Of a stretch of DNA of 64,000 bases, positions 1 to 64,000 are shown piece by piece. Made by a program: the position numbers and the translations under genes. The notes below the pieces were generated by a model. The model saw only the letters and a program-made list of their open reading frames with translations. It did no database searches and had not been told where the DNA came from. Numbering within the stretch: the first letter of the stretch is position 1; the number at the start of each line of letters is the position of its first letter. Source of the stretch: Tridacna crocea (Eukaryota; Mollusca; Bivalvia; Cardiida; Cardiidae); the NCBI GenBank assembly GCA_943736015.1, contig OX031066.1:11908245-11972244 (forward strand). The letters are read 5' to 3'.

Positions 1-282
1 ACCATGTATATGGTAAGAATGGGTGGCTGATGCACCATAGCAGACAGGTTGAAACTTCGAAGAATAGGACATGTGCAGACAAAGTTCTTTGTCATATTTA
101 CATAAAGCTACACATACCAATTGACCTTAGGAGAGAGCGATATACATGTACCTTAACACCTCACCAATATTACGAGCTTTATTTTAAGTTTTATTGATGA
201 TTTCCTGCATAAAACAGGATTTTAAATAGCAACATTGCTCTCTACCTTGCAGTATTTCAGTATGTCATGGCAATTAAGCTTA
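1..282. other. No feature recognised
   Basis: AT-rich sequence upstream of the first repeat. No exon-like peptide, palindrome or repeat shared with the rest of the window was seen. It is probably intron of the Ig gene that follows, because the first exon seen begins mid-domain. Confidence 0.4.
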
Positions 283-470
283 AACCAGATGACAAATTTT
301 CATTTTAGACTTGTTCAGATCGAAAGCTGAAATTATGATAGTTATCTTTCAAAGAGCAGAAAACTTGTGGTAAAATAGGAAATGCTGGTAAACAGTAATT
401 TCTCCTTTCTCCAGAATGGTTTCAAAACCCTGCTTTCTCGGTGTCAGTAAAATTAAGAATCGTTTGTTAA
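283..470 (+). mobile_element. Decayed TTAA-palindrome element
   Basis: A degenerate copy. The long arm (GACAAATTTTCATTTTAGAC) and core (GGAAATGCTGGTAAACAG) are recognisable but diverged. Its right TTAA (467-470) is also the left TTAA of the next copy. Confidence 0.5.
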
Positions 471-655
471 CTCTTTACCAAACGACAAAATTTTAGACAA
501 ATTGAAAACATTTGCAGATGACAAAATACATGTAAACATAACTAAAAAAATTGACATTTGTTTTCAGCAAGGTAGAAAACATTGTAGGAAAAGGAGAAAA
601 TGCTGGTTACCACTATGTTTTCAAAAGGCTTCTATCTCAGGGTCGTAAAAACCTG
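467..655 (+). mobile_element. TTAA-palindrome element, core half lost
   Basis: Begins TTAACTCTTTACCAAACGAC with the long arm reading into AGGAGAAAATGCTGGTTACC. The right half of the core palindrome is then missing and the sequence resumes at TATGTTTTCAAAAGGC. The end runs up to the intron polypyrimidine tract just before the exon at 674, so the terminal repeat is absent. Confidence 0.7.
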
Positions 656-673
656 TTCTGCCTTTCATTACAG

Positions 674-799
674 ATCTGGGCATTACAACAGAAGAGTTAT
701 CAGTAATAAATGCAACGCGGCATGCAGACGACAAATATATTTGTTTGGCAGAAAACAACTACGGATCTGTCGAGAGAGAAATAAGCCTTGACGTGCATT
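674..799 (+). CDS. Ig-superfamily gene, exon a (end of an Ig domain)
   Basis: Internal coding exon. It follows a good acceptor (CCTTTCATTACAG) and ends at donor GTAAGT. It reads in frame from base 676 as LGITTEELSVINATRHADD, then KYICLAENNYGSVE. The D-x-x-Y-x-C-x-A-x-N-x-x-G pattern is the F-strand and G-strand signature of a cell-adhesion-type Ig domain, holding the second disulphide Cys. Two bases precede the first full codon and one follows the last, so the exon is phase 1 at both ends, as is usual for Ig domain boundaries. NAT is a possible N-glycosylation site. The start of this domain must lie upstream, outside the window or in an unseen exon. Family resemblance is to lachesin/IgLON-like and related neural adhesion proteins. 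The exact orthologue cannot be named from this fragment. Confidence 0.75.
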
Positions 800-821
800 G
801 TAAGTATATGAGCCATACTTT

Positions 822-913
822 GTGAAAAGGGGGCTTAAGGCATCTGTGAAAAGTATCAGCCCAGGTCAGCCTGTGTAGACCGTGAAGGCTGAGCTGGGCA
901 AATAATTTTCGCT
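822..913. repeat. GCCTGCGCAGGC-type palindromic repeat, partial
   Basis: Contains GTGAAAAGGGGGCTTAAGGC, then CCCAGGTCAGCCTGTGTAGA and an imperfect reverse complement (AAGGCTGAGCTGGGC). It matches the family best seen at 50600-50820. Confidence 0.6.
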
Positions 914-918
914 ATTGA

Positions 919-1145
919 TTAACCCTTTACTCCATAGTTACCCATTTCTAAGCATTGCTTGTAGGAGCCTTTGGAAAACATTGTGGCAAAAGGTGAAATT
1001 GCTCGTGACGAGCGATTTCACCTTTTGCCACATTGTTTACTATGCTATCAAAAGGTGTCATACACATAAGAAACAGTTTTATCTTTGCTGTTATTTAGGG
1101 TCAATTGGAGATACAATAGAAATGCCTTATGGGGTAAAGGGTTAA
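919..1145. mobile_element. TTAA-palindrome element, alternative core (GCTCG type)
   Basis: Has TTAA at both ends and CCCTTTAC/GTAAAGGG terminal bases. The core reads GGTGAAATTGCTCGTGACGA with its mirror, in place of the usual GAAAATGCTGGTAACCAGC. The arms also differ from the main family (TCCATAGTTACCCATTTC, CTTATGGGGTAAAGGG). Confidence 0.75.
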
Positions 1146-1775
1146 TGTTATGTATGCCAAGGACCTGTGTACCTCAGGATTCAGTAAGTTGTTATACAAA
1201 ACAGATTTTAGAATAGGCTCATATGAATTACATGTATACTATAGGTAATTAGACAAAAACTTCATCTTTCTCTAAATCAAATATTGTGTAATTGAAAATT
1301 AAGTTCTTCAGCTGTAATGGTTTCTTAGGTGGTCTTCATACGACATAAAAAAGGTATTTTGCAGGAGGAAGGAGTTAAACCTGTTACCATAGCAACAGAT
1401 GCACCCATTAAAAGGCCTCATTGCTTGGACTTATTTTGATACACCCAAAACAGATTGTGTTTAAAGATATTCTTAAAAAATTGGGCAAGTGCTCATGTGA
1501 AGTAATTTGTCAATTTCTTATGTCTTCTAACTTATTCATGAAAAAAAGAAACAAAAAAGGAATGCATGACATTCCCGTGCAAAATCAAAAATGGTAATGG
1601 GTCTCAATGTACAATTATATTGAAGTTGTAAGTTTTGCACTTGGATTTGCTTGTGCCCATGCTCTAAACTTTACAGGGAAAGAACAATACATTTATGATA
1701 TAATCAAAGTTTTACAGGGTGAAATTATAAAGAAAAAAAGTCAATGTAGTTCTTCTGTTTTTGTCATTGTATCAG
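1146..1775. other. Intron of the Ig gene, no repeat recognised
   Basis: AT-rich intronic sequence between exons a and b. An open frame runs through the end of it into exon b but has no Ig-like content before base 1776. Confidence 0.5.
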
Positions 1776-1927
1776 TTCCTCCGGAAGTGATGTTGTTTGA
1801 AAAGGAAGCAGAAGTGAATGTCGGTGAAGAAGTAGTAATGGCATGTATTGTCCAGTCATCTCCCTTTGAAGACGCATTTTGGACGAATAAGAAAGGAGAG
1901 CGTTTGGCAACTAACTTTAAACACATT
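1776..1927 (+). CDS. Ig-superfamily gene, exon b (first half of an Ig domain)
   Basis: The acceptor (TGTCATTGTATCAG) is followed by two bases that complete the phase-1 codon left by exon a, so the junction reads ...LDVHF-PPEVMLF. The PP-x-V linker is the usual start of the next Ig domain. VNVGEEVVMACIV carries the B-strand Cys and DAFWTNKKG the C-strand Trp. The exon ends at ATT before the donor GTAAGTGTC, in phase 0. The reading frame remains open into the intron to 2020, but domain content stops at the donor. It encodes an extracellular domain that continues in exon c. Confidence 0.8.
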
Positions 1928-2230
1928 GTAAGTGTCTTTACAAGTGAAAGGCGTCATGTAGTCATCAATACTAAACTTATTTTGTTTTCCGACGTCCATG
2001 GATTATGGTCCTTTTTCTGACAAACTATAACAAGTAAATTTTAACTTTTTTATGCATTTTGATGCCAAGAACAACAGTATTCTTGATGGCTGCCCAGTGC
2101 ACCTGTCTATGAATAATGACTATTCACTTTCAGCACTACACTCTATACTTAGGAAGCCACCGGCTTCTCTCTAGTGCACATCAGGCCATCATAATGTACC
2201 ATATTGAGAAAACAATTGAAAGATAATGTA

Positions 2231-2459
2231 ATAACCCTTTCCCAAACAATCCCTGGTTTTTACGGGTCTAGAATAGTAGCCTTTTGAAAACATCGTGGGA
2301 AAAGGAGAAAATGCTGGTAACCAGCATTTTCTCCTTTTCCCACAATGTTTTCTACCCTATAATAGACAGATATCATCTTTTCAGCAAGAGTTGAATTATC
2401 GTGTGCAAACGCTTTCAATTTAGTCTAGTCCAAAAGTTTTTTGTTTGGGAAAGGGTTAA
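2231..2459 (-). mobile_element. TTAA-palindrome element
   Basis: Complete copy with the short arm first. The left end is mutated to ATAACCCTTT; the right end is AAAGGGTTAA. The core palindrome is intact around 2314. Terminal bases are CCCTTTCCCAAAC rather than CCCTTTACCAAAC, marking a sub-type shared with the copies at 16717 and 46154. Confidence 0.85.
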
Positions 2460-2556
2460 AGAACTGCAATTTGCTGTTATTCAAAGTTTCATAAAGAAAA
2501 TTACTCCAATAGAACCTAGACTACTAAGCCCGACTCATTGACATTTTGCCCCGAAG

Positions 2557-2592
2557 TGTAGCTCAAGATCAGACTGCACACAGTCTGATCAG
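2557..2592. repeat. GATCAGACTGCAC hairpin repeat, short copy
   Basis: GCTCAAGATCAGACTGCACA is followed directly by CAGTCTGATC. This is the small hairpin family with a shortened loop. Confidence 0.6.
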
Positions 2593-2664
2593 AAGATATT
2601 TCTCTGAAAAAATATTTTCAAAGTAACATTATTTTGGTTTCTACTATTGGCCTGAAAAGTTTAT

Positions 2665-2893
2665 TTAACCCATTACCACACAAGAAAAATTTAGACTGGT
2701 CCAAATTAAAAGCATTTGCAGACGACAAAATAAAGGTGACTGAAAAATTGAAATTTGTTCTGGGAAGAGTAGAAAACACTGTTGGAAAAGGAGAAAATGC
2801 TGATTACCAGCATTTTCTCCTTTTCCCATAGTGTTTTCAAAAGGCTTCTTTCTCATGGGCGTCAAAAGTAGGGATTGTGTGGTAATGGGTTAA
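2665..2893 (+). mobile_element. TTAA-palindrome element
   Basis: Complete, with TTAACCCATTACCACAC at the left and its mirror GTGTGGTAATGGGTTAA at the right. This is the ATTACCACAC end sub-type. The right TTAA is shared with the next copy. Confidence 0.9.
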
Positions 2894-3117
2894 ACCTTTT
2901 CCAAACAGTCCTGGTTTTCACAACCCAGAGGTAGAAGCTTTCTGAAAATATTGTGGGAAAAGGAGAAAATGCTGGTAACCAGTATTTTCTCCTTTTCCCA
3001 CAATATTTTCTACTTCTCTGATGCCAAGTTTCAATTTTCGAGTCACATTTATTTTGTTGTCTGCAAATGCTATCAATCTTGACAAGTCTAAGATTTGTCA
3101 TTTGGTAAAGAGTAAAG
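2890..3117 (-). mobile_element. TTAA-palindrome element abutting the previous one
   Basis: Starts in the same TTAA (2890-2893) that ends the preceding copy. The core has one mismatch (CCAGTATTTTC). The right end has decayed to GGTAAAGAGTAAAG. It ends about 50 bp before exon c, so much of this intron 3' region is transposon. Confidence 0.85.
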
Positions 3118-3164
3118 CTTATACACATACTCTGGTATGTACACACAACGTCTGTGTTTTAAAG

Positions 3165-3312
3165 GTAGTCATAGAGAAAGAGCCTGTATATCCAGTTCGA
3201 TACATGACCTTGACCTTACGGCCGGACAGCTGGGATTCCGACGATTATGGTTCCTTCTCATGTAATGTTAGCAATGGTACAGTCACAGAAGCCAAACAGT
3301 TTATATTGAAAA
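3165..3312 (+). CDS. Ig-superfamily gene, exon c (second half of the Ig domain)
   Basis: The acceptor is TGTGTTTTAAAG and the phase is 0, matching the end of exon b. It reads VVIEKEPVYPVRYMTLTLRP, then SDDYGSFSCNVSNGTVTEAK. D-x-x-Y-x-x-x-C completes the domain begun in exon b and supplies the second disulphide Cys. NVS and NGT are two possible N-glycosylation sites. It ends TTGAAAA before donor GTGAGTAT, leaving phase 1 for the next exon. The donor and about 27 bases of intron after it are repeated at 3429-3460 (see finding). With exons a and b this gives one complete C-terminal Ig domain and part of the one before. Confidence 0.8.
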
Positions 3313-3470
3313 GTGAGTATAAAAGACTTGAACCATTGCAATCTAGTAGCTTCGTCAGTAGCGTACAGGACTTGAAAACATTGGATCCCTGGTTCGATCT
3401 CTGCCTCAGCCAATTTTTTTCCAAGGTCTGAAAAGTGAGTATAAAAGACTTGAACTGTTGCAATCCAAGT
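3307..3470 (+). repeat. Direct duplication spanning the exon c splice donor
   Basis: TGAAAAGTGAGTATAAAAGA and the following ~20 bases occur at 3308 and again at 3430. Between them lies a diverged copy of the SINE head that starts at about 3474 (TCAGTAGCGTACAGGACTTG versus TCGGTAGCATACAGGACTTG). The period is about 122 bp. Confidence 0.75.
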
Positions 3471-3473
3471 AGC

Positions 3474-3730
3474 CAGGCCCTAGTAGCTCAGTCGGTAGCA
3501 TACAGGACTTGATAACATTGGATTGCTAATTCGATTGGCCAGGTTTGTCCAAGGTCTGATAATAGTTATTGCGACAGGATTTATTCTTCTCTCAGCACTG
3601 ACCATCGTTTCAACGATGGTTGTGTGGGAGAGCAGCCAGTGGCTCGGAAATAGTATTGTGCAGAGTACTGGTAACAGAAACTCCAGAAAAGCATGGATAG
3701 GTGCACTGGCTGCCAAGATATAACTGAAAT
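3474..3730 (+). mobile_element. tRNA-derived SINE
   Basis: The head TAGTAGCTCAGTCGGTAGCA resembles a tRNA A box, with a degenerate B-box-like GCTAATTCGATTGG. The body (ATTGCGACAGGATTTATTC, GTGGGAGAGCAGCCAGTGGC, GTGCACTGGCTGCCAAGATA) is shared with copies at 11250-11545, 30811-31075, 36930-37090 and 57060-57160. It may belong to one of the widespread molluscan SINE groups, but no name is assigned. Confidence 0.75.
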
Positions 3731-3852
3731 AAACACCATACAAACTAATATCAAAGCAATCCATGTACCTATTATAACATATAATATTTAGAAAGTAGAG
3801 AGCAACCCTGATATTACAAGAGAATGGATATCCTACTATGAACTCTATCAAA

Positions 3853-4069
3853 GTCTTTACCACAATCCTGATTTTTAACGACCCTGAAGAAAAAGGCCTT
3901 TGAAAATACTGTTGGAAAAGGAGAAACTGCTGGTACCCAGCATTTTCTCCTTTTCCCATGATGTTTTCTGCTTAATCAAAGACAAGATTCATTATTTAAA
4001 CCAGACTGATGTTGTTGTCTGTAAATGCTTTCAACTTGGACAAGTCTGATATCTTTGCATTTGGGCAAC
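3853..4069 (-). mobile_element. TTAA-palindrome element, ends decayed
   Basis: The short arm with CTTTACCACAATCCTGATTT comes first and the core has two mismatches. It runs directly into the next copy with no spacer, and the former TTAA between them reads CAAC. Confidence 0.75.
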
Positions 4070-4285
4070 CGTTTACCAAACAATCCCTGGTTTTTACAAT
4101 CCTGAGATAGAAGCCTTTTGAAAACATAATTGGAAAAGGAGAAAATGCTGATGACCAGCATTTTCTCCTTTTCCCACAGTGTTTTCAATTTGCTGGAAAC
4201 AAATTCCAATTTTTCAGTTATGTTTATTTTGAAGTCTGCAGGTGCTTGGATCAGTGTAAAATTTGGTTGTTTGGTAAAGAGTTAA
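4066..4285 (-). mobile_element. TTAA-palindrome element
   Basis: Head-to-tail with the previous copy, in the same orientation. The core is intact apart from GATGACC at the centre. The right end is GGTAAAGAGTTAA. Confidence 0.8.
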
Positions 4286-4489
4286 GAGATGAGCAGAATT
4301 GCTGATGTACAAATGATTATGGTCCATACTAGTCAATACCCCAGTTTCAAGACTGATAAGATACTGATTGAGTAAGAAAGGGTAGTTCTAATTTCATGTA
4401 TCAGCTTAAAGTGTAACATGTAGAATTTTTTGTTTGTATGGCATTTAATGCTCTTTTAAACTCTTAAGCTGATAAGCGCAACTCACTGG

Positions 4490-4705
4490 CCTGTTTTGGA
4501 CAGCGTAGATCAAGATCAGACTGCACATTCTGTGCATTCTGATCTTTGATCTATGCTGTTGGATAAGATGATATCTTTCCTATAAAATAACTTAAAATAC
4601 GCTGTTTTGGACAGTGTAGATCAAGATCAGACTGCACATTCTGTGCTGTCTGATCTTGGATCTATGCTGTTGGATAGGATAATATCTTTTCTACAAAAAT
4701 TACTT
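4490..4705. repeat. Two tandem GATCAGACTGCAC hairpin repeats
   Basis: Two units with a period of about 112 bp, each with TAGATCAAGATCAGACTGCA, a short ATTCTG loop, and CTGATCTTGGATCTATGCTG. The flanks CTGTTTTGGACAG and GGATAAGATGATATCTTT repeat as well, so the mobile or duplicated unit is longer than the hairpin alone. Confidence 0.7.
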
Positions 4706-4801
4706 GAAATAAAAAATAAATAAATAAACTTTGAGTTTTAAATATCCCCTTGAAAATTTCAATTCTTTTTTTTTTTAAGCAGAATAACGTTTAACATTTA
4801 T

Positions 4802-5030
4802 TTAACCCTTTTCCACACAACAACATTTTAGACATGTCAGAATTGAAAGCATTTACTGATGACAGTTCCAATGTGGCTCATATTAAATGATTTTTCTTTG
4901 ATAAGGTAGAAAACATTGTGGGAGAAGGAGAAAATGCTGGTAACCAGCATTTTCTCCTTTTCCCACAATGTTATTGAAAGCCTTTCATTTCAGGGGCATT
5001 AAAAGTCGTCCTTGTGTGGTAAAGGTTTAA
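4802..5030 (+). mobile_element. TTAA-palindrome element
   Basis: Complete with TTAA at both ends and CCCTTTTCCACAC terminal bases. The long arm is diverged (GACAGTTCCAATGTGGCTCA), a variant shared with the copy at 34083. Confidence 0.85.
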
Positions 5031-5177
5031 TGTTGAAAATTAGTAACACCATACTTTCACACTGTGTACATTGAAGACCAGGCTGTACTTTTGGAGCTGT
5101 TTGATATTTAGGTACTGTACTGCCCAAACTTGCCCAATTCATTCTGAAAACCAATAATTTCTAATTATATGTTTCAG

Positions 5178-5233
5178 AACCACCCAAGGTTAATGACTCA
5201 GATGAAACAGTGTTCAAGTATGACGTACGGTAA
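5178..5233 (+). CDS. Possible alternative terminal exon of the Ig gene
   Basis: A good acceptor (TAATTATATGTTTCAG) is followed by two bases and then PPKVNDSDETVFKYDVR and TAA at 5231. The phase-1 entry matches the donor of exon c, and a PP-x-V start is what normally follows an Ig domain. Read to the stop it would give a short hydrophilic tail and a secreted product. The alternative is splicing out at CG|GTAACA (phase 2) or another internal GT, but none of these joins in frame to the hydrophobic exon at 6975. Evidence is limited to the splice signal, phase and the PPKV motif. Confidence 0.4.
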
Positions 5234-5400
5234 CAGAAAATACCTACAATGTTTAGATCTATTTACAGCATTGAAATAACAAATTGTGCAGGTAACGGTA
5301 AAGAAGTGTACAAGTGGTTGAATTCGGAACCTCTTTGAGATAAGACTCGTCCGTCCATTTATGTACCGTATACATGTAGTAAAAGTCTACAGTTTTTACC

Positions 5401-5603
5401 ATTTACCACTTTATGCCGACTTTTAAATACCCTTGGAAAGAATCCTTTTGAAAACATGTTGGGAAAAGGAAAAATTTCTGGTAACCAGCATTTTCTCTTT
5501 TTTCCTATTAAAAAATGATTGCATCATTATAGCCTTACTGAAATTGTCATCTGTAAATCCTTTGAGTTTGGATATGGCTAAAATTTTGTTTGGTAGAAGA
5601 TGA
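5401..5603 (-). mobile_element. TTAA-palindrome element, decayed
   Basis: The core keeps CTGGTAACCAGCATTTTCTC but the left flank reads GGGAAAAGGAAAAATTT. The terminal repeats are eroded on both sides (ACCACTTTATG, GTTTGGTAGAAGATG). Confidence 0.6.
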
Positions 5604-5654
5604 AAGGATATAAAAGGGGAAAAAACAGTTTGTAAATCTCCATACACTAGTGGA

Positions 5655-5742
5655 GGCATTTGAGATTATTGTGGGAAAATGGGTGAATGCTGGTAACCAG
5701 CATTTTCCTCCTTTTTTTCCCTCTTATGTTTTCTACCCATGG
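5655..5742. mobile_element. TTAA-palindrome element, core only
   Basis: Only the central part remains: GATTATTGTGGGAAAATGGG, ATGCTGGTAACCAGCATTTT and ATGTTTTCTACCC. Confidence 0.55.
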
Positions 5743-5754
5743 GAATGGAAGATT

Positions 5755-6237
5755 AATTAGCTACACTGGCCGAAGGCCAGCGAGCTATTGTCATGGCGTT
5801 GTGTCCGTCCATCCGTTCATCTGTTCGTCCATGCGTACGTCCGTAAACTTTTTCTTTAAAAAACTTCTCCTCAGAAACTACGGACTGGATTTTTACCAAA
5901 TTTCACAGGAATGTTCCCTAGGTGGTCGTCTTTCAAATTCCTTCAAATAATAGTGTTCCGTGAATAATTCTGGTTGCCATGGCAACCAAAGTAAAAAACC
6001 TTTAAAAATCTTCTCCTCCCAAACCGCATATTGGATAGCATTATCATTTTGCTGGAATGATCCTTAGATAGAGGTCTACAGAATTCCTTAATAAAAAAAA
6101 GATCCGTCAAAAAATATGGCTTTTATGAGAGACTCATTTTCCTTTTATGGTATAAAGTAAAATCTTTGAAAAATTTCTTCTCTCAAACGATTCATTGGAT
6201 ATCATTGTTGTATTGCAGGTTGGTTCCTATGGTTGTA
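5755..6237. repeat. Unclassified dispersed repeat with GTCCGTCC start
   Basis: Begins near GCGAGCTATTGTCATGGCGT and a run of CCGTCC-like triplets, then AT-rich sequence with three loosely similar blocks (CTTCTCCTCAGAAACTACGG, CTTCTCCTCCCAAACCGCAT, TTCTTCTCTCAAACGATTCA). The same start, GCTTATGTCATGGCG...GTCCGTCCGTCC, recurs at 63715. It has no coding sequence and its class is unknown. Confidence 0.5.
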
Positions 6238-6238
6238 A

Positions 6239-6463
6239 GTCTTTACCATACAATCCTGACTTTTAACAACCGTGAAGAAGAAGTCTTTGGAAAACACTCT
6301 TGGAAAAGGAGAAAATGCTGGTAATCAGCATTTTCTCCTTTTCCCTCAGTGTTTTCTACTCTATCAAAGAGAGAAATCATCATTTCATCAATTTTCAATA
6401 TGTTGTCTGCAAATGCTTCCAGTTTGGTCACATCCAAAATTTTGTTGTTTGGTAAAGTGTTAA
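6239..6463 (-). mobile_element. TTAA-palindrome element
   Basis: Near-complete. The left end reads CTTTACCATACAATCC with its TTAA lost. The right end is GGTAAAGTGTTAA. The core differs from its mirror at one site (GTAATCAGC). Confidence 0.8.
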
Positions 6464-6721
6464 AGATGGTTGCTTTACATAATCTATAATCCTTTTCATA
6501 TAAAACAAGAGAACCTCTGCACTTTGATTAGTTCTGGTAAAGGTTTGTTGACCTACTGGTGACCTAGTACAAAGAGGGACAGGGATTTACAGTTGTGAAC
6601 TTGTGATAAGGCATTTTGTTATCCAATCAAACTGATCCTGCAGATTCAATAAAACAATTGCCACAATACATATTTTCTATATTTTGATGTTTCCCCACCC
6701 AAAATCGTTTGTAACAAGACC

Positions 6722-6955
6722 TTCTTTAACTATAACCAGAAGACAAAATTTTTACAACTGGTCATAATTGAAAGATGTTGCAGTCAACATAATAAATCTT
6801 CAAATTAGTATAACTTGTATCAAAAAGGGTAGAAATTATTGTGTAAAACTAAGAAAATGCAGGTTACTGTTATTTTCTTCTTTTCTCACAATGTTTTTCA
6901 TAGCTTTTTTTCTTTAGTGACCTAAAATGCAGGAATGAATGGTAATTGTTAAAAA
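6722..6955 (+). mobile_element. TTAA-palindrome element, strongly decayed
   Basis: Arm motifs (AGACAAAATTTTTACAACTG) and a mutated core (AAGAAAATGCAGGTTACTGT) identify it. It is one of the oldest-looking copies. Confidence 0.45.
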
Positions 6956-6974
6956 CTAATCTTCACCGTTACAG

Positions 6975-7054
6975 AAAAATCAGGCCTGTGGAGCGATACA
7001 GGCGCTCAAGTGCTTCTAGTTTTAGTTTTTAGCCTCATCCAGGTTGTTACATAG
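6975..7054 (+). CDS. Ig-superfamily gene, candidate terminal exon (GPI-anchor-like tail)
   Basis: The acceptor is TCTTCACCGTTACAG. After two bases the frame reads K, then SGLWSDTGAQVLLVLVFSLI and QVVT before TAG at 7052-7054. The phase-1 entry matches the donor of exon c, so exon c to this exon is an in-frame junction. A small-residue stretch (SG...SDTG) followed by a short run of about 13 hydrophobic residues at the very C-terminus is the layout of a GPI-attachment signal. It is too short for a comfortable transmembrane helix. A GPI-anchored Ig adhesion protein would fit the lachesin/IgLON type. The stop codon falls on the first bases of a neighbouring palindromic repeat, so this end may have been altered by insertion. 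Confidence 0.55.
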
Positions 7055-7244
7055 CCTGCAACACGGGAAAAGGGACATTCAGACATTTGCATAAATTGTC
7101 ATCTTATATCAGCCTGCACAGTTCTCGCTGGCTAATTAGAGACAACATTTTATGACTACATTAGATTTTGTCCTGCAGCAGGCTTGTACTGCGCAGGCTG
7201 GTCCGAGATGACATTTTATGGAAAATGTCTGGATGCCCCTTTTA
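7054..7244. repeat. GCCTGCGCAGGC-type palindromic element, decayed
   Basis: Terminal GCCTGCAACACGGGAAAAGG and sub-terminal CATTTGCATAAATTGTCATC face GATGACATTTTATGG near the right end. It is a diverged relative of the complete element at 16100-16361. Confidence 0.6.
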
Positions 7245-7545
7245 ACATGTTGCTGGCTTTATACAATTGCTTTCAATTGACAAGCTTGAAATTTCTGTCA
7301 TTTTTTAGAGAGTTAAGCAAACAAATGAACAGTTTTAGGTATGTATGGTATATGACACTACATGGTTTACATGCAAGTATGTGTGTTCAACTCTGAATTT
7401 GGAAACGTAACATATTAGCCATTTTACCATTTCTAGTTAGGCTACAAGGAATTGCAGCCACAAGTGTCATACTAGTATTTGGTGTTTTTTTTTTCATACC
7501 TGGTCAATTTTGTGCAATACTTTTACATCTTGATTTTTATTTTCT
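7245..7545. other. No feature recognised
   Basis: AT-rich sequence beyond the Ig gene terminal exon. It contains no AATAAA in a convincing position and no shared repeat. Where the transcript ends is not visible. Confidence 0.35.
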
Positions 7546-7547
7546 GC

Positions 7548-7757
7548 TTTTAACTCTATACCATACAGTCCCGAGTTTTAACGACCCTGAAAGAAAATGC
7601 TTTTGAAAACAATGTGTGAAAAGGAGAAAAAACTAGTGACTAACTTTTTGTCCTTGATGCACAATTTTTTCTAGCCTATCAAGTACAGAAATCATCAATT
7701 TAGCTACATTTAATTTGTCATCTACAAATACTTTTAATTTTTCATATGGTATCTAGA
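7548..7757 (-). mobile_element. TTAA-palindrome element, decayed
   Basis: The left arm is clear (CTATACCATACAGTCCCGAG, GACCCTGAAAGAAAATGC). The core is destroyed (AAAAACTAGTGACTAACTTT) but the right arm is still traceable to GTCATCTACAAATAC. Confidence 0.5.
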
Positions 7758-7978
7758 GCTTAAACCCATTGCTGTTCAATCAACACTTTTGATGTTACAG
7801 TTACAAAACAGTGTTTTTAAAATGGAAGCATTGTGAGGGAAGGGGCAACTTGACATGAAATATAAGGTCCTTTGTGAAACAGTGTTAATCATGTACATGT
7901 GCATGTACTTTTGTAAAGATTTTTTACCTCCCTACCAATTTTGCGGCATGTTTCTTGGCCTACATACATGTATATAGA

Positions 7979-8632
7979 CCTTTACCAAGCAATCTCATGT
8001 TTTGACGACTCTGAGGAAGAGACCTGAAGAAATCATTATGGGAAAAGGAGAACTGGGTCCGTATTCTTAAACTATTCTTAAGAACATTCTTTGTCTTACT
8101 GTAGGCCTCTGAAATTCATTGGTCTATAAAGGGATAAAGAAATTTTCATTATCGGACACTGTTACCATAAATAGCACACTGGGAATTCCGTCTTTATTGT
8201 ATATAATAAGACTTTATAAGTACATTACAGAGGGTATCCTCAATGCACTATTTATAGTAACAGTATTGATGAAAGTTTGTAAATATATTCAGTGATACAC
8301 AGGCGATGCACCAAAGTGCTGTGAATGTTTAATGATCGACAAAGGACAATTTTAGTGTTCTTTGATAGACCATTAGAGCTTCAAAGGCCTATGATCTTGC
8401 TCTTCAAGATTTTCTGTGAAAGCAACAGAACATCAGAAGTTTTTTTACTTTCACATTGACAAATCTGAAGAATAAGACTAGAAATGGTTAGTGACTACGG
8501 ACCCTAGTAATCGGCATTTTCCCACCATGATTTCTAACCTTTGAAGGACGATTTCCTGCAAGTTGAGCCATATTGAATATGTTATTTGCTTTGGGTTTGG
8601 ATGGGTATAGAATTTTGCCCTCTTGTAAATAG
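7979..8632 (-). mobile_element. TTAA-palindrome element split by another insertion
   Basis: The left half is 7979-8053 (CCTTTACCAAGCAATCTCAT ... GGGAAAAGGAGAACT). The right half resumes near 8506 (GTAATCGGCATTTTCCCACC) and runs to about 8632. The break falls inside the core palindrome. The intervening sequence is a separate element. Confidence 0.6.
8054..8505. mobile_element. Nested ~450-bp element with GGGTCCGTA inverted ends
   Basis: GGGTCCGTATTCTTAAACTA at the left is mirrored at the right by TTAGTGACTACGGACCC. It interrupts a TTAA-palindrome copy. Internal sequence includes CATTCTTTGTCTTA, similar to 30080-30105, which also begins inside a broken palindrome. It has no coding capacity and its class is unknown. 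Confidence 0.5.
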
Positions 8633-9610
8633 GTGTATGTAAAGTTAGTCTGTAAAATAAAGGGAAAAATTTTAATGATTTCTCCCTCTTGCTATTTTTT
8701 AATAGGGCTATAGTTTATCAATATCTTTGGCATTTTAAAAGACATGGAAAGGATTTTAGTAATTTCCGTGCATAGCATTAATATTATAAATCAGGAAAAA
8801 AATGGAAATAATCCCTGTCTTTTTTCATGTAAACTAGGATTACTTTTTATCACTATTATTTTTAATTCTTGTATGCATGTATTTATGTCGGTTGTGAATA
8901 AAATCTGAAACAGGTCTAGTTGTCTTTCTTAAAAAAAAGTGTTCATAACATGTATACTTCTGAGACCAAATCTCTGTCTGTGTGTATATGTGTGTCTCTC
9001 CTTCTCTCCGTCGTCTTACCCCATCGTCATTATTTTGTTTAGATGGTTGACTTTCAAGCCAATATTTGAATAACATTTCTCTTCTTTCAAACTATTAATT
9101 CCACACAACGGCTTCCTTGACAAAAACCACTTCAGCGTTCTCAACGCTTTGATTACTTAACTTGTACCCGTTGTATCTCCCATAAGTATCCGATAGTTAA
9201 TACGCAATATGATGAAAATTTGTCTGTTTAGGTTTTTACATACCTGTTTACATTTAGATATATCCTTCTATCTAAAATGATTAATCTTGTTGTATCATCT
9301 GGATGTCATAAAATACAAAGTTATTTAGGAGCGGTTTCATTTTCAAGGATGTTCAAGAATGCAGTAAATATTGAATAATGCAGGTGCAGAATACACCAAA
9401 ATTCATGACCACGCACTCGTAAACACACTTCATATCACAAGCTGTATATTCAGTATAATAAAGGTTAAATCCGGTCACTAAAACACTGGCTGCTATTACT
9501 TTTCGAAAGAATTCAGATCGTAGAGGTCCTTTGGGCAAATTAAAACCTTTGCTAACGCCGCAGCATGTATTCATAGATTCGAAAATAAAGGTTTCGTTTG
9601 TAAAGAAAAG
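8633..9610. other. No feature recognised
   Basis: AT-rich stretch without exon-like peptides or repeats shared with the rest of the window. The small open frames here have no recognisable content. Confidence 0.4.
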
Positions 9611-9638
9611 TGGAGAATGTAAAAATAGATAAGCCGTG

Positions 9639-9727
9639 TTCTGTGAAAAGGGGACTTAATGCATCTGCGAAAAGTATCGAGCCTTTTCAGCCTGCACAGT
9701 CCTGCACTGCGCATACCGACCTGGGCT
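9639..9727. repeat. GCCTGCGCAGGC-type repeat, left part
   Basis: GTGAAAAGGGGACTTAATGC, GCGAAAAGTATCGAGCC and CAGCCTGCACAGTCC match the 50600-50820 copy. The right arm is reduced to ACCGACCTGGGC. Confidence 0.6.
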
Positions 9728-9784
9728 CTAAGGACTCTAAACCAAAAAGTCGATGTTTCGAATCCCAAGGTCGGAGTTTTTGCG

Positions 9785-9885
9785 CCGGTGTAATGCAGAG
9801 AAATGACTCTCCCCTGCAAAATGACCCATGGGTCATTTCTCTACGAAGAATGATGACCCGCATAGGGGGTCATTCCTCCCCATTG
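9785..9885. repeat. ATGACCCATGGGTCAT palindrome cluster
   Basis: GCAGAGAAATGACTC, the 16-bp palindrome ATGACCCATGGGTCAT, and ATGACCCGCATAGGGGGTCAT lie within 100 bp and can fold into nested hairpins. The right side abuts a TTAA-palindrome copy whose short arm is missing. Confidence 0.5.
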
Positions 9886-10066
9886 AAAGCATTGTGGGAA
9901 AAGGAGAAAATGCTGGTCGCCAGCATTTTTTCCTTTTTCCCAGAATGTTTTCTACCCTTCCCAAATCGAATTTCAATTTTTCAATCACATTTCGTTTGTC
10001 GTCAGCAAATGCTTTCCATTTGGACTAGATCTAGTCTTAAATTTTGTCGTATGGAAAAGGGTTACA
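9884..10066 (-). mobile_element. TTAA-palindrome element, left end lost
   Basis: Begins at GAAAGCATTGTGGGAAAAGG. The core is near-intact (GCTGGTCGCCAGC) and the long arm runs to GTCGTATGGAAAAGGGTTAC. Confidence 0.7.
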
Positions 10067-10115
10067 CACCAACATACCTAATACCGGTGTAAAGCTTTAT
10101 TTTTCCCCCTTATTT

Positions 10116-10360
10116 AGTAATTAAAGCCCTTCCCGACTGCGTCACCCTACACTTAACAATCGCGTGGTTTAACGATCCATCCCCGATGAGGAGGGCGTTT
10201 GAAAATGTCGTGGAAAAAGGAGAAAATGCTGGTCACCAGCATTTTCTCCTTTTTTCACAACGTTTTCTTGTCTCCCAAAATTAACCCAATTAACCGAGCC
10301 AAATTTGATTTGTTGTCTGCAAATGATTTCGAAATAGTGAAGTCTAAAATTTTGTTTTTC
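10116..10360 (-). mobile_element. TTAA-palindrome element, diverged arms
   Basis: The core is intact (GGAGAAAATGCTGGTCACCA and mirror) but the arms are strongly diverged. CGATCCATCCCCGATGAGGA replaces GACCCTGAGATAGAAGCC. Confidence 0.6.
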
Positions 10361-10589
10361 TCGATAATTAATACAAATAGTTGTGTAGAGTTTCCCTTTA
10401 TGCATTTTCGCGATAGGTAGTGAATTATGATAAAAAAAAGAAAGGTGACAAACATGAATAAAAGCACTGGACAGCGGTAAGATAGGTAAGAAGTTATTGA
10501 AAGCGGCGTTCAGTTAATTATCACGAACCAAATTTGATATCGTATACTTAACTCTAAGGCTGTCAAAAGCGACTGAAGAAACTTTTTGC

Positions 10590-10654
10590 GGACGCCATAG
10601 ATCAAGATCAGACTGCACAGAACGCGCAGTCTGATCTTGGATCTACATTGTCTG
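10590..10654. repeat. GATCAGACTGCAC hairpin repeat
   Basis: GGACGCCATAGATCAAGATC, then CAGACTGCACAGAACGCGC and AGTCTGATCTTGGATCTACA give a 20-bp imperfect stem. Confidence 0.7.
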
Positions 10655-10747
10655 AAATAGTGATATATGTATATTTCCCTCATTAAGACCCTTTGAATAA
10701 GTAAAATTGTAGGTTTTTACCTTCGATTTAAGTTTCATTTAATTTGC

Positions 10748-10985
10748 TAAGCATGTTGAGGGTTTGATCGAATTTGCGTTTATTTGTCGTCGCTACCGGT
10801 TGCCCATATGGGCAACGCCCCCTGAAAACTGTTAGTTTTGTAAGGGGAAGGGTGCAAAATTCAGGAGGAAATCCATCCCTAGTAACGCCTGGTTCGTTAA
10901 CGTGCTCGGCGTATAGCACCGTCACAGGGGACCTCGGTTTCACGTCTCTTCCGAAAATAACACGTAGTTTTAGATGGCAGCCCGT
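10748..10985 (+). repeat. Dispersed repeat, copy 1 (partner at 56457)
   Basis: GAATTTGCGTTTATTTGTCG, CATATGGGCAACGCCC, CTGAAAACTGTTAGTTTTG and GGGACCTCGGTTTCAC line up with 56457-56625. It could be a SINE or an older gene-derived repeat. It has no open frame and its class is unknown. Confidence 0.55.
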
Positions 10986-11002
10986 GGGGCCTAGCTCAGA
11001 TC

Positions 11003-11232
11003 TTAACTCATTACCAAACGACAATATTTTAGGCTTGTCCAAATTGAAAGCATTTGCAGAGGAAAACAATGAAAGTGACTGATAATTTGAAATTTGTTTT
11101 GTAAAGGGTAGAAAACATTATGAGAAAAGGAGAAAATGCTGGTTACCAGCATTTTCTCCTTTTCCCACAGTGTTTTCTAAAGACTTCTTTCTCAGGGTCG
11201 TCAAATGTAGGGATTGTGTGGTAATGGGTTAA
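11003..11232 (+). mobile_element. TTAA-palindrome element
   Basis: Complete with TTAACTCATTACCAAACGAC at the left and GTGTGGTAATGGGTTAA at the right, so the two ends belong to different end sub-types. The core is intact. Confidence 0.9.
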
Positions 11233-11249
11233 AAGAATGTTTTGGTGTT

Positions 11250-11545
11250 TGACGCCGTTTAAAACATTATTTTAGTTATATCGCGGCAGTAAGTGCACCT
11301 ATCCGTGGCATGCCTTACTGTGGTCCCTTTTACCAGTACTCCGTACAATTTTCTAACTGCTGGCTGCTTTCCCACATAACCATGGTCGAGACAATGGTCA
11401 GTCCTGGGAGAGATATGAATCCTGTCGCAATGACAATCAGCCATGAATCCTCGGAAAGAGATTGATCGAGCCAGGATTCAAACCCATGACCCCCTGTTCT
11501 CCAAGTCCTTCATGCTACCGACTGACCTACTCGGGTCGACCCACA
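11250..11545 (-). mobile_element. tRNA-derived SINE, reverse orientation
   Basis: Read on the minus strand it begins with a tRNA-like head (GTCGACCCGAGTAGGTCAGT, then GGGTTTGAATCC as a B-box-like motif). It continues through AGGATTTATTC-like sequence, GGGAAAGCAGCCAG and a body ending near GGTGCACTTACTGCCGCG. It is the most complete copy of the family. Confidence 0.75.
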
Positions 11546-11562
11546 GGTTAGAGGTTAAGCTA

Positions 11563-12049
11563 TTGACATTTACCTCAAAAACGAGTGTTCGACTTTACCG
11601 TTTTTAACCCTTCACCACACAATAACTACTTTCGACGTCCCTGAAGTAAAAGCCTTTTGAAAACATTGTAGGAAAAGGAGAAAATGCTGGTTACCAGCAT
11701 TTTCTCCTTTTCCCACAATGTTTTCTACCCTTCCCAAATCAAATTTTGATTTTTCAGTCACATTTATTTTGTCATCTGTTGACATTTACCTCAAAAACGA
11801 GTGTTCGACTTTACCGTTTTTAACCCTTCACTGCACAATAACTACTTTTGACGTTCCTGAAGTAAAAGGCTTTTTAAAACATTGTAGGAAAAGGAGAAAA
11901 TGCTGGTAACCAGCATTTTCTCCTTTTCCCACAATAGTTTATACCCTTCCAAAATCAAATTTCGAATTTTCAGTCACATTTATTTTGTCATCTGCAAATG
12001 CTTTCAATTTGGATCACTCCACAAATTTGTCGTTTGGTAAAGAGTTTAA
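11563..12049 (-). repeat. Tandem duplication containing two TTAA-palindrome elements
   Basis: TTGACATTTACCTCAAAAAC starts at 11563 and again at about 11779. Unit 1 holds a copy (from TTAA 11604) cut off after TTTTGTCATCTG. Unit 2 holds the same copy complete to TTAA 12046-12049. The shared flank shows that element and host sequence were duplicated together, not inserted twice. Confidence 0.8.
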
Positions 12050-12430
12050 ATCCATACGTGATAGATTTGTCACAAACGAACTCCTACAACAATAAATTAA
12101 ACATGTTACGTGTAATTTCCCCTTTTACTACACTATTCCGTTATTTATCCATCTATAACCATGTTTTTGCATTGGGCTACGGTATTTCAACCCTACACTG
12201 TTGTTTTCAGAGTCGTTCATTTTAGCAAAATGAGAGATTGCTCATTAATAGCATATTCTATTGCTACAAGGTTTATTCTAGCATTCCAATGCAAGACGAA
12301 AAAGGAAATTAATTCACAGAGGGGGAAATTAATTCACCGTAAAAGTATTTATAAATAGTTTAAAATTTCTAAAGTGTAGCCGACGTGTAGTAAATTTTCA
12401 ACCCTTAATACATCTGCAACAAATTAAGAA
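12050..12430. other. No feature recognised
   Basis: AT-rich sequence with two short open frames of no recognisable content. AATTAATTCACAGAGGGGGA and AATTAATTCACCGTAAAAGT form a short direct repeat. Confidence 0.35.
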
Positions 12431-12441
12431 TCCTTAGTAAT

Positions 12442-12504
12442 CGGTATAGATCAAGATCAGACTTCACAAAAAGTGCTGTCTGATCTGTGTTCTACCCTGT
12501 CTGG
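12442..12504. repeat. GATCAGACTGCAC hairpin repeat, diverged
   Basis: TAGATCAAGATCAGACTTCA faces CTGTCTGATCTGTGTTCTAC. The loop is AAAAAG. Confidence 0.6.
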
Positions 12505-12594
12505 TTTGCTGAAACATTTTGAACAAAAGCAGAGCTGAAACTGCTCTTGATTTTTCTAGAATAAAAATGTACGATTAGTCGGGAGGTCTAAGGT

Positions 12595-12821
12595 TTAACC
12601 CTTTACCAACAATCCCTGGTTTTTACGACCCCGAGATAGAAGCTTGTTGAAAATAATGTGGGAAAAGGAGAAAATGCTGGTTACCAGCATTTTCTCTTTT
12701 CCTGAAATGTTTTCTACACTGCTAGAAACAAATTTCAATTTTTGAGTTGCGTTTGTTTTGTCGTCTGCAAATGCTTTCAATTTGGACTAGTCTAAAAATT
12801 TGTCGTTTGGTAAAGAGTTAA
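12595..12821 (-). mobile_element. TTAA-palindrome element
   Basis: Complete with TTAA at both ends. One base is missing in the left terminal repeat (CCCTTTACCAACAATCC), and the core right half lacks two bases (TTTTCTCTTTTCCTG). Confidence 0.85.
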
Positions 12822-12944
12822 ATCTTCTATGAAAGGAGTGTGGCCTAAGATCAGCCTATGATTCCTAATCGAGGGTCTGATCGTGGTTATATATAACCAT
12901 AATTGGAGATTTTGTGAATACCGTCCCCATGCATAAAAATGAAG

Positions 12945-13119
12945 AAAGCTTCAGAAAACATTGTGGGAAAAGGAGAAAATGCTGCTAACCAGCATTTTCT
13001 CCTTTTCCAACAATGTTTTCTGCTCTGATAAGGACACACTGCACAGTATGAGCCAGGTCAAATTTGTCGCCAGCACAGGCTTTGAACAAGTCTAAAATTT
13101 TGTTGTCAGGTACAGATTA
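12945..13119 (-). mobile_element. TTAA-palindrome element, left end lost
   Basis: The core is intact except for a GCTGCTAACCAGC centre. The right arm is diverged and ends GTTGTCAGGTACAGATTAA. Confidence 0.65.
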
Positions 13120-13146
13120 ATCACTATCCTGCTAATAGTACGGTCA

Positions 13147-14282
13147 CAAATCAGTAAATGCCGCCTGCCGGCGTGGTAACTGCCAGTTTTCACTCAAATT
13201 CGGCCGGTGGCAGCCCGGTGGCTGCTCGGTGGCAGGCACAATCGGTAGGCGGCAGGCGGCATTTTAGACGCCGCTAGGACGCCGCTGAAGTTTTAAGAAA
13301 AAGTTAAAATTCTGACTGCCACCGGCCGATTTTTTCCAATTGTAGCTGTCGTCAGGGCGCCGGCCGGGCGCATTTCGTGGTCGCGCGGTGGCAATCAAGT
13401 AGCAGACGGGCGGCAGCGCGATTTTTACTCGGTCGTCACGGGATTCGAGGGCCTTCAATCTTCGGCCGGCGATCGGTAGGAACTAACTGCCACTCTCCAA
13501 CATCCGGGCTGCTACCGTTAGGCTACCGACATGCCACCGTGCGATTTCAAAATACCTGCCAGCGGCAGAGCGGAGATTGAAAAGCAGATGGAAGGCGGCT
13601 GTTGGTGTTGGTAGGTGGCAGGCTAGCGATCTGCCGATTGCAGACTCCCGGGCCCCTGAATATAAATCCGAGGCTATTCACAATAAGAAATTGTTGTCAT
13701 GGCGATTCTAACAGCACCAGGGCGACTCAGAGACTTGTGTATTACTGGGTTGGGCTCTGGTCTCTTGCGCTTCGGTGCTGGCGCTTTGTCCTGCCCCTTG
13801 CCTTTAGGGGGCAACTTGTTGGAAGGAAAAAATCTTAAAAATTAGATCTATCTATCTTGTGGTTGATAATAACGATGAACACTTTGTTGTGATACGAGAG
13901 CAATCTAGCTATATATATCCCCCGTAAACCAGCCTGCCGCCGTCAGATTATCGGACGGGCGCCTGTTGGTGGCAGTTCGAACGCCCGATCGCCGGCCGGT
14001 GTCAGTTGTAAATGGTCGGTGTCCGCCAGGTCGCCGGGCGGTGGCAGGTAAAATCTGATGGGTGCCGGACTGTCGCCTAACTGCCACCGGCCGACACCCT
14101 GGTGACACCCCACACCCCTCGAACCTAAGAAACTGCCTGCCGCCGCCCGGAACCCGCCAGGCGGCCTTTTACTGGCAATTATTTATGACCACTCTCAACG
14201 ATTTGTAAAAAATCGGCCGGCGGCATGTAATTTTAAGAATCCACCGATGTCTAAAAATCGGCAGGCGGCAGTTTCACATTGT
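13147..14282. mobile_element. GC-rich DNA element with terminal inverted repeats
   Basis: The left end GGTCACAAATCAGTAAATGC then CGCCTGCCG mirrors the right end, whose reverse complement is GGTCACAATGTGAAACTGC then CGCCTGCCG. The interior of about 1.1 kb is far richer in GC than its surroundings and is packed with GCCGGCGGCAG-like subrepeats in both orientations. ATAGT flanks both ends as a possible target duplication. The open frames inside are repeat translations without domain content, so it is non-autonomous. No superfamily can be assigned from the ends alone. Confidence 0.7.
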
Positions 14283-14312
14283 GACCATAGTGTAATTGAT
14301 TATACATAAAAC

Positions 14313-14338
14313 CTGCAGTCTGATCTTAGATCTACACT
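14313..14338. repeat. GATCAGACTGCAC hairpin repeat, right half
   Basis: Only CCTGCAGTCTGATCTTAGAT and CTACAC are present. Confidence 0.55.
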
Positions 14339-14526
14339 TCCGCTTTCCTGATACATTCTTGAATGAGCAAAGCTTGAAATAACGTTTGCACCTACAGTAC
14401 TTGGATCTTACTTCTACTATGAAAATATCAAGTGTTTTATGTTCGACAAAGGGTAAATAAAGGGTAAGGTCTGTAAAACTGCACTTTTCCCTTGGGCTGC
14501 TAAGGTCGACTAAAGGACCTTATGCG

Positions 14527-14613
14527 CACAGTGTAGATCAAGATCAGACTGCACAGAACGTGCAGTATCAGACTGCACAGAACGTGCAGTCTGATCCTGA
14601 ATCTACTCTGTCC
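14527..14613. repeat. GATCAGACTGCAC hairpin repeat with internal duplication
   Basis: The unit ATCAGACTGCACAGAACGTG then CAGT appears twice in tandem before the closing arm CTGATCCTGAATCTACTC, so the left stem and loop are duplicated. Confidence 0.65.
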
Positions 14614-14731
14614 CATTATGAGATATATTCTCCAAAACGATGTTGTGATAGTAATATTTGATGTTGTGAAAGTAATATTTGACTTTTTACTATCAACTTG
14701 GAAGTTTCTGTATTTAAAATTTAACGGCGCT

Positions 14732-14962
14732 TTAACGCATTACCAAACAATCTATGGTTTTTACGGCCAGAGAAAGAAGGCTTTTTTTTTAAAATCCTTT
14801 TGATGAAAGGAGAAAATGCTGGTAACTAGCAATTTCTCCTTGTCCCACAATGTTTTCTACCCTATTAAAGACCTAAAGCTGATTTGTACGACTTCTGATT
14901 TTTTCATCTGGGGATGTTATCAGTTCGGGTGAGTCTAAAATTTGTCGTTTGGGAAAGGCTTC
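14732..14962 (-). mobile_element. TTAA-palindrome element
   Basis: The left TTAACGCATTACCAAAC is clear, a T-run has expanded in the short arm, and the core carries mismatches (GGTAACTAGCAATTTCTCC). The right terminal repeat ends GTTTGGGAAAGGCTTC. Confidence 0.7.
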
Positions 14963-15120
14963 AGTGTTGTATTGGTTTCGGTGGGTGGGGCGCAAAATGA
15001 TTGATTGTATAAAACCTTATGTCTAAGTTAGAATGCACTGACTAATTACCATTCAAACTCGCTTATCGTATTGCGGTATTCGAAAAAGTTCATGTACTCG
15101 TATAATATACTAGTACTTTG

Positions 15121-15307
15121 GTACTTTACCCCGTAGACGTGTCCAAAATCAAAACATTTGCAGACGACAAGATAAATGTGAATCAAAAATTGAAATTTAA
15201 AGGGTGGAAAAAAGTTTGTTTGAGATATCCTGGTTATTAGCATTTTTGTCCTTTTCTCACGTTGTTTTCAAAATCGTTCAAACTCGGGATTGTGTGATGA
15301 AGGGTTG
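15121..15307 (+). mobile_element. TTAA-palindrome element, decayed
   Basis: The long arm is recognisable (AAAACATTTGCAGACGACAA). The core left half is lost and the right half reads TGGTTATTAGCATTTTTGTC. The ends have eroded. Confidence 0.5.
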
Positions 15308-15353
15308 CATCAAACGGATTGTAAAATGTGGGATGATGTTTGCGTAGGATGTT

Positions 15354-15546
15354 TTAACTCTTTACCAGACGACAAAAGTTTTAGAAACTCCATGTTCACA
15401 GCATTTTCAGACGACAACGTGAATTTAGTGTAAAAGGTGGGATTTTGTCTTCGAAAACGTGAAAAAAAAAACATTGCGGAAAAAGGAGAAAATGCTGGTT
15501 ACCAACATTTTCTCCTTTTTCCACAATGTTTTAAAATGCTTTCACC
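15354..15546 (+). mobile_element. TTAA-palindrome element, right end lost
   Basis: TTAACTCTTTACCAGACGAC at the left and a good core (one mismatch, ACCAACATTTTC). The sequence leaves the family after CAATGTTTTAAAATGC. Confidence 0.65.
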
Positions 15547-15684
15547 ACTAAGTAATTTTCTCGTAGTATATACGATGTCATACAGTGAAGAGTGAAACCC
15601 ACATCGAACGAAGAATGAAAAATTAAAATTTCGTTTTTCATGACTATTTCAATATTATAGGAAAACTTTTGGCGATTTTTGGAA

Positions 15685-16099
15685 TGTATAGATGAAGATC
15701 AGACTGCATCGAATATAATTAGATCTTGACAGAGAAAAAAATCTCACGTTCGTCACACCGAGAAAATTCTTCATTTGCCGCCATGTTTCAAAACAATCTG
15801 GAAGAAAATACGTGTAATGATATGTTCAGAGGAAGTTAAGTATTAATACTTAAAAAAAAAGTTATTTGTAAAACCGATTTTGTTTTTTATATAAGATTGT
15901 ACTTTTTTATTCACAGTCAAAACATATTTGTGGTAATGTTTAGTATATACTTCAAATGCCCGCTCGTTTAGCGTTGTAAATTTTCAGTTATTTTCAAGTT
16001 TAAAAAAAAGTTTTGTTCGATTGTTCTCTAAGAAGGTGCAGAGGTATGCAGGGAAATTTCTATTATATACTTACTGGAACATATTTGTTAATTAAAAGT
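15685..16099. other. Mostly unrecognised; a relic hairpin repeat at its start
   Basis: TATAGATGAAGATCAGACTGCA at 15688 is a relic of the GATCAGACTGCAC family. The rest is AT-rich with no shared repeat or exon-like peptide. Confidence 0.35.
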
Positions 16100-16361
16100 G
16101 GCTTGCAACAGGCGAAAAGGGACATTCGGACATTTGCGTAAAGTGTCGTCTCCGATCAGCCTGTGCAGTCCGCGCAGGCTGATCCGAGACGGCACTTTAC
16201 GACTAGATTAGATTCTGTGCTATAGTAGACTTGCGCAAAACAGAAAATTTCATAAAAAACGTATAGTATCGTTTCAGATTAGCCTGCGTGGACCGCGCAG
16301 GCTGATCCGAGGTGACACTTTACGCAAATGTCAGAACATACCTTTTCGCGTATTGCAGGCC
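16100..16361. mobile_element. Complete GCCTGCGCAGGC-type miniature element
   Basis: The terminal inverted repeats are GGCTTGCAACAGGCGAAAAG and, reversed, GGCCTGCAATACGCGAAAAG, each followed inward by ACATTTGCGTAAAGTGTC. Inside are two palindromes (GATCAGCCTGTGCAGTCCGC with its mirror near 16170, and GATTAGCCTGCGTGGACCGC with its mirror near 16290). At about 260 bp with no open frame, it is a non-autonomous element of unknown superfamily. Confidence 0.75.
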
Positions 16362-16548
16362 AAATAACTAAACGAAAATAGTGTAGGAGCAGCTCTGAAC
16401 GATCAGGACAGCTGGTGTGTGTGTTTATGTGTTTGTGTGTTTTTCAGAGGGATATATCTTTTATTTGAATGGATAGGATTATCACTTTTTTTTTCCATAC
16501 CAATCATTTTCAGCTTTTCGGCACCATGGGCAAAATCAGTGACGTTTA

Positions 16549-16615
16549 CGGAAGACATAGATCAAGATCAGACTGCACAGAACGTGCAGTCTGAGCTTTG
16601 ATCCATGCCTTCCGC
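16549..16615. repeat. GATCAGACTGCAC hairpin repeat
   Basis: Left arm CATAGATCAAGATCAGACTG; right arm CAGTCTGAGCTTTGATCCAT. The outer bases GGAAG and CTTCC extend the stem. Confidence 0.65.
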
Positions 16616-16716
16616 TTGTGCAGTCAAGTCCATACAGTCAAACTCTTTTAAGTTTCACTGGATTGTATTTTGAGCCATCGAAAAAGGTCGACATTATTTG
16701 TTTGGCGCCGAAATAG

Positions 16717-16940
16717 TTAACCCTTTCCAATCCCTGGTTTTTACGGGTCAGGAAAAGAAGCCTTTTGAAAACATTGTGGGAAAAGGAGAAAATGCTGGTA
16801 ACCAGCATTTTCTCCTTTTCCCACAATGTTTTCTACCCTATCAAATAGAAAAATAATCTTTTTAGCAACTGTTGATTTAAAATCTGCCAAATGCTTTCAA
16901 TTTGGTCCCGTCAAAAATTTGCTGTTTGGGAAAGGGTTAA
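16717..16940 (-). mobile_element. TTAA-palindrome element
   Basis: Complete with TTAA on both sides and a perfect core palindrome. The left terminal repeat has a small deletion (CCCTTTCCAATCC). Arm bases GGGTCAGGAAAAGAAG place it with the copies at 2231 and 46154. Confidence 0.9.
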
Positions 16941-17334
16941 AGCTTATATGATCAAATATTTGAAATTTCCAGGTGAAAAATTTAATGTTTTGAAAATCTG
17001 TCTTCTAAGATGATATGAACTAACTGATTGAGTATCTAATTCTTAATTTTGAAAAAAAAAAAGAAGTTACGATTATAAGCCGGAACGGGGATTACATCAG
17101 CGATTTTATTGTGTAAACACAGGTAAAAGGTGTCGTATGACAGGATAAGTGTTGCAAATTCAAAACATGTAAAATTTACATTTCATAAACAACGTAGTTT
17201 GCTGTCATCTGTAGAAAGGCATTATAACTACACTAAGAATGGAATGGGATTTACGACGAACATCGGAGATTGGTATTATAGATCCTAATACACGTACTAA
17301 TTATGGTAAGTTTGGAGTTTCTACTCATAGAGTA

Positions 17335-17690
17335 CTGAGAGAGAGAGAGAGAGAGAGAAAGTAAGTAAGTAATTTTTTTTATTATAGTGACATGTGCTAT
17401 ACTAAAATTTGACAAATACATGATATATAGAAAATTCAACACCCGGCCCCATGGGCCTATATGTCACCTAAACGATAGATAGAACATGGATAGAAAATGA
17501 ATGGTGGGTTACTGAAAAAAAAAATAGAACTAAGCAAATGAATGAATGAACGAATACAAGAATGAATAAACGGTTGAACAATTGAATGAATGAATGAATG
17601 TTGGCCGGGTATGGTAAAAAAAAACTGAGAGAGAGAGAGAGAGAGTAACAAAGTGAAAACGAGAGAGAGAGAGGTGTTGCGTTCAATATT
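17335..17690. repeat. GA microsatellites flanking a hairpin-forming segment
   Basis: GA tracts at 17335-17358, 17628-17645 and 17661-17673 enclose TTATAGTGACATGTGC ... CCCCATGGGCCTATATGTCA and AATGAATG repeats. A similar arrangement of a GA tract next to a T-run and a short inverted repeat is seen at 59405-59685. Confidence 0.5.
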
Positions 17691-17848
17691 CAGCCAATGT
17701 ATTTTAAATAATTTCCTTCAAAAGTACCTGTCAAAACATTCTTTACTGACTCACATGAGATATGCTTCTATTCTGGTCAACTATTTTCTAAAAAAACATA
17801 TCAAATGAACTGTCTCTTTTCTGGACAGCGGATGCAAAAAAAAAAAAC

Positions 17849-18460
17849 AATCAAAGTACTGAAAGTACTAATAGAAGGTGATGGTAGAAATTTGCTCGGT
17901 TTTAACACTAGTTCAATATATTAAACATTTCATTCATCTGATGGTGATAAGTTGATAACATCATTTTCTCAAATTCTTGTCATTTTTTTTTGTAGAGTCT
18001 GCTCAGCAATGACCAGAATAAATGTTGATTTTTAACTTTATTGAACACATGTTTACATATGGCTTGGGGACTGTAAAAACGCAGAAAATATAGAACATAG
18101 AGTTAAGCAGACAAAATACACAAAAAAGGGTAATGGAACAGGTAATAAAACACAGCCAATGTAGAAAAAGAAGGCAAAAACGTCCAAGAAGGTTTTCTGA
18201 AATGCCTGTTAAATGAGTACATAGAATTTGATGAAATTTTCATTGATTATATCTCAATTCAGCACGTTATACCAATTAGTTCAATTGTATTTATTTACAA
18301 ATCAGTGTATAAAGGGGGGTGTTGTTACTTAGGTTTCATTTCAACATACATTTTAATTTGAAGGTAGACATAAACATAAGGTGTTATTTATGCTTCGATT
18401 ATTTTGACTGAAATGAATCTACCATCCCTATTTGGACCATACGAATCTTTAAATGGATAA
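17849..18460 (+). mobile_element. 1.15-kb repeat, left part (interrupted by the LINE)
   Basis: Matches 62551-63160 almost base for base (AATCAAAGTACTGAAAGTAC ... ACGAATCTTTAAATGGATAA). The part 18081-18153 is an inverted match to 25240-25312, so the repeat contains facing arms of about 73 bp. The last 12 bases are the left target duplication of the LINE. No protein is encoded. Confidence 0.85.
18449..18460 (+). repeat. LINE target-site duplication, left
   Basis: TTAAATGGATAA, identical to 24989-25000. The uninterrupted paralogue near 63152-63163 carries it once. Confidence 0.9.
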
Positions 18461-19000
18461 GCCCCCCAGCCGGGTAGGGGGAATAGAAAAAATCCCGGTT
18501 GTAGTCCTGCAGAGTGGTAAAACCCCACCGAAAAGGACCTGCCCGTTTGCCGTGGGCTGCGACCCGTGTCGCCTGATGACGGGATCCTGGTGGTTGAGTG
18601 ACATCAGGGATTGGCTAGGCCCTGTACTTACAACACACCACTTTGGCCCAAAGTTGGGCTAAACGGGAGGTCAGGAAGGCCCGTCCTGATCAATCGGCTG
18701 GTCATGCTTTGCCCTAGGACATCTGATATACTCTTTCTTTTACATCCTTTTCTCAGTTAAATTTACCATCTTCTCCACATTCTAATCCTACATAATTATA
18801 TCACACTCTTTCAGATGTTGTATTTCTTATTTAGCCCTAGAAGGCGGTGGCTCATGGGTCAATCGGGTGAAAGTTTTTTGGTATTTGGCTGACATTTGTA
18901 AACTCTCAATGATCGTCTAAGCTTGGTAGGACTTTCTGCGAGAATGCATCTGTCCAGTCTAGCCCTTTCATACTGAGTATACCATTGATGTATCCCTGTC

Positions 19001-20602
19001 ATGGTCTGCGAATGGGTTTTCCCCAGACCATGTCCCCTCGTTGGGCTCCATGGCGGGTGGGGAGCATCGGTGGTGAAACTTAACACACAAACATGGCATC
19101 CCAAAAAAAAGGCCAAGCTCAATGAAAGCAAGCGCCCCCTTTCAGACAGTGACTCTGAAACAGAAACTTCACTTCCTTCATCTTATCAATCTCCCCGTTT
19201 TATTGTTATCCAATCTCAAGATCATTCAAAACCTGTAACTAAACTCTCTCCATTCATTATAGAAAAACAAATCTCTAGTATCCTTGGTACACCAAAATCA
19301 GTTAAAAAACTTAAAGACCAGACCCAACTAGTTGAATGTTTTACAAATCAACAAGTACTGAATCTTTTAAAAAAGACCGAATTTTTTGACATAGACATTA
19401 AAATTTTTCCTCATCCTTCACTTAATTCTTGTAAAGGAGTAGTTAGATGCAAAGAGCTTGCATACTGCGACTCCTTACAAGAAATTAAAGACAATCTAAA
19501 ACAACAAGGTGTATCCGATGTTCAGCGGATTTCTGTACGCAGAGATGGAGAACAGAGACTGACACATACATACATTTTAACATTTTCTTCGCCTATTCTT
19601 CCAACCTCTATCAAGATAGGCTTCCAAGTAGTCAAAGTAGATGTGTATGTGCCAAACCCCTTGCGATGCTTTAAGTGCCAGCGGTACGGCCATCACACCA
19701 GTAAATGTCCGAACCAAGAAACATGCTCAAAATGTGCTCATCAAGGACCTGACCATGACAGTACTACTTGTTCAAATCCTCCTCTCTGCATTAATTGCAA
19801 ATCTGCACACTCTACTTTTTCAAGAGAGTGTCCAGTATGGAAGGAAGAAAAAGAAATTCTTTCTATCAAATATAACAATAATGTTACCTTTCCAGAGGCA
19901 AGGAAAATATTTGAACAACGCAAGAAAACCTCTTCTGGTCCTAGTTATGCAGGTGTTGTTGGCTCGTCAACTGAAAAGGACGACTGCAGCACTTGTAAAA
20001 TTCTTGCGAAAGTTCTACTTCAAAAATTTCCTGATGTAGCTTCTGAACTGAAAGAACTTCCTCCTCCATCCACCTTGTCCAAACTAATTCCTGACTCTCC
20101 ATCTGTATCTAAAACAAACATAACCTCTTCGGCATCCTCAAAACCCACAAACTCTCAAAATAGTTCGTCTCAAAAAACTTCAAAGCCATCTACACCTTCA
20201 CGAAATTGTTCACGGAAAACTCCAAAGCCATCTACCTCTTCACAACCACCTCCTAAGAAACCACAACCTCCATCTTCACAGTCTACAACAAAACCTAACG
20301 TCTCATCCAAGGATAACAATCCCAATCATACACCCCGACCTCCTAAAAGGTCTTCTTCCAAATCTAAACCACAATCTAAAGATAACCAAGGATCTTGTGA
20401 GATCACAGTCAAAGTAAATGATCCTGTCCCTACCTCCAACAGATTTTCGGAGCTAGAGGACATGGACGCAGATACTGAAAATCTGGAAGGTGAGGCTTCA
20501 GATTCAGAAGCCTCTATCTGGTCCACTTCCAAAGATCTTTGGAACAAGGATTTTGACGCGTGGCAATCATCCAAAGCCGAGACATCTGTAATTAAATCTT
20601 AA
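19001..20602 (+). CDS. LINE ORF1 (Gag-like nucleic-acid-binding protein)
   Basis: The RNA-binding partner protein of the LINE ribonucleoprotein. The open frame of 533 codons contains three Cys-rich zinc knuckles (CFKCQRYGHHTSKC from residue 223, then CSKCAHQGPDHDSTTC and CINCKSAHSTFSREC), each close to the C-x2-C-x4-H-x4-C form. They follow a preceding RRM-like region typical of I and Jockey ORF1 proteins. The C-terminal third is Ser/Pro/Lys-rich and low in complexity. The ATG at 19001 gives 31 unlikely leading residues. The better start is the ATG at 19093 (MASQKK), which is out of frame by one base in a run of eight A and implies a 1-base insertion. The stop at 20602 lies 72 bases before the ORF2 start. 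Confidence 0.88.
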   Translation: MVCEWVFPRPCPLVGLHGGWGASVVKLNTQTWHPKKKAKLNESKRPLSDSDSETETSLPSSYQSPRFIVIQSQDHSKPVTKLSPFIIEKQISSILGTPKSVKKLKDQTQLVECFTNQQVLNLLKKTEFFDIDIKIFPHPSLNSCKGVVRCKELAYCDSLQEIKDNLKQQGVSDVQRISVRRDGEQRLTHTYILTFSSPILPTSIKIGFQVVKVDVYVPNPLRCFKCQRYGHHTSKCPNQETCSKCAHQGPDHDSTTCSNPPLCINCKSAHSTFSRECPVWKEEKEILSIKYNNNVTFPEARKIFEQRKKTSSGPSYAGVVGSSTEKDDCSTCKILAKVLLQKFPDVASELKELPPPSTLSKLIPDSPSVSKTNITSSASSKPTNSQNSSSQKTSKPSTPSRNCSRKTPKPSTSSQPPPKKPQPPSSQSTTKPNVSSKDNNPNHTPRPPKRSSSKSKPQSKDNQGSCEITVKVNDPVPTSNRFSELEDMDADTENLEGEASDSEASIWSTSKDLWNKDFDAWQSSKAETSVIKS

Positions 20603-20674
20603 CCAGTCTATTTTAAAATGCATTGGTTTACGGCCTCGTTTTTTACTTTAGTCTTTATACTTTCCTCATACACT

Positions 20675-23600
20675 ATGGATACCGTAATCCAATGGAATTG
20701 TCGAGGTCTGAAGTCAAACTTTGACGAACTTTCACTTTTAATCAATGAGCACAAACCAGTTGCTGTTTGTCTGCAAGAAACCTTCCTTAAACGGGAGGAT
20801 GATATCACTATCAAATATCATTCTGTTTACAACAAGATTTTTACCGAAGGTGAAAAAGCCAGAGGAGGTGTTTCTATTATTGTAAACAACAACATTCCTC
20901 ACAAAGTTATCTCTTTAAATACAAACCTGCAAGCTGTTGCTGTCAGGTTATCTATACACAATGCTGTTACACTGTGTTCTTTATATCTCCCGCCAAGCAT
21001 ACCTATCAATGAGACCAATCTGAATGATCTCATTTCACAATTGCCATCCCCCTATATTCTTGCTGGGGACTTTAATGGTCACAATGTTATGTGGGGTTGC
21101 AATGACACTAACCAGAGAGGTCTCCAGTTGGAGAACTTCATTTCCAACAACTCTCTGTCTTTCATGAATGATAACAAATCCAAAACCTACTTGCATCCAG
21201 CAACTGGATCTTACTCTTCCATTGATTTAACATTATGCAGCCCAGTCTTACTTCCCAATTTTACTTGGAAAGTGACTGAGGATTTGTGTGGAAGTGATCA
21301 CTTCCCCATTATCTTTTCATCTACACAACCGTCCAGCAGTGTACGACCGCAGAAATGGAAACTTTCCAAGGCCAATTGGAATAAATTTGAAACCCTATGT
21401 GAACAGACCATTACACATGATAAATTTGGAAATTGCGATGATCCTGCAAAACTTTTCACTTCCCTATTAATTGATGCAGCTGAACAGTCCGTCCCTCAGA
21501 TCTCGACAAACCCAAAACGACCTGACGAGCCTTGGTACAATGATGATTGTAAACAGGCTGTCAGAGACAGAAAACAGGCCCTTAAGAAATTTAATCTCAG
21601 GCCTACCAAAGACAATCTTAACTTATTCCGTATTTCCAGGGCAAAAGCCCGTCGTACCATTAAAGAAAGTAAGCGCAAGGCCTGGAGACAATATGTCTCT
21701 AAGTTGAATAGTAGAATTACTACTAAAAAAACCTGGGATGTAATCAGAAAGATCAATGGCAAAGGCCAGACCCCTGTTAGTCACCTTGAGGTTAACAATA
21801 CTTCGTTGGAATCTCCCCAGGATATAGCTGATGCTCTTGCCAACACCTTTTGCAAAAAGTCTTCCTCTGCAAACTATTCAGAAAAGTTTCAGAGGAATAA
21901 AGCTAGAGAAGAAAAGAAAAAGCTTAATTTCAAGTCTTCGAATTCAGAGCATTATAATAAACTCTTCACTTTTAAAGAATTAAAATCTGCTCTGAATAAA
22001 GCTCATGATTCTTCTCCTGGCCCAGATAAAGTTCATTACCAGTTTTTAAAACACTTACCTTTTACTTCCCTCTCAGTTTTACTTGATATTTTTAATGATA
22101 TCTGGCAGTCAGGTGATTTTCCTGCATCCTGGCGGGAGGCACTTGTCATTCCTATCCCAAAACCTGGCAAAGATGCTAGTGACCCGGCTAACTATCGGCC
22201 AATAGCTCTTACTAGTTGTCTCTGCAAGATCCTAGAACGTATGGTCAACGACAGGCTTGTCTGGTTTTTAGAAAAACACCACCTCATTGTTGATGTACAG
22301 AGTGGATTTCGTCGTCAGCGTGGCACCATAGATCATCTTGTCCGCTTTGAAACCTTTGTCAGAGAAGCCTTTATTAATAGACAGCATGTAGTATCTGTCT
22401 TTTTCGACCTTGAAAGCGCTTACGATACAACTTGGAAATACGGAATTATGAAAGACTTGCATGACTTTGGTCTTCGAGGCCGTCTTCCTCTTTTTATTTC
22501 AACCTTCTTGGATGAACGTCTTTTCTGCGTCCGAGTTGGTAATACTGTCTCTGGAGCCCGTGAACAGGAGATGGGTGTACCCCAAGGATGTATTCTCTCT
22601 GTTACACTTTTCAGTGTAAAAATAAACAGTATAGTTAAAGCTATCTGTCCTGGTGTAGACTGTTCCCTCTATGTTGATGACTTCGTTATATGCTTCAGAT
22701 CTCGAAATATGAATATTATTGAGAGACAACTTCAGCAATGTCTCAACAAATTGCAAACATGGTCTGATGAAAATGGCTTCAGATTTTCAAAGTCCAAAAC
22801 TAAGTGCATGCACCTCTGTAATCTACGACATATTCACCCAGATCCTGAACTGTATTTGGAATTGAAGTCGTGTCCGAGTTTAAATTTCTTGGAGTCATCT
22901 TTGACAGATAGCTTTCCTTCTTTCCTCACATCACTGCACTTAAAAAGAAATGCAAGAAGGCTCTTAATCTTCTTAAGGTTGTGGCCCATTCTGAATGGGG
23001 AGCAGACCGTAAAGTCCTCTTGCGACTTTATCGGTCTTTAGTTCGCTCCAAATTAGACTATGGATCTGTTGTATACGGATCGGCCCGTAAATCCTATCTA
23101 AAAATCCTTGATTCTATACACCACGAAGGTCTGCGTCTTGTACTTGGAGCCTTTAGAACTTCTCCCGTCAATAGCCTCTATGTTGAGGCTAATGAACCTT
23201 CCCTGTCTTACAGGAGAGAAAAACTCTCACTTCAATATATTTTAAAACTTAAATCGAATCGTTTTAATCCAACTCATAACGTTGTCTTTAAACCTGAGTA
23301 TAAACGTCTTTTTGAAAGGAAAACCAAATATTATTCCTCCATTTGGTATCCGCATGGAGCCTATTGTGGATAACCTTGGCATAGACACTGAGTCTATTGC
23401 CGACTATAAAATCTCTGAAATACCTCCATGGACACTAAACAGTGCAGAATTCAGATTTGACCTTGCATCTGACAAAAAGTCTGTCACGGATAGAACTGTA
23501 TTTCATGCTAGATACAACGAGATAAAGGAACATTATTTTTCCTTCAAACCCATCTATACAGATGGATCTAAAGAAGGCAATTCTGTAGCAGCTGCCGCTG

Positions 23601-24328
23601 TTTATGGACCAAGGAGCTTAAAATGCCGCCTTCCAAACAACTCCTCTATCTTCTCTGCTGAAATTAAAGCAGTAGTAGTTGAAAATTCTAATTCCAACCG
23701 TTTTATTATCTTTTCAGACTCTTTGTCAACATTACAGGCCCTTTCAAATCAACGACTTGAGAATCCTTTAATCTGCAGTTTACTTGAAAGGATCTCACAA
23801 ATTTCTTCTATGAATAGACTGGTGTTCTGCTGGCTTCCAAGTCATGTAGGCATCAAAGGTAATGAAAATGCCGATAGGTCTGCCAAATCTGCACTTAACC
23901 TTCCCATTTCAGATTTTAAAGTTCCACACACTGATTTTAAATCGTCCGTTTTATCACATATCCAATCTTCTTGGCAATCCCAGTGGGATGCTGATATTTT
24001 TAATAAACTGCATTCAGTTAAACCATCCCTTGGTGAATGGTATCCCGTTTACAGATCCGTTCGTCGAGAAGAAGTGATAATTGCACGACTTCGAATTGGC
24101 CATTCACGCATCACACATTCCTGGCTCTTGACAAGAGATGATGCCCCTGAATGTATACCATGCAATGCAACCTTTTCTGTAAAACATATCCTACAAGATT
24201 GCATTGACTTTCAGCCAGTTCGTTCAAAATATTTCAACGTAGATAGTTTGAAAAATCTTTTTGATTCTGTCAGCGTTGAATCTATTATCACTTTCATAAA
24301 GGAGATTGGCATTGACAATAAACTGTGA
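20675..24328 (+). pseudogene. LINE ORF2 (endonuclease, reverse transcriptase, RNase H), broken
   Basis: The enzyme of target-primed reverse transcription. The start chosen is the ATG at 20675 (MDTVIQWNCRG); an upstream ATG at 20618 only adds a hydrophobic leader. Endonuclease motifs are QWNCRG, CLQETFL, GDFNGHNVMWG and SDHFPI. RT motifs are ANYRPIALTSC, FFDLESAYDTTW (catalytic Asp), GVPQGCILS and LYVDDFVICF (the YVDD catalytic pair). RNase H motifs are YTDGSK, SAEIKA, FSDSLSTL and SHVGIKGNENAD, all carrying the expected acidic residues. The frame shifts near 22860, meets TAG at 22909-22911, and shifts back near 23320. Enzyme motifs on both sides of each break remain intact, which suggests decay began recently. 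Confidence 0.9.
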
Positions 24329-24988
24329 TATTTACTCTTGAGTTTCTTACCCATCTTTTTACAACATTCTTTATTTCATTAATATTCAGTTTGCATCTCC
24401 TTAATGGGAGGATTGGCTCTCTTGGAGACATCTTATCTCATTGGAGACAGGACCTCTTTAATGGGAGTGTATTGATCCCATTGGAGGCTCCAATCTTTAC
24501 CAGTTTTAACCTCATTTCTAAGGAAAAACAATATTATCAGTCTTGCCTTTTAATCTAAAACTGTCGAGTAGGCAGGGAATGCCCAGCCACTCAATATCAT
24601 ATTTTATGCACATTATAAATTACACATATTTCTTTTTCATTTAAAAAACTTCTTTTTATCAAACCAGCATTGAGTTTAAACCTTTTTATCACATTCTTAA
24701 ATCTTATCATTTAAAACTTTTGAGTATATGGGGATTGCCCTGTAACTCGATAATGCCCTTTATGCATACTTCTTAATTCAGTTCTTATCATTTAAAACTT
24801 TTGAGTATATAGGGATTGCCCTGTAACTCGAAGATGCCCTTTATGCATTAAATTTTCTTAATTCAGTTCTTTTATTGTCATTCAAACTTTATTCAGTTTA
24901 AACAACCCCTCGTTTACTATCTTTTTAACAAAGATATGCGCGCTAAATGACCAAAGCTGTCGATGCGCCATAAAACAACATTCATTCA
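24329..24988 (+). other. LINE 3' untranslated region with repeated stem-loop
   Basis: Contains three copies of a small GAGT...GGG...CCC...ACTC hairpin (24566-24592, 24722-24748, 24803-24829). The last two lie in an 81-bp tandem duplication (24703-24783 and 24784-24858). It ends in ATTCATTCA repeats at the target duplication. Confidence 0.7.
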
Positions 24989-25000
24989 TTAAATGGATAA
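24989..25000 (+). repeat. LINE target-site duplication, right
   Basis: TTAAATGGATAA, a perfect copy of the left site. The absence of any mismatch argues for a young insertion. Confidence 0.9.
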
Positions 25001-25536
25001 ATTATACTGTATTTTTTCATCTGGCGTAGCTTTTGAATATAGGTACCTATTTTCATCATTTTGCCCTAGAGCAATGAATTAATAGTGTGGGGCGCTGTTC
25101 AAATAAGTGAATGTTTCAAGAAATCTTGTTTTAAATGAAGAGATATTTAGCCAATAACCAGGAGGAAAGTCTGGTATTTCTGAGTACCTTGAACATATGC
25201 CTTTTGCATGTAGCCCTTATAAAGTTATCTACAATGTCAGCGTTTTATCACCTGTTCCATTATCCTTCTGTGTGTATATTGTCTGCTTAACTCTGTGTTC
25301 TATATTGTCTGCTTTTTTATTCCCACCCCATGGGTTGTTTGGATTGATAATGCACCAGTATATCTAAAGAACTGTTTTTATTTTACTTTTTCACAGGCTT
25401 GTTTACATTTCTTAGCCCAAACTCTTGGCTTTTGGCTTTTCAACAAATATATCAAGGGTTCAATTACTGTAATTTGGAGTGAATTTTCTATAAAACTTGA
25501 AAATACCAAGTTTTTGTTGACAATACCAAGTTTTTT
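25001..25536 (+). mobile_element. 1.15-kb repeat, right part
   Basis: Continues the repeat begun at 17849 and aligns to 63164-63708. The two copies part company after GACAATACCAAGTTTTT, which marks the right boundary. It includes an internal direct repeat (ACCAAGTTTTTGTTGACAAT). Confidence 0.85.
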
Positions 25537-25840
25537 GTTGTAGGTCTAGGAACATGAACTATGACTTCCACTTTCCTTTTGGAAGGATAAATGAGATCCT
25601 TATTTACCCTAAAATCAAAATATTCAACTTCATCTTGAAGTAAAAAACACTTTTTTTTTCCTGACTGAATTTAATATTTATTAGGGCTTGTCTTTTCAAC
25701 ACTGACTCATCATTATCATTTTGACTCGTAATACTAGTGATATAATATTCTATGCAAAGCACAGAATCCAATATTTTCAGCACCATGATCATTAACTTTG
25801 TTGGAATATTGCAGGTGAAGGTCCATATGTGTACATGTAC
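25537..25840. other. No feature recognised
   Basis: AT-rich sequence between the 1.15-kb repeat and a GT/GA microsatellite. No exon-like content. Confidence 0.4.
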
Positions 25841-25847
25841 ATGGATA

Positions 25848-25879
25848 TTATGTGTGTGTGTGTGGGTGTGTGGGTGTGG

Positions 25880-25910
<31 letters not shown>
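25848..25910. repeat. GT then GA microsatellite
   Basis: (GT)n with GGGTGTG interruptions passes into (GA)9 at 25891-25908. Open frames over it are low-complexity translations. Confidence 0.85.
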
Positions 25911-25924
25911 TTTGTAAAACCTAC

Positions 25925-26000
25925 CAAACGGGCAACTTTTTAAGAATACACACAAACCAACCGGGGACCACCTACCAAACGGGGACGTCCCCGTTTGGTT
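25925..26000. repeat. CCAAACGGGGAC/GTCCCCGTTTGG palindrome
   Basis: ACCAAACGGGGACGTCCCCG then TTTGGT is a 26-bp near-perfect palindrome. GGTCCCCGTTTGTGC occurs twice more at 26580 and 26625, 45 bp apart, each preceded by AATGCA. Confidence 0.6.
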
Positions 26001-26117
26001 TTTAGTATAAATTTGTATTCCAGACCCTCTCATTATCAACATGTAAAATTTAATTAGTAATCTGACACGTTCCCCGACATTGGACTGTTAGCATCACACA
26101 CATTATTATACACATAT

Positions 26118-26205
26118 TTAAGGAATGGAGAGAATTTTATTTTTCTACAGTGTGATTAGGTTTTTTTTCATACCTCCAGGAAAAAAAAATTCTCTTCATT
26201 CCTTA
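26118..26205. repeat. Inverted repeat (hairpin)
   Basis: AAGGAATGGAGAGAATTTTA at the left faces AAATTCTCTTCATTCCTTAT at the right across about 45 bases. A second T-run/A-run hairpin (GATTTTTTTTTCATGG...CTATGAAAAAAAATC) lies at 26458-26489. Confidence 0.6.
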
Positions 26206-26799
26206 TAATCTAATATTACAGACAACATCCTTCACAGAAATAATTCTAACTCTATTTATTTTCTTTAGTTTTAAATGTAATGTTGGAGTTTTTAAAGTTC
26301 CTTCCACTCATATTTGTATGGCGCAAGAATATAACAAAGAGGCAATTTTCACATCCCCAATACTAAAAATTAACCAATAGAATGAAAGTAAAGGAGCAAA
26401 GCAGTGTGAAGGACCCGCAAAAGTAACCTTCTGCAAAAGTAGTTCCAGCACAAGGTGATTTTTTTTTCATGGAGCTATGAAAAAAAATCCAGCCAATCAG
26501 AACTCACCAATGTTCATGAAAACAACTGATATTAAATTATTCTGATATGATGCAAATTTGTGTGTATCTTTTGGAATGCAGGTCCCCGTTTGTGCTGTAA
26601 AAATTCATACACTTTTTCAATGCAGGTCCCCGTTTGTGCATCTTCGCAAGCCAAGGCTGACGATTCACTAGGCTACTCGCTACTCTACCCTTGGTGGATC
26701 GAGCTTGATTTTTACATTCCCCCGATACGCTTTTTCATTGGACGCAGCCAGCTCTTGCTGCAACGAATGGAATCACTCGTAGCATTTCATATCTGATAA

Positions 26800-28570
26800 A
26801 AATATAATAGACATTTATGAATGGACATGGATGTGGAGATGGACAACGGAATACAGGTTTCAATAAGGGATTTTCTCAAAGTAACTATGCCATTATGTAT
26901 ATAGGCCAAAAAAAAAAACATCATGGTTTAAGGTCTACAGTCCCCAAGTCTCACAGTAAAAGACGGACGCTGCCGAGATTGGCTGAATTGCCTATAGGGA
27001 TCGTAATCCTTAACTCCTTTTTTATTCAGCGCTTCTGATAGAACAAAATGGTAAAACTTTTAAATAAGCATTAACATTTTCAGAACTGCTTCTTATGCCT
27101 AATTCCCTCATTGTTTTTGGTCTCCCCATTTTCCACACAACATTGCAACATTGTTGCTCTATAGAAACATAGTGCTTTTGTTGTTCATGTGGTTGGTATT
27201 ATTTTCCAACTTAGTTTCTTTAACTGTTGTTTTATGTTAGTATCTGAACAGAAATAAATGTGATAAATGCATTGATGTCTGGTCTTTATGGCACTTTCCA
27301 ACGGTAATTAGGTTTGTATGTGATTGCATAATGGTCGATCCGACAGGGAAACTTAAATAAAATTGGGATGATTGTCGGTGCAATGGATGGAACGAGTCAA
27401 CAATATATAGACCTGCTAAAATTCGATCAAAAATAGTTTTACTTCGGGTATCGATTTTACCTCTGTACATGTAGGCCCACTCGTCACAACTCGGCCGTAC
27501 CTATATCTAATTTGAGGGCTCCTGTCACCCGAGGTATGCCGAATGCATGTGGGCCTATATCCAGGTTGTCATATACAATACCGAAATGGTTTGGTAGACG
27601 GAAACTGGATTAAGGGTCATCAGGATGATATCCAACAATTCATTCTGATGCACAAATTTGACAACATTTACCATTTCCGGTTGGTTGCGTATTGGTCATG
27701 GATAAAAAATAATACAATATATCCAAACAGAGTTCTAGTCATGACCTTCTGTAATGCACATTTGAGTCGGAGAGCTTCTGTAATGCGCATGTGAGTAGGA
27801 GAGTGGAGATAAACGTCAACATGCATGTTGATAAGCAATATATTTCATGTTATAGGATGAAGGTTGAAGACATAAACGCAGTGCATTAATGGTTAACTTT
27901 GGCGGCGTCAGGGACAATTCCTATCGTTAACTTTTCGAATCATTGCAAAAATAGTATATCCGAATCGCTGTAAATCAGTAGGATCGAATCGATGAAAAGT
28001 TATGTTTCTTATAATGCTATTAGCTTGATTATCACGTTTTCTTGGCTTGGCTACAGTCGCTTGATTTTTAGTGGAAATACTAGCAAGTGGTTTAACTGTG
28101 TCAAAATACTTTCGTGGTTATCTGCCCTTGTTGTATCGGTTCCCCATTTTACAGAGAACAAGCTGTCCAAGCTTCAGGTGACTATCTTCCGTCATGACAA
28201 GAGATATAAAATGTCAGTTCTTTATAATGTCAAAGTTTTTACCCAATGACAACGCAGACGATGGCGCAGACAACTCCAGGGCTACGACAATACCTCGACG
28301 TTTTCTTCATAAACAATCGAGCTAAAAATGATTATTGTAAAAGATTTCAATAAAAAATTATAATACGGTCTTAACGATCACTTTGATACATGTGACCCGT
28401 CACGCATAATGAATTTGATACATGTGACCCCGTCACGCAAAAAGAGTCCATCACTGCATCCGTAAATCAAACAAATGATGAGGAGATTGAAGTCAGTTTA
28501 GGTTGATCCGGGAAGATATGTTTAAACAACTATTTAGAAAGGTTGAATGGTCTTTTAACATATAGAACAT
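26800..28570. other. Unique-looking region, no gene recognised
   Basis: None of the repeat families of the window is present. Open frames at 27543-27794 and 27992-28249 carry no known motif or splice-site support. A 34-bp direct repeat, TTTGATACATGTGACC then CGTCACGCA, occurs at 28381 and 28412. Confidence 0.4.
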
Positions 28571-28576
28571 CTTCCA

Positions 28577-28645
28577 AAAGCGTAAAGTTTTGACCCTGGT
28601 CAGACTGAGCAGTCGGCGTAGTCTGACCGGGGTGGATGATTTTTG
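28577..28645. repeat. GCCTGCGCAGGC-type palindrome, variant
   Basis: GCGTAAAGTTTTGACCCTGG then TCAGACTGAGCAGTCGGCGT and AGTCTGACCGGGGT form a diverged hairpin of this family. Confidence 0.5.
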
Positions 28646-28849
28646 CAGTTCTCAAATGGTTCCTTTATGTCTGACGCGCCACAAATGAATGTGTTGAGAC
28701 AATCCCCGAGTTTTCTCTGCTTTCTGTTGTCCATCTCCATATCCGTGTCCGCCCGCAAATGTCTAATAGAAGGTTAACATGGAAACTCACGTGGATGTCT
28801 GCTTATTGCTTCATGTTGAATAATTGTAGGAAAGATCCACGAAGTGATC

Positions 28850-28850
28850 G

Positions 28851-28892
<42 letters not shown>

Positions 28893-29677
28893 GCCATGGG
28901 AGGGGAAGGGCGGGGTTGGGGCCACGGGAGGGGAGGGGGCCGGGGCTAGGGCCATTGGTCAAATGAAAGGAACACCACTTTTGTGGAGCTGAACTTTATG
29001 CCAAGTATAAGGCTTAAAGGTATGCAAAATGTGCAACTTTTATTCACAATTTACAAGACGACCCTACGGTTTGTTCATTTTGAAAATGAAACCGAGGTTT
29101 GTCGACACCTCAACAGTTTTTCAAGAATAATAAATGTTTTACTTTATTTCAGCTTGTCTTTATCTACTCTACTAAATTGATTGAATTAAAGGATTATATA
29201 GAAAGAAGTTAAATACGCCCGCCTGTCTTTCATACCAAAAAAACTACTTAAATTCTCTTTTAAAATTAATACAAAAAAAATTCACCCAACAACTATATAT
29301 AGAATCAAAACACTATGCCCTGGAAGCCCGTAATGGCGTATTGATAGACGTAGCCCGGGGATACTAACTGTTCAAACTAACAGATCAAAAGAAGTGAACA
29401 TTACCCGATATCGATGAAAAAAAACTGTTTGAAGTTGCTCCCGTTTTCGTCGTATTTCTTCTTGTAAAAGTGAACACTTAATTAACTAGAATTGTCATGC
29501 AATAATACTGACTTTGACAGACAAGCGATCATTGTGGAGAAAGGAAAAATTGTTTGTAGGAAAAAGGCATTTGAAACGTAAGGAATGAAGGTTATCACGA
29601 TGTTTGCAAACGCCATGTTTTAAAGGCACTGGTCGTGCCCCTGTCCTAAGCTCTGGCTCCCTTTCTTTTTCTTTCAT

Positions 29678-29718
<41 letters not shown>

Positions 29719-29790
29719 TTTTCTTTCTTTCTTTCTCTCTCTCTCTCTCTTTATTTTCTTTCTCTCTTTCTCTTACATTTCCCCCCCCTC
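28850..29790 (+). repeat. Left arm of a large inverted duplication
   Basis: Bounded by CT tracts (28853-28889 and 29680-29780). The reverse complement of 31403-32860 follows it through CAAATGAAAGGAACACCACT, CAAGACGACCCTACGGTTTG, CGATATCGATGAAAAAAA, ATTTCTTCTTGTAAAAG and ACGATGTTT...CATGTTTTAAA. Arm divergence is moderate, so the duplication is not recent. Open frames are not shared between the arms and no protein is evident. Confidence 0.8.
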
Positions 29791-29970
29791 GCTCCCTTCC
29801 TCTTCATCAGTCTTTCATGTCCGACAAAGTCCATTGTCGTTTAAAGACTGAACTTCGAAAAGGTCTTGAAAAGCAGAAATATGTGCACTGGCCACCTTAG
29901 TACAGCTGAAATTATGTACAAAACAGTCATTAACACGACAAATTCAAGAATAAAATGATATAAGATCAAA

Positions 29971-30060
29971 CCTTTACCACACAATTCCAAGTTTTTCATG
30001 CCCTTTAGAAAAAAAAAATGAAAAAAATTGTGGGAAAAAGGCAAAATGCTGTTAACCAGG
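29971..30060 (-). mobile_element. TTAA-palindrome element, cut at the core centre
   Basis: CCTTTACCACACAATTCC begins the short arm. The copy stops immediately after GCTGTTAACCAG, the dyad of the core, and is followed by CTCGAAATTCACCAATCATT, which resembles the start of the element nested at 8054. Confidence 0.6.
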
Positions 30061-30668
30061 CTCGAAATTCACCAATCATTCTTAAAAACATTCTTGGTCT
30101 TATTCTCCAGAATTTTCTAAATTTGAAAGTAAGACAAATTCTGATTGGCTAAACCAGATGGTGCTGGTGTACTGGTGTAAGAAACTCCAAGAAAGCACTT
30201 TTTGCAGTTCTTCCCTACATCTCATTTTGCAATCCGATATTTTTCAGTCTCTTTAGATTTTTTGTCTGTATTTATGGCAGTCTGGATTTGGGTCTCTTTT
30301 GCTGACAATCCGTCACTTGGTGTGCCCTAAAACAGTGTGTCGTTTGTTCAGGCTTTCAGACAGTTTGTCCTTGAGTCTGTCTTTTTGTCCCTTTTTATGA
30401 CAAAACTAAAGGAACAAATAACATAAGGAGAAAGAAAGAAATTGAAAAGCAAGGCTTTCTTTTGAGTAGCAATTTGTCTCGGAGATCTCAAGTGGACATT
30501 TCCAAGAAATAACATGAAACCTTGGTCACTATCGTGTCCGCCCTCGTCTGCAATGTCCAGCTACTTTTCCGCTAGAGTGTCTTTTCGTCCGTCTGTCTGT
30601 TTGACTTCTAGTTCGGTTGTCTGTCTGTATGTATGTCTACGAAAATGTATTTGAAAAAAGAAATATCT

Positions 30669-30810
30669 TTAACCCTTTACCAAACGACAAAATTTTATAC
30701 TGGTTCAAATTGAAAGCACTTGCAGACAACAAAATAAAGGTAACTCAAAAATTGAAATTCGTTTTCCAGCAGGCTAGTAAACATTTTGTGAAAAGGAGAA
30801 AATGCTGGTA
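30669..30810 (+). mobile_element. TTAA-palindrome element, cut at the core centre
   Basis: TTAACCCTTTACCAAACGAC and a well-kept long arm run into GGAGAAAATGCTGGTA, where the copy ends at the dyad. A SINE body follows at once. Confidence 0.75.
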
Positions 30811-31075
30811 GTCCAGTGGCCGCTTTTGTTCGTATGGCGTTTTACGTCATTTTCAACATTATCTCAGCTATATTGCGACAGCCAGTGCACCAATGTATGG
30901 TTTTCTCGAGTTTCTATTACTAGTGCTCGGCGCAAGTCTTTATTAGCTACTGGCTGCTTTTGCATGTAATCCTCTTTGATCAACAACGATTTGCGGCGAG
31001 AAAGGAATAAATCCTGTCGCAATGATTATCATCAATTCTCGGGAAGGAAAAGGCGGAGCTGCAATTTTGAAGAGC
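30811..31075 (-). mobile_element. SINE body, reverse orientation, head missing
   Basis: Shares TATATTGCGACAGCCAGTGC, CTGGCTGCTTTTGCATGTAA and GGAATAAATCCTGTCGCAAT with the copy at 11250-11545. The tRNA-like head is absent on the right side. The left junction is the centre of a broken palindrome. Confidence 0.65.
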
Positions 31076-31077
31076 TC

Positions 31078-31275
31078 CTAACCCTTTACCGCACAATCCT
31101 TACGTTTAACGCACCGCAAGAAAATGTCTGGTAACCAACATTTTCTTCTTTTTCCAGATTGCTTTCTTACCTCCCCAAACAAAATTAAATTAAGCAGTCA
31201 CTTTTATTTCCTCGTCAGCAAACGCTTTCGATTTGGACTATTCTAAAAAAATTTCGTATGGTAAATATACTAATA
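31078..31275 (-). mobile_element. TTAA-palindrome element, left core arm deleted
   Basis: CTAACCCTTTACCGCACAAT then CGCAAGAAAATGTCTGGTAACC. The GTGGGAAAAGG part before the centre is missing and the right half is kept (ACCAACATTTTCTTC). The right end has decayed. Confidence 0.6.
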
Positions 31276-31407
31276 TATCTTCCTGGAAAAATGAGCTGGA
31301 ACACCTACATTTGTTTGTTTGTATTGGAGTTTAACGTTGCTTTAACAGCTTAGGTCATATCAAAGTGTCAAATGCACACATTCATTGTGTTTCCTGGCTT
31401 TCTCATA

Positions 31408-31462
31408 CAGGTAATGAGAGAGAGAGAGAGAGAGACGGACAGAGAATGAGAGAGAGACGGAC

Positions 31463-31495
<33 letters not shown>

Positions 31496-31615
31496 GAATG
31501 AGAGAGAGACGGACAGAGAATGAGAGAGAGAGAGAGAGAGAGAGACAGGGAAAGAGAAAAAGAGAGAGAGGGAGACAGGGAAAGAGAAAGAGAGAGAGAG
31601 AGAGGGACAAAGAAT

Positions 31616-31652
<37 letters not shown>
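31408..31652. repeat. GA-rich microsatellite with GACGGACAGAGAATGA units
   Basis: Repeats of GAGAGAGACGGACAGAGAAT and GAGACAGGGAAAGAGAAAGA lie between pure GA runs. Serine/leucine frames read from the other strand are artefacts. Confidence 0.9.
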
Positions 31653-31660
<8 letters not shown>

Positions 31661-31954
31661 AGAAGCACAGCTAGGGGCATGGGGCAGGGCTTTTAAAAAT
31701 ATCGTTTTAAAACATCGTGTAAAAAAGAAAAAAATACTACTTTCTTACGTTTTCGGTTGCCTTATTTCTACAGACATTTTCCTTTTCCCGCAATGAGTGC
31801 TTGTTTTTTTTAAAAGAAAGTACTATTACATGACAATTTTTGTTAATGAAGTGTTCTTTTACAAGAAGAAATATGAAGAAAGGAGCTACTGATTGAAGGT
31901 TTTTTTCATCGATATCCGGTGTGCACAGTGTTCACATTTTTCTTGTTTTGTTGT

Positions 31955-32179
31955 TTAAACCTTAACTAGACGACAAATTTTTAGCCCTTTTCAAATTGAA
32001 ATCATCTGCAGACGACAATTTTCATTCGGCTCAAAAGAAGCACTGTTTATAGATAAGATAGAAACCATGGGAAAAGGAGAAAATGCTGGTGACCAGCAAT
32101 TTCTTCTTTTCCCACAATGCTTTCAAAAAGCTTGCTTCTAAGGGTCGTCAAATGCCGTCATTGTGTGGCAAAGGTTTAA
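31955..32179 (+). mobile_element. TTAA-palindrome element with an empty-site paralogue
   Basis: Flanked on both sides by TTTAAAC. The matching place in the left duplication arm (about 29371-29377) reads TTCAAAC without the element, so the TTAA duplication is shown directly. The core right half is slightly mutated (CAATTTCTTC). Confidence 0.85.
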
Positions 32180-32640
32180 ACAGTTAGTACCCCCGGGCTA
32201 CGTCTATCAACATACCAATACAGGTTTCCAGGGCTTAGCGTTTCAATGCTATATATAGATGTTGGGTGAATTACCTTTTCGTTTTGATTTTGAAACACAA
32301 TTTAAGCATTTGTTTGGTTTCAAGGACAGACAGGCGTATTTAACTTCTTTCTATATAATCGTTTAATTCAGTCAATTTACTAGAGTAGATAAAGAAAAGC
32401 TGATGTACAGTAAAACATTTATCATTCTTGAATAACTGTTGAGGTGTCGACAAACGTCTGTTTCATTTTCAAAATGAACAAACCGTAGGGTCATCTTGTA
32501 AACTGTGAATAAAACCTGCACATTTTGTATACTTTTAAGCCTTCTACTTGGCATAAAGTTGAGCTCCACAAAAGTGGTGTTCCTTTCATTTGACCAATGG
32601 CCCCTTCCCCTCCCCTCCCCTCCCATCCTATGGCCCCCGG

Positions 32641-32744
32641 CCCCGCAGAGAGAGAGAGAGAGAGAGAGTGAGAGAGAGAGAAGAGAGAGAGAGAAGAGAG
32701 AAGAGAGAGAGAGAGAAGGAAGAGAGGAGAGAGAGAGAAGGAAG

Positions 32745-32793
<49 letters not shown>

Positions 32794-32826
32794 GGGAGAG
32801 AGAGGAGAGAGAGGAGAGAGAGGAGA

Positions 32827-32857
<31 letters not shown>

Positions 32858-32860
32858 CAC
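32641..32860. repeat. GA microsatellite with AGGAAGAGAGGAGA variants
   Basis: About 220 bp of almost pure purine on the plus strand, forming the outer edge of the right duplication arm. Confidence 0.9.
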
Positions 32861-33309
32861 AAAATGTTGCAGTCAATTTTTTGAAAGTTTTGTTCAGATC
32901 TAATTCTTATGAACACATATTCCGCCGCTGTTGGTAATGGATAATCTGCTGTAAATATCAAATACAGGGTTAAACATGATTTTGAAATGTCCTTAAATTG
33001 CAACTGTAACTCACGTTTGAATACTCAGCCCGTTTGAATACTCAGGCCTTTGCCAACTCTCAGAATTTGAGGAAAAACCACTGCCCTCTCGCCTGAGAAT
33101 TGTGGGAGTTCTTCAAAATGGAGAAAAGTGGTCAGACTTTGACAGACATTAGAAACAGTATATGAACTGAATAACACAAGGAAATAATATTTTAACAGTT
33201 TAACAGTTCAATTAAATAGAAATCCATGTCAATACATGAAATTATATAAAACGTTCTATCGATTCGATCAATATCCTTATTATTATTCCTATAAAAAACT
33301 ATGTAAATC

Positions 33310-33396
33310 TTTGCAGCACAGCAAAGTTTTAGACCAGTCCAAATTAAAAGCATTCGCAGATGACAAATAAAATTGGGCACAAATGACAGTATCTGT
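33310..33396 (+). mobile_element. Relic of a TTAA-palindrome long arm
   Basis: GTTTTAGACCAGTCCAAATT then AAAAGCATTCGCAGATGACA. It stops where the next copy begins. Confidence 0.5.
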
Positions 33397-33622
33397 CTAA
33401 CCCTTTCCCACACAAACATTTTAGACCATTCCAAATTGATAGCATCTGCAGGCAACAAACCAGACAGAGACACAGATGAAGTGTAGTTTTATTACAGAGT
33501 AGAAAACCTGTTGGGAAACGGAGAGAATGCTGGTGACCATCATTTCATCCTTTTCCAACAATGTTTCAAAAAGCCTCTTCTTCAGTGTCGTGAAAACAAG
33601 GGACTGTCTGGTAAAGGGTTAA
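33397..33622 (+). mobile_element. TTAA-palindrome element
   Basis: The left end is mutated to CTAACCCTTTCCCACAC; the right end is GGTAAAGGGTTAA. The core has several mismatches (GGAAACGGAGAGAATGCTGG, ACCATCATTTCATCC). It shares its right TTAA with the following copy. Confidence 0.8.
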
Positions 33623-33832
33623 GTCTTTGGACTGGTCCAAATTTAAAGCACTTGCAGACAACAAATTAAAGGCAACGCAAAAATTGTAAATTGTTTCTAG
33701 CAGGGTAAAAAAAAACATTGTGGGAAAAGGAGAAAATGCTGGTTACCAGCATTTTCTCCTTTTCCGGCATTGTTTTCAAAAAGTTTCTATCTCAGGGTCA
33801 TAAAAACCAGGGATTGTTTGGTGAAGGGTAAA
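33619..33832 (+). mobile_element. TTAA-palindrome element, left end shortened
   Basis: Starts in the TTAA ending the previous copy but lacks the CCCTTTACC bases and goes straight into GTCTTTGGACTGGTCC. The core is nearly perfect. The right end is GGTGAAGGGTAAAG. Confidence 0.75.
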
Positions 33833-33960
33833 GATTTTGAAAACAATATGGAAAAAGAACAAAATGCTGGTTACCAACAATTATTTCTTTTCCCACAATG
33901 TTTTCAAAAGCCTTTCTCTTCAGGGTCTTCAAACCCAAGAATTGTGTGGAAAAGAGTTAA
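33831..33960 (+). mobile_element. TTAA-palindrome element, right part
   Basis: From TTTTGAAAACAATATGG through a diverged core (ACAAAATGCTGGTTACCAAC) to GTGTGGAAAAGAGTTAA. This is the third of three head-to-tail copies. Confidence 0.7.
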
Positions 33961-34082
33961 ACATGTTTATTGTTTCCCAACCTCTATTCATTCACATTTT
34001 GGATGAAAAACATTATGGGAAGAGGACACATTACTCGGTTGAATAATGGTTTCCCTTGGCACTTTTTTGTTATCTTGTTTAT

Positions 34083-34304
34083 TTTACCCTTTACCACACA
34101 ACAAAATTTCAGACCTGTTTGAATTGAAAGAATTTGCAGATGATAGTTTCAGTGTGGCTCATATCAAATTATTCTTCTTTGATTGGGTGGAAAACTGTGG
34201 GAAGGAGAATATTCTGGTAATCAGCATTTTCTCCGTTTCCCACAATGTTTTCAAAAGCTTTTTCTTTCAAATTGTTAAGTCATCATTGTGCAATAAAGGG
34301 CTAA
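34083..34304 (+). mobile_element. TTAA-palindrome element, diverged sub-type
   Basis: TTTACCCTTTACCACACAAC at the left and AATAAAGGGCTAA at the right. The arm variant GTTTCAGTGTGGCTCATATC is shared with the copy at 4802. The left core arm has shrunk (TGGGAAGGAGAATATTC). Confidence 0.7.
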
Positions 34305-34433
34305 TCTTCCAAACACTATTATTTCAATCATCCTGGACAGAATTTTTTGCTGAAAAAAATTCTGTTTACCAGGTAAGATAATTTCTTACTGTCAAATTGA
34401 AAGCAATTGCAGCAGACAAATATAGGTAATGCC

Positions 34434-34613
34434 TTAACTCATTACCAAACGACAATATTTTAGGCTTATAAATTCAAATTGATAGCACTTGCAGACGACA
34501 AAGTAAAAGTGACTGAAAATTTCAACTTTGTTCATTCTCCTTTTCTCATAATGTTTTCTATGGCTTCTATCACAGGGTCGTCAAGAGTAGGAATTGTGTG
34601 GTAATGGGTAAAA
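34434..34613 (+). mobile_element. TTAA-palindrome element lacking one half of its palindrome
   Basis: TTAACTCATTACCAAACGAC and a good long arm. The sequence then jumps from TTCAACTTTGTTC to ATTCTCCTTTTCTCATAATG, so the whole left stem and the dyad are gone. The right terminal bases are GTGTGGTAATGGG. Confidence 0.75.
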
Positions 34614-34805
34614 GCATGTAAATAATGTAAAAAAGTAATGAAAATATTGTGTCGAAGGGAAAAAAGCTTACTACCAGCTTTTTCTCACATTGCCACAATG
34701 TTTCAACTTTCTCATGCCGTAAGAAAAACCTAGTTTTTTTTTTCAAAACCAAAATTTTGACTTTGATATACTTGTGAACTTGCTTACATGACCTGACCTT
34801 TACAG

Positions 34806-34963
34806 CTACAACACTTGGCATTCTTGTAGGAACAATTCTGACTGTCACGATTAGTTGTACCACCCCTAAACCACTGTGTGAACACTGTATCATGGGCCCT
34901 TTGTTTCTGTTGCTTCAGTCTCTACCAGTTTCATACTTACAGCCACATCAACTGCCTGTTTGA
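34806..34963 (+). CDS. Possible exon with a membrane segment
   Basis: A fair acceptor (ATGACCTGACCTTTACAG) is followed by two bases and then TTLGILVGTILTVTISC, running in frame to TGA at 34961-34963. The hydrophobic run of about 14 residues with small residues resembles a membrane-spanning or anchor segment. The phase-1 entry is the one the upstream Ig exons would require. It lies 31 kb from the last Ig exon with no supporting exon between, so membership of that gene is speculative and it may not be an exon at all. Confidence 0.25.
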
Positions 34964-36130
34964 AAGTCAACTCTTCTTCTAACAATAAGGTTCTCTGAAT
35001 AATGTTCAATGTTCTGTAACACGCTGACAAAAAACCCCACTCAACATATCTAAAATTGTCCCAAAATCACATGATTCACTCAGCAACATTGATTCTACCA
35101 ACTTCTGGTTTACAGTTTCATTTTCACTTCGCATCTTACAATGAAAGGTAAATCGTTCTGCCATGATGAGAGATTCGGTTTGCTGGTTATTTTAGATATT
35201 TATGGGTCAAAAGTCTTACCATTAAGCTTTTGAGATATATTAAAGTTACAGAGCAGGCTTTAAGTCTTAGATCCACATGGAGATAATAAAAGAATCAGCT
35301 GTCATCATTATAGATGCTATTCGCTACATAAAACCACAGAGCTTAGATTAGCGTATTCCTCAGTGCAACTGTCAATGTAGGGTCGAAATTGCTGTATTTT
35401 ACCCAGCGTTTCATATTTCAGGTTATATTTACTGTATACGGACGGGTTGAAATATCCTTGTCGCTACGGTTTTAGGGTCCGAATAAAGCAGTAATCAGCA
35501 ATACAACTTGATTGATCATAATCGTTATCTACTTTCGGTTTCTATCCCAGACACGTACGCCATATTATCTCCCGCTAGATGGCATTCTCAATTAATCAAA
35601 GTACATTAACTACATGTACTTCGAACTTAAGGGTATGAAAGACCTAAAATACTAAAATTGATAGCAAAAGTTCATGGCTGATTTCCATAAAATCGTGTGT
35701 CTAAACATTTCGGATGCAGTTTTAAATGTAAGAATTTTTTGAGATGTAATGGCATAGTTTTGGGTAATTTTCGAGTGTTTGGATGTTTGGGGGGGGGGGT
35801 GTTTTTCAGTGGTTTTGGGTATTTTAGAGTGTTTTATCTGAGACGTACTTTACAAACTAGGTCAGGTCAAAGCTGCGGAACGAGACAAATTTTTAAATTT
35901 AGAGCGAGTTCTACAAGATTTAACTATGAAATTCATTGTTTGTGTGAATGGCATACACTGGTTTTTAATCCGCATCTTATTTGTACATATCAAATGACAG
36001 AGAGGCGTCTGTTCATTGATCTTTGAGGACCTATTTTTTTCGAAACCTGGGTGTAATGCGTGCTCGTGTGGAAAACCCCTGTCGGATGGCATAAGAACGT
36101 GATGCTGAGTCATCATCTTCTAAGAAGTCT
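34964..36130. other. No gene or shared repeat recognised
   Basis: AT-rich sequence with a G10 run at 35791. The open frames at 35697-36026 and, on the other strand, 35862-36116 show no domain content or splice support. Confidence 0.4.
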
Positions 36131-36132
36131 TG

Positions 36133-36353
36133 TTAACCCTTTACCTGGCCAGTTTGAGGCTCTTCCATTTCAGCAGCAAATAAAGATATGACGTCAAAAA
36201 TATGGGCAAATGAGGATACAAATATCTGATTGAGTGGAAAACATAGAGGGAAAAGGAGAAATTGCTCGTTACGAGCAATTTCTCCTTTTCCCGCAATGTT
36301 TTCAAAAGCTGTCTGTCGTTGATACGTTGAGTATCTATGGAGTAAAGGGTTAA
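36133..36353. mobile_element. TTAA-palindrome element, alternative core (GCTCG type)
   Basis: TTAA on both sides. The core is a perfect GGAGAAATTGCTCGTTACGA with its mirror. One arm (CCTGGCCAGTTTGAGGCTCT, ATTTCAGCAGCAAATAAAGA) is unrelated to the main family and recurs inverted at 43170-43270. The other ends CTATGGAGTAAAGGGTTAA, like 919-1145. Confidence 0.85.
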
Positions 36354-36925
36354 GTGAAAAATTCAATATTAATATAACCAGAAGTTAGGTAAAGTATCAA
36401 AATCAAGTTATACAACAAACTGTCCGTTTTATGAAAAGATAGTAATAGCAATCACTGAAGACTCGGATCGGAATTGGTAAAACATGTTGTATGATCTAAT
36501 TCGTTTCTGGCATCCAGTACTACAACAACGCCTTCAAAAGTCCCCCCCCCCCCCGCAAAGGGTAGGAAAGCGGATTCCTATAAGATGGCGCTGAGGCTGT
36601 ATATATTTCATGTATATGGAACATTTAATTATTTCAGTCCAAATAAGTTACCAGTAGATCACCTAACGATTGATTAAATGCTCTAGGTCGTATATCGACA
36701 CCAAATGTTGAAGTTTGAAAAAAAAAAGTACTAACGTTACTTGTAAGCGAAATTAACTCTATGTTGTAAGAAGACCTTTTGAGATTGTGATTACTTCCCT
36801 TGAAACCCTCTGCGGTCCTTGTCCGTCTGTCTGTTTGTCTGTGGCTGATCCCGGAATCTCACTCGGCAATGAACAGATCCTATGAACATGGGGTCGCAGG
36901 TTTGTACCCAAATCGGCCTAAGTGT
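36354..36925. other. No feature recognised apart from a poly-C run
   Basis: C14 at 36542-36555. The remainder is AT-rich without shared repeats; GTCCGTCTGTCTGTTTGTCT at 36821 is simple sequence. Confidence 0.4.
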
Positions 36926-36929
36926 TTCT

Positions 36930-37090
36930 GAAAATTACTGATAGTCCATTATGCTTTTGACATGATTTATTCCTCTCTCACCACTGCATATTGTTTCCAC
37001 GATATTCATTGGAAAAGGAGCTAGTTGCTTGGGGTAAATGGTGTTGAGAAAAGAAACTTCATGAAAATATAGATTGATGCACCATACAAG
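36930..37090 (+). mobile_element. SINE body fragment
   Basis: GACATGATTTATTCCTCTCT, CGATATTCATTGGAAAAGGA and TAGATTGATGCACCATACAA parallel the body of the copy at 3474-3730. No tRNA-like head was seen. Confidence 0.45.
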
Positions 37091-37170
37091 TAGGACTGAA
37101 CTGAGGTAATTATGAAAATATCGCTGGAAAAGCACAAAACAAATATCTTACAGCAAACCACTTCGTGAAA

Positions 37171-37275
37171 TAGGAACAGAACAGAACAGGGTAGAAGTTT
37201 ATTACAAGACAAGTACACAGTTGTACAGAGTACAGAGTCACAAAAAATATCATTTGTAAACATGAAATAGTAGGA
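37171..37275 (-). mobile_element. Possible 5'-truncated retroelement tail
   Basis: Read on the minus strand, AATAAACTTCTACCCTG is followed by a short CTGTTCTGTTCTGTTC tail. This is the look of a LINE or SINE 3' end with a non-poly(A) repeat. The target duplication is not evident. Confidence 0.4.
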
Positions 37276-37339
37276 CAAATGTGGGGATTATGGTCAATAA
37301 AATGGAAATGGGTTACGTTAATTTACGGTTAACTATACC

Positions 37340-37545
37340 TCTTGAAAGTGTCTTTGGTCACAGGAAAGAGGGCATTTGAAAACATTGTGGGAAAAGAGAA
37401 AATGCTGGTAGCCAGCATTTTCTCTTTTTTCCACATGTTTTTCTGCCCTGAAAAAGATAAATCTCATGTTAGCCATATGTTATTTGTTGTTAGCAAATAA
37501 TTCCAAATTTGGACAAATCTCCAATTTTGCCGTCTGGTAGAGAGA
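37340..37545 (-). mobile_element. TTAA-palindrome element, decayed
   Basis: The core is largely kept (GAGAAAATGCTGGTAGCCAG) and GTTAGCAAATAATTCCAAAT stands for the usual GTCTGCAAATGCTTTCAATT. The terminal repeats are lost. Confidence 0.6.
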
Positions 37546-38421
37546 GAATGGTATGTAAGAAATTACCTAGTGCGGTTATTAGTTGATGCACAATTTCTCG
37601 ACATCCGGGCGTTTTTGACTAGTAAGTGCAGCATTAAAGAATTTGAAAGGTGACAAGCTCGCAATAATTAATACTGATGTCAAATACCATAGCCCGCCCT
37701 GGACGCTTACCTTTAGTTACCATGGTAACAAATGATACTGTCAACATTTAGGTTAGGAGAGGCAACTATCATTAAAGAGCATTTAGAAATTTAGCCATCT
37801 ATCTAGCCATACGATACATTTTTACTGTTCGTACCGGTTAAGTAGATTCTGTGCTTTTTACTGTCCTTGTAAACTAGAAGTTGAGCATTATGTCAAGATT
37901 TTAAAACCGATGAACTACCAAACAAGTTCCATCGAAATGTATGAAATCCTGATGTGGAAATCAGTTCATGCAGATTCAACTATACGGAAAAATTAAGAAC
38001 AGAACTGCAAGATTTGTTTATGTAAATTGATTGAATCACAAATGACAGGTACTCGTAGTTATGTAGGCCTACGTCTGGCGGACATGCTGAAAGTCACGAG
38101 AGATAAAACGTTAATGTAATACAGTCACGATAGATTTTGAAAAAATAAGAATTACCTAACAAAATTACTTTGAGTAATCATATCAGACCGAGATACTCCC
38201 CCCTTTTTTTTTGAAACTGCTGAAGAATCAGGACAATATACGATAACTGAGTAGGAGTGAGCATGCACTTAAAATAGAACAGAAAAGCAAACTGGAATGG
38301 AGGACATATAATTTTTATCTGTAAAGGTAAAAGTCTGAATGAAATCGGTATCTAAACTTAAACAAGATATTTCTTTAAACCAAATGGTCGACGTAAGATA
38401 TTATAAAAGAAAATAGTTTTT
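37546..38421. other. No feature recognised
   Basis: AT-rich with a T9 run at 38203-38211. No exon-like peptides and no repeat shared within the window. Confidence 0.4.
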
Positions 38422-38656
38422 TTAACCCATTACCACACTATCCCCACTTTTGACGACACTTGGAAAGAAGCCTGTAGAAAACATTGTGGGAAAAGGAGAA
38501 AATGCTGGTAACCAGCATTTTCTCCTTATCCCACAATGTTTTCTACCCTTCTCAAATCAAATTTTAATTTTTCAGTCACATCTTGTTTGTCGTCTGCAAA
38601 TGCTTTCAATTTGGACCAGTCTAAAAATTAAATTTTGTCGTTTGGTAAAGAGTTAA
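38422..38656 (-). mobile_element. TTAA-palindrome element
   Basis: TTAACCCATTACCACAC at the left and GTTTGGTAAAGAGTTAA at the right, so the end types are mixed. Core right stem has one change (CTCCTTATCCC). The long arm has a 7-base duplication (AAATTAAATTTTG). A short relic of another copy's end (GGATTGTTTGGTAAAGGGTA) follows at 38694. Confidence 0.88.
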
Positions 38657-39000
38657 AAGAAGTGTCAGGTTGTAGGGTATATATATACAACCCAGGATTG
38701 TTTGGTAAAGGGTAAGTTTACAATGATAAAAATGAAGCTGAATAGGAAAAGCTTGAAGGAACCCTCGCACATTATCTTATAGTAACCATGTAGTTTTACA
38801 GTAAAATGCCGATAGACAAGCCATTATTTTTACAATAGATTGATATTTAATTGTCAATAACACAACAGAATGTAGATATATCGCAGTATGAATAACCATT
38901 GGACCACAATGGAAACAAAAAAAGTGATTTTTTTCCCCCAAAAAAAGAAGCGTTACTTACATTTGTCAAAAATGTTCATTTTTCTCTAACAATCTTTTAT

Positions 39001-39204
39001 TTAACCCTTTAGCTCACAATTCAGAATTTTAACAATCATCAGGATAAAGGGTTTCGAAAACATCGTGGGAAAGGAGAAATGTTGGTAACAAATGTTTTCA
39101 ACCCCCTCAAAGACAAATTTAATATTTCAGCCATGGTAATATGTCGTCTACGAACGATTTCAATCAGGACAAGTCTAAAATTTTGTCGTTTGGTGAAGAG
39201 TTGC
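39001..39204 (-). mobile_element. TTAA-palindrome element with collapsed core
   Basis: TTAACCCTTTAGCTCACAAT at the left. The core is shortened on both sides to GGAGAAATGTTGGTAACAAA, which then joins the arm. The long arm survives to GTCGTTTGGTGAAGAGTT. Confidence 0.65.
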
Positions 39205-39524
39205 TGTTTTTATCGTAAAAGGGGATTGACAAAGGTATGCAGATTCAGTTGTATAACAGCGGGAAACTTGTCAGACTACTTACCCTGACCGTACTGTAGT
39301 GTAGAGAAATGATTAACTCTCTGATTGTTGGCAAAGCCCTGTCTTTTCACTTTGTAAATACACTGTCCAGTATTTATAACTCAGGATAACGCAGTGACTC
39401 ATACTTTTATATTACTTAGTTTAAATAGACATGTTAGGAGTATAGCAGCCTTTCATTGTGGTGACAAAACAGTATTAGTGATGTTCGGTTATCGCAGTAT
39501 TGTATTACTTATTTGTGTCTAAAA

Positions 39525-42500
39525 ATGGAACCGAATTACACAAATATAGGTACAACGAATCGTTCAGATCCCGTGGATAGCATGGCAATGCTGTATCCTA
39601 ACGGATATAACAGAAATGACAACAGATCGGCCAAACCTTTGATACAGGTGCTTGATACAGCAGGGGTCGAGGATAGTGACTTTGATGACGAGGAGTTTAA
39701 TTTCACATCAGGAAGTCCGTCTGAAAATGTAACGGTGACCATAAAATTCTCTACAGAGACTGACAGTGTGATAGCAGAGACTAGGGATGCTAAATTACAG
39801 AACCAGTCGTCAAATGAATCAAGCTTACGTCAACCGTTATCTACAAATATTCACAACGCCAAAAATAAAACCGAATACTTGACACATATGAACGATGATG
39901 CGACTGAAAACGATGCAGCTGATAGTGAGTCCGTCGTTGAAGAACCATTAACCGGTGCTTGTTTGGTGGAAATGCCACAACAAAAAGAGCAAGGTGACAC
40001 AAAACTTACTGGTGTCAGTAAAGAGGAAGAAAAAAATACTGAACAAAGTCAGGATACTTCCAAGATCGAAAGTCAACCATTAGGAGCGTGCGCAATGTTT
40101 GCTGCACACGAAGCTGAAGGTAATGTTGCAGTTCGAACACAGGATACTTTGTATGATGAATATGAAAAATTTCTCGCAACAGTACCACCCCAAACAATCA
40201 GCAAGCAAAGAGCTACAGGTGGCAATAAAATTTCGACTATCAATGAAATGGTTAGTGGTATAGATGCAACTGATAGTGGTATAACTGCATTTGGAAATGT
40301 TAGAGAAAGAGCCTTTGAAAACAAAATGAAGACCAATGGAGACGACTGTAACAACACGGTTTTACAGAAAAATGTGTCAATAGAAGTAAAGAATCCCGCC
40401 GATGTAAAACCCGACATTCGTGTAAAAATGGTGTCACCAATAACAAAAACACCAATCCTCGTAGAACGGTCACCCTCTGAGGATGACGAGGGAGAAGACT
40501 TCATGAAATATCTGAAAGAATTGAGACGGTCAAGTCCAGTTGGAACAGAATTAGAAGAAGAGGAATATTTAAATTCCAAAGATAGACCGAATAATGACAT
40601 TAATTTGTCCTTTCAAGCTCGCAAAGATATAGACGGATTGTCTATTGTTGAAATCGACGATCCTATTATTGAAAATGCTACACGAAGCACACCGCCAATT
40701 ATCACTGAAATTCCATCAAACGATAATTTGATTGATCTTATAGAAATATCAGATGATGAAGACGGAGTTAAAAGTGTTATTATAGTATCTGATGAAGACG
40801 TTGATCAAGATGGTCTAATTAATTTTGACTTTTCTCTGCTAAATTCCTCTACAGAACATAAAAATAAAGACTTCAATTCAAAGGACGGTGACAAAAACAC
40901 ATCTACAAAGACAGCTTATTCTGTGATAGAAATTCAATCAGATTCTTCTAGTGACAGTGAAGAAGAGGAAGACCTGGATAAGAAGAAACCTAAAGATGAC
41001 ACAAGCAATCCAGAAAAAAGACGAAAAGATAGAGATCAAGACGAGGACAAAGGAAATGGTTCGTCTAACAATGGTACTGGTGGGAATCAGAACTTTAACA
41101 ATTCAGGTGACGATAATAGGAACGGAAACGAAAGTAATGGTGGGAACAATGATAACACTGACGGTTCCAGCTCACGAAATAATACGTTTTCACCTGGAAT
41201 GCGATCTCGGCATGTATTAGAAATTGACAACAACAATAAGGTAAATGATGCTATTAAAGCAATTCAAAATAATGCCATGAATTCCGCCATATTAGTCCCT
41301 TGCATTCAAAAAGAAGATTACAGTCCTGAGGACATTGAAGTGTACCAGATACTTGATACTTGTGAAAAACAAAACGACGTAACATATCAGTTTCAGACAA
41401 TTGATAGTTATTGTTTTGATACTCTATCTGAGAATTTGATGCCTCTTTCGACCTCGTTTATCAGTGTAAAATCACCTGGAGACACAACAAGTTCCAATAG
41501 TCGACTTACAGCCGATCAACGTTCACCATACTCTAACAGAATGTCCTTATGTGCAAGCACATGTAGCTTTGACGTTTTTGGGGAGTCTAGTTCTAACACT
41601 TCGGAAGTTATCGAGGACGATTATATGCAAATTATAGACTTCTTTGAGAAAGAGACAGAACCTGATGGATACAAAAATTGTGAGAAAGAAATTAACGTTC
41701 TTTGCTCGGAGATACAAAGCCATTACGATTGTGCGGATGAAAAAGTAACATCACATGATGAAAACGAAGTTTTATCTTTGCTCTCTGATTCCGTGTTTTC
41801 TGATTCGGACGACTCTAGTTCAATGAATGGAATAGTAGATGTTTCAGACTTCGAAAGTGCAATAGAAGAGCAATTCTGGGCAAACACGGCTGACTGTAGT
41901 GTAGAGAGCTCTGATAGTGAGGAGATAATCTCAGCTGCTGACAGTGACTGTAACATGGAGGGTTCAACAGATAAGTCATTTGAAGAAAAAGAAAAAGACT
42001 CAGACTCGGAATATGAAAGCTTCGAAGGGGAAGAAGAAGTTGAATACGAGGGCTCTGACTTTGATTTTATGCAAGAAATAGAGACAAGACTAATGAAAAC
42101 GAAATTCAGTTCTCTCGTGTCAACCATAGATAGACCATTTGCAGATGATAGGGCAGATGTTAGAAAAGAAGACTGTCAAACAATTCTTTCTTCTGATTCT
42201 AGTGCAGAAGAATTCAACAACAGACACGATTTAGATACTGAAGAACATTTGATGCGAAATGAGGTAAAGCTTAACCAAAACAAAATTTTTGAAGATAGGG
42301 AACACAAACAGAGCTATGATACTAAGAAACTAAGTGGGACAAGATATCATCGCGATAATCTTACAGCTTTAATGAATGGTAAGCCCAGGACAATAACCTA
42401 TGAAGTACCCTATATCAAAGAATATAGCAAACCTCAAGTGAGTTATAGATCAGGAAAGAAGTTTAAAATATTATGCAGCCTTCGTAAAGCTCTTTTGCAT

Positions 42501-42932
42501 AAGCTACTTCCAAAGCCTGATGAATCCACGGTTGAAAACGCTGACACCATAACCGATAGCATATCCGAAAGTATAAAACAATTCAAAGAGAACATAGAAT
42601 TTGAAAATAATAGCAAAACGTTGAAAGGGGCAGACGTGAAAGAAAAACTTTTACGTGAAAAACCTAAGACAGGAGAGACTATTGCTGTTGGCCAAGGATA
42701 TTACATTTATGGTACTGGAGAAAAACCTCATCTACCAGTCGGTCCAAAGCTTAGACTAGGATTACAAAGGAAAGACAACTCTTTCAAATTCCCTGTATAT
42801 TTCCGAGGTGAGAGTTTACATCTTTCTACTGCAATGGAAAAAGAGCATAGTTTTGTAGTAAAGATTAGTATTTATTTGATGAAAAACAAAGAACATTCTG
42901 TTTCTGTTTCATTTAAATTTGAATTTTCGTAA
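39525..42932 (+). CDS. Large acidic, Ser-rich disordered protein with SUMO-interaction-like motifs
   Basis: Single open frame of 1,135 codons. The start is the ATG at 39525 in a good context (CTAAAAATGG); the four codons before it begin with TTG. Composition is rich in Asp, Glu, Ser and Asn, with poly-acidic and NNGTGGN-type stretches, and no folded enzyme domain or membrane segment. Four hydrophobic patches followed by acids fit SUMO-interacting motifs: IVEIDD (from 374), LIDLIEISDDED (402), VIIVSDED (418) and VIEIQSDSSSDSEEEED (467). Near the end, GPKLRLGLQRK (L1076-R1082) resembles the LRLGLSR core of RAD51-associated proteins RAD51AP1 and RAD51AP2, and the length is close to that of human RAD51AP2 as recalled. 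A nuclear scaffold role in DNA repair or meiosis is an inference from these motifs only. AATAAA lies 144 bases after the stop, so the gene appears to end here. It overlaps none of the repeats. Confidence 0.85.
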   Translation: MEPNYTNIGTTNRSDPVDSMAMLYPNGYNRNDNRSAKPLIQVLDTAGVEDSDFDDEEFNFTSGSPSENVTVTIKFSTETDSVIAETRDAKLQNQSSNESSLRQPLSTNIHNAKNKTEYLTHMNDDATENDAADSESVVEEPLTGACLVEMPQQKEQGDTKLTGVSKEEEKNTEQSQDTSKIESQPLGACAMFAAHEAEGNVAVRTQDTLYDEYEKFLATVPPQTISKQRATGGNKISTINEMVSGIDATDSGITAFGNVRERAFENKMKTNGDDCNNTVLQKNVSIEVKNPADVKPDIRVKMVSPITKTPILVERSPSEDDEGEDFMKYLKELRRSSPVGTELEEEEYLNSKDRPNNDINLSFQARKDIDGLSIVEIDDPIIENATRSTPPIITEIPSNDNLIDLIEISDDEDGVKSVIIVSDEDVDQDGLINFDFSLLNSSTEHKNKDFNSKDGDKNTSTKTAYSVIEIQSDSSSDSEEEEDLDKKKPKDDTSNPEKRRKDRDQDEDKGNGSSNNGTGGNQNFNNSGDDNRNGNESNGGNNDNTDGSSSRNNTFSPGMRSRHVLEIDNNNKVNDAIKAIQNNAMNSAILVPCIQKEDYSPEDIEVYQILDTCEKQNDVTYQFQTIDSYCFDTLSENLMPLSTSFISVKSPGDTTSSNSRLTADQRSPYSNRMSLCASTCSFDVFGESSSNTSEVIEDDYMQIIDFFEKETEPDGYKNCEKEINVLCSEIQSHYDCADEKVTSHDENEVLSLLSDSVFSDSDDSSSMNGIVDVSDFESAIEEQFWANTADCSVESSDSEEIISAADSDCNMEGSTDKSFEEKEKDSDSEYESFEGEEEVEYEGSDFDFMQEIETRLMKTKFSSLVSTIDRPFADDRADVRKEDCQTILSSDSSAEEFNNRHDLDTEEHLMRNEVKLNQNKIFEDREHKQSYDTKKLSGTRYHRDNLTALMNGKPRTITYEVPYIKEYSKPQVSYRSGKKFKILCSLRKALLHKLLPKPDESTVENADTITDSISESIKQFKENIEFENNSKTLKGADVKEKLLREKPKTGETIAVGQGYYIYGTGEKPHLPVGPKLRLGLQRKDNSFKFPVYFRGESLHLSTAMEKEHSFVVKISIYLMKNKEHSVSVSFKFEFS

Positions 42933-43075
42933 CCATACCTCAGACGTATAGAAACGTGTTCCCCCTATGCATATGTATACGTCTAGCATTTAATAGCAAA
43001 GGAAGTGTTGAAAGGGTTTTACGCTTTATTTATATTGTAAGTCATAGGACATCAACGAATTTCAAATAACTGCGC

Positions 43076-43102
43076 AATAAACAGCAAATTGTGGTGGTTC
43101 TT
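43076..43102 (+). terminator. Polyadenylation signal of the acidic-protein gene
   Basis: AATAAA (43076-43081) is followed about 10 bases later by GTGGTGGTTCTTC, a GT-rich downstream element, at a normal distance after the stop codon at 42932. Confidence 0.6.
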
Positions 43103-43130
43103 CACTGCTCCACATGTCAACTGTTGTCAA

Positions 43131-43278
43131 AGGGGTAACGAGCAATTTCTCCTTTTCCCACAATGTTTTCCATCCAATCAGATATTTGTATCCCCATTTG
43201 TCCATATATTTGACATCATATCTTTATTTGCTGCTGAAATGGAAGAGACTCAAATTGGCATACCAGGTAAAGGGTTAA
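43131..43278. mobile_element. Half of a TTAA-palindrome element, alternative core
   Basis: Begins exactly at the dyad (GGTAACGAGCAATTTCTCCT) and runs through the arm seen inverted at 36133 (TTTATTTGCTGCTGAAATGG) to GGTAAAGGGTTAA. The other half is absent. Confidence 0.75.
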
Positions 43279-43344
43279 CCAACGACTGATACACGTGGAA
43301 GCATGGTTCTTTGACAAGCAGAACATTTTCATAGAGCGGAAAAA

Positions 43345-43405
43345 AATCAACCGTTAACTGCCTGCATGGACTACGCAGGTTGATAGGGGTCGATACTTTT
43401 TGGGG
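43345..43405. repeat. GCCTGCGCAGGC-type palindrome, partial
   Basis: AACTGCCTGCATGGACTACG then CAGGTTGATAGGGGTCGATA. The outer ends are missing. Confidence 0.5.
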
Positions 43406-43687
43406 ATGTACGTAAACCTATTTTCATACGGTATGGCTTATATGTTATATATGAGCAATAACATCATGCTATATTTCCTTGGTAACCCAGACGCATTGAA
43501 ATTCGTCTATCCCTATCAGGAAACAAAGTTTCACGTAATAACTCTAGCATGGGCTACCGAGGAAAGAAGCTCTTCGAAAAAACTCTGCGTTAGACGATAT
43601 TATTTTAGAGCTGCTATGTTTCAAGTGTAAATATTATCACACGTCAAATTAAACCTTGAACACTTTAACCGACTTAACTTGAATTTG

Positions 43688-43724
43688 TGGACAGTATAGA
43701 TCTAAGATCTACACTGTCCACTAT
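43688..43724. repeat. GATCAGACTGCAC hairpin repeat, stem base only
   Basis: GTGGACAGTATAGATC and GATCTACACTGTCCAC are joined directly, so the inner GACTGCAC stem and loop are missing. This gives a compact palindrome. Confidence 0.6.
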
Positions 43725-43945
43725 TTGGTTACATATTCTGGCAAAAAAAACCCCAACAACATTTGTACAGCAATATTTCAGATGTTTTTCCTATTTCAAA
43801 ATATCCTTTGTTTTAATTTAGCATTTTAAGGGTTAAAGATGAATATTACCGTGGGATTTGGCTCAGGATGGACAGAAAAAAGTTGTGGCAATTGGGAAAC
43901 TCTGGTTTCAAACGATGCTTCAGAAAATAAAGTCTTTCTCATCTG

Positions 43946-44074
43946 TTAACCCTTTATAACACAATCCTGTTATTTAACGAACCTGAGAAGGAGGCTTTTG
44001 TGAAGGAGGCTGGTAACCAGCATTTTCTCTTTTCCCCACAACTATTTCTACCCTTTAACATACGAGTTGACTTA
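43946..44074 (-). mobile_element. TTAA-palindrome element, left stem and long arm shortened
   Basis: TTAACCCTTTATAACACAAT at the left. The left stem is replaced by GAAGGAGGCTGGTAACC. Right stem present, then the copy ends at CTACCCTTT. A still weaker relic (AAACCCTTTACGAGAC ... GAAAGCATTGCTTG) lies at 44305-44375. Confidence 0.6.
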
Positions 44075-44379
44075 ATAGAAGCTTAAACATGACGTGCATG
44101 TATATCATGTGCATGACTAAATAATCGAACTATTCGTGTGATGCACGTTTGATATCGCCTTTGACATCTTTTGACGGGACCAGATACGAGTATAATGTGG
44201 CCAGAAGGGGGTACCGTAGTCTGTAAAAACTGCAGACAAACAATCAATCGATATTCTGACTCAGGTTTGACCAAGATAGAAACGTGGCTGTAATGGACGA
44301 TGTCTAAACCCTTTACGAGACAAAAAAGGTGACTGTCTCTCAGAAAAGAATGCTTTAGAAAGCATTGCTTGAAAAAGGA

Positions 44380-45500
44380 GCGACTGCATCTTTCTATTCT
44401 AATTCAGAACACTACTGAAGAATTCATAGACCGTCATGCGGAACGAAGTATTCGCAGACTAGTATCTGCAATGTTTAGGAAAACGTAGTTGAGTCTCTAT
44501 CAGAAAATTTGTTTTGCTAACTTTTACGGATTATAGAATGGTTCAGAATTTAGTCAATTGTGTAAACACAAATAAACAGTCGATACGGTGTAAGAATAAC
44601 TGAATGGAACCTAGACCAGTCTTAACTTGTATCGTTACTATTTATCACTTGTCATTGCTTGGTTCCAAAGCTTTGTAAATGGCTATGGGTTAATTCGTTC
44701 GACAGCAAACATTTTTACACCGGTTAGAATATAGCTTTCCAAAAATGGAGATACTTTTTTGACGGTTATAATTGGTGTGAATCTAGCTACTCCAAAGCCT
44801 ACAGGTTCAGGCTGCACATCCGTTTGCCGTCTGCTCTTGCTCTACGCCGTTTGTACGACTATGTAAAATATAGTATACTTGTATGGCGAGAAAAGGTTCA
44901 AGCGATATCGGAGTACGTCAGACAAGCAGGTCGGCATAATTCGATATCGATTCGTCAATAGAATGTGAAGGTTATGTTGCAATTTTCAAGTGTGTTTTAC
45001 GTGTTTAGATACACTTAATTGAGGACACAATATGCATAATGTAACCTCAGTGTAGCAATTATTATTAATGATCATGCACCGATCTGTTTATGTTTGACAT
45101 GTAATTGACTTTAATGGATGGTTTTTAGACGTTGCTTTCTGTGTACGTATGGATCTTATTTCACAGACTAGGAGCATTTCCGAGAAAATCTTGGTTAAAC
45201 GATTTCATTGATTCTTAAGCTTCATCTGAAAATTGTATCACGAAATAGAGATAAGGTGTCTGTGCACGTCAATTAGAGGAAATGCTGTTTAGCTGTAATT
45301 CGAGTGTCGTCCTGCGGAACAGAAAGTAGATGGCGCAACACAGGTAACTGCGTGTTGTTTAGTCTGACAGTGTTTATAGATGGACCTCTGTATTTACCAT
45401 CGTCCTGCTAAATAATCAAAATCCTTTCTTAACCGATATTAAAACCCCCTTAATTTGCCTTTTCAAAGGTTTGTCTTGAGGGACAATATCTCTGTAACGT
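44380..45500. other. No feature recognised
   Basis: AT-rich stretch without any repeat family of the window and without exon-like open frames. Confidence 0.4.
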
Positions 45501-45503
45501 ACA

Positions 45504-45535
45504 ATGTAGATCAAAGATCCGACTGCACGTTCTGA
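45504..45535. repeat. GATCAGACTGCAC hairpin repeat, left half
   Basis: AATGTAGATCAAAGATCCGA then CTGCACGTTCTG. It breaks off at the start of the purine tract. Confidence 0.55.
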
Positions 45536-45716
45536 GAGAAAGAGAGAGAGAGATGGAGAGAAAGCAGAGATAGATAGTCTAGAGTGAGAGGGTATTGTTG
45601 CAGGGTACATATATAAGATGAGGAGGAGGAGGAGAGACAGAGATGGTAGAGTATGGGGGTTTGTTGCAGGGTAGATATGTAAGACGAGGAGGAGGAGGAG
45701 AGAGAGATATGAGAGA

Positions 45717-45760
<44 letters not shown>

Positions 45761-45821
45761 AGGGCAGAGCTACATGGTAGAGTATGAAGGTATTGTTGAA
45801 GGATACATATGTAAGAGGAGG

Positions 45822-45852
<31 letters not shown>

Positions 45853-46754
45853 AGGGAAAGAGGGCAGAGACTGATGGCAGATGGCAGAGTGAGAGTGTAT
45901 TGTTGCAGGGTAGATATGGAGAGAGAGAGGAGAGAGAAAGAGGGGGCAAGTATATTGTAAAGTGGGGGTAGAGTTAGAAAAAAAAATGGGGGTAAAGAAT
46001 GAGAGATATAGAGAGATGGCAGAGACAGATGGTGGGGGAAAAAGATATTGTGGGATATTGTAGTTGAAGAGAGAGAGAAAGAGAGAGAGAGAGGGAGAGG
46101 TGTGGGTTAATTAGAAATGGTTGAGACGGGGTAGGGCAAAAATAAAGGGTAGATTAACCTTTTCCCAAACAGTCCCTGTTTTTTAAGGGTTTAGAATAGT
46201 AGCCTTTTGAAAACATTGTAGGAAAAAGGAGAAAATGCTGGTAACCAGCATTTTCTCCTTTTCCCACAATGTTTTCTACCCTGTCATAGACAGAAATCAT
46301 CTTTTCAGCAAGAGTTGAATTGTCATCTGCAAATGCTTTCAATTTCGTCTAGCCCAAAAGTTTGTTCTTTGGGAAAGGGTGAAGAAGGCTTTTCACGAGA
46401 GCAGAGAGAGAAAAGAGATGAAGAAAAGAAACAGAAAGGGTTTAGAGAGATGGGAGAAGGCATGGAGGTATGATAGTGATGGAAAGCAGAGTGAGAGGGG
46501 GGAGGTAATGGAGAGAGTGATGAGAAAGAGAGGGTAGGGCAGAAATGGAGGGTAGATGGAGAAGGCTTGTAGGGAGAGCAGATGGGGAAGATACAAAGGA
46601 AAGACAAATAGGAATTTTAGAGGAGGAGGATAGAGAGAGCGGAGAAGGCATCGAAGTGGGGTAGTGATGGAAGGCAGAGTGAGAGGGAGGGCTGATGGGG
46701 GGGGGGGAGATGATGGAGATTGTTTTGTGAGAATGCAGGGTGAGAAGGCTGATC

Positions 46755-46789
<35 letters not shown>

Positions 46790-46921
46790 GGGCGTGCAGG
46801 ACAGGCTGAGAGAGCAGGACAGAGAGCAAGAAAGCGGAAAGTGGATGTAATGGAAATCGAGGAGAGTGAAAGGCTGTACAGAGAGAACGAGGTAGTATTT
46901 GAAAAGGAAAGGTGGAAGGGG

Positions 46922-46959
<38 letters not shown>

Positions 46960-47000
46960 TAGACATAGAGAGGAAGGACACGATGAGAAGGTAGGCAAAA
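45536..47000 (+). repeat. 1.4-kb purine-rich tract with a minisatellite
   Basis: Almost all A and G on the plus strand. 45575-45960 holds about four units of GATGGTAGAGTATGAGGGTA then TTGTTGCAGGGTAGATATGT and GAGGAGGAGGAG. At 46452 and 46641, GAGAAGGCATGGAGGTATGA-like blocks of about 57 bases repeat. One TTAA-palindrome element interrupts it (46154-46381). The several open frames through it on both strands are low-complexity artefacts. Confidence 0.85.
46154..46381 (-). mobile_element. TTAA-palindrome element inside the purine tract
   Basis: TTAACCTTTTCCCAAACAGT at the left; TTTGGGAAAGGGTGAAG at the right, the final TTAA mutated. The core is perfect apart from one extra A. It is a close relative of the copies at 2231 and 16717. 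Confidence 0.88.
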
Positions 47001-47700
47001 ACGGCATTGAGAGAAGGCAAAGAGGGTTAGGATTAAAGTTAAATAAACTTTTGGTGCCACGAATCAGTCTGAGCTTTCTTATGATCAGTTTGGTTTTTTT
47101 TTGCACCAGTTCATTTACTTCTACACAAGAACTTTGGGACTTTAAAGAAAAGAATTACGAATAAGGCGAAATACATGTACCACCATTTATGGGAAAGGAA
47201 GATACCATTCTTCAACATTATGGAAAAAATAAAGGCTAGGAAAAGGGGAGGTAAAGGCTGTTGGTACGTCACACCATCGATGATCTCAAAATTTGCAAGG
47301 AGGGAAACAGCCGAATCTCGACGTAGAAAGTTTATTTTGACAACCTCCAACATCCCCCCCCCCCCGCTCTCAAAAAGAAAACTTTGCAAAAAGAATACGT
47401 CCATTTCATATATATGGTATCCTGCATCTACGCTTGTAGCCCTACATGTTTCGGTATTATTAAGATACTCTCTTTCTTTAAGCATTAACTTGATTAAAAT
47501 TTTGAATGATTGATTGGTGCCCTACTTTTACAGTTTCCATTAAAAGCCCAACCAACATCTATCTTGTTGCCAATAAAAAATGGTACCAGCAATAATGTTG
47601 GTACCAAGAAAAATGGATCTAGCAATCAATGTTATTGACTACTACAAGTGGAACCAGAATCTGTCATAGTCAAAATTAGAAGTGGAAGAAGACTAAGAAT
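47001..47700. other. No feature recognised
   Basis: Leaves the purine tract and contains a C10 run near 47357-47366. Short open frames on both strands carry no motif. Confidence 0.35.
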
Positions 47701-47707
47701 GTTCTAT

Positions 47708-47800
47708 TTTTTTTTAAGCTTTATTTACCACGTCAATAGGTATGCGGGGGTCGTGGTCATCCCCCAGCATACCTTACATAATCTGTTAGTATACAGTGAT
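47708..47800. repeat. Short dispersed repeat with hairpin (partner at 59405)
   Basis: After a T-run: TTTATTTACCACGTCAATAG then GTATGCGGGGGTCGTGGTCA and CCCCCAGCATACC. The 59405 copy has the same layout with GGTATGATGGGAGTCGTGGC. GGTATGC...GCATACC forms the stem. Confidence 0.6.
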
Positions 47801-48009
47801 GAAGAAAGAAAAAACATTTTCCTTTAAAACATACTAATATATATATAATTATATGAGACATTCTCCGGCAAAAAAGGTGCTTAATGCTCCTATGTAGTTT
47901 ATCACGCCAAGCAAGCTATCATATACTTTTGAATCCACAACAGCCTCTTTTTTTTTCTCGAAATTGACTTAATTACGGGGTAAAATGGCAGAATGGACTA
48001 AGAATGTTC

Positions 48010-48242
48010 TTAACTCTTTACCACATGACAAAAATTTAACCTGGTTCAAATTGAAAGCATTTGCAGACAAAAAAATTAAGGTGACTGAAAAAATGAAATT
48101 TGTTCTGGGAGGGGTAGAAAACACTGTGGGAAAAGGAGAAAATGCTGGTTACCAGCATTTTCTCCTTTTCCTACAGTCTTTTCAAAAGGCTTCATTCTCA
48201 GGGGCGTCAAAAGTAGGGATTGTAGGGATAGTAATTGGTTAA
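48010..48242 (+). mobile_element. TTAA-palindrome element
   Basis: Complete with TTAACTCTTTACCACATGAC at the left. The right end has a 5-base insertion (GGATTGTAGGGATAGTAATT). The core is intact save one base in the right stem. Confidence 0.85.
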
Positions 48243-48586
48243 GAATGGTTGGTGAATATAGGCCTATGGTCACTCCCATTACCAACAACTCGTCCAATGC
48301 CGTACATGTTGTGCAGACTTGAATGAATGGTATAGTACAGGATCAGACTGCACATTCTTCTGGTTTATATTTACCACTAAATATAGTACTGTATATTTTA
48401 TTCAGTGGTTTTCTTCAGATATCTATGAGGTGGAACAAAGTACATACCGTTCACGAAGTAGTAGCTTTGTTGATATTAGCTTCACAATATATGAGTATAT
48501 ATCTGTCTTGAGCCTCGTAAAGTACTCATATAATGTCATAGGGTATTTGTAACAGTATTTGATTGCTTTTTTAAACGAAACAAAAT

Positions 48587-48790
48587 ATTTTTAACGACCC
48601 TGTAAAACGAAAGCTCTTGAAATGATCGTTTGAAAAGGAAAAATGATGGTTACCTGCATTTTCTCTTTTTTTCCAGTGTTTTGTACTCTATCAAAACCAA
48701 GTTTCGTATTTTTGGCCACATTTATGTTGTCATCTGCAAAAGCTGTCATTTTTTAACTTTGTGAACTTTTGTCGTCTGATAAAGAGACAA
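48587..48790 (-). mobile_element. TTAA-palindrome element, decayed
   Basis: AACGACCCTGTAAAACGAAA, a mutated core (GGAAAAATGATGGTTACCTG) and GTCATCTGCAAAAGCTGTCA mark it. The terminal repeat is GTCGTCTGATAAAGAG. Confidence 0.55.
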
Positions 48791-49011
48791 TATATAGTGC
48801 TTATGTTTTCTGTTACATGTTGTGCTGCTTCCAGACTTTAGTTTTATTTGTAGTTGCTGGTCTTTGTGTTCCTTGTTTATTTGTTACTTACATGTTGGAT
48901 TTGAAAATAAAGCCCCGCCATTGATATTTGGACTTTGGATTATGTGAAATATTAGGCAAGGTTAGGTACCTTAACCCTTAGGCTAATAATCGTGACTCGC
49001 CGACCTTTTGC

Positions 49012-49078
49012 AGACAGCGTAGATTAAGTTCAGACTGCACAGGACCTGCAGTCTGATTTTGGATATACACTGTCCGAT
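49012..49078. repeat. GATCAGACTGCAC hairpin repeat
   Basis: GACAGCGTAGATTAAGTTCA facing CAGTCTGATTTTGGATATAC. Outer GACAG/CTGTC pairs close the stem. A fragment of the family also lies at 48340-48359. Confidence 0.65.
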
Positions 49079-49162
49079 AAGGAGATCAGTTTCCTTCAAA
49101 AATACCTTTCAAATAGTGTTATTTAGGTTTTGACTGTTGGTTTGAAAGTTTAATTTCTTGTA

Positions 49163-49384
49163 TCAACCCTTTCCCAAACAATCCCCCGTTTTTACGACGC
49201 TGAGATAGAAACCTTTTGAAAACATTGTGGGAAAGGGAAAAAATGCTGGTAACCTTCTCCCTTTCCCTCAATGTTTTCCACCCTGCTGGAAACAAATTTC
49301 AATTTTTGAGTTACATTTATTTTTTCATCTTCAAGTGCTTTCATTTAGACCAGTCTGAATTTTCATCGTCTGGTAAAAGGTTAA
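49163..49384 (-). mobile_element. TTAA-palindrome element with asymmetric core deletion
   Basis: TCAACCCTTTCCCAAACAAT at the left, TTAA at the right. After AAATGCTGGTAACC the next seven bases of the right stem are missing and the sequence resumes TTCTCCCTTTCCC. Confidence 0.8.
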
Positions 49385-49885
49385 GTAGAACAGGATTTAA
49401 CCTTATATGAGTTGACCCGACAGCGGTGCCCAGCGGTTCGTCTAAGTCATGGTGCACTAGCATGGTTGACTAGTATGTGAACAATCTATAATACTGATTG
49501 TTAAACAGTTGGTTTTTGGTGAGATGGTTTTCCATGGTAGCATTCATGTATCACATATCAATTTCATCTAATGTGGCGTCAATACACACGAATCTTTACA
49601 TCTTTTGCAATAATGAGCACTATTTTTTTTTTTCTAACTATCCTTTTCAGATTGTGAAGAGTTTATTTATCTTCAAAACTGGTGACTATAGATTTGGCAC
49701 TGTTGTGTTTTAAAATAACGTGTTGGCAATGGATCATGTATTTGTTTTTAACTCGATCACGATCAAGAAGGCGAAAATCGAATTGATGCATTTACCAAAT
49801 TAATCCAGTCTGATTTCTACAGTATTCAGGTGCCGGTGTGACGTGAACTGTAGCACTAAACACTGCATCATACCTCATGTTTTAT
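49385..49885. other. No feature recognised
   Basis: AT-rich sequence between a palindrome element and the candidate minus-strand exon. No shared repeat. Confidence 0.35.
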
Positions 49886-50075
49886 TCATGAGACTGAATT
49901 GTTGCCTGTTGAACAGCATTTGATGAGAACCACGGGGATTAATTTCTTTGTATAGATAAAACAGTACTTGGCAGCGTTTGTTGTCTCCAATATGCGCATA
50001 TAGCCTTTCATCCAGTTCAGGTGTTCGCGGCTGTAAATCGATTTGAATTCTGCCATATCATTGGTTGAAAACAAA
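49886..50075 (-). CDS. Possible terminal exon of an unrecognised gene
   Basis: On the minus strand a strong acceptor, CCTCCCTTGCCTCTACGCAG, is followed by an open frame. It starts LFSTNDMAEFKSIYSREHLN, continues through WMKGYMRILETTNAAKYCFI, and ends TGA (49886-49888), with AATAAA overlapping the stop. Even composition, a Trp and many charged residues look like folded protein rather than repeat translation. One base precedes the first full codon (phase 2 entry). The family is not recognised. No upstream exon was found with confidence at higher coordinates, and the whole could be a chance open frame. Confidence 0.4.
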
Positions 50076-50599
50076 CTGCGTAGAGGCAAGGGAGGCACTC
50101 CATATAGGCACATTTATACAGCTGACACTGGAACAACCGGATGTTGTCTTTTGTTTAAAGTTTCATCTGTTTAAACATAGATCATGTTTGTGAATGCAGA
50201 GGGATGCGAAAGCGTTTATGGAACTTTAAAAGAATGCTGTTTGCAGTTTTGCAAGGTTTACCGAGTTTTACTTTCGAAATCGAAGAGTGGTTAAAAAAGA
50301 AAGTGCGGACTTTCTGGATGATCAGTTGGACATCACGAAAAATATTTGCTTAAGGGCTTTTCGCAGTTATAAAATCTTTTCGCTCATAGAAAATACAATA
50401 TTAAACAAGAAACAAACCGAGAGTCAAGCAGAAAATATCGCTGGAAAATGAGTAAATGGTTATTACCTGTAACTGCACGGTTTATAAACTATGGTCTCTA
50501 ACATAGTTTCAACATAGTCAATATTTGTGACAGACAGTACAAATAACTCGAAAAAGTGAAAGGATAAATGTGCTTGTTCGCATCGGAAACTTAAAAATG

Positions 50600-50820
50600 A
50601 GCCATGCTCCGGCAAAAGAGGGCTTAATGCATCTTTGTTATGGATGATACAGTCATCGAAAAATCAGGATCCATAAAAAATGGTTTTGTATTGGTCTTTT
50701 GACACACAGAAAATTAATCCATAGCGAAAAGTTTCGACTCAGGTCAGCCTGCGCGGACTGCGCAGGCTGACCTGAGTCGAAACTTTTCGCAAATGCATTC
50801 AGTCCCCTTTTCACAGAAAT
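50600..50820. mobile_element. GCCTGCGCAGGC-type element with a 67-bp palindrome
   Basis: GCAAAAGAGGGCTTAATGCA at the left and GCAAATGCATTCAGTCCCCT at the right border an exact palindrome at 50724-50790. Its arms are 31 bp (GCGAAAAGTTTCGACTCAGG ... CCTGCGC) and its loop is GGACT. This is the best-preserved core of the family. Confidence 0.75.
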
Positions 50821-51740
50821 CAGCTAAAATATATAACACAATGGAACGAGGGCGATAAAGGCTTTCTCTATAGATAATTGTCTCACGACCTTTTCCGTTC
50901 TGCCGTAGACTACGTGTGTTTCTGAAGAAAGGGTCGGAAAGGAAGAGATTGCTTTTCACGAACAGTTTGTTCATTTGTCAAACAGTGTTACATTCATCCC
51001 TTAACTGTATATTTTTTTTCCCTTGAATATCGTTTACTTTCGATTTCAACCTGGATGTTTGTGTAAAAGAGGTAGCAAGAGTTCCGGGGAGTTGTTTTAC
51101 ATGGGTCCAATATTTCTATCATATATGGCAGCGGTTGTCTTACCTTTGCGGGCTTTTCAGAAAATGGTTTTTTTTGTTTTTAAATACTGGAAACGTGAAT
51201 AATTTTCCTTCCTTGAACCTCTGTATGGTAACCAGAAAGGGTCATATCGATCCTGCAAGAGTGGTAGAATTGTTGAAGTCAGTTTGTCCTATAATATAGA
51301 TAGATGACAACCAAATTACTGTCTAGGAAATTACTCCATTACCATAGATATACCCTACTTTTTACACTCCTGTAATGGATAACGTTTGAAACAAAAGGTT
51401 AATGGGTCAATTTTGACAAGTAATTGCTTCTTTTTCCTTAATAGTTTCTATCGAATTGAAGAAAAGTAGTTCCCTTGCTTTCAATGTTTTTCTATTTTGT
51501 CCTGTTTCGTTATGTAAGCAGTTGGTATATAGTGTTACCTCTTTCTGTAATGGGTTTGAGTGGAACATAATGACACACTTACAGTCGTTTGTGTGAGATA
51601 TAATAGACAATCTCATTTCAGTACCGCATCGATCGATTGCTTTTGGCTTTTGGGACGAAAAAAAAAAAGAGAAAGTAACGCCAGAGGGAAACTCTTTAAG
51701 TACTGTGGCATGCACCGGAACTTATGTCGTTAATTCTGTC
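50821..51740. other. No feature recognised
   Basis: AT-rich sequence with a T8 and an A9 run. The minus-strand open frame 51407-51715 has no known motif and no clear splice sites. Confidence 0.35.
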
Positions 51741-51741
51741 T

Positions 51742-51969
51742 TTACTCTTTACCACATGAGAAAATTTTAGACCGGTCCAAATTGAAAGCATTTGCAGACG
51801 ACAAAATAAAGGTGACTGAAAAATTGAAAATTGTGTTGGGAAGGGTAGAAAACACTGTGGGAAAAGGAGAAAATGCTGGTTACCAGCATTTTCTCCTTTT
51901 CCCACAGTGTTTTCAAAAGGCTTCTTTCTCAGGGGCGTCAAAAGTAGGGATTGTGTGGTAATGGATTAA
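51742..51969 (+). mobile_element. TTAA-palindrome element
   Basis: TTTACTCTTTACCACATGAG at the left, GTGTGGTAATGGATTAA at the right. The core palindrome is exact over GAAAACACTGTGGGAAAAGG and its mirror. Confidence 0.88.
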
Positions 51970-52650
51970 TTTGTATTTTTGCTGGGGGTGGGAAGGGATG
52001 ATTCTACCAAAACTGTAACTTGTGTTTATTTGTACGAGTAAGCGTGTTGGCGATCGACGTTTGAGCCCTGGCTTCCGCTTGGTTACCTACTTGCTGGTGG
52101 AAAGTATGTTGTAACGAATATACGCAATTTCCTCCAAACGAGTTTAGTGCATGATAGCGTTCATCGATCAAATGTTTTCAAAAGTCTCCTATTGCTTGGG
52201 ACATAAAAAGCGTATTTAGTTGTAAAATACGTCATTTGATGGCGAAAATTTTACATCTGACATTGTTTATAGTCGATAGAATTACGTGCTTTGTTTTTAG
52301 GTGTTTTTCGATGATGCGTTTACAAGTGTGGAACACAGGTCGTAATTGACTAAAATAGCACTTCTCCGACTCTTGGACATTGTTAATCATGGAAGAAACA
52401 TTTAGCTAACGTTTTAGTATGTTGTTTGTCAGACACAAAAATGTTATAAAAATTCACCATGGAACAGAGAGAAGATTTTGACGATGTGTACAGTTAGTAC
52501 AAACTTCGAGATTAAAGGAGATTTGCATTTCTGTCAGGTGTGTCATTGATATGGTGAAGAAAGAAACTAAACTGTCATCATGGTGCAACTTGGTAAGTGA
52601 AAATAATTAGGTACTCATAGTTAAACCCTCTTGGCCCATAAACAGTGACT
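51970..52650. other. No feature recognised
   Basis: No repeat family of the window and no exon-like open frame. Confidence 0.4.
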
Positions 52651-52654
52651 TTTG

Positions 52655-52838
52655 CGGACAGCATAGATTAAGATCAGACTGCACAAAACGTGCAGTCTGA
52701 TCTTGAATCTGTACCGTCCGTTTGTTTGGCCAAGACTAGGAAATATTTTTTTTTCTGACAACGTCTTTGTATGGACGGCATAGATCAAGATCAGACTGAA
52801 GAAAACGTGCAGTCTGATCTTAGATCTATACCTTCAGC
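52655..52838. repeat. Two tandem GATCAGACTGCAC hairpin repeats
   Basis: Units at 52655-52720 and 52773-52838, about 118 bp apart, with similar spacer text (CCGTTTGTTTGGCCAAGAC and CAGCTTGTTTGATCAAGAC). This spacing resembles the tandem pair at 4490-4705. Confidence 0.7.
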
Positions 52839-52993
52839 TTGTTTGATCAAGACCAAAAAAATATTATTTTTTGCTAACTTTTAGTGGAATTTACTCTCTG
52901 TGGACGAAACAGATCGAGGTTATAAATTTGGCACGGAGAGAGAGATACAAAGGGAGCTGTACACCATAACCTCTATGTATGGACATTCTGCTA

Positions 52994-53215
52994 TTAATCC
53001 TTTCTCGAATAAGCCCTTGTTTTTACGTGCAATATAAGTCTTTTGAAAACACTGTGGGAAAAGGAGAAATTGCTCGTAACGAGCAATTTCTCCATTTCCC
53101 ACAGTGTTTTCTACCCTTTTGGAGAACTTTCAGTCATTTTCATCAAGTTTTAAAATTGTCGTCTGCTATCTCTTTCAGTTTGGAAGAGTCTAAAATTTGT
53201 CGTTTGAGAAAGAGG
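52994..53215 (-). mobile_element. TTAA-palindrome element with main-type arms and alternative core
   Basis: TTAATCCTTTCTCGAATAAG at the left. The arms are of the main family (TTTTTACGTGCAATATAAGTC, TTGTCGTTTGAGAAAGAG) but the core is GGAGAAATTGCTCGTAACGA with its mirror. It is one of the clearest hybrids. Confidence 0.8.
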
Positions 53216-53305
53216 TATCTAATTCAAAATATAGTCAGAATTAACAGAAAAAAATAATGGAATGATAACATGTGCTCTTAATTAAACCTTACTCAAGTGT
53301 CTTTT

Positions 53306-53373
53306 ACGGACTGCGTAGATCAAGACCAGACTGCATGAAACGTTCAGGTCGATCTCGGATCTGTATCATCCGC
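53306..53373. repeat. GATCAGACTGCAC hairpin repeat, diverged
   Basis: GACTGCGTAGATCAAGACCA then GACTGCATGAAACG and GTCGATCTCGGATCTGTATC. Confidence 0.6.
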
Positions 53374-53575
53374 TTGTTTGTATAAGATTATAAAGTGAGA
53401 AAATTTCTGGGTTTCAGAAGATTGTACTTTTTTGTCGTCGAAAGTAGGCGGGACATTTGGCGCTTATCGAGTACCAAGAACTGCAAACACGATACCGTAT
53501 GTTAATGGACATTCCGAAATCTACTGCAATCAGAGGGAATTGATTGTTTTTATTTTCTTTTGGAGATGCAAGTGC

Positions 53576-53720
53576 ATATCTCAAACAGTAATTATTTCGT
53601 TTTTGCCACATTTTCTTTCAACGTGTTATCTCGAACAAGAACAAGAATTATTTCGTTTTCGCCACGTATTCGTTTATCTCAAACAATAATTTTACGTTTT
53701 CGCTACATTTGTCAACTTAG
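53576..53720. repeat. ~50-bp tandem repeat, three units
   Basis: ATCTCAAACAGTAATTATTT, ATCTCGAACAAGAACAAGAA and ATCTCAAACAATAATTTTAC each start a unit ending CGTTTT(T/C)GC(C/T)AC. Confidence 0.6.
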
Positions 53721-53900
53721 GTAGAGAAACATTACTTTTTACCAAAACGACATTAGATATAGAAAGAGGTAGAAAGAGAAAGGGTTGGAATACGATAGAT
53801 ACAATTTTGCATTTGAAGAAAAAACTATTTTTTTCTTATCTTTCAGGCGTAATAAAAAACAAATGGGTCTGAACTTAGGTATAGAAAACTGATTTTTACT

Positions 53901-54128
53901 TTAACCCATTACCACACGACAATAATTTAGACTGGGCCAAATTGAAAGCATTTGCAGACGACAAAATAACAGTGACTGAAAATTTGAAAATTGTTTTCTG
54001 AAGATAAGAAAACATTGTGGGAAAAGGAGAAAATGCTGGTTACCAGCATTTTCTACTTTTCCCACAATGTTTTCTAAAGGCTTCTTTCTCAGGGTGTCAA
54101 AAGTAGGGATTGTGTGGTAATGGGTTAA
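53901..54128 (+). mobile_element. TTAA-palindrome element
   Basis: Complete with TTAACCCATTACCACACGAC and GTGTGGTAATGGGTTAA. The core is perfect but for one base (TTTTCTACTTTTCCC). Confidence 0.92.
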
Positions 54129-54313
54129 TGACTGTGAGGAAAATATATAGAGAGAGAAAGCCTGAGAAAGAGAGGGAGCATTACGGCAGATATGTGGAAA
54201 TAACGTTAACATTACATATAAAATCCTACCCTGCTAAGTAACAAAACTGAAAGTAGTAAAAACTATGAAACTGCTTTTTCAAAAATGTATTTTGGGGAAT
54301 GATATCTCTTCTG

Positions 54314-54346
54314 TGCAGTCTGATCTTGATCTAGGCTGTCCGCAAA
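54314..54346. repeat. GATCAGACTGCAC hairpin repeat, right half
   Basis: CTGTGCAGTCTGATCTTGAT then CTAGGCTGTCCGC. Confidence 0.55.
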
Positions 54347-54385
54347 ATTCCACACTTAGCAGTTTAAGAGTAAAGCAATAAACTT

Positions 54386-54607
54386 CTCTCTGTTTCCCTC
54401 CCTCCTTCTTTCTCTCTCTCTCTCTCTCTCCCTCTCTTTCCCTCCCCCTCTCTCCTTCTCTCTCTATTCCTCTCTCCTTCTCTCTCTCTCTCTCTCTCTA
54501 TCTGTCTCACTTTCTACCTGTCTCTCTCTCCCTCTCTCTGTCTCTCTCTGTCTGTCTCTCTCTGTGTCTCTGTCTGTCTGTCTGTCTCTGTCTCTCTCTC
54601 TCTCTCC
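54386..54607. repeat. CT-rich microsatellite
   Basis: Polypyrimidine tract of about 220 bp, mainly CTCTCTC with CTGTCTGTCTGTCTC blocks. Confidence 0.9.
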
Positions 54608-54922
54608 CCCACACCTATGCGCAAGGAGTACCAGTATTGCAGGATATAATTTCTAAAGCCGGTAGTAAAAAGTCCCATTCTAGCAATACATATTCCAGAC
54701 ATAAAGCCAGGGAGAAGGGCTATGGACGTTTTTGCGAAAATAACGAGGTGTAGAAAATAAGGCAATGGGTTTTATGTCTGAGATCAATAAAAATAGAGAA
54801 TTTCTGCTTCGTCTTTGCGGACATTAGAGTGGTCCCCTAAGGTCTACCTTGGACACAGTTTCCAAGAAACACAAGAACTATTATATTTATGGCTGTTTTG
54901 TCTTTTCTAGGAAACTTCACGC

Positions 54923-55095
54923 TTAACTCTTTACCACACAAGAAAATTCTAGACTTTACGCAAATGTCCAAAATTAACCCTGTACCACACGGTCCGTTGT
55001 TTAACCTCGCCTAAAAAGGACGGTTTTGAAAATATTGTGCGAAAAGAAGAAAATCGCCTTCGATTGCTTTGAGTTTTGGCGATTGGCAAAGGTTA
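54923..55095. mobile_element. Two TTAA-palindrome relics
   Basis: TTAACTCTTTACCACACAAG (54923) stops after about 40 bases. TTAACCCTGTACCACACGGT (54974) continues with GAAAATATTGTGCGAAAAGA and then loses similarity before the core dyad. Confidence 0.55.
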
Positions 55096-55167
55096 GCTCT
55101 TTTCCTTCCACCTTGGTCTAAATCAGTTATTTTTTTTTGTTATCGAGATGTTAAGGATTACTACCTC

Positions 55168-55460
55168 TAACTCACCGGTAAACATCGTTATGGCTATTCG
55201 GCCACTTTCGGAAGCTTCCGTCGTTTAATATGAGATGGGCCGTAGACTAACAAACTCATCGGTAAATATTGTGTAACACCGACTTTTTTGTAAAAGCGAA
55301 TCGGCCAATCTGGACAGCTTGCGTCTTTTGATGTGAGAAAGGTCCATAGACTCACTAACTCATCGGTAAATATCGTGTAACATCGACTTTTTCGTAAAAG
55401 CCAATTGGCCTATCTCGACAGCTTCCGTCTTTTAATATGAGAATTAGGGCCCGTAGATCT
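55168..55460. repeat. ~107-bp tandem repeat, nearly three units
   Basis: Units start TAACTCACCGGTAAACATCG, TAACAAACTCATCGGTAAAT and TAACTCATCGGTAAATATCG. Each carries TTTTGTAAAAGC-like and CAGCTTCCGTCTTTTAATAT-like blocks. The first unit has an internal deletion. Confidence 0.7.
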
Positions 55461-55516
55461 AAATATAAATTTCTACGGCAACTGAAGATGTTTATGGTCT
55501 TAGACTAATACCAGGT

Positions 55517-55584
55517 AGCGAACAGTGTAGATTAAGATCAGACTGCACGTCACGTGCAGTCTGATCGTGATCCACACGGTTCGC
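55517..55584. repeat. GATCAGACTGCAC hairpin repeat
   Basis: GTAGATTAAGATCAGACTGC then the palindromic loop ACGTCACGTGC and AGTCTGATCGTGATCCACAC. Confidence 0.65.
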
Positions 55585-55820
55585 AGAAACTAATTTTGTT
55601 GTTATTGACAATGACAGAGTCGTCTCCTGCGAATTTGTTTGATGTCGTAATGAATGGTTATGGGATTTTTTCCTGCAGAAACTTCCTGTTTTGTTCCGAT
55701 GGTTATATTATAATCAATATCTGGGTGTCACGTGAGAACAGCCTCCGTCTACCCGGTATTTTATTGATCTGTAACCTCATAAATTAGAATCCAGATACAA
55801 AACCAACCTTCAGTAATTCT

Positions 55821-56030
55821 TTAACTCTACCAAACGGCAAATTGAAAGCACTTCCAGACGACAAAATAGAAAATAACTCAAATATTGAAATTTGTTTCAA
55901 GCAGGGTAGAAGACATCGTGGGAAAATGAGAAAATGCTGGTTACCAGCATTTTCTCCTTTTCCCACATTGTTTTCCAGAGGCGTGTTCCACTGGGTCGTA
56001 AAAACCAGTGATTGTTCGGTAAAGGCTTAA
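55821..56030 (+). mobile_element. TTAA-palindrome element
   Basis: TTAACTCTACCAAACGGC at the left with a deletion in the long arm; GTTCGGTAAAGGCTTAA at the right. The core is near-perfect. A decayed relic of another copy follows at 56035-56200. Confidence 0.8.
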
Positions 56031-56249
56031 TAATTTTGAAATCATAGCGGAAAGGAAGAAAATGCCAGGAACATTAACAAGCATTCTTTGCTTTTCCAAC
56101 AATACTTTCTACCGATTATAAGACGATTTCTGAACTACTCGTGGTTTGTAAACACTTCCTATTTTGACAGGCTTTTAATTTTGTTGTCTGGTAAAGTTAT
56201 ATATTGAGATTTCTAGGTCCTTGTCCCCGGAAATAATTCTCGGTATCAA

Positions 56250-56310
56250 GCACCGTAGATCCAAGAGCAGCCTGCATGTTTTATGCAGTCTGATCATGAT
56301 CTAAATTGTC
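56250..56310. repeat. GATCAGACTGCAC hairpin repeat, diverged
   Basis: CACCGTAGATCCAAGAGCAG and ATGCAGTCTGATCATGATCT. A right-half fragment also lies at 56399-56431. Confidence 0.55.
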
Positions 56311-56456
56311 TCCTAAAGTGCCTTGAGTCATGCTTTGTAACCTAAAGGTTAACGATCTCTCGTACGACAGCGTTGATTTTGCTATGTTTTTCATTATTGT
56401 GCAGTCTGATCTTAGATCCTCGCTGTCCACCATGTACTGAGGTCTTTAGCTCATTT

Positions 56457-56640
56457 GTTAATGTTTGCTTGAATTTGCGTGTATTTATCGTCGCCACTGG
56501 TTTCTCATATGGGCGACGCCCTCTGAAGGCTGTTAGTATTGTTACAGGGGGTAGCGCAGATACAGGACGACACCCATCCAAGGTTTCGCGTGGTTCTTTA
56601 ACCGGGACCTCGGTTTAACTTCTCATCAGAAAGACTGTTA
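56457..56640 (+). repeat. Dispersed repeat, copy 2 (partner at 10748)
   Basis: GAATTTGCGTGTATTTATCG, CATATGGGCGACGCCC, CTGAAGGCTGTTAGTATTG and GGGACCTCGGTTTAAC match the first copy over about 180 bases. In both places it lies directly upstream of a TTAA-palindrome element. Confidence 0.55.
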
Positions 56641-56646
56641 GTAAAT

Positions 56647-56876
56647 TTAACCCTTTCTCAAACAGCAAATTTTAGACAAGACCAAATTGAAAGTATTTTG
56701 CAAATGACAAATTAACAGTTGCTAAAAAAGATGATATTTCTATATGTTAGGTTAGAAAACACTGTGGGAAAAGGAGAAAATGCTGGTTACCAGCATTTTC
56801 TCCTTGTCCCACAATGTTTTCACAAGGCTTCTATTCTTGACCCGTAAAAACCAGGGATTTTTTGGGAAAGGGTTAA
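56647..56876 (+). mobile_element. TTAA-palindrome element
   Basis: TTAACCCTTTCTCAAACAGC at the left and TTTGGGAAAGGGTTAA at the right. Core right stem has one change (CTCCTTGTCCC). Confidence 0.88.
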
Positions 56877-56878
56877 AT

Positions 56879-56950
56879 GGCCAGCCGTGGAGATCGAACC
56901 CACACAGTCATGATTACGAGTCCTACGCTCTATCAACTGAGCTTTGCAGG
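56879..56950 (-). mobile_element. tRNA-like sequence, probably a SINE head
   Basis: On the minus strand AAAGCTCAGTTGATAGAGCG is an A-box/D-arm and GTGGGTTCGATCTCCAC a full T-arm with B box. The CAGCC/GGCTG ends can pair as an acceptor stem. Four extra bases before the D-arm and a poorly paired anticodon stem make a working tRNA unlikely. The following 250 bases include SINE body text. Confidence 0.5.
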
Positions 56951-57059
56951 CTGGTCCGTGAAATGTAATGTACACGGCGTGATACAATATAGTTGCTGCT
57001 TAGAATCCTCCGCCCAGCACATTTCTACCAAGCCCGGGAAATTTCTACCAGAGGATTGA

Positions 57060-57165
57060 TTATGATATTGTGATACATTCTCTGCCACCAAAGATCATTC
57101 TTTCGACGATGGTTGCCAGGTGGGAAAGCAGCCAGTGGCTTTGGTGGAATTTTGTGTAAAAAACT
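57060..57165 (+). mobile_element. SINE body fragment
   Basis: CGACGATGGTTGCCAGGTGG then GAAAGCAGCCAGTGGCT is the body shared with 3474-3730 and 11250-11545. Confidence 0.6.
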
Positions 57166-57212
57166 TTAGGTGAAAATGTATGAGTGCACTTGCCGCTGCA
57201 ATGTCACCGATT

Positions 57213-57425
57213 TAGGTTTAAACATATTTATTTTACATCGATTGAGAAACAAGTTCTTACAACTTATACTAATCTCTCTCGATTCTGCTTCCTGGGAACT
57301 ACACCAGTACTCGCGCCGAATGTGTGGGCCAATGAAAAATCCCAAAGTTGACACCCGCTCCCAGGTATCGAACTCAGGACCCTTAGGTTAAGAGGCCGAC
57401 GCCTTACCTCACGACTACGGACACC
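57213..57425 (-). mobile_element. tRNA-derived SINE, second type
   Basis: On the minus strand it starts GTCGTGAGGTAAGGCGTCGG with B-box-like GAGTTCGATACC. It continues to TTGTAAGAACTTGTTTCTCA and ends ATAAATATGTTTAAAC. The 3' tail is the same as that of the insertion at 60295-60401, which suggests a shared reverse-transcriptase partner. Confidence 0.6.
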
Positions 57426-57452
57426 ACATACTATGCTGTAGGCAAAACGTAG

Positions 57453-57660
57453 TTAACTCTATACCAAACGAAAATTTATAAACTAGTCCAAATTGAAAGC
57501 ATTTGCAGACCACAAAATAAATGTGATTGAAAAATCGAAATTTGATTTTGGAAGGGTAGAAAACATTGTGGAAAAAGGAGAAAATGCCGGTTTCCAGCAT
57601 TTTCTCCTTTTTCTTACAGTGTTTTCAAAAGGCTTCTACACCGTGCTAACAAAAAAACTA
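57453..57660 (+). mobile_element. TTAA-palindrome element, right end lost
   Basis: TTAACTCTATACCAAACGAA at the left. The core is paired but altered at the centre (GCCGGTTTCCAGC). It fades after GCTTCTACACCGTGC. Confidence 0.75.
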
Positions 57661-57861
57661 TCCGCCATGTCAAAATAGTCCGTAAAAGACAAAATAAATC
57701 AATAAAAACTGCAGCTTCTGGATCTTTCACCGCCGGTAGGAAAAATTTAATTTTGTTTGTTTGGCACTTTTTGGGGGATAAATTTGCCAGAACAAGATAT
57801 ATTGTTATATTAATATTGCCATTTTATTCCGATACTGAAGTTTTATTGCAGTAAAATCCTT

Positions 57862-58060
57862 AACTACTCAAGCCCAAGCTGTAAAGACCACGGTGAAATG
57901 GGCTTTTGAAAACATTGTGGGAAAAGGAGAAAATGCTGTTAAACAGCATTTTCTCCTTTTCCCACAGTGTTTTCTACCCTTTTTACTCCAACATCTCATA
58001 TTAATTCCAGCCACATTTGAATTGTTTGGGAAATATTTTCAATATGGACTTTTTGTTTAT
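57862..58060 (-). mobile_element. TTAA-palindrome element, diverged arms
   Basis: TTAACTACTCAAGCCCAAGC begins an unusual short arm (GTGAAATGGGCTTTTGAAAA). The core is a perfect palindrome with a shortened centre, GCTGTTAAACAGC. Confidence 0.7.
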
Positions 58061-58099
58061 TAACTTTCTATTTAATTTTTATAGCAGTCAAACCTATTT

Positions 58100-58295
58100 C
58101 TTAAACTCAAAGTTTAAACGAACTTGGTGAAATGGGCATTTGAAAACATTGTGGATAAGGAGAAAATGTTGTTATACAGCACTTTCTCCTCTTCCCGCAA
58201 TGTTTTACCCCTTTACAGCAAAATCTCATAATTCCAGCCATATTTGAACTGTCGTCTGCAAATATTTCCAATTTGGACTCGTTCGGAAAAAAATA
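58100..58295 (-). mobile_element. TTAA-palindrome element, sister of the preceding copy
   Basis: Shares the unusual GTGAAATGGGCATTTGAAAA arm and GTTGTTATACAGC centre with 57862-58060. It joins the next copy without a spacer. Confidence 0.65.
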
Positions 58296-58614
58296 CCTCA
58301 TTACCAGACGACAAAGGTTTGGACTCGTCCAAACCCAAAGCATTTGCGGATGACAAAACAAAATGTGGTTCATTTGAGGGATTTGTCTTTTTATCCTGTA
58401 ACAAACGACACATTTTAGATTCTTCTTATGCACTTGCAGACGGCAATTCGAAAAACTTGTTCTTTCTAGTTACAGTTCTCTGAGATGGGAGAAAACATTT
58501 TGGAAAAAGGAGAAATTGCTCATTACGAGCAATTTCTTCTTTTCCCGCAATGATTTCAAAAGCCTTCTACACTATAGGGTCTTGAAAACCACGGATTGTT
58601 TGGTAAAGTGTTAA
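58296..58614 (+). mobile_element. TTAA-palindrome element(s), composite with alternative core
   Basis: The long-arm text occurs twice (GACAAAGGTTTGGACTCGTC and GACACATTTTAGATTCTTC), so two copies are fused. The core is GGAGAAATTGCTCATTACGA with mirror, and the end is GTTTGGTAAAGTGTTAA. Confidence 0.65.
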
Positions 58615-58690
58615 GGTGTCAGACGCCAATCCTCTCGTATCAAAGGACGGAAACTGCCGAGACTGGCCGAACAGCACTTACGAAAATGTC
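58611..58690. repeat. Short dispersed repeat
   Basis: AAGGACGGAAACTGCCGAGA then CTGGCCGAA matches AAAGACGGACGCTGCCGAGA then TTGGCTGAA at 26956. Its class is unknown. Confidence 0.4.
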
Positions 58691-58719
58691 CGGATGTTAC
58701 ACGATATCTACCGACGGGT

Positions 58720-58947
58720 TTAACCAATTACCACACAATCCCTACTTGAGAAAAAAGCCTGAGAAAAAAAGCCTTTAGAAAACATTATGGGAAAAGGAGA
58801 AAATGCTGGTAACCAGCATTTTCTCCTATTCCCACAATGTTTTCTATCTTTCACACACACAAAAAAATTCTGTCAGTTTGATTTTGTCGTTTGCAATTGC
58901 TTTCAATTTGAACAAGTCTAAAATATTGTCCTTTGGTAATGAGTTAA
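58720..58947 (-). mobile_element. TTAA-palindrome element
   Basis: TTAACCAATTACCACACAAT and GGTAATGAGTTAA ends. A GAGAAAAAAGCCT stretch is duplicated in the short arm. The right stem has one change. A decayed relic follows (58950-59072). Confidence 0.82.
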
Positions 58948-59072
58948 CCGGCGTAGTGAGAATTTTGAGAAGAGGAAAAGATGCTGAATACCAGCAATTT
59001 CTTCTTTCCTCGCCATAATTTCAAAAGTTTCCCTCGTTGAGTTCGTTAAAGCGGAAGAGTGTTTGGGAAAAG

Positions 59073-59404
59073 GTAACATCAGTTTTCGTGCTTCCGGTGT
59101 ATAAATAAATCGTTCTGTGAATTAAATAAACCACAGGAGCGTATGTTGTTCTGCGAAACAAAGTGGGTTTTATTTTCTCCGGGAAGGGATAGCTTGTTAA
59201 TTTGATGGCAACTTGATTCTTTGATGGAAAAAGATTCTTGTAAATAATTAACGGTCAGGTAACGATCGTAGAATTTTCTGTTGATCCAGCAAAATTGGAT
59301 ATGCTCTGCGATCGTTGCACTGATAAATCGAAGTCTGTAATCACGTGATTGTGCACTGCACGAGTTCTTACCTGTGAGGAAACAGAAATACTTCAAAACT
59401 TTTT
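59073..59404. other. No feature recognised
   Basis: A minus-strand open frame crosses this stretch and enters the repeat at 59405. It has no motif and no splice support. Confidence 0.35.
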
Positions 59405-59645
59405 TTTTCGGATTTTTATTAGCCACGTCAACTGGTATGATGGGAGTCGTGGCCATCTCTCATCATACCTTGCAATTCAATGTTAGTAGTTTTGTTAATA
59501 ATTTGTTAGTAATTTTAAACAAATGATGTTTCATATGTCTAAGAAATATTCTAAATTTTTGGTAAACTTATTAGGCATATGAAACATCATTTGTAAATGA
59601 TGGTAAATTTTTGGTAAACTTATTCCATCACTTGAATGTGGCCTT

Positions 59646-59685
<40 letters not shown>
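59405..59685. repeat. Dispersed repeat, hairpin and GA microsatellite
   Basis: Copy of the 47708 repeat (59405-59470). It is followed by the 19-bp inverted pair ACAAATGATGTTTCATATG/CATATGAAACATCATTTGT at 59519-59604 and then GA repeats (59649-59684). Inside and after the loop, AAATTTTTGGTAAACTTATT occurs twice. Confidence 0.65.
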
Positions 59686-59687
<2 letters not shown>

Positions 59688-60087
59688 AAAACAATCAGAA
59701 ATCAGACTGAAAAGTACATAAAATAGGTGTAAGTATCTGTGTGTGTGGGTGAGTGGGTGTGTGAATATGGAGTAAAGAAACTGGAATCTTTGTGTTAGAA
59801 ATGATATAGAAATTCATTAATATGTGTACCTGCACACTATACTGGCAATAGGAGACTTTGATAAACATGCTCTACAATTGTCATGTGACATTTGTCATTT
59901 TCATGTTTGTTTATACATTTATGAATATTCAAGGTAAATTTTAAAGTATTTTCAAAGCCGATCATTAATTTTTGTTTTTTCCTACAGTGATAAATATATG
60001 TCTTAAGTTCTAAAAGTAGCCTGTCTAATGGTACAAAACTAATGATTGATTAAATTCCAAGATGCCCTTAACAAGTGAACCAGGCTT
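59686..60087. other. No feature recognised
   Basis: AT-rich with a short GTGTGTGGGTGAGTGGGTGT stretch at 59738. No exon-like content. Confidence 0.35.
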
Positions 60088-60163
60088 TATGAAAAGGGGG
60101 CAGTATCGACCCAGATCAACCTGTGCAGTCCGCACAGACTGACTTGGGCCTAAACTGTTTGCT
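60088..60163. repeat. GCCTGCGCAGGC-type palindrome, partial
   Basis: ATGAAAAGGGGGCAGTATCG then ACCCAGATCAACCTGTGCAG and its mirror GCACAGACTGACTTGGGC. Confidence 0.6.
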
Positions 60164-60168
60164 TTTGG

Positions 60169-60518
60169 TTAGCCCTTTACCAAACAATCCCTGGTTTTTA
60201 CGACCCTGAGATAGAAGCCTTTTGAAAACATTGTGGGAAAAGGAGAAAATGCTGGTAACCAGCATTTTCTCCTTTTCCCATAATGTTTTCTAAGCACTGC
60301 TTACGTTCGCATCCATTTTGCATTAAATTTTGAACTGTATTTGTAAATTATCTTGTACACTCTAGTTGATTTTGCAAATAAAATATGTTTAAACTAAACT
60401 AAAGTTTTCTATCTTGTTGGAAACAAATTTCAATTTTTGAGTCACGTTTATTTTATCATCTGTAATTGCTTTAAATTCGGACCAGGCTATAATTTTTTGT
60501 CGTTTAGTAAAGAGTTAA
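60169..60518 (-). mobile_element. TTAA-palindrome element split by a retro-insertion
   Basis: TTAGCCCTTTACCAAACAAT at the left, GTTTAGTAAAGAGTTAA at the right. The core is intact. It is interrupted after TAATGTTTTCTA and resumes at GTTTTCTATCTTGTTGG. Confidence 0.88.
60295..60401 (+). mobile_element. 5'-truncated retroelement with GTTTTCTA target duplication
   Basis: About 105 bp of AT-rich 3' sequence ending AATAAAATATGTTTAAAC then TAAACTAAA. GTTTTCTA is present on both sides, once as part of the host palindrome element and once as the duplicate. The tail matches the SINE at 57213-57425. Confidence 0.7.
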
Positions 60519-60819
60519 TTGTCTGCTTTTCAAAGACCATTATACCTCACGATTCAGTGGGTTTGATAGACAAAATGGCTTTTAAGGATCCAGAATTATG
60601 TGTTGATTTACTAGGTATCATGGATAAAAGAGTTGCATTAAGCCCCCTTTCCCCTGACCATGGCTTAGATATAGTTACTTTAGCTCAAGTTTTGATCCTG
60701 GGTCTACCCTGTCGAATAGGACGAGACATTGTCGACAAAAGTTAACTTGAGAATTCAATTATTTACGACAGTTATTCTTGACTGAGTAATCGAACTTTGC
60801 TTTTACGACGTTCTATGAT
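60519..60819. other. Open frame without recognised content
   Basis: A plus-strand frame to 60745 (includes AFKDPELCVDLLGIMDKRVA) begins inside a palindrome element and has no splice or motif support. It is left uncalled. Confidence 0.3.
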
Positions 60820-61048
60820 TTAACACTTTGCCAAACAATTCCTGGTTTTTATGACCCTGAGATAGAAGCCTTTTCAAAACATTGTGGGAAAAGGAGAAAA
60901 TGCTGGTAACCAGCATTTTCTCCTTTTCCCACAATGTTTTCTACCCTGCTGGAAACAAATTTCAATATTTGAGTTACTTTTATTTTGTCGTCTGCAAGTG
61001 CTGTCAATTTGGACCTGTTTAAAATTTTGTCGTTTGGTAAAAGGTTAA
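60820..61048 (-). mobile_element. TTAA-palindrome element
   Basis: Complete with TTAACACTTTGCCAAACAAT and GTTTGGTAAAAGGTTAA and a perfect core. It is a good type copy for the short-arm-first orientation. Confidence 0.92.
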
Positions 61049-61102
61049 TTTACTATAACAGTAAGCATTTGCGTCACTGCATGGACACAGTGAATCGCAG
61101 TC

Positions 61103-61334
61103 TTAACTCATTACTACCACACAATCCCTACTTTTGATGCCCCTGAGAAAGAAGCCTTTAGAAAACATTGTGGAAAAAGGAGAAAATGCTGGTGAACAGC
61201 ATTTTCTCCTTTTCCCACATTGTTTTCTACCCTTCACAAAACAAATTTCAAATATTTAGTCACTTTTGTTTTGTCGTCTGCAAATGCTTTCTTTTTGGAC
61301 AAACCTAAAATTTTGTTGTTAGGTAATGAGTTAA
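61103..61334 (-). mobile_element. TTAA-palindrome element
   Basis: TTAACTCATTACTACCACAC has a 3-base duplication in the terminal repeat. The right end is GTTAGGTAATGAGTTAA. The core centre is GCTGGTGAACAGC. Confidence 0.88.
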
Positions 61335-61690
61335 GTAAAACGATATTCTCGTAAAGTTGGAAATAAGCAAGAAATATTAAACGCAAGAAATACTAAACAG
61401 GACAAATTGCTGCTAGAGGATTAAACCATTGTAGGAAGTCGGTAGCTTAAAGAAACTGACAAATGTAGACATATTGATTGACTTGGATAGAAAACAGAAC
61501 TGCAAACAATGGCATGATTGAGCTACATAATTGACAACTTGCCTGTTAGAGAACGTTTATCTATGCATGGTATACTGCTGGAAATGTAGACTGATATCAG
61601 TTCTGTAAATAGAGCCTTTTCATTTAAGAAAATCAACAAGTAGAACTGCAAAACGAAAACTCTGTGTTCTCAATGTTCTAAATGTCTGAT
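61335..61690. other. No feature recognised
   Basis: AT-rich with no shared repeat. AAGAAATATTAAACGC and AAGAAATACTAAACAG form a short direct repeat. Confidence 0.35.
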
Positions 61691-61918
61691 TTAACGCTTT
61701 CCCAAACGACAAAATTTTAGACTGGTCCAGATGAAAGCACTTGCAGACGACAAAATTAATGTTACTCAAAAAGCAAAATTAGTTTCCAGCAGGCAAGAAA
61801 ACATTGTGGGAAAAGGAGAAAATGCTGGTTACCAGCATTTTCTCCTTTTCCCACGATGTTTTCAAAAGGCCTCTCTCTCAGGGTCGTAAAAACCAGGGAT
61901 TGTCTGGTAAAGGGTTAA
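61691..61918 (+). mobile_element. TTAA-palindrome element
   Basis: Complete with TTAACGCTTTCCCAAACGAC and GTCTGGTAAAGGGTTAA. The core is exact except one base near the right edge. A relic of a further copy's right side continues to about 62010. Confidence 0.92.
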
Positions 61919-62059
61919 AGCCTGTATTTTCTTCTTTTCTAAAATGTTTTCAAAAAGCTTCTTTCCTAGAGTCATTGGAAGCCGGCATTGTAAACGCCTG
62001 TATTTCAGATAAAGGGCTAGTAACAACACATATTTCTGTGACTTTGCTGTAGTTATGTA

Positions 62060-62365
62060 CCTTGTTTATTAGAATGACTTCAATGCAGGGCCTGAATGCT
62101 AGGCTACTGGAAATGGTACACTGGTCCAGATTGAAATAAGCATATCTACACATGGTTTTGGGAATTCGTCACTATATCTAGAATTGAGTAGATCTATAGC
62201 ATCATCTTTTTGTGAGTTGTTGTCCTACAAATAAGTGATAATATGAAAACCTACATCGGGAAAAAAAAGTTGATTTTTTTTTGGCATGTTATTGTGCGAA
62301 AGTTATAGCCATTAATCCGAATCAAGGGATGGTCCAAATTACTCTATAGCCGGAATATCATATGT
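62060..62365. other. No feature recognised
   Basis: AT-rich, with A-run/T-run simple sequence at 62261-62283. No exon-like content. Confidence 0.35.
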
Positions 62366-62368
62366 ACT

Positions 62369-62546
62369 GCAACACGCGTACAAAAGCATTCGGGGATTTG
62401 CGTACTGAAGTGTCGTCTCAGATTAGCCTGCGCTGTTCGCGCAGGCAAATCCGAAACGATACTTTCCGTTTTTAAGTAGCTTTCTGTTTTGCACAAGTAT
62501 ACTGTAGCACAAAATCTTGTGTGGTCGTAAAGTGTCGTCTCGGCTT
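62369..62546. mobile_element. GCCTGCGCAGGC-type element, truncated by the 1.15-kb repeat
   Basis: CTGCAACACGCGTACAAAAG, TGTCGTCTCAGATTAGCCTG, GCGCAGGCAAATCCGAAACG and GGTCGTAAAGTGTCGTCTC follow the 16100-16361 element. The right quarter is replaced by the 1.15-kb repeat at 62551. Confidence 0.65.
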
Positions 62547-62550
62547 TAAA

Positions 62551-63708
62551 AATCAAAGTACTGAAAGTACTAATAGAAGGTGATGGTAGAAATTTGATAC
62601 TCGGTTTTAACACTGGTTCAATTCATTAAACATTTCATTTATCTGATGGTGATAAGTTGATAACATCTCTTTCTCAAATTCTTGTCATTTTTTTGTAGAG
62701 TCTGCTCAGCAATGACCAGAATAATTGTTGATTTTTAACTTTATTGAACACAGGTTTACATATGGCTCGGGGACTGTAAAAATGCAGAAAATATAGAACA
62801 CAGAGTTAAGCAGACAAAATAAACAAAAAAAGGGTAATGGGACAGGTAATAAAACACAACCAATATAAAAAGAGAAGACAATAACGTTCAAGAAGGTTTT
62901 CTGAAATGCCTGTTAAATGAGTACATAGACGTTGATGAAATTTTCATTGATTATATCTCAATTCATCACGTTATACCAATTAGTTCAATTGTATCTATTT
63001 ACAAATCAGTGTATAAAGGGGGTGTTGTTACTTAAGTTTCATTTCAACATACATTTTAATTTGAAGGTGGCCTAAACATAAGGTGTTATTTATGTTTCGA
63101 TTACTTTGACTGAAATGAATCTACCATCTCTATTTGGACCATACGAATCTTTAAATGGATAAATTATACTGTATTTTTCACCTGGCGTAGCTCTTGAATA
63201 TAGGTACTTGTTTTCATCATTCTGCCCTAGAGCAATGAATTAATAGTGTGGGGGCGCTGTTCAAATAAGTGAATGTTTCAAGAAATCTTGTTTTAAATGA
63301 AGAGATATTTAGCCAATAACCAGGAGGAAAGTCTGGTATTTCTGAGTACCTTCAACTTATGCCTTTTGCATGTAGTCCTGATAAAGTTATCTACAATGTC
63401 AGCGTTTTATCACCTGTTCCATTATCCTTCTGTGTGTATATTGTCTGCGTAACTTTGTGTTCTATATTGTCTGCTTTTTCTTCTCACCCCTTGGGTTGTT
63501 TGGATTGATAATGCACCAGTATATCCAAAGAACTAAGTGTTTTTATTTTACTTTTTCACAGCATTGTTTACATTTCTTAGTCCAAACTCTTGGTTTTTGG
63601 CTTTTGGCTTTTCAACACATATATCAAGGGTTCAATTACTGTAATTTGGAGTGATTTTTCTATAAAACTTGAAAATATCAAGTTTTTGTTGACAATACCA
63701 AGTTTTTG
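62551..63708 (+). mobile_element. 1.15-kb repeat, uninterrupted copy
   Basis: Aligns end to end with 17849-18460 joined to 25001-25536, with scattered substitutions. It carries the LINE target TTAAATGGATAA once (about 63152-63163). Facing inverted arms of about 73 bp lie near 62784-62857 and 63402-63474. It has no coding capacity. The inverted arms and length fit a non-autonomous DNA or foldback element, but no target duplication is evident. Confidence 0.85.
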
Positions 63709-64000
63709 GCTTTCAGCCAGCAGAGCTTATGTCATGGCGCGGTTTCCGTCGTCCGTCCGTCCGTCCGTCCGTCTGTCTGTCTGTCCGTCCGTCCGTTAGT
63801 CTTTTTCTTGTTTACGCGATAAAGTCTTCATTTTTGGTTAGATTTTCGCGAAACTTGCACAGTTTAATTATCTCATCGATAGCTTTAACCCTATTGATTT
63901 TGAAAAAAATCCGACAAACAGTATGGGAAAAGTAGCCATTTCAAGTTTAAAATTTCCATTTCTTGTTTATGCGATTAAGTCTGTATTTTTGGTCAGATTT
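63709..64000. repeat. Dispersed GTCCGTCC repeat, runs off the window
   Basis: AGAGCTTATGTCATGGCGCG then (GTCC)n and AT-rich text with TTTCTTGTTTACGCGATAAA and, about 140 bases later, TTTCTTGTTTATGCGATTAA, a tandem arrangement. It is related at its start to 5755-6237. Confidence 0.5.

Follow-up and report, generated by a model that had tools for sequence, protein, structure and literature searches.

Comparable known elements

The closest precedent for the clam repeats described here is provided by the CMITE families of Acropora corals. As described by Wang et al. (2010, PMC2872659), these are likewise small MITEs with a TTAA duplication, CCCTTT ends and a link to piggyBac; they form tandem arrays, and their internal region is more conserved between families than their TIRs, the authors suggesting a role in transposition for the element centre. 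However, the CMITEs are about 100 bp long, with estimated copy numbers of 108 and 183 in two rows of a table, whereas the clam element is 229 bp long and exists in roughly 0.8 million pieces; no word starting with "palindrom" or "hairpin" stands in the main text of that paper. In the clam MITE, the conserved centre is a palindrome with mirrored changes, and the outermost bases are conserved too.

As in the clam MITE, TTAA is the target of piggyBac and piggyBat; Pokey of Daphnia, unlike the clam MITE, is known for its rDNA target, and we know of no central palindrome in the mPok MITEs of Pokey. These are similarly MITEs tied to an element of the piggyBac superfamily (PMC4912750). The ends of piggyBac and piggyBat have palindromic motifs bound by two transposase cysteine-rich domains (CRD), but these are 14–19 bp long and lie near the ends (PMC11707139), whereas a single 67-bp palindrome lies inside the 229-bp clam element. 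BogoMITE of Blepharisma is comparable in that a single MITE family ranks first in abundance among the repeats of a genome where transposases are few, but it is of the Pogo type, with 8,000 copies and TAA/TTA duplications (PMC9942856). What is novel in the clam is the palindrome, which is compensated in a sister subfamily and has a relative in a transposase-bearing element.

Copies in the window and in the genome

The window, namely the whole 64,000-nucleotide stretch of Tridacna crocea DNA analysed here, contains about 70 copies or pieces of the family, in agreement with the more than 50 copies claimed by the sequence-only reading. GTGGGAAAAGGAGAAAATGC has 80 matches there at up to three mismatches, against 0.03 expected and a maximum of 1 over 100 shuffles. 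A profile made from 33 near-full copies gave 71 non-overlapping matches, and two profiles, for the main form A and subfamily B, gave 70 (69 A and one B), 36 of them near full length. In total, 12,818 of the 64,000 bases (20%) belong to the family, compared with a sample mean of 12.3% (18 loci, range 0 to 34%); four of the 18 loci equal or exceed the window. The features are as follows, with the family profile as the basis except for 919..1145 (A and B profiles) and the query copy 60820..61048.

275..470, minus: A copy, degenerate
468..655, minus: A copy, partial
919..1145, plus: subfamily B copy, full length; core 974-1040
2231..2459, plus: A copy, full; palindrome 2286-2352
2665..2893, minus: A copy, full; TTAA 2890-2893 common to next copy
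2890..3116, plus: A copy, full; TTAA 2890-2893 common to preceding copy
3849..4075, plus: A copy, near full
4065..4285, plus: A copy, near full
4802..5030, minus: A copy, full
5395..5604, plus: A copy with deletions
5652..5745, plus: A piece around core
6235..6463, plus: A copy, full; same insertion in locus L021
6732..6949, minus: A copy, degenerate
7551..7740, plus: A copy, partial
7978..8052, plus: A left-arm piece
8506..8630, plus: A right-arm piece
9881..10064, plus: A copy, partial
10143..10359, plus: A copy, degenerate
11003..11232, minus: A copy, full
11605..11780, plus: A copy, partial, inside 216-bp tandem duplication
11820..12048, plus: A copy, full
12595..12821, plus: A copy, full
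12941..13118, plus: A copy, partial
14732..14963, plus: A copy, near full
15134..15306, minus: A copy, degenerate
15355..15546, minus: A copy, partial
16717..16940, plus: A copy, near full
29968..30059, plus: A piece
30669..30809, minus: A piece
31079..31265, plus: A copy, degenerate
31955..32179, minus: A copy, near full; empty-site paralogue 29173-29569
33305..33398, minus: A right-arm piece
33397..33622, minus: A copy, near full
33625..33831, minus: A copy, partial
33816..33959, minus: A copy, partial
34084..34302, minus: A copy, degenerate
34434..34612, minus: A copy without most of core
34639..34708, plus: A core piece
36134..36351, minus: A copy; core 36237-36303 of intermediate type (two mirrored pairs)
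37359..37545, plus: A copy, partial
38422..38656, plus: A copy, full
39001..39204, plus: A copy with core deletion
43129..43277, plus: MITE piece
43947..44070, plus: A piece
46154..46383, plus: A copy, full; empty-site paralogue 46532-46690
48010..48238, minus: A copy, near full
48586..48787, plus: A copy, degenerate
49163..49384, plus: A copy, full; empty-site paralogue in locus L001
50921..51056, plus: weak MITE match (E 2e-4)
51336..51473, plus: weak MITE match (E 4e-5)
51741..51969, minus: A copy, full; palindrome with mirrored change at 63/115
52994..53218, plus: A copy; core of intermediate type
53901..54128, minus: A copy, full
54974..55054, plus: A left-arm piece
55819..56030, minus: A copy, near full
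56034..56197, plus: A copy, degenerate
56647..56876, minus: A copy, full
57454..57646, minus: A copy, partial
57855..58049, plus: A copy, degenerate arms; two-sided change in core (GTTAAAC centre)
58110..58282, plus: A copy, degenerate
58295..58390, minus: A right-arm piece
58390..58614, minus: A copy; core of intermediate type
58720..58947, plus: A copy, full
58903..59075, minus: A copy, degenerate
60171..60337, plus: A copy, partial
60401..60517, plus: A right-arm piece
60820..61048, plus: A copy, full, 229 bp; palindrome 60875-60941; query for 40-copy set
61106..61334, plus: A copy, near full
61691..61918, minus: A copy, full
61924..61992, minus: A piece

One 20-mer of the family has 414,670 exact matches in the 1.05-Gb genome, and the whole palindrome has 26,428 exact copies. 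The family makes up 12–13% of a 180-kb genome sample, and therefore roughly 0.8 million pieces genome-wide; it appears to account for about one eighth of the T. crocea genome and, when sampled and listed copies are combined, is present on 18 of 18 chromosomes. Three copies identical at 229 of 229 positions, and a fourth with one mismatch, are located on three chromosomes with different 12-base flanks, and thus moved very recently.

Element structure, target site and transposases

The A consensus consists of a 55-bp arm, a 67-bp palindrome (two 33-bp halves flanking one central base) and a 107-bp arm; the three-part plan read earlier therefore stands, with its sizes of about 60, 66 and 130 bp adjusted. 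The element is non-coding, uniform in size (229 bp in the consensus of three copy sets) and too short to encode a transposase. Its ends are TTAACCCTTTACC; those of the consensus, TTAACCCTTTACCAAACAA and, inverted, TTAACCCTTTACCAAACGA, fit the 12–19 bp TIR with a CC[C/T]T terminal motif by which piggyBac-type MITEs are recognised (PMC2872659), whereas some copies end in TTAACTCTTT and depart from this motif. Unrelated palindromes of similar size, with arms of about 33 bp, also lie at the centre of other repeats in the genome (GATCAGCCTGCGC type and others).

TTAA is duplicated as a 4-bp target on insertion. Nine of the 101 near-full copies have a paralogue with one 4-base TTAA-like site (an empty site), exactly TTAA in at least one paralogue in four of the nine cases; the best such alignment shows 92% identity over 229 columns. 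Exact TTAA is found at both ends of 52 of 86 near-full copies, a count that leaves out matches ending more than six positions from either profile end, as well as L006 and L007, two loci overlapping L005. With one mismatch allowed at each end the number is 78 of 86, and the copies devoid of flanking TTAA that had been named in advance as evidence against the family did not occur. In two fetched copy sets, TTAA is exact at both ends in 33 of 40 and 18 of 19. Three pairs of neighbours, two being duplicates of each other, have a single TTAA in common.

At least 118 matches to PF13843 exist in the genome, a lower bound based on 116 of 196 candidates scored; among the matches listed, 26 span almost the entire domain with no stop. 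Elements bearing them end in TTAACCCTTTATATAC, TTAACCCATTTATGCC, TTAACCCTAGTCATGC and TTAACCCTTTCAGYGC, and the genome has many open piggyBac-type genes, some of which sit in elements with TTAACCC ends. None of the 118 matches listed falls in the window, and among six window ORFs compared with Pfam no transposase was found, the two that matched both being parts of a non-LTR retrotransposon, as expected from the earlier statement that the window lacks a transposase. The full-length element with the same ends and a piggyBac frame, for which that reading had proposed a search, was absent from the 16 transposase loci read of the 118 matches listed, where the ends are similar in type, and five elements tested showed no internal similarity above shuffles. 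One transposase-bearing piggyBac-type element (L042) contains a homologous palindrome within its inverted repeat (E 2.7e-6), and the outer 12 bases, GAAAACATTGTG, agree in A, B and L042.

Kolobok also uses a TTAA target, so that the target of the MITE would suit mobilisation by a Kolobok-type transposase. Kolobok types are, among molluscs, reported to be almost exclusive to bivalves (PMC10294476), but the CCCTTT ends fit the piggyBac hallmark CC[C/T]T (PMC2872659) and the PF13843 elements of the same genome end in TTAACCC-type repeats, which makes this alternative highly improbable. Because of these ends, and of the open piggyBac-type elements with TTAACCC-type ends, we favour the piggyBac over the Kolobok type; together with the TTAA flanks, they support the single TTAA-bounded, non-autonomous family proposed beforehand. 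In our main reading, to which we give a probability of roughly 0.6, the repeats form a very large, non-autonomous family of piggyBac-type MITEs, with the palindrome as a cis-acting module for mobilisation and a piggyBac-type transposase acting in trans.

Slow change in the core

Change has been slower in the 67-bp central palindrome than in the arms, so that the better preservation of the core noticed by eye holds when measured. In 40 related copies, collected by a whole-element search with 60820..61048 as the query and with CpG sites excluded, divergence is 1.75% in the core and 4.6% in the arms, private variants amount to 0.82% and 1.83%, and variants common to at least three copies occupy 2 of 67 and 25 of 124 sites, respectively. 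A second set of 19 copies showed a smaller contrast: 3.4% against 8.1% overall, 0.71% against 1.19% for private variants, and 6 of 67 against 27 of 124 sites for variants common to several copies. In six duplicates sharing the insertion with both flanks, 12 of 403 core sites and 49 of 1000 arm sites differ, a milder difference that does not look significant. Since private changes and these duplicates are also slower in the core, part of the slowness may be mutational.

It is very unlikely that the conservation is an artefact, in which cores would be picked up on account of their conservation and would mutate slowly through their composition. Profiles do give the core more weight, the arms contain more CpG sites, and the core is slower even in private changes and shared-insertion duplicates. 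However, the search behind the 40-copy set used the whole element (albeit with initial-match rules not fully known), CpG sites were excluded, and trinucleotide context, predicting 48 private core changes where 22 are seen, does not explain the slowness; moreover, the comparison of A with B rests on full-length consensus sequences, and mirrored pairs are not predicted by composition.

Mirrored changes and a proposed role for the palindrome

Subfamily B (window copy 919..1145) has the same 55/67/107 layout as A. Between their full-length consensus sequences, 82 of 162 arm sites differ (51%), against 8 of 66 sites in the core arms, and these eight form four mirrored complementary pairs. The B palindrome stays perfect (33 of 33 pairs complementary) because each of the four changed base pairs was altered on both sides; assuming equal independent sites, the chance of four mirrored pairs is about 7e-6 for the positions and about 9e-8 with complementarity. 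In the inner arm parts 19 of 39 and 58 of 91 sites differ, but in the outer 16 bp only 3 of 16 and 2 of 16, which puts the ends at roughly the same level of conservation as the core. There are also cores carrying two of the four mirrored pairs (the intermediate type), and a covariation test on 68 of 105 distinct ungapped cores gave 77 two-sided cells, against 17.4 ± 3.5 after shuffling (0 of 500 shuffles). Perfection is not strictly required, since one mismatched pair is present in some of the copies that moved recently. Between subfamilies the palindrome changes two-sidedly, whereas single copies decay one-sidedly.

The symmetry could be purely mutational if the palindrome arms template each other in replication or repair, producing mirrored changes without function. 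Palindromes provoke template switching, two-sided changes are frequent across subfamilies, and the 19-copy set has nine two-sided complementary cells, none non-complementary and 23 one-sided, although eight of the nine represent two shared pairs in four identical copies. We nevertheless consider this unlikely. Terminal branches carry 262 pairs altered on a single side, 11 altered complementarily on both and nine altered on both without complementarity, with 9.4 doubles expected; the corresponding numbers in the 40-copy set are 39, two and one. Also left unexplained are the change at 4 of 33 core pairs against 51% of arm sites, and the agreement of the outer 12 bases in A, B and L042.

Because the centre was kept, with matching two-sided changes, while the rest drifted far, the mirror symmetry itself probably helps the elements multiply. 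We infer that the palindrome acts in cis as an amplification module and that selection has favoured its self-complementarity: source copies would need it, or gain from it, in cis for mobilisation, and a piggyBac-type element would supply the transposase in trans. The palindrome would most likely be read as DNA. Selection on a transcribed stem that gives rise to small RNAs or binds protein seems quite unlikely; miRNA precursors derived from MITEs are known, and one full copy, folded as a single strand with DNA parameters, forms a long stem at its centre (z = -7.3 relative to shuffles), but such selection would need to operate in cis, on the copy that is transcribed, and A-C and G-T mismatches are, by eye, similarly common in 105 cores, showing no G-U tolerance, though decaying copies are weak evidence on this point.

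Read as DNA, the amplification module may be a symmetric site at which a transposase dimer docks, or an extruded hairpin. The transposases of piggyBac and piggyBat bind short palindromes near the ends through paired C-terminal CRDs (PMC11707139), but the clam palindrome is several times longer than those 14–19 bp sites and lies in the middle of the element. The more specific proposal, that the module depends on self-complementarity (as a hairpin or a symmetric transposase platform), was selected among source copies and is shared with elements like L042, is doubtful but conceivable.

The family bears on the question of how certain MITEs climb to copy numbers in the hundreds of thousands. Being abundant, recently mobile and, between subfamilies, changed in its module only in mirrored pairs, it represents a natural experiment on the cis requirements for amplification, and its palindrome offers a concrete structure for comparison with the unexplained conserved centre of the coral CMITEs. 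If the more specific proposal for the module holds, the unrelated central palindromes of other repeats in the genome would make central hairpins a general route to MITE success in this lineage, irrespective of transposon superfamily.

Element plan and number in the window and the genome

The sequence-only reading had claimed that one repeat family fills much of the window, and this was borne out: its 20-mer, with up to three mismatches, was matched 80 times against 0.03 expected. Its overall description of the element also stands, but the arms, given there as about 60 and 130 bp, measure 55 and 107 bp. The element (MITE, subfamily A) is 229 bp long and consists of the 55-bp arm, a 67-bp central palindrome (one middle base flanked by 33 paired bases on each side; the core) and the 107-bp arm, and it terminates in inverted copies of TTAACCCTTTACC. 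A profile of the 229 positions, built from 33 near-full copies, gave 71 non-overlapping matches in the window; when combined with the profile of a sister subfamily, B, it gave 70 matches (36 of them near full length) comprising 12,818 bases, or 20.0% of the window. One clustering of the copies returned a single large group, and no result was drawn from it.

The genome assembly comprises 1.049 Gb in 31 contigs, 18 of which are of chromosome size (40 to 77 Mb); the window lies on one of them, at C11:11,908,245-11,972,244. Other repeats resemble those of bivalve molluscs, which makes such an animal the probable host. It contains 207,655 + 207,015 exact occurrences of the 20-mer (reversed control, 0), 13,077 + 13,351 of the whole 67-bp palindrome, and 20,391 of one 18-base MITE end string, counted without the TTAA prefix. 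An arm 67-mer has only three exact copies as against the 26,428 exact cores, a contrast that is overstated because this 67-mer represents a single subfamily's consensus and includes CpG sites. In a sample of 180 kb (eighteen 10-kb loci, each at 5.0 Mb of one of the 18 chromosomes), 137 MITE pieces constitute 12.3% of the bases, or 12.9% once the B profile is added; coverage per locus ranges from 0 to 34%, and two of the 18 loci have no piece. Scaled from this one kind of position, a rough estimate for the genome is 0.8 million MITE pieces. Exact core strings of 28 and 25 bases were absent from IMG/VR and GTDB contigs. Other features recognized in the window are as follows.

18989-24328: non-LTR retrotransposon in which matches to endonuclease, reverse transcriptase and RNase H occupy separate frames
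39465-42932: acidic ORF of 1155 aa without a Pfam match
56879-56951, minus strand: Rfam tRNA match (32.5 bits; not reported by ARAGORN), two bases past the end of the MITE copy at 56647-56876

TTAA insertion and recent movement

The MITE is a TTAA transposon. Among 86 near-full copies, TTAA is exact at both ends in 52, and is present with no more than one mismatch in 78. Nine of 101 near-full copies have an element-free paralogue, in which a single 4-base site takes the place of the two that border the inserted element. The best of these empty sites (locus L021, 5206-5434, versus window 5832-6058; 92% identity over 229 columns) reads TTAA. TTAA occurs in at least one paralogue for four of the nine, the other sites being one or two bases off, and several of the alignments are only about 70% identical. 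In addition, three adjacent MITE pairs overlap by exactly one common TTAA, two of these pairs being mutual duplicates.

The family has moved recently. Three copies (one on contig C11 and two on C4) show no difference across all 229 bp, and a fourth, on C10, departs from them at a single base; the four sit in different 12-base flanks. Another four identical copies with common flanks are duplicates of one insertion. Older copies also exist: 40 of 4,226 candidate relatives of window copy 60820 were scored, and the 39 others are 91-94% identical.

Segmental duplications carry the element as well. Window 5832-6949 and L021:5206-6606 are similar and lie on different chromosomes: one MITE insertion is common to them together with both flanks, a second is probably common, and one is confined to L021. 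Two loci on C9 and C11 (L017 and L019) consist of repeated units spaced at about 1.6 and 1.85 kb, with one MITE copy per unit, and the flanks of the two unit sets are about 90% alike.

Divergence of the core and the arms

Once CpG and subgroup-diagnostic sites had been excluded, 40 related copies differed from their consensus by 1.75% in the core versus 4.6% in the arms; when the exclusion was limited to CpG sites, the core was below the arms in 36 of the 40. Variants seen once amounted to 0.82% per site and copy in the core and 1.83% in the arms, whereas variants common to at least three copies occupied two of 67 core sites and 25 of 124 arm sites. The core's shortage of changes is strongest for inherited variants. 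In a second set of 19 copies, which contains one insertion four times, the gradient was milder (3.4% versus 8.1% overall, private variants 0.71% versus 1.19%, shared variants 6/67 versus 27/124 sites), and 11 copies of subfamily B gave 2.7% versus 5.9%. On a tree of 105 copies, the terminal branches carry 5.1% in the core versus 9.4% in the arms, and along the internal branches a core site changed 1.1 times and an arm site 3.7 times.

Nine pairs were compared, and the six sharing both flanks were counted: 12 of 403 core sites differ versus 49 of 1000 arm sites, a weak difference with small counts. The pairs left out are window 6949/L021 6606, with one flank common (core 2/63, arm 6/162), L015 6597/7451 (2/67, 27/161) and window 2891/L015 6598 (4/67, 42/159). 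We read the slower core as selection among source copies, from which the data do not fully part mutation rate; a low core mutation rate in addition to selection is possible.

Mirrored changes in the palindrome

Across 320 kb of loci the B profile has 13 matches, including a single one in the window (919-1145), and a B 20-mer occurs exactly 34,910 times in the genome. The B consensus, taken from 11 of the 13 matches, has the same 229-bp layout as A. The two differ at 82 of 162 arm sites, at eight of 66 core-arm sites, and at the central base. These eight core-arm differences form four pairs (69/109, 76/102, 81/97 and 86/92), each a switch to another complementary pair, so that the B palindrome is also perfect. 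If sites are assumed equal and independent, eight random positions would pair in this way with a probability of about 7e-6, falling to 9e-8 when complementarity is also required; in some cores the change is confined to 81/97 and 86/92. A swap of the core between unrelated families was rejected as the origin of B because the 55/67/107 layout is exactly the same and the left arms are significantly similar (29/51 alike; maximum of 1000 shuffles, 24). The right arm (43/103 alike, shuffle maximum 44) is alone not decisive.

Of the 3,465 pairs in 105 distinct cores without gaps, 3,090 are Watson-Crick. A set of 158 cores has 665 one-sided cells and, in two-sided cells, 119 complementary and 39 non-complementary, with 64 doubles expected by independence; such counts take related copies many times, and the independent events are few. 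In 68 of the 105 cores, hand-picked without a fixed rule after copies at loci retrieved through a core match, and several more, had been set aside, there are 77 two-sided cells; shuffles give 17.4 +/- 3.5, and shifting the pairing by one to three columns leaves 11 to 17. The symmetry of the palindrome is itself kept in the family. Within single copies, the idea that one palindrome arm is restored by mirroring its partner is unsupported by the 40-copy set and by terminal-branch counts (262 one-sided pairs, 11 two-sided complementary and nine two-sided non-complementary; expected doubles, 9.4).

piggyBac-type transposases and palindromic repeats

The genome has at least 118 matches to PF13843, the Pfam domain of piggyBac-type transposase, 26 of which span nearly the whole domain without a stop. 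Ends were read at 16 loci from the 118 matches listed, and four clear end types were found, TTAACCCTTTATATAC, TTAACCCATTTATGCC, TTAACCCTAGTCATGC and TTAACCCTTTCAGYGC; convincing ends were not recognized at the remaining loci of the 16. Two copies of the TTAACCCTTTATATAC type are 99.9% identical over 2,765 bp, and therefore piggyBac-type elements have moved recently in this genome. The full MITE end (elements ending TTAACCCTTTACCAAAC) is in none of the four types, and five autonomous elements (L029, L032, L033, L036 and L039) resembled the MITE interior no more than shuffles did. What assigns the MITE to piggyBac is therefore its target site, its end motif and the machinery present in the genome, in which any partner is a candidate only. 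In each of two 3.6-kb segments (L034 and L040), 98% alike, an open piggyBac-type gene is accompanied by MITE insertions, which are the same in both; element ends were not recognized in them.

At another locus, L042 (C8:24819700-24823500), positions 733-3164 hold a piggyBac-type gene (open frame of 502 aa; PF13843, 1.5e-71) flanked by inverted repeats (311 and 253 bp) whose outer 180 columns are 82% alike. The left repeat includes a 65-bp near-palindrome that starts GAAAACATTGTG and ends ATGTTTTC (core profile E-value = 2.7e-6), and the right repeat has one half of it. Thus a palindrome related to the MITE core is linked to a piggyBac-type gene, with L042 at most a candidate mover of the MITE. 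Judged by coordinates only, some relatives of L042 are two facing repeats with no room for a gene, there are short derivatives on C5, C2 and C11, and C1, C2, C3 and C8 have arrays of relatives 7 to 48 kb in from their starts, perhaps subtelomeric.

Other repeats with near-perfect central palindromes and arms of about 33 bp were seen, having cores of the GATCAGCCTGCGC or GATCAGACTGCAC kind or one of three or more unrelated kinds (window 16169, 16292, 50757 and 55551; loci L011, L012, L014, L016, L020 and L025). Some carry the palindrome twice, and between families the cores are alike and the arms apparently unrelated.

Precedents and a possible role of the palindrome

No description of this element was found in titles and abstracts of the piggyBac, MITE and palindrome literature, mostly outside subscription papers. 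The closest precedent is the CMITE families of Acropora corals, which share with the MITE TTAA, CCCTTT and the piggyBac link, and have a conserved centre whose role is left unexplained there (PMC2872659). Transposases of the piggyBac type bind palindromes near the element ends through two cysteine-rich domains (PMC11707139). The MITE palindrome may be an enlarged symmetric platform of this kind, or a hairpin, that would aid the mobilisation of a copy.
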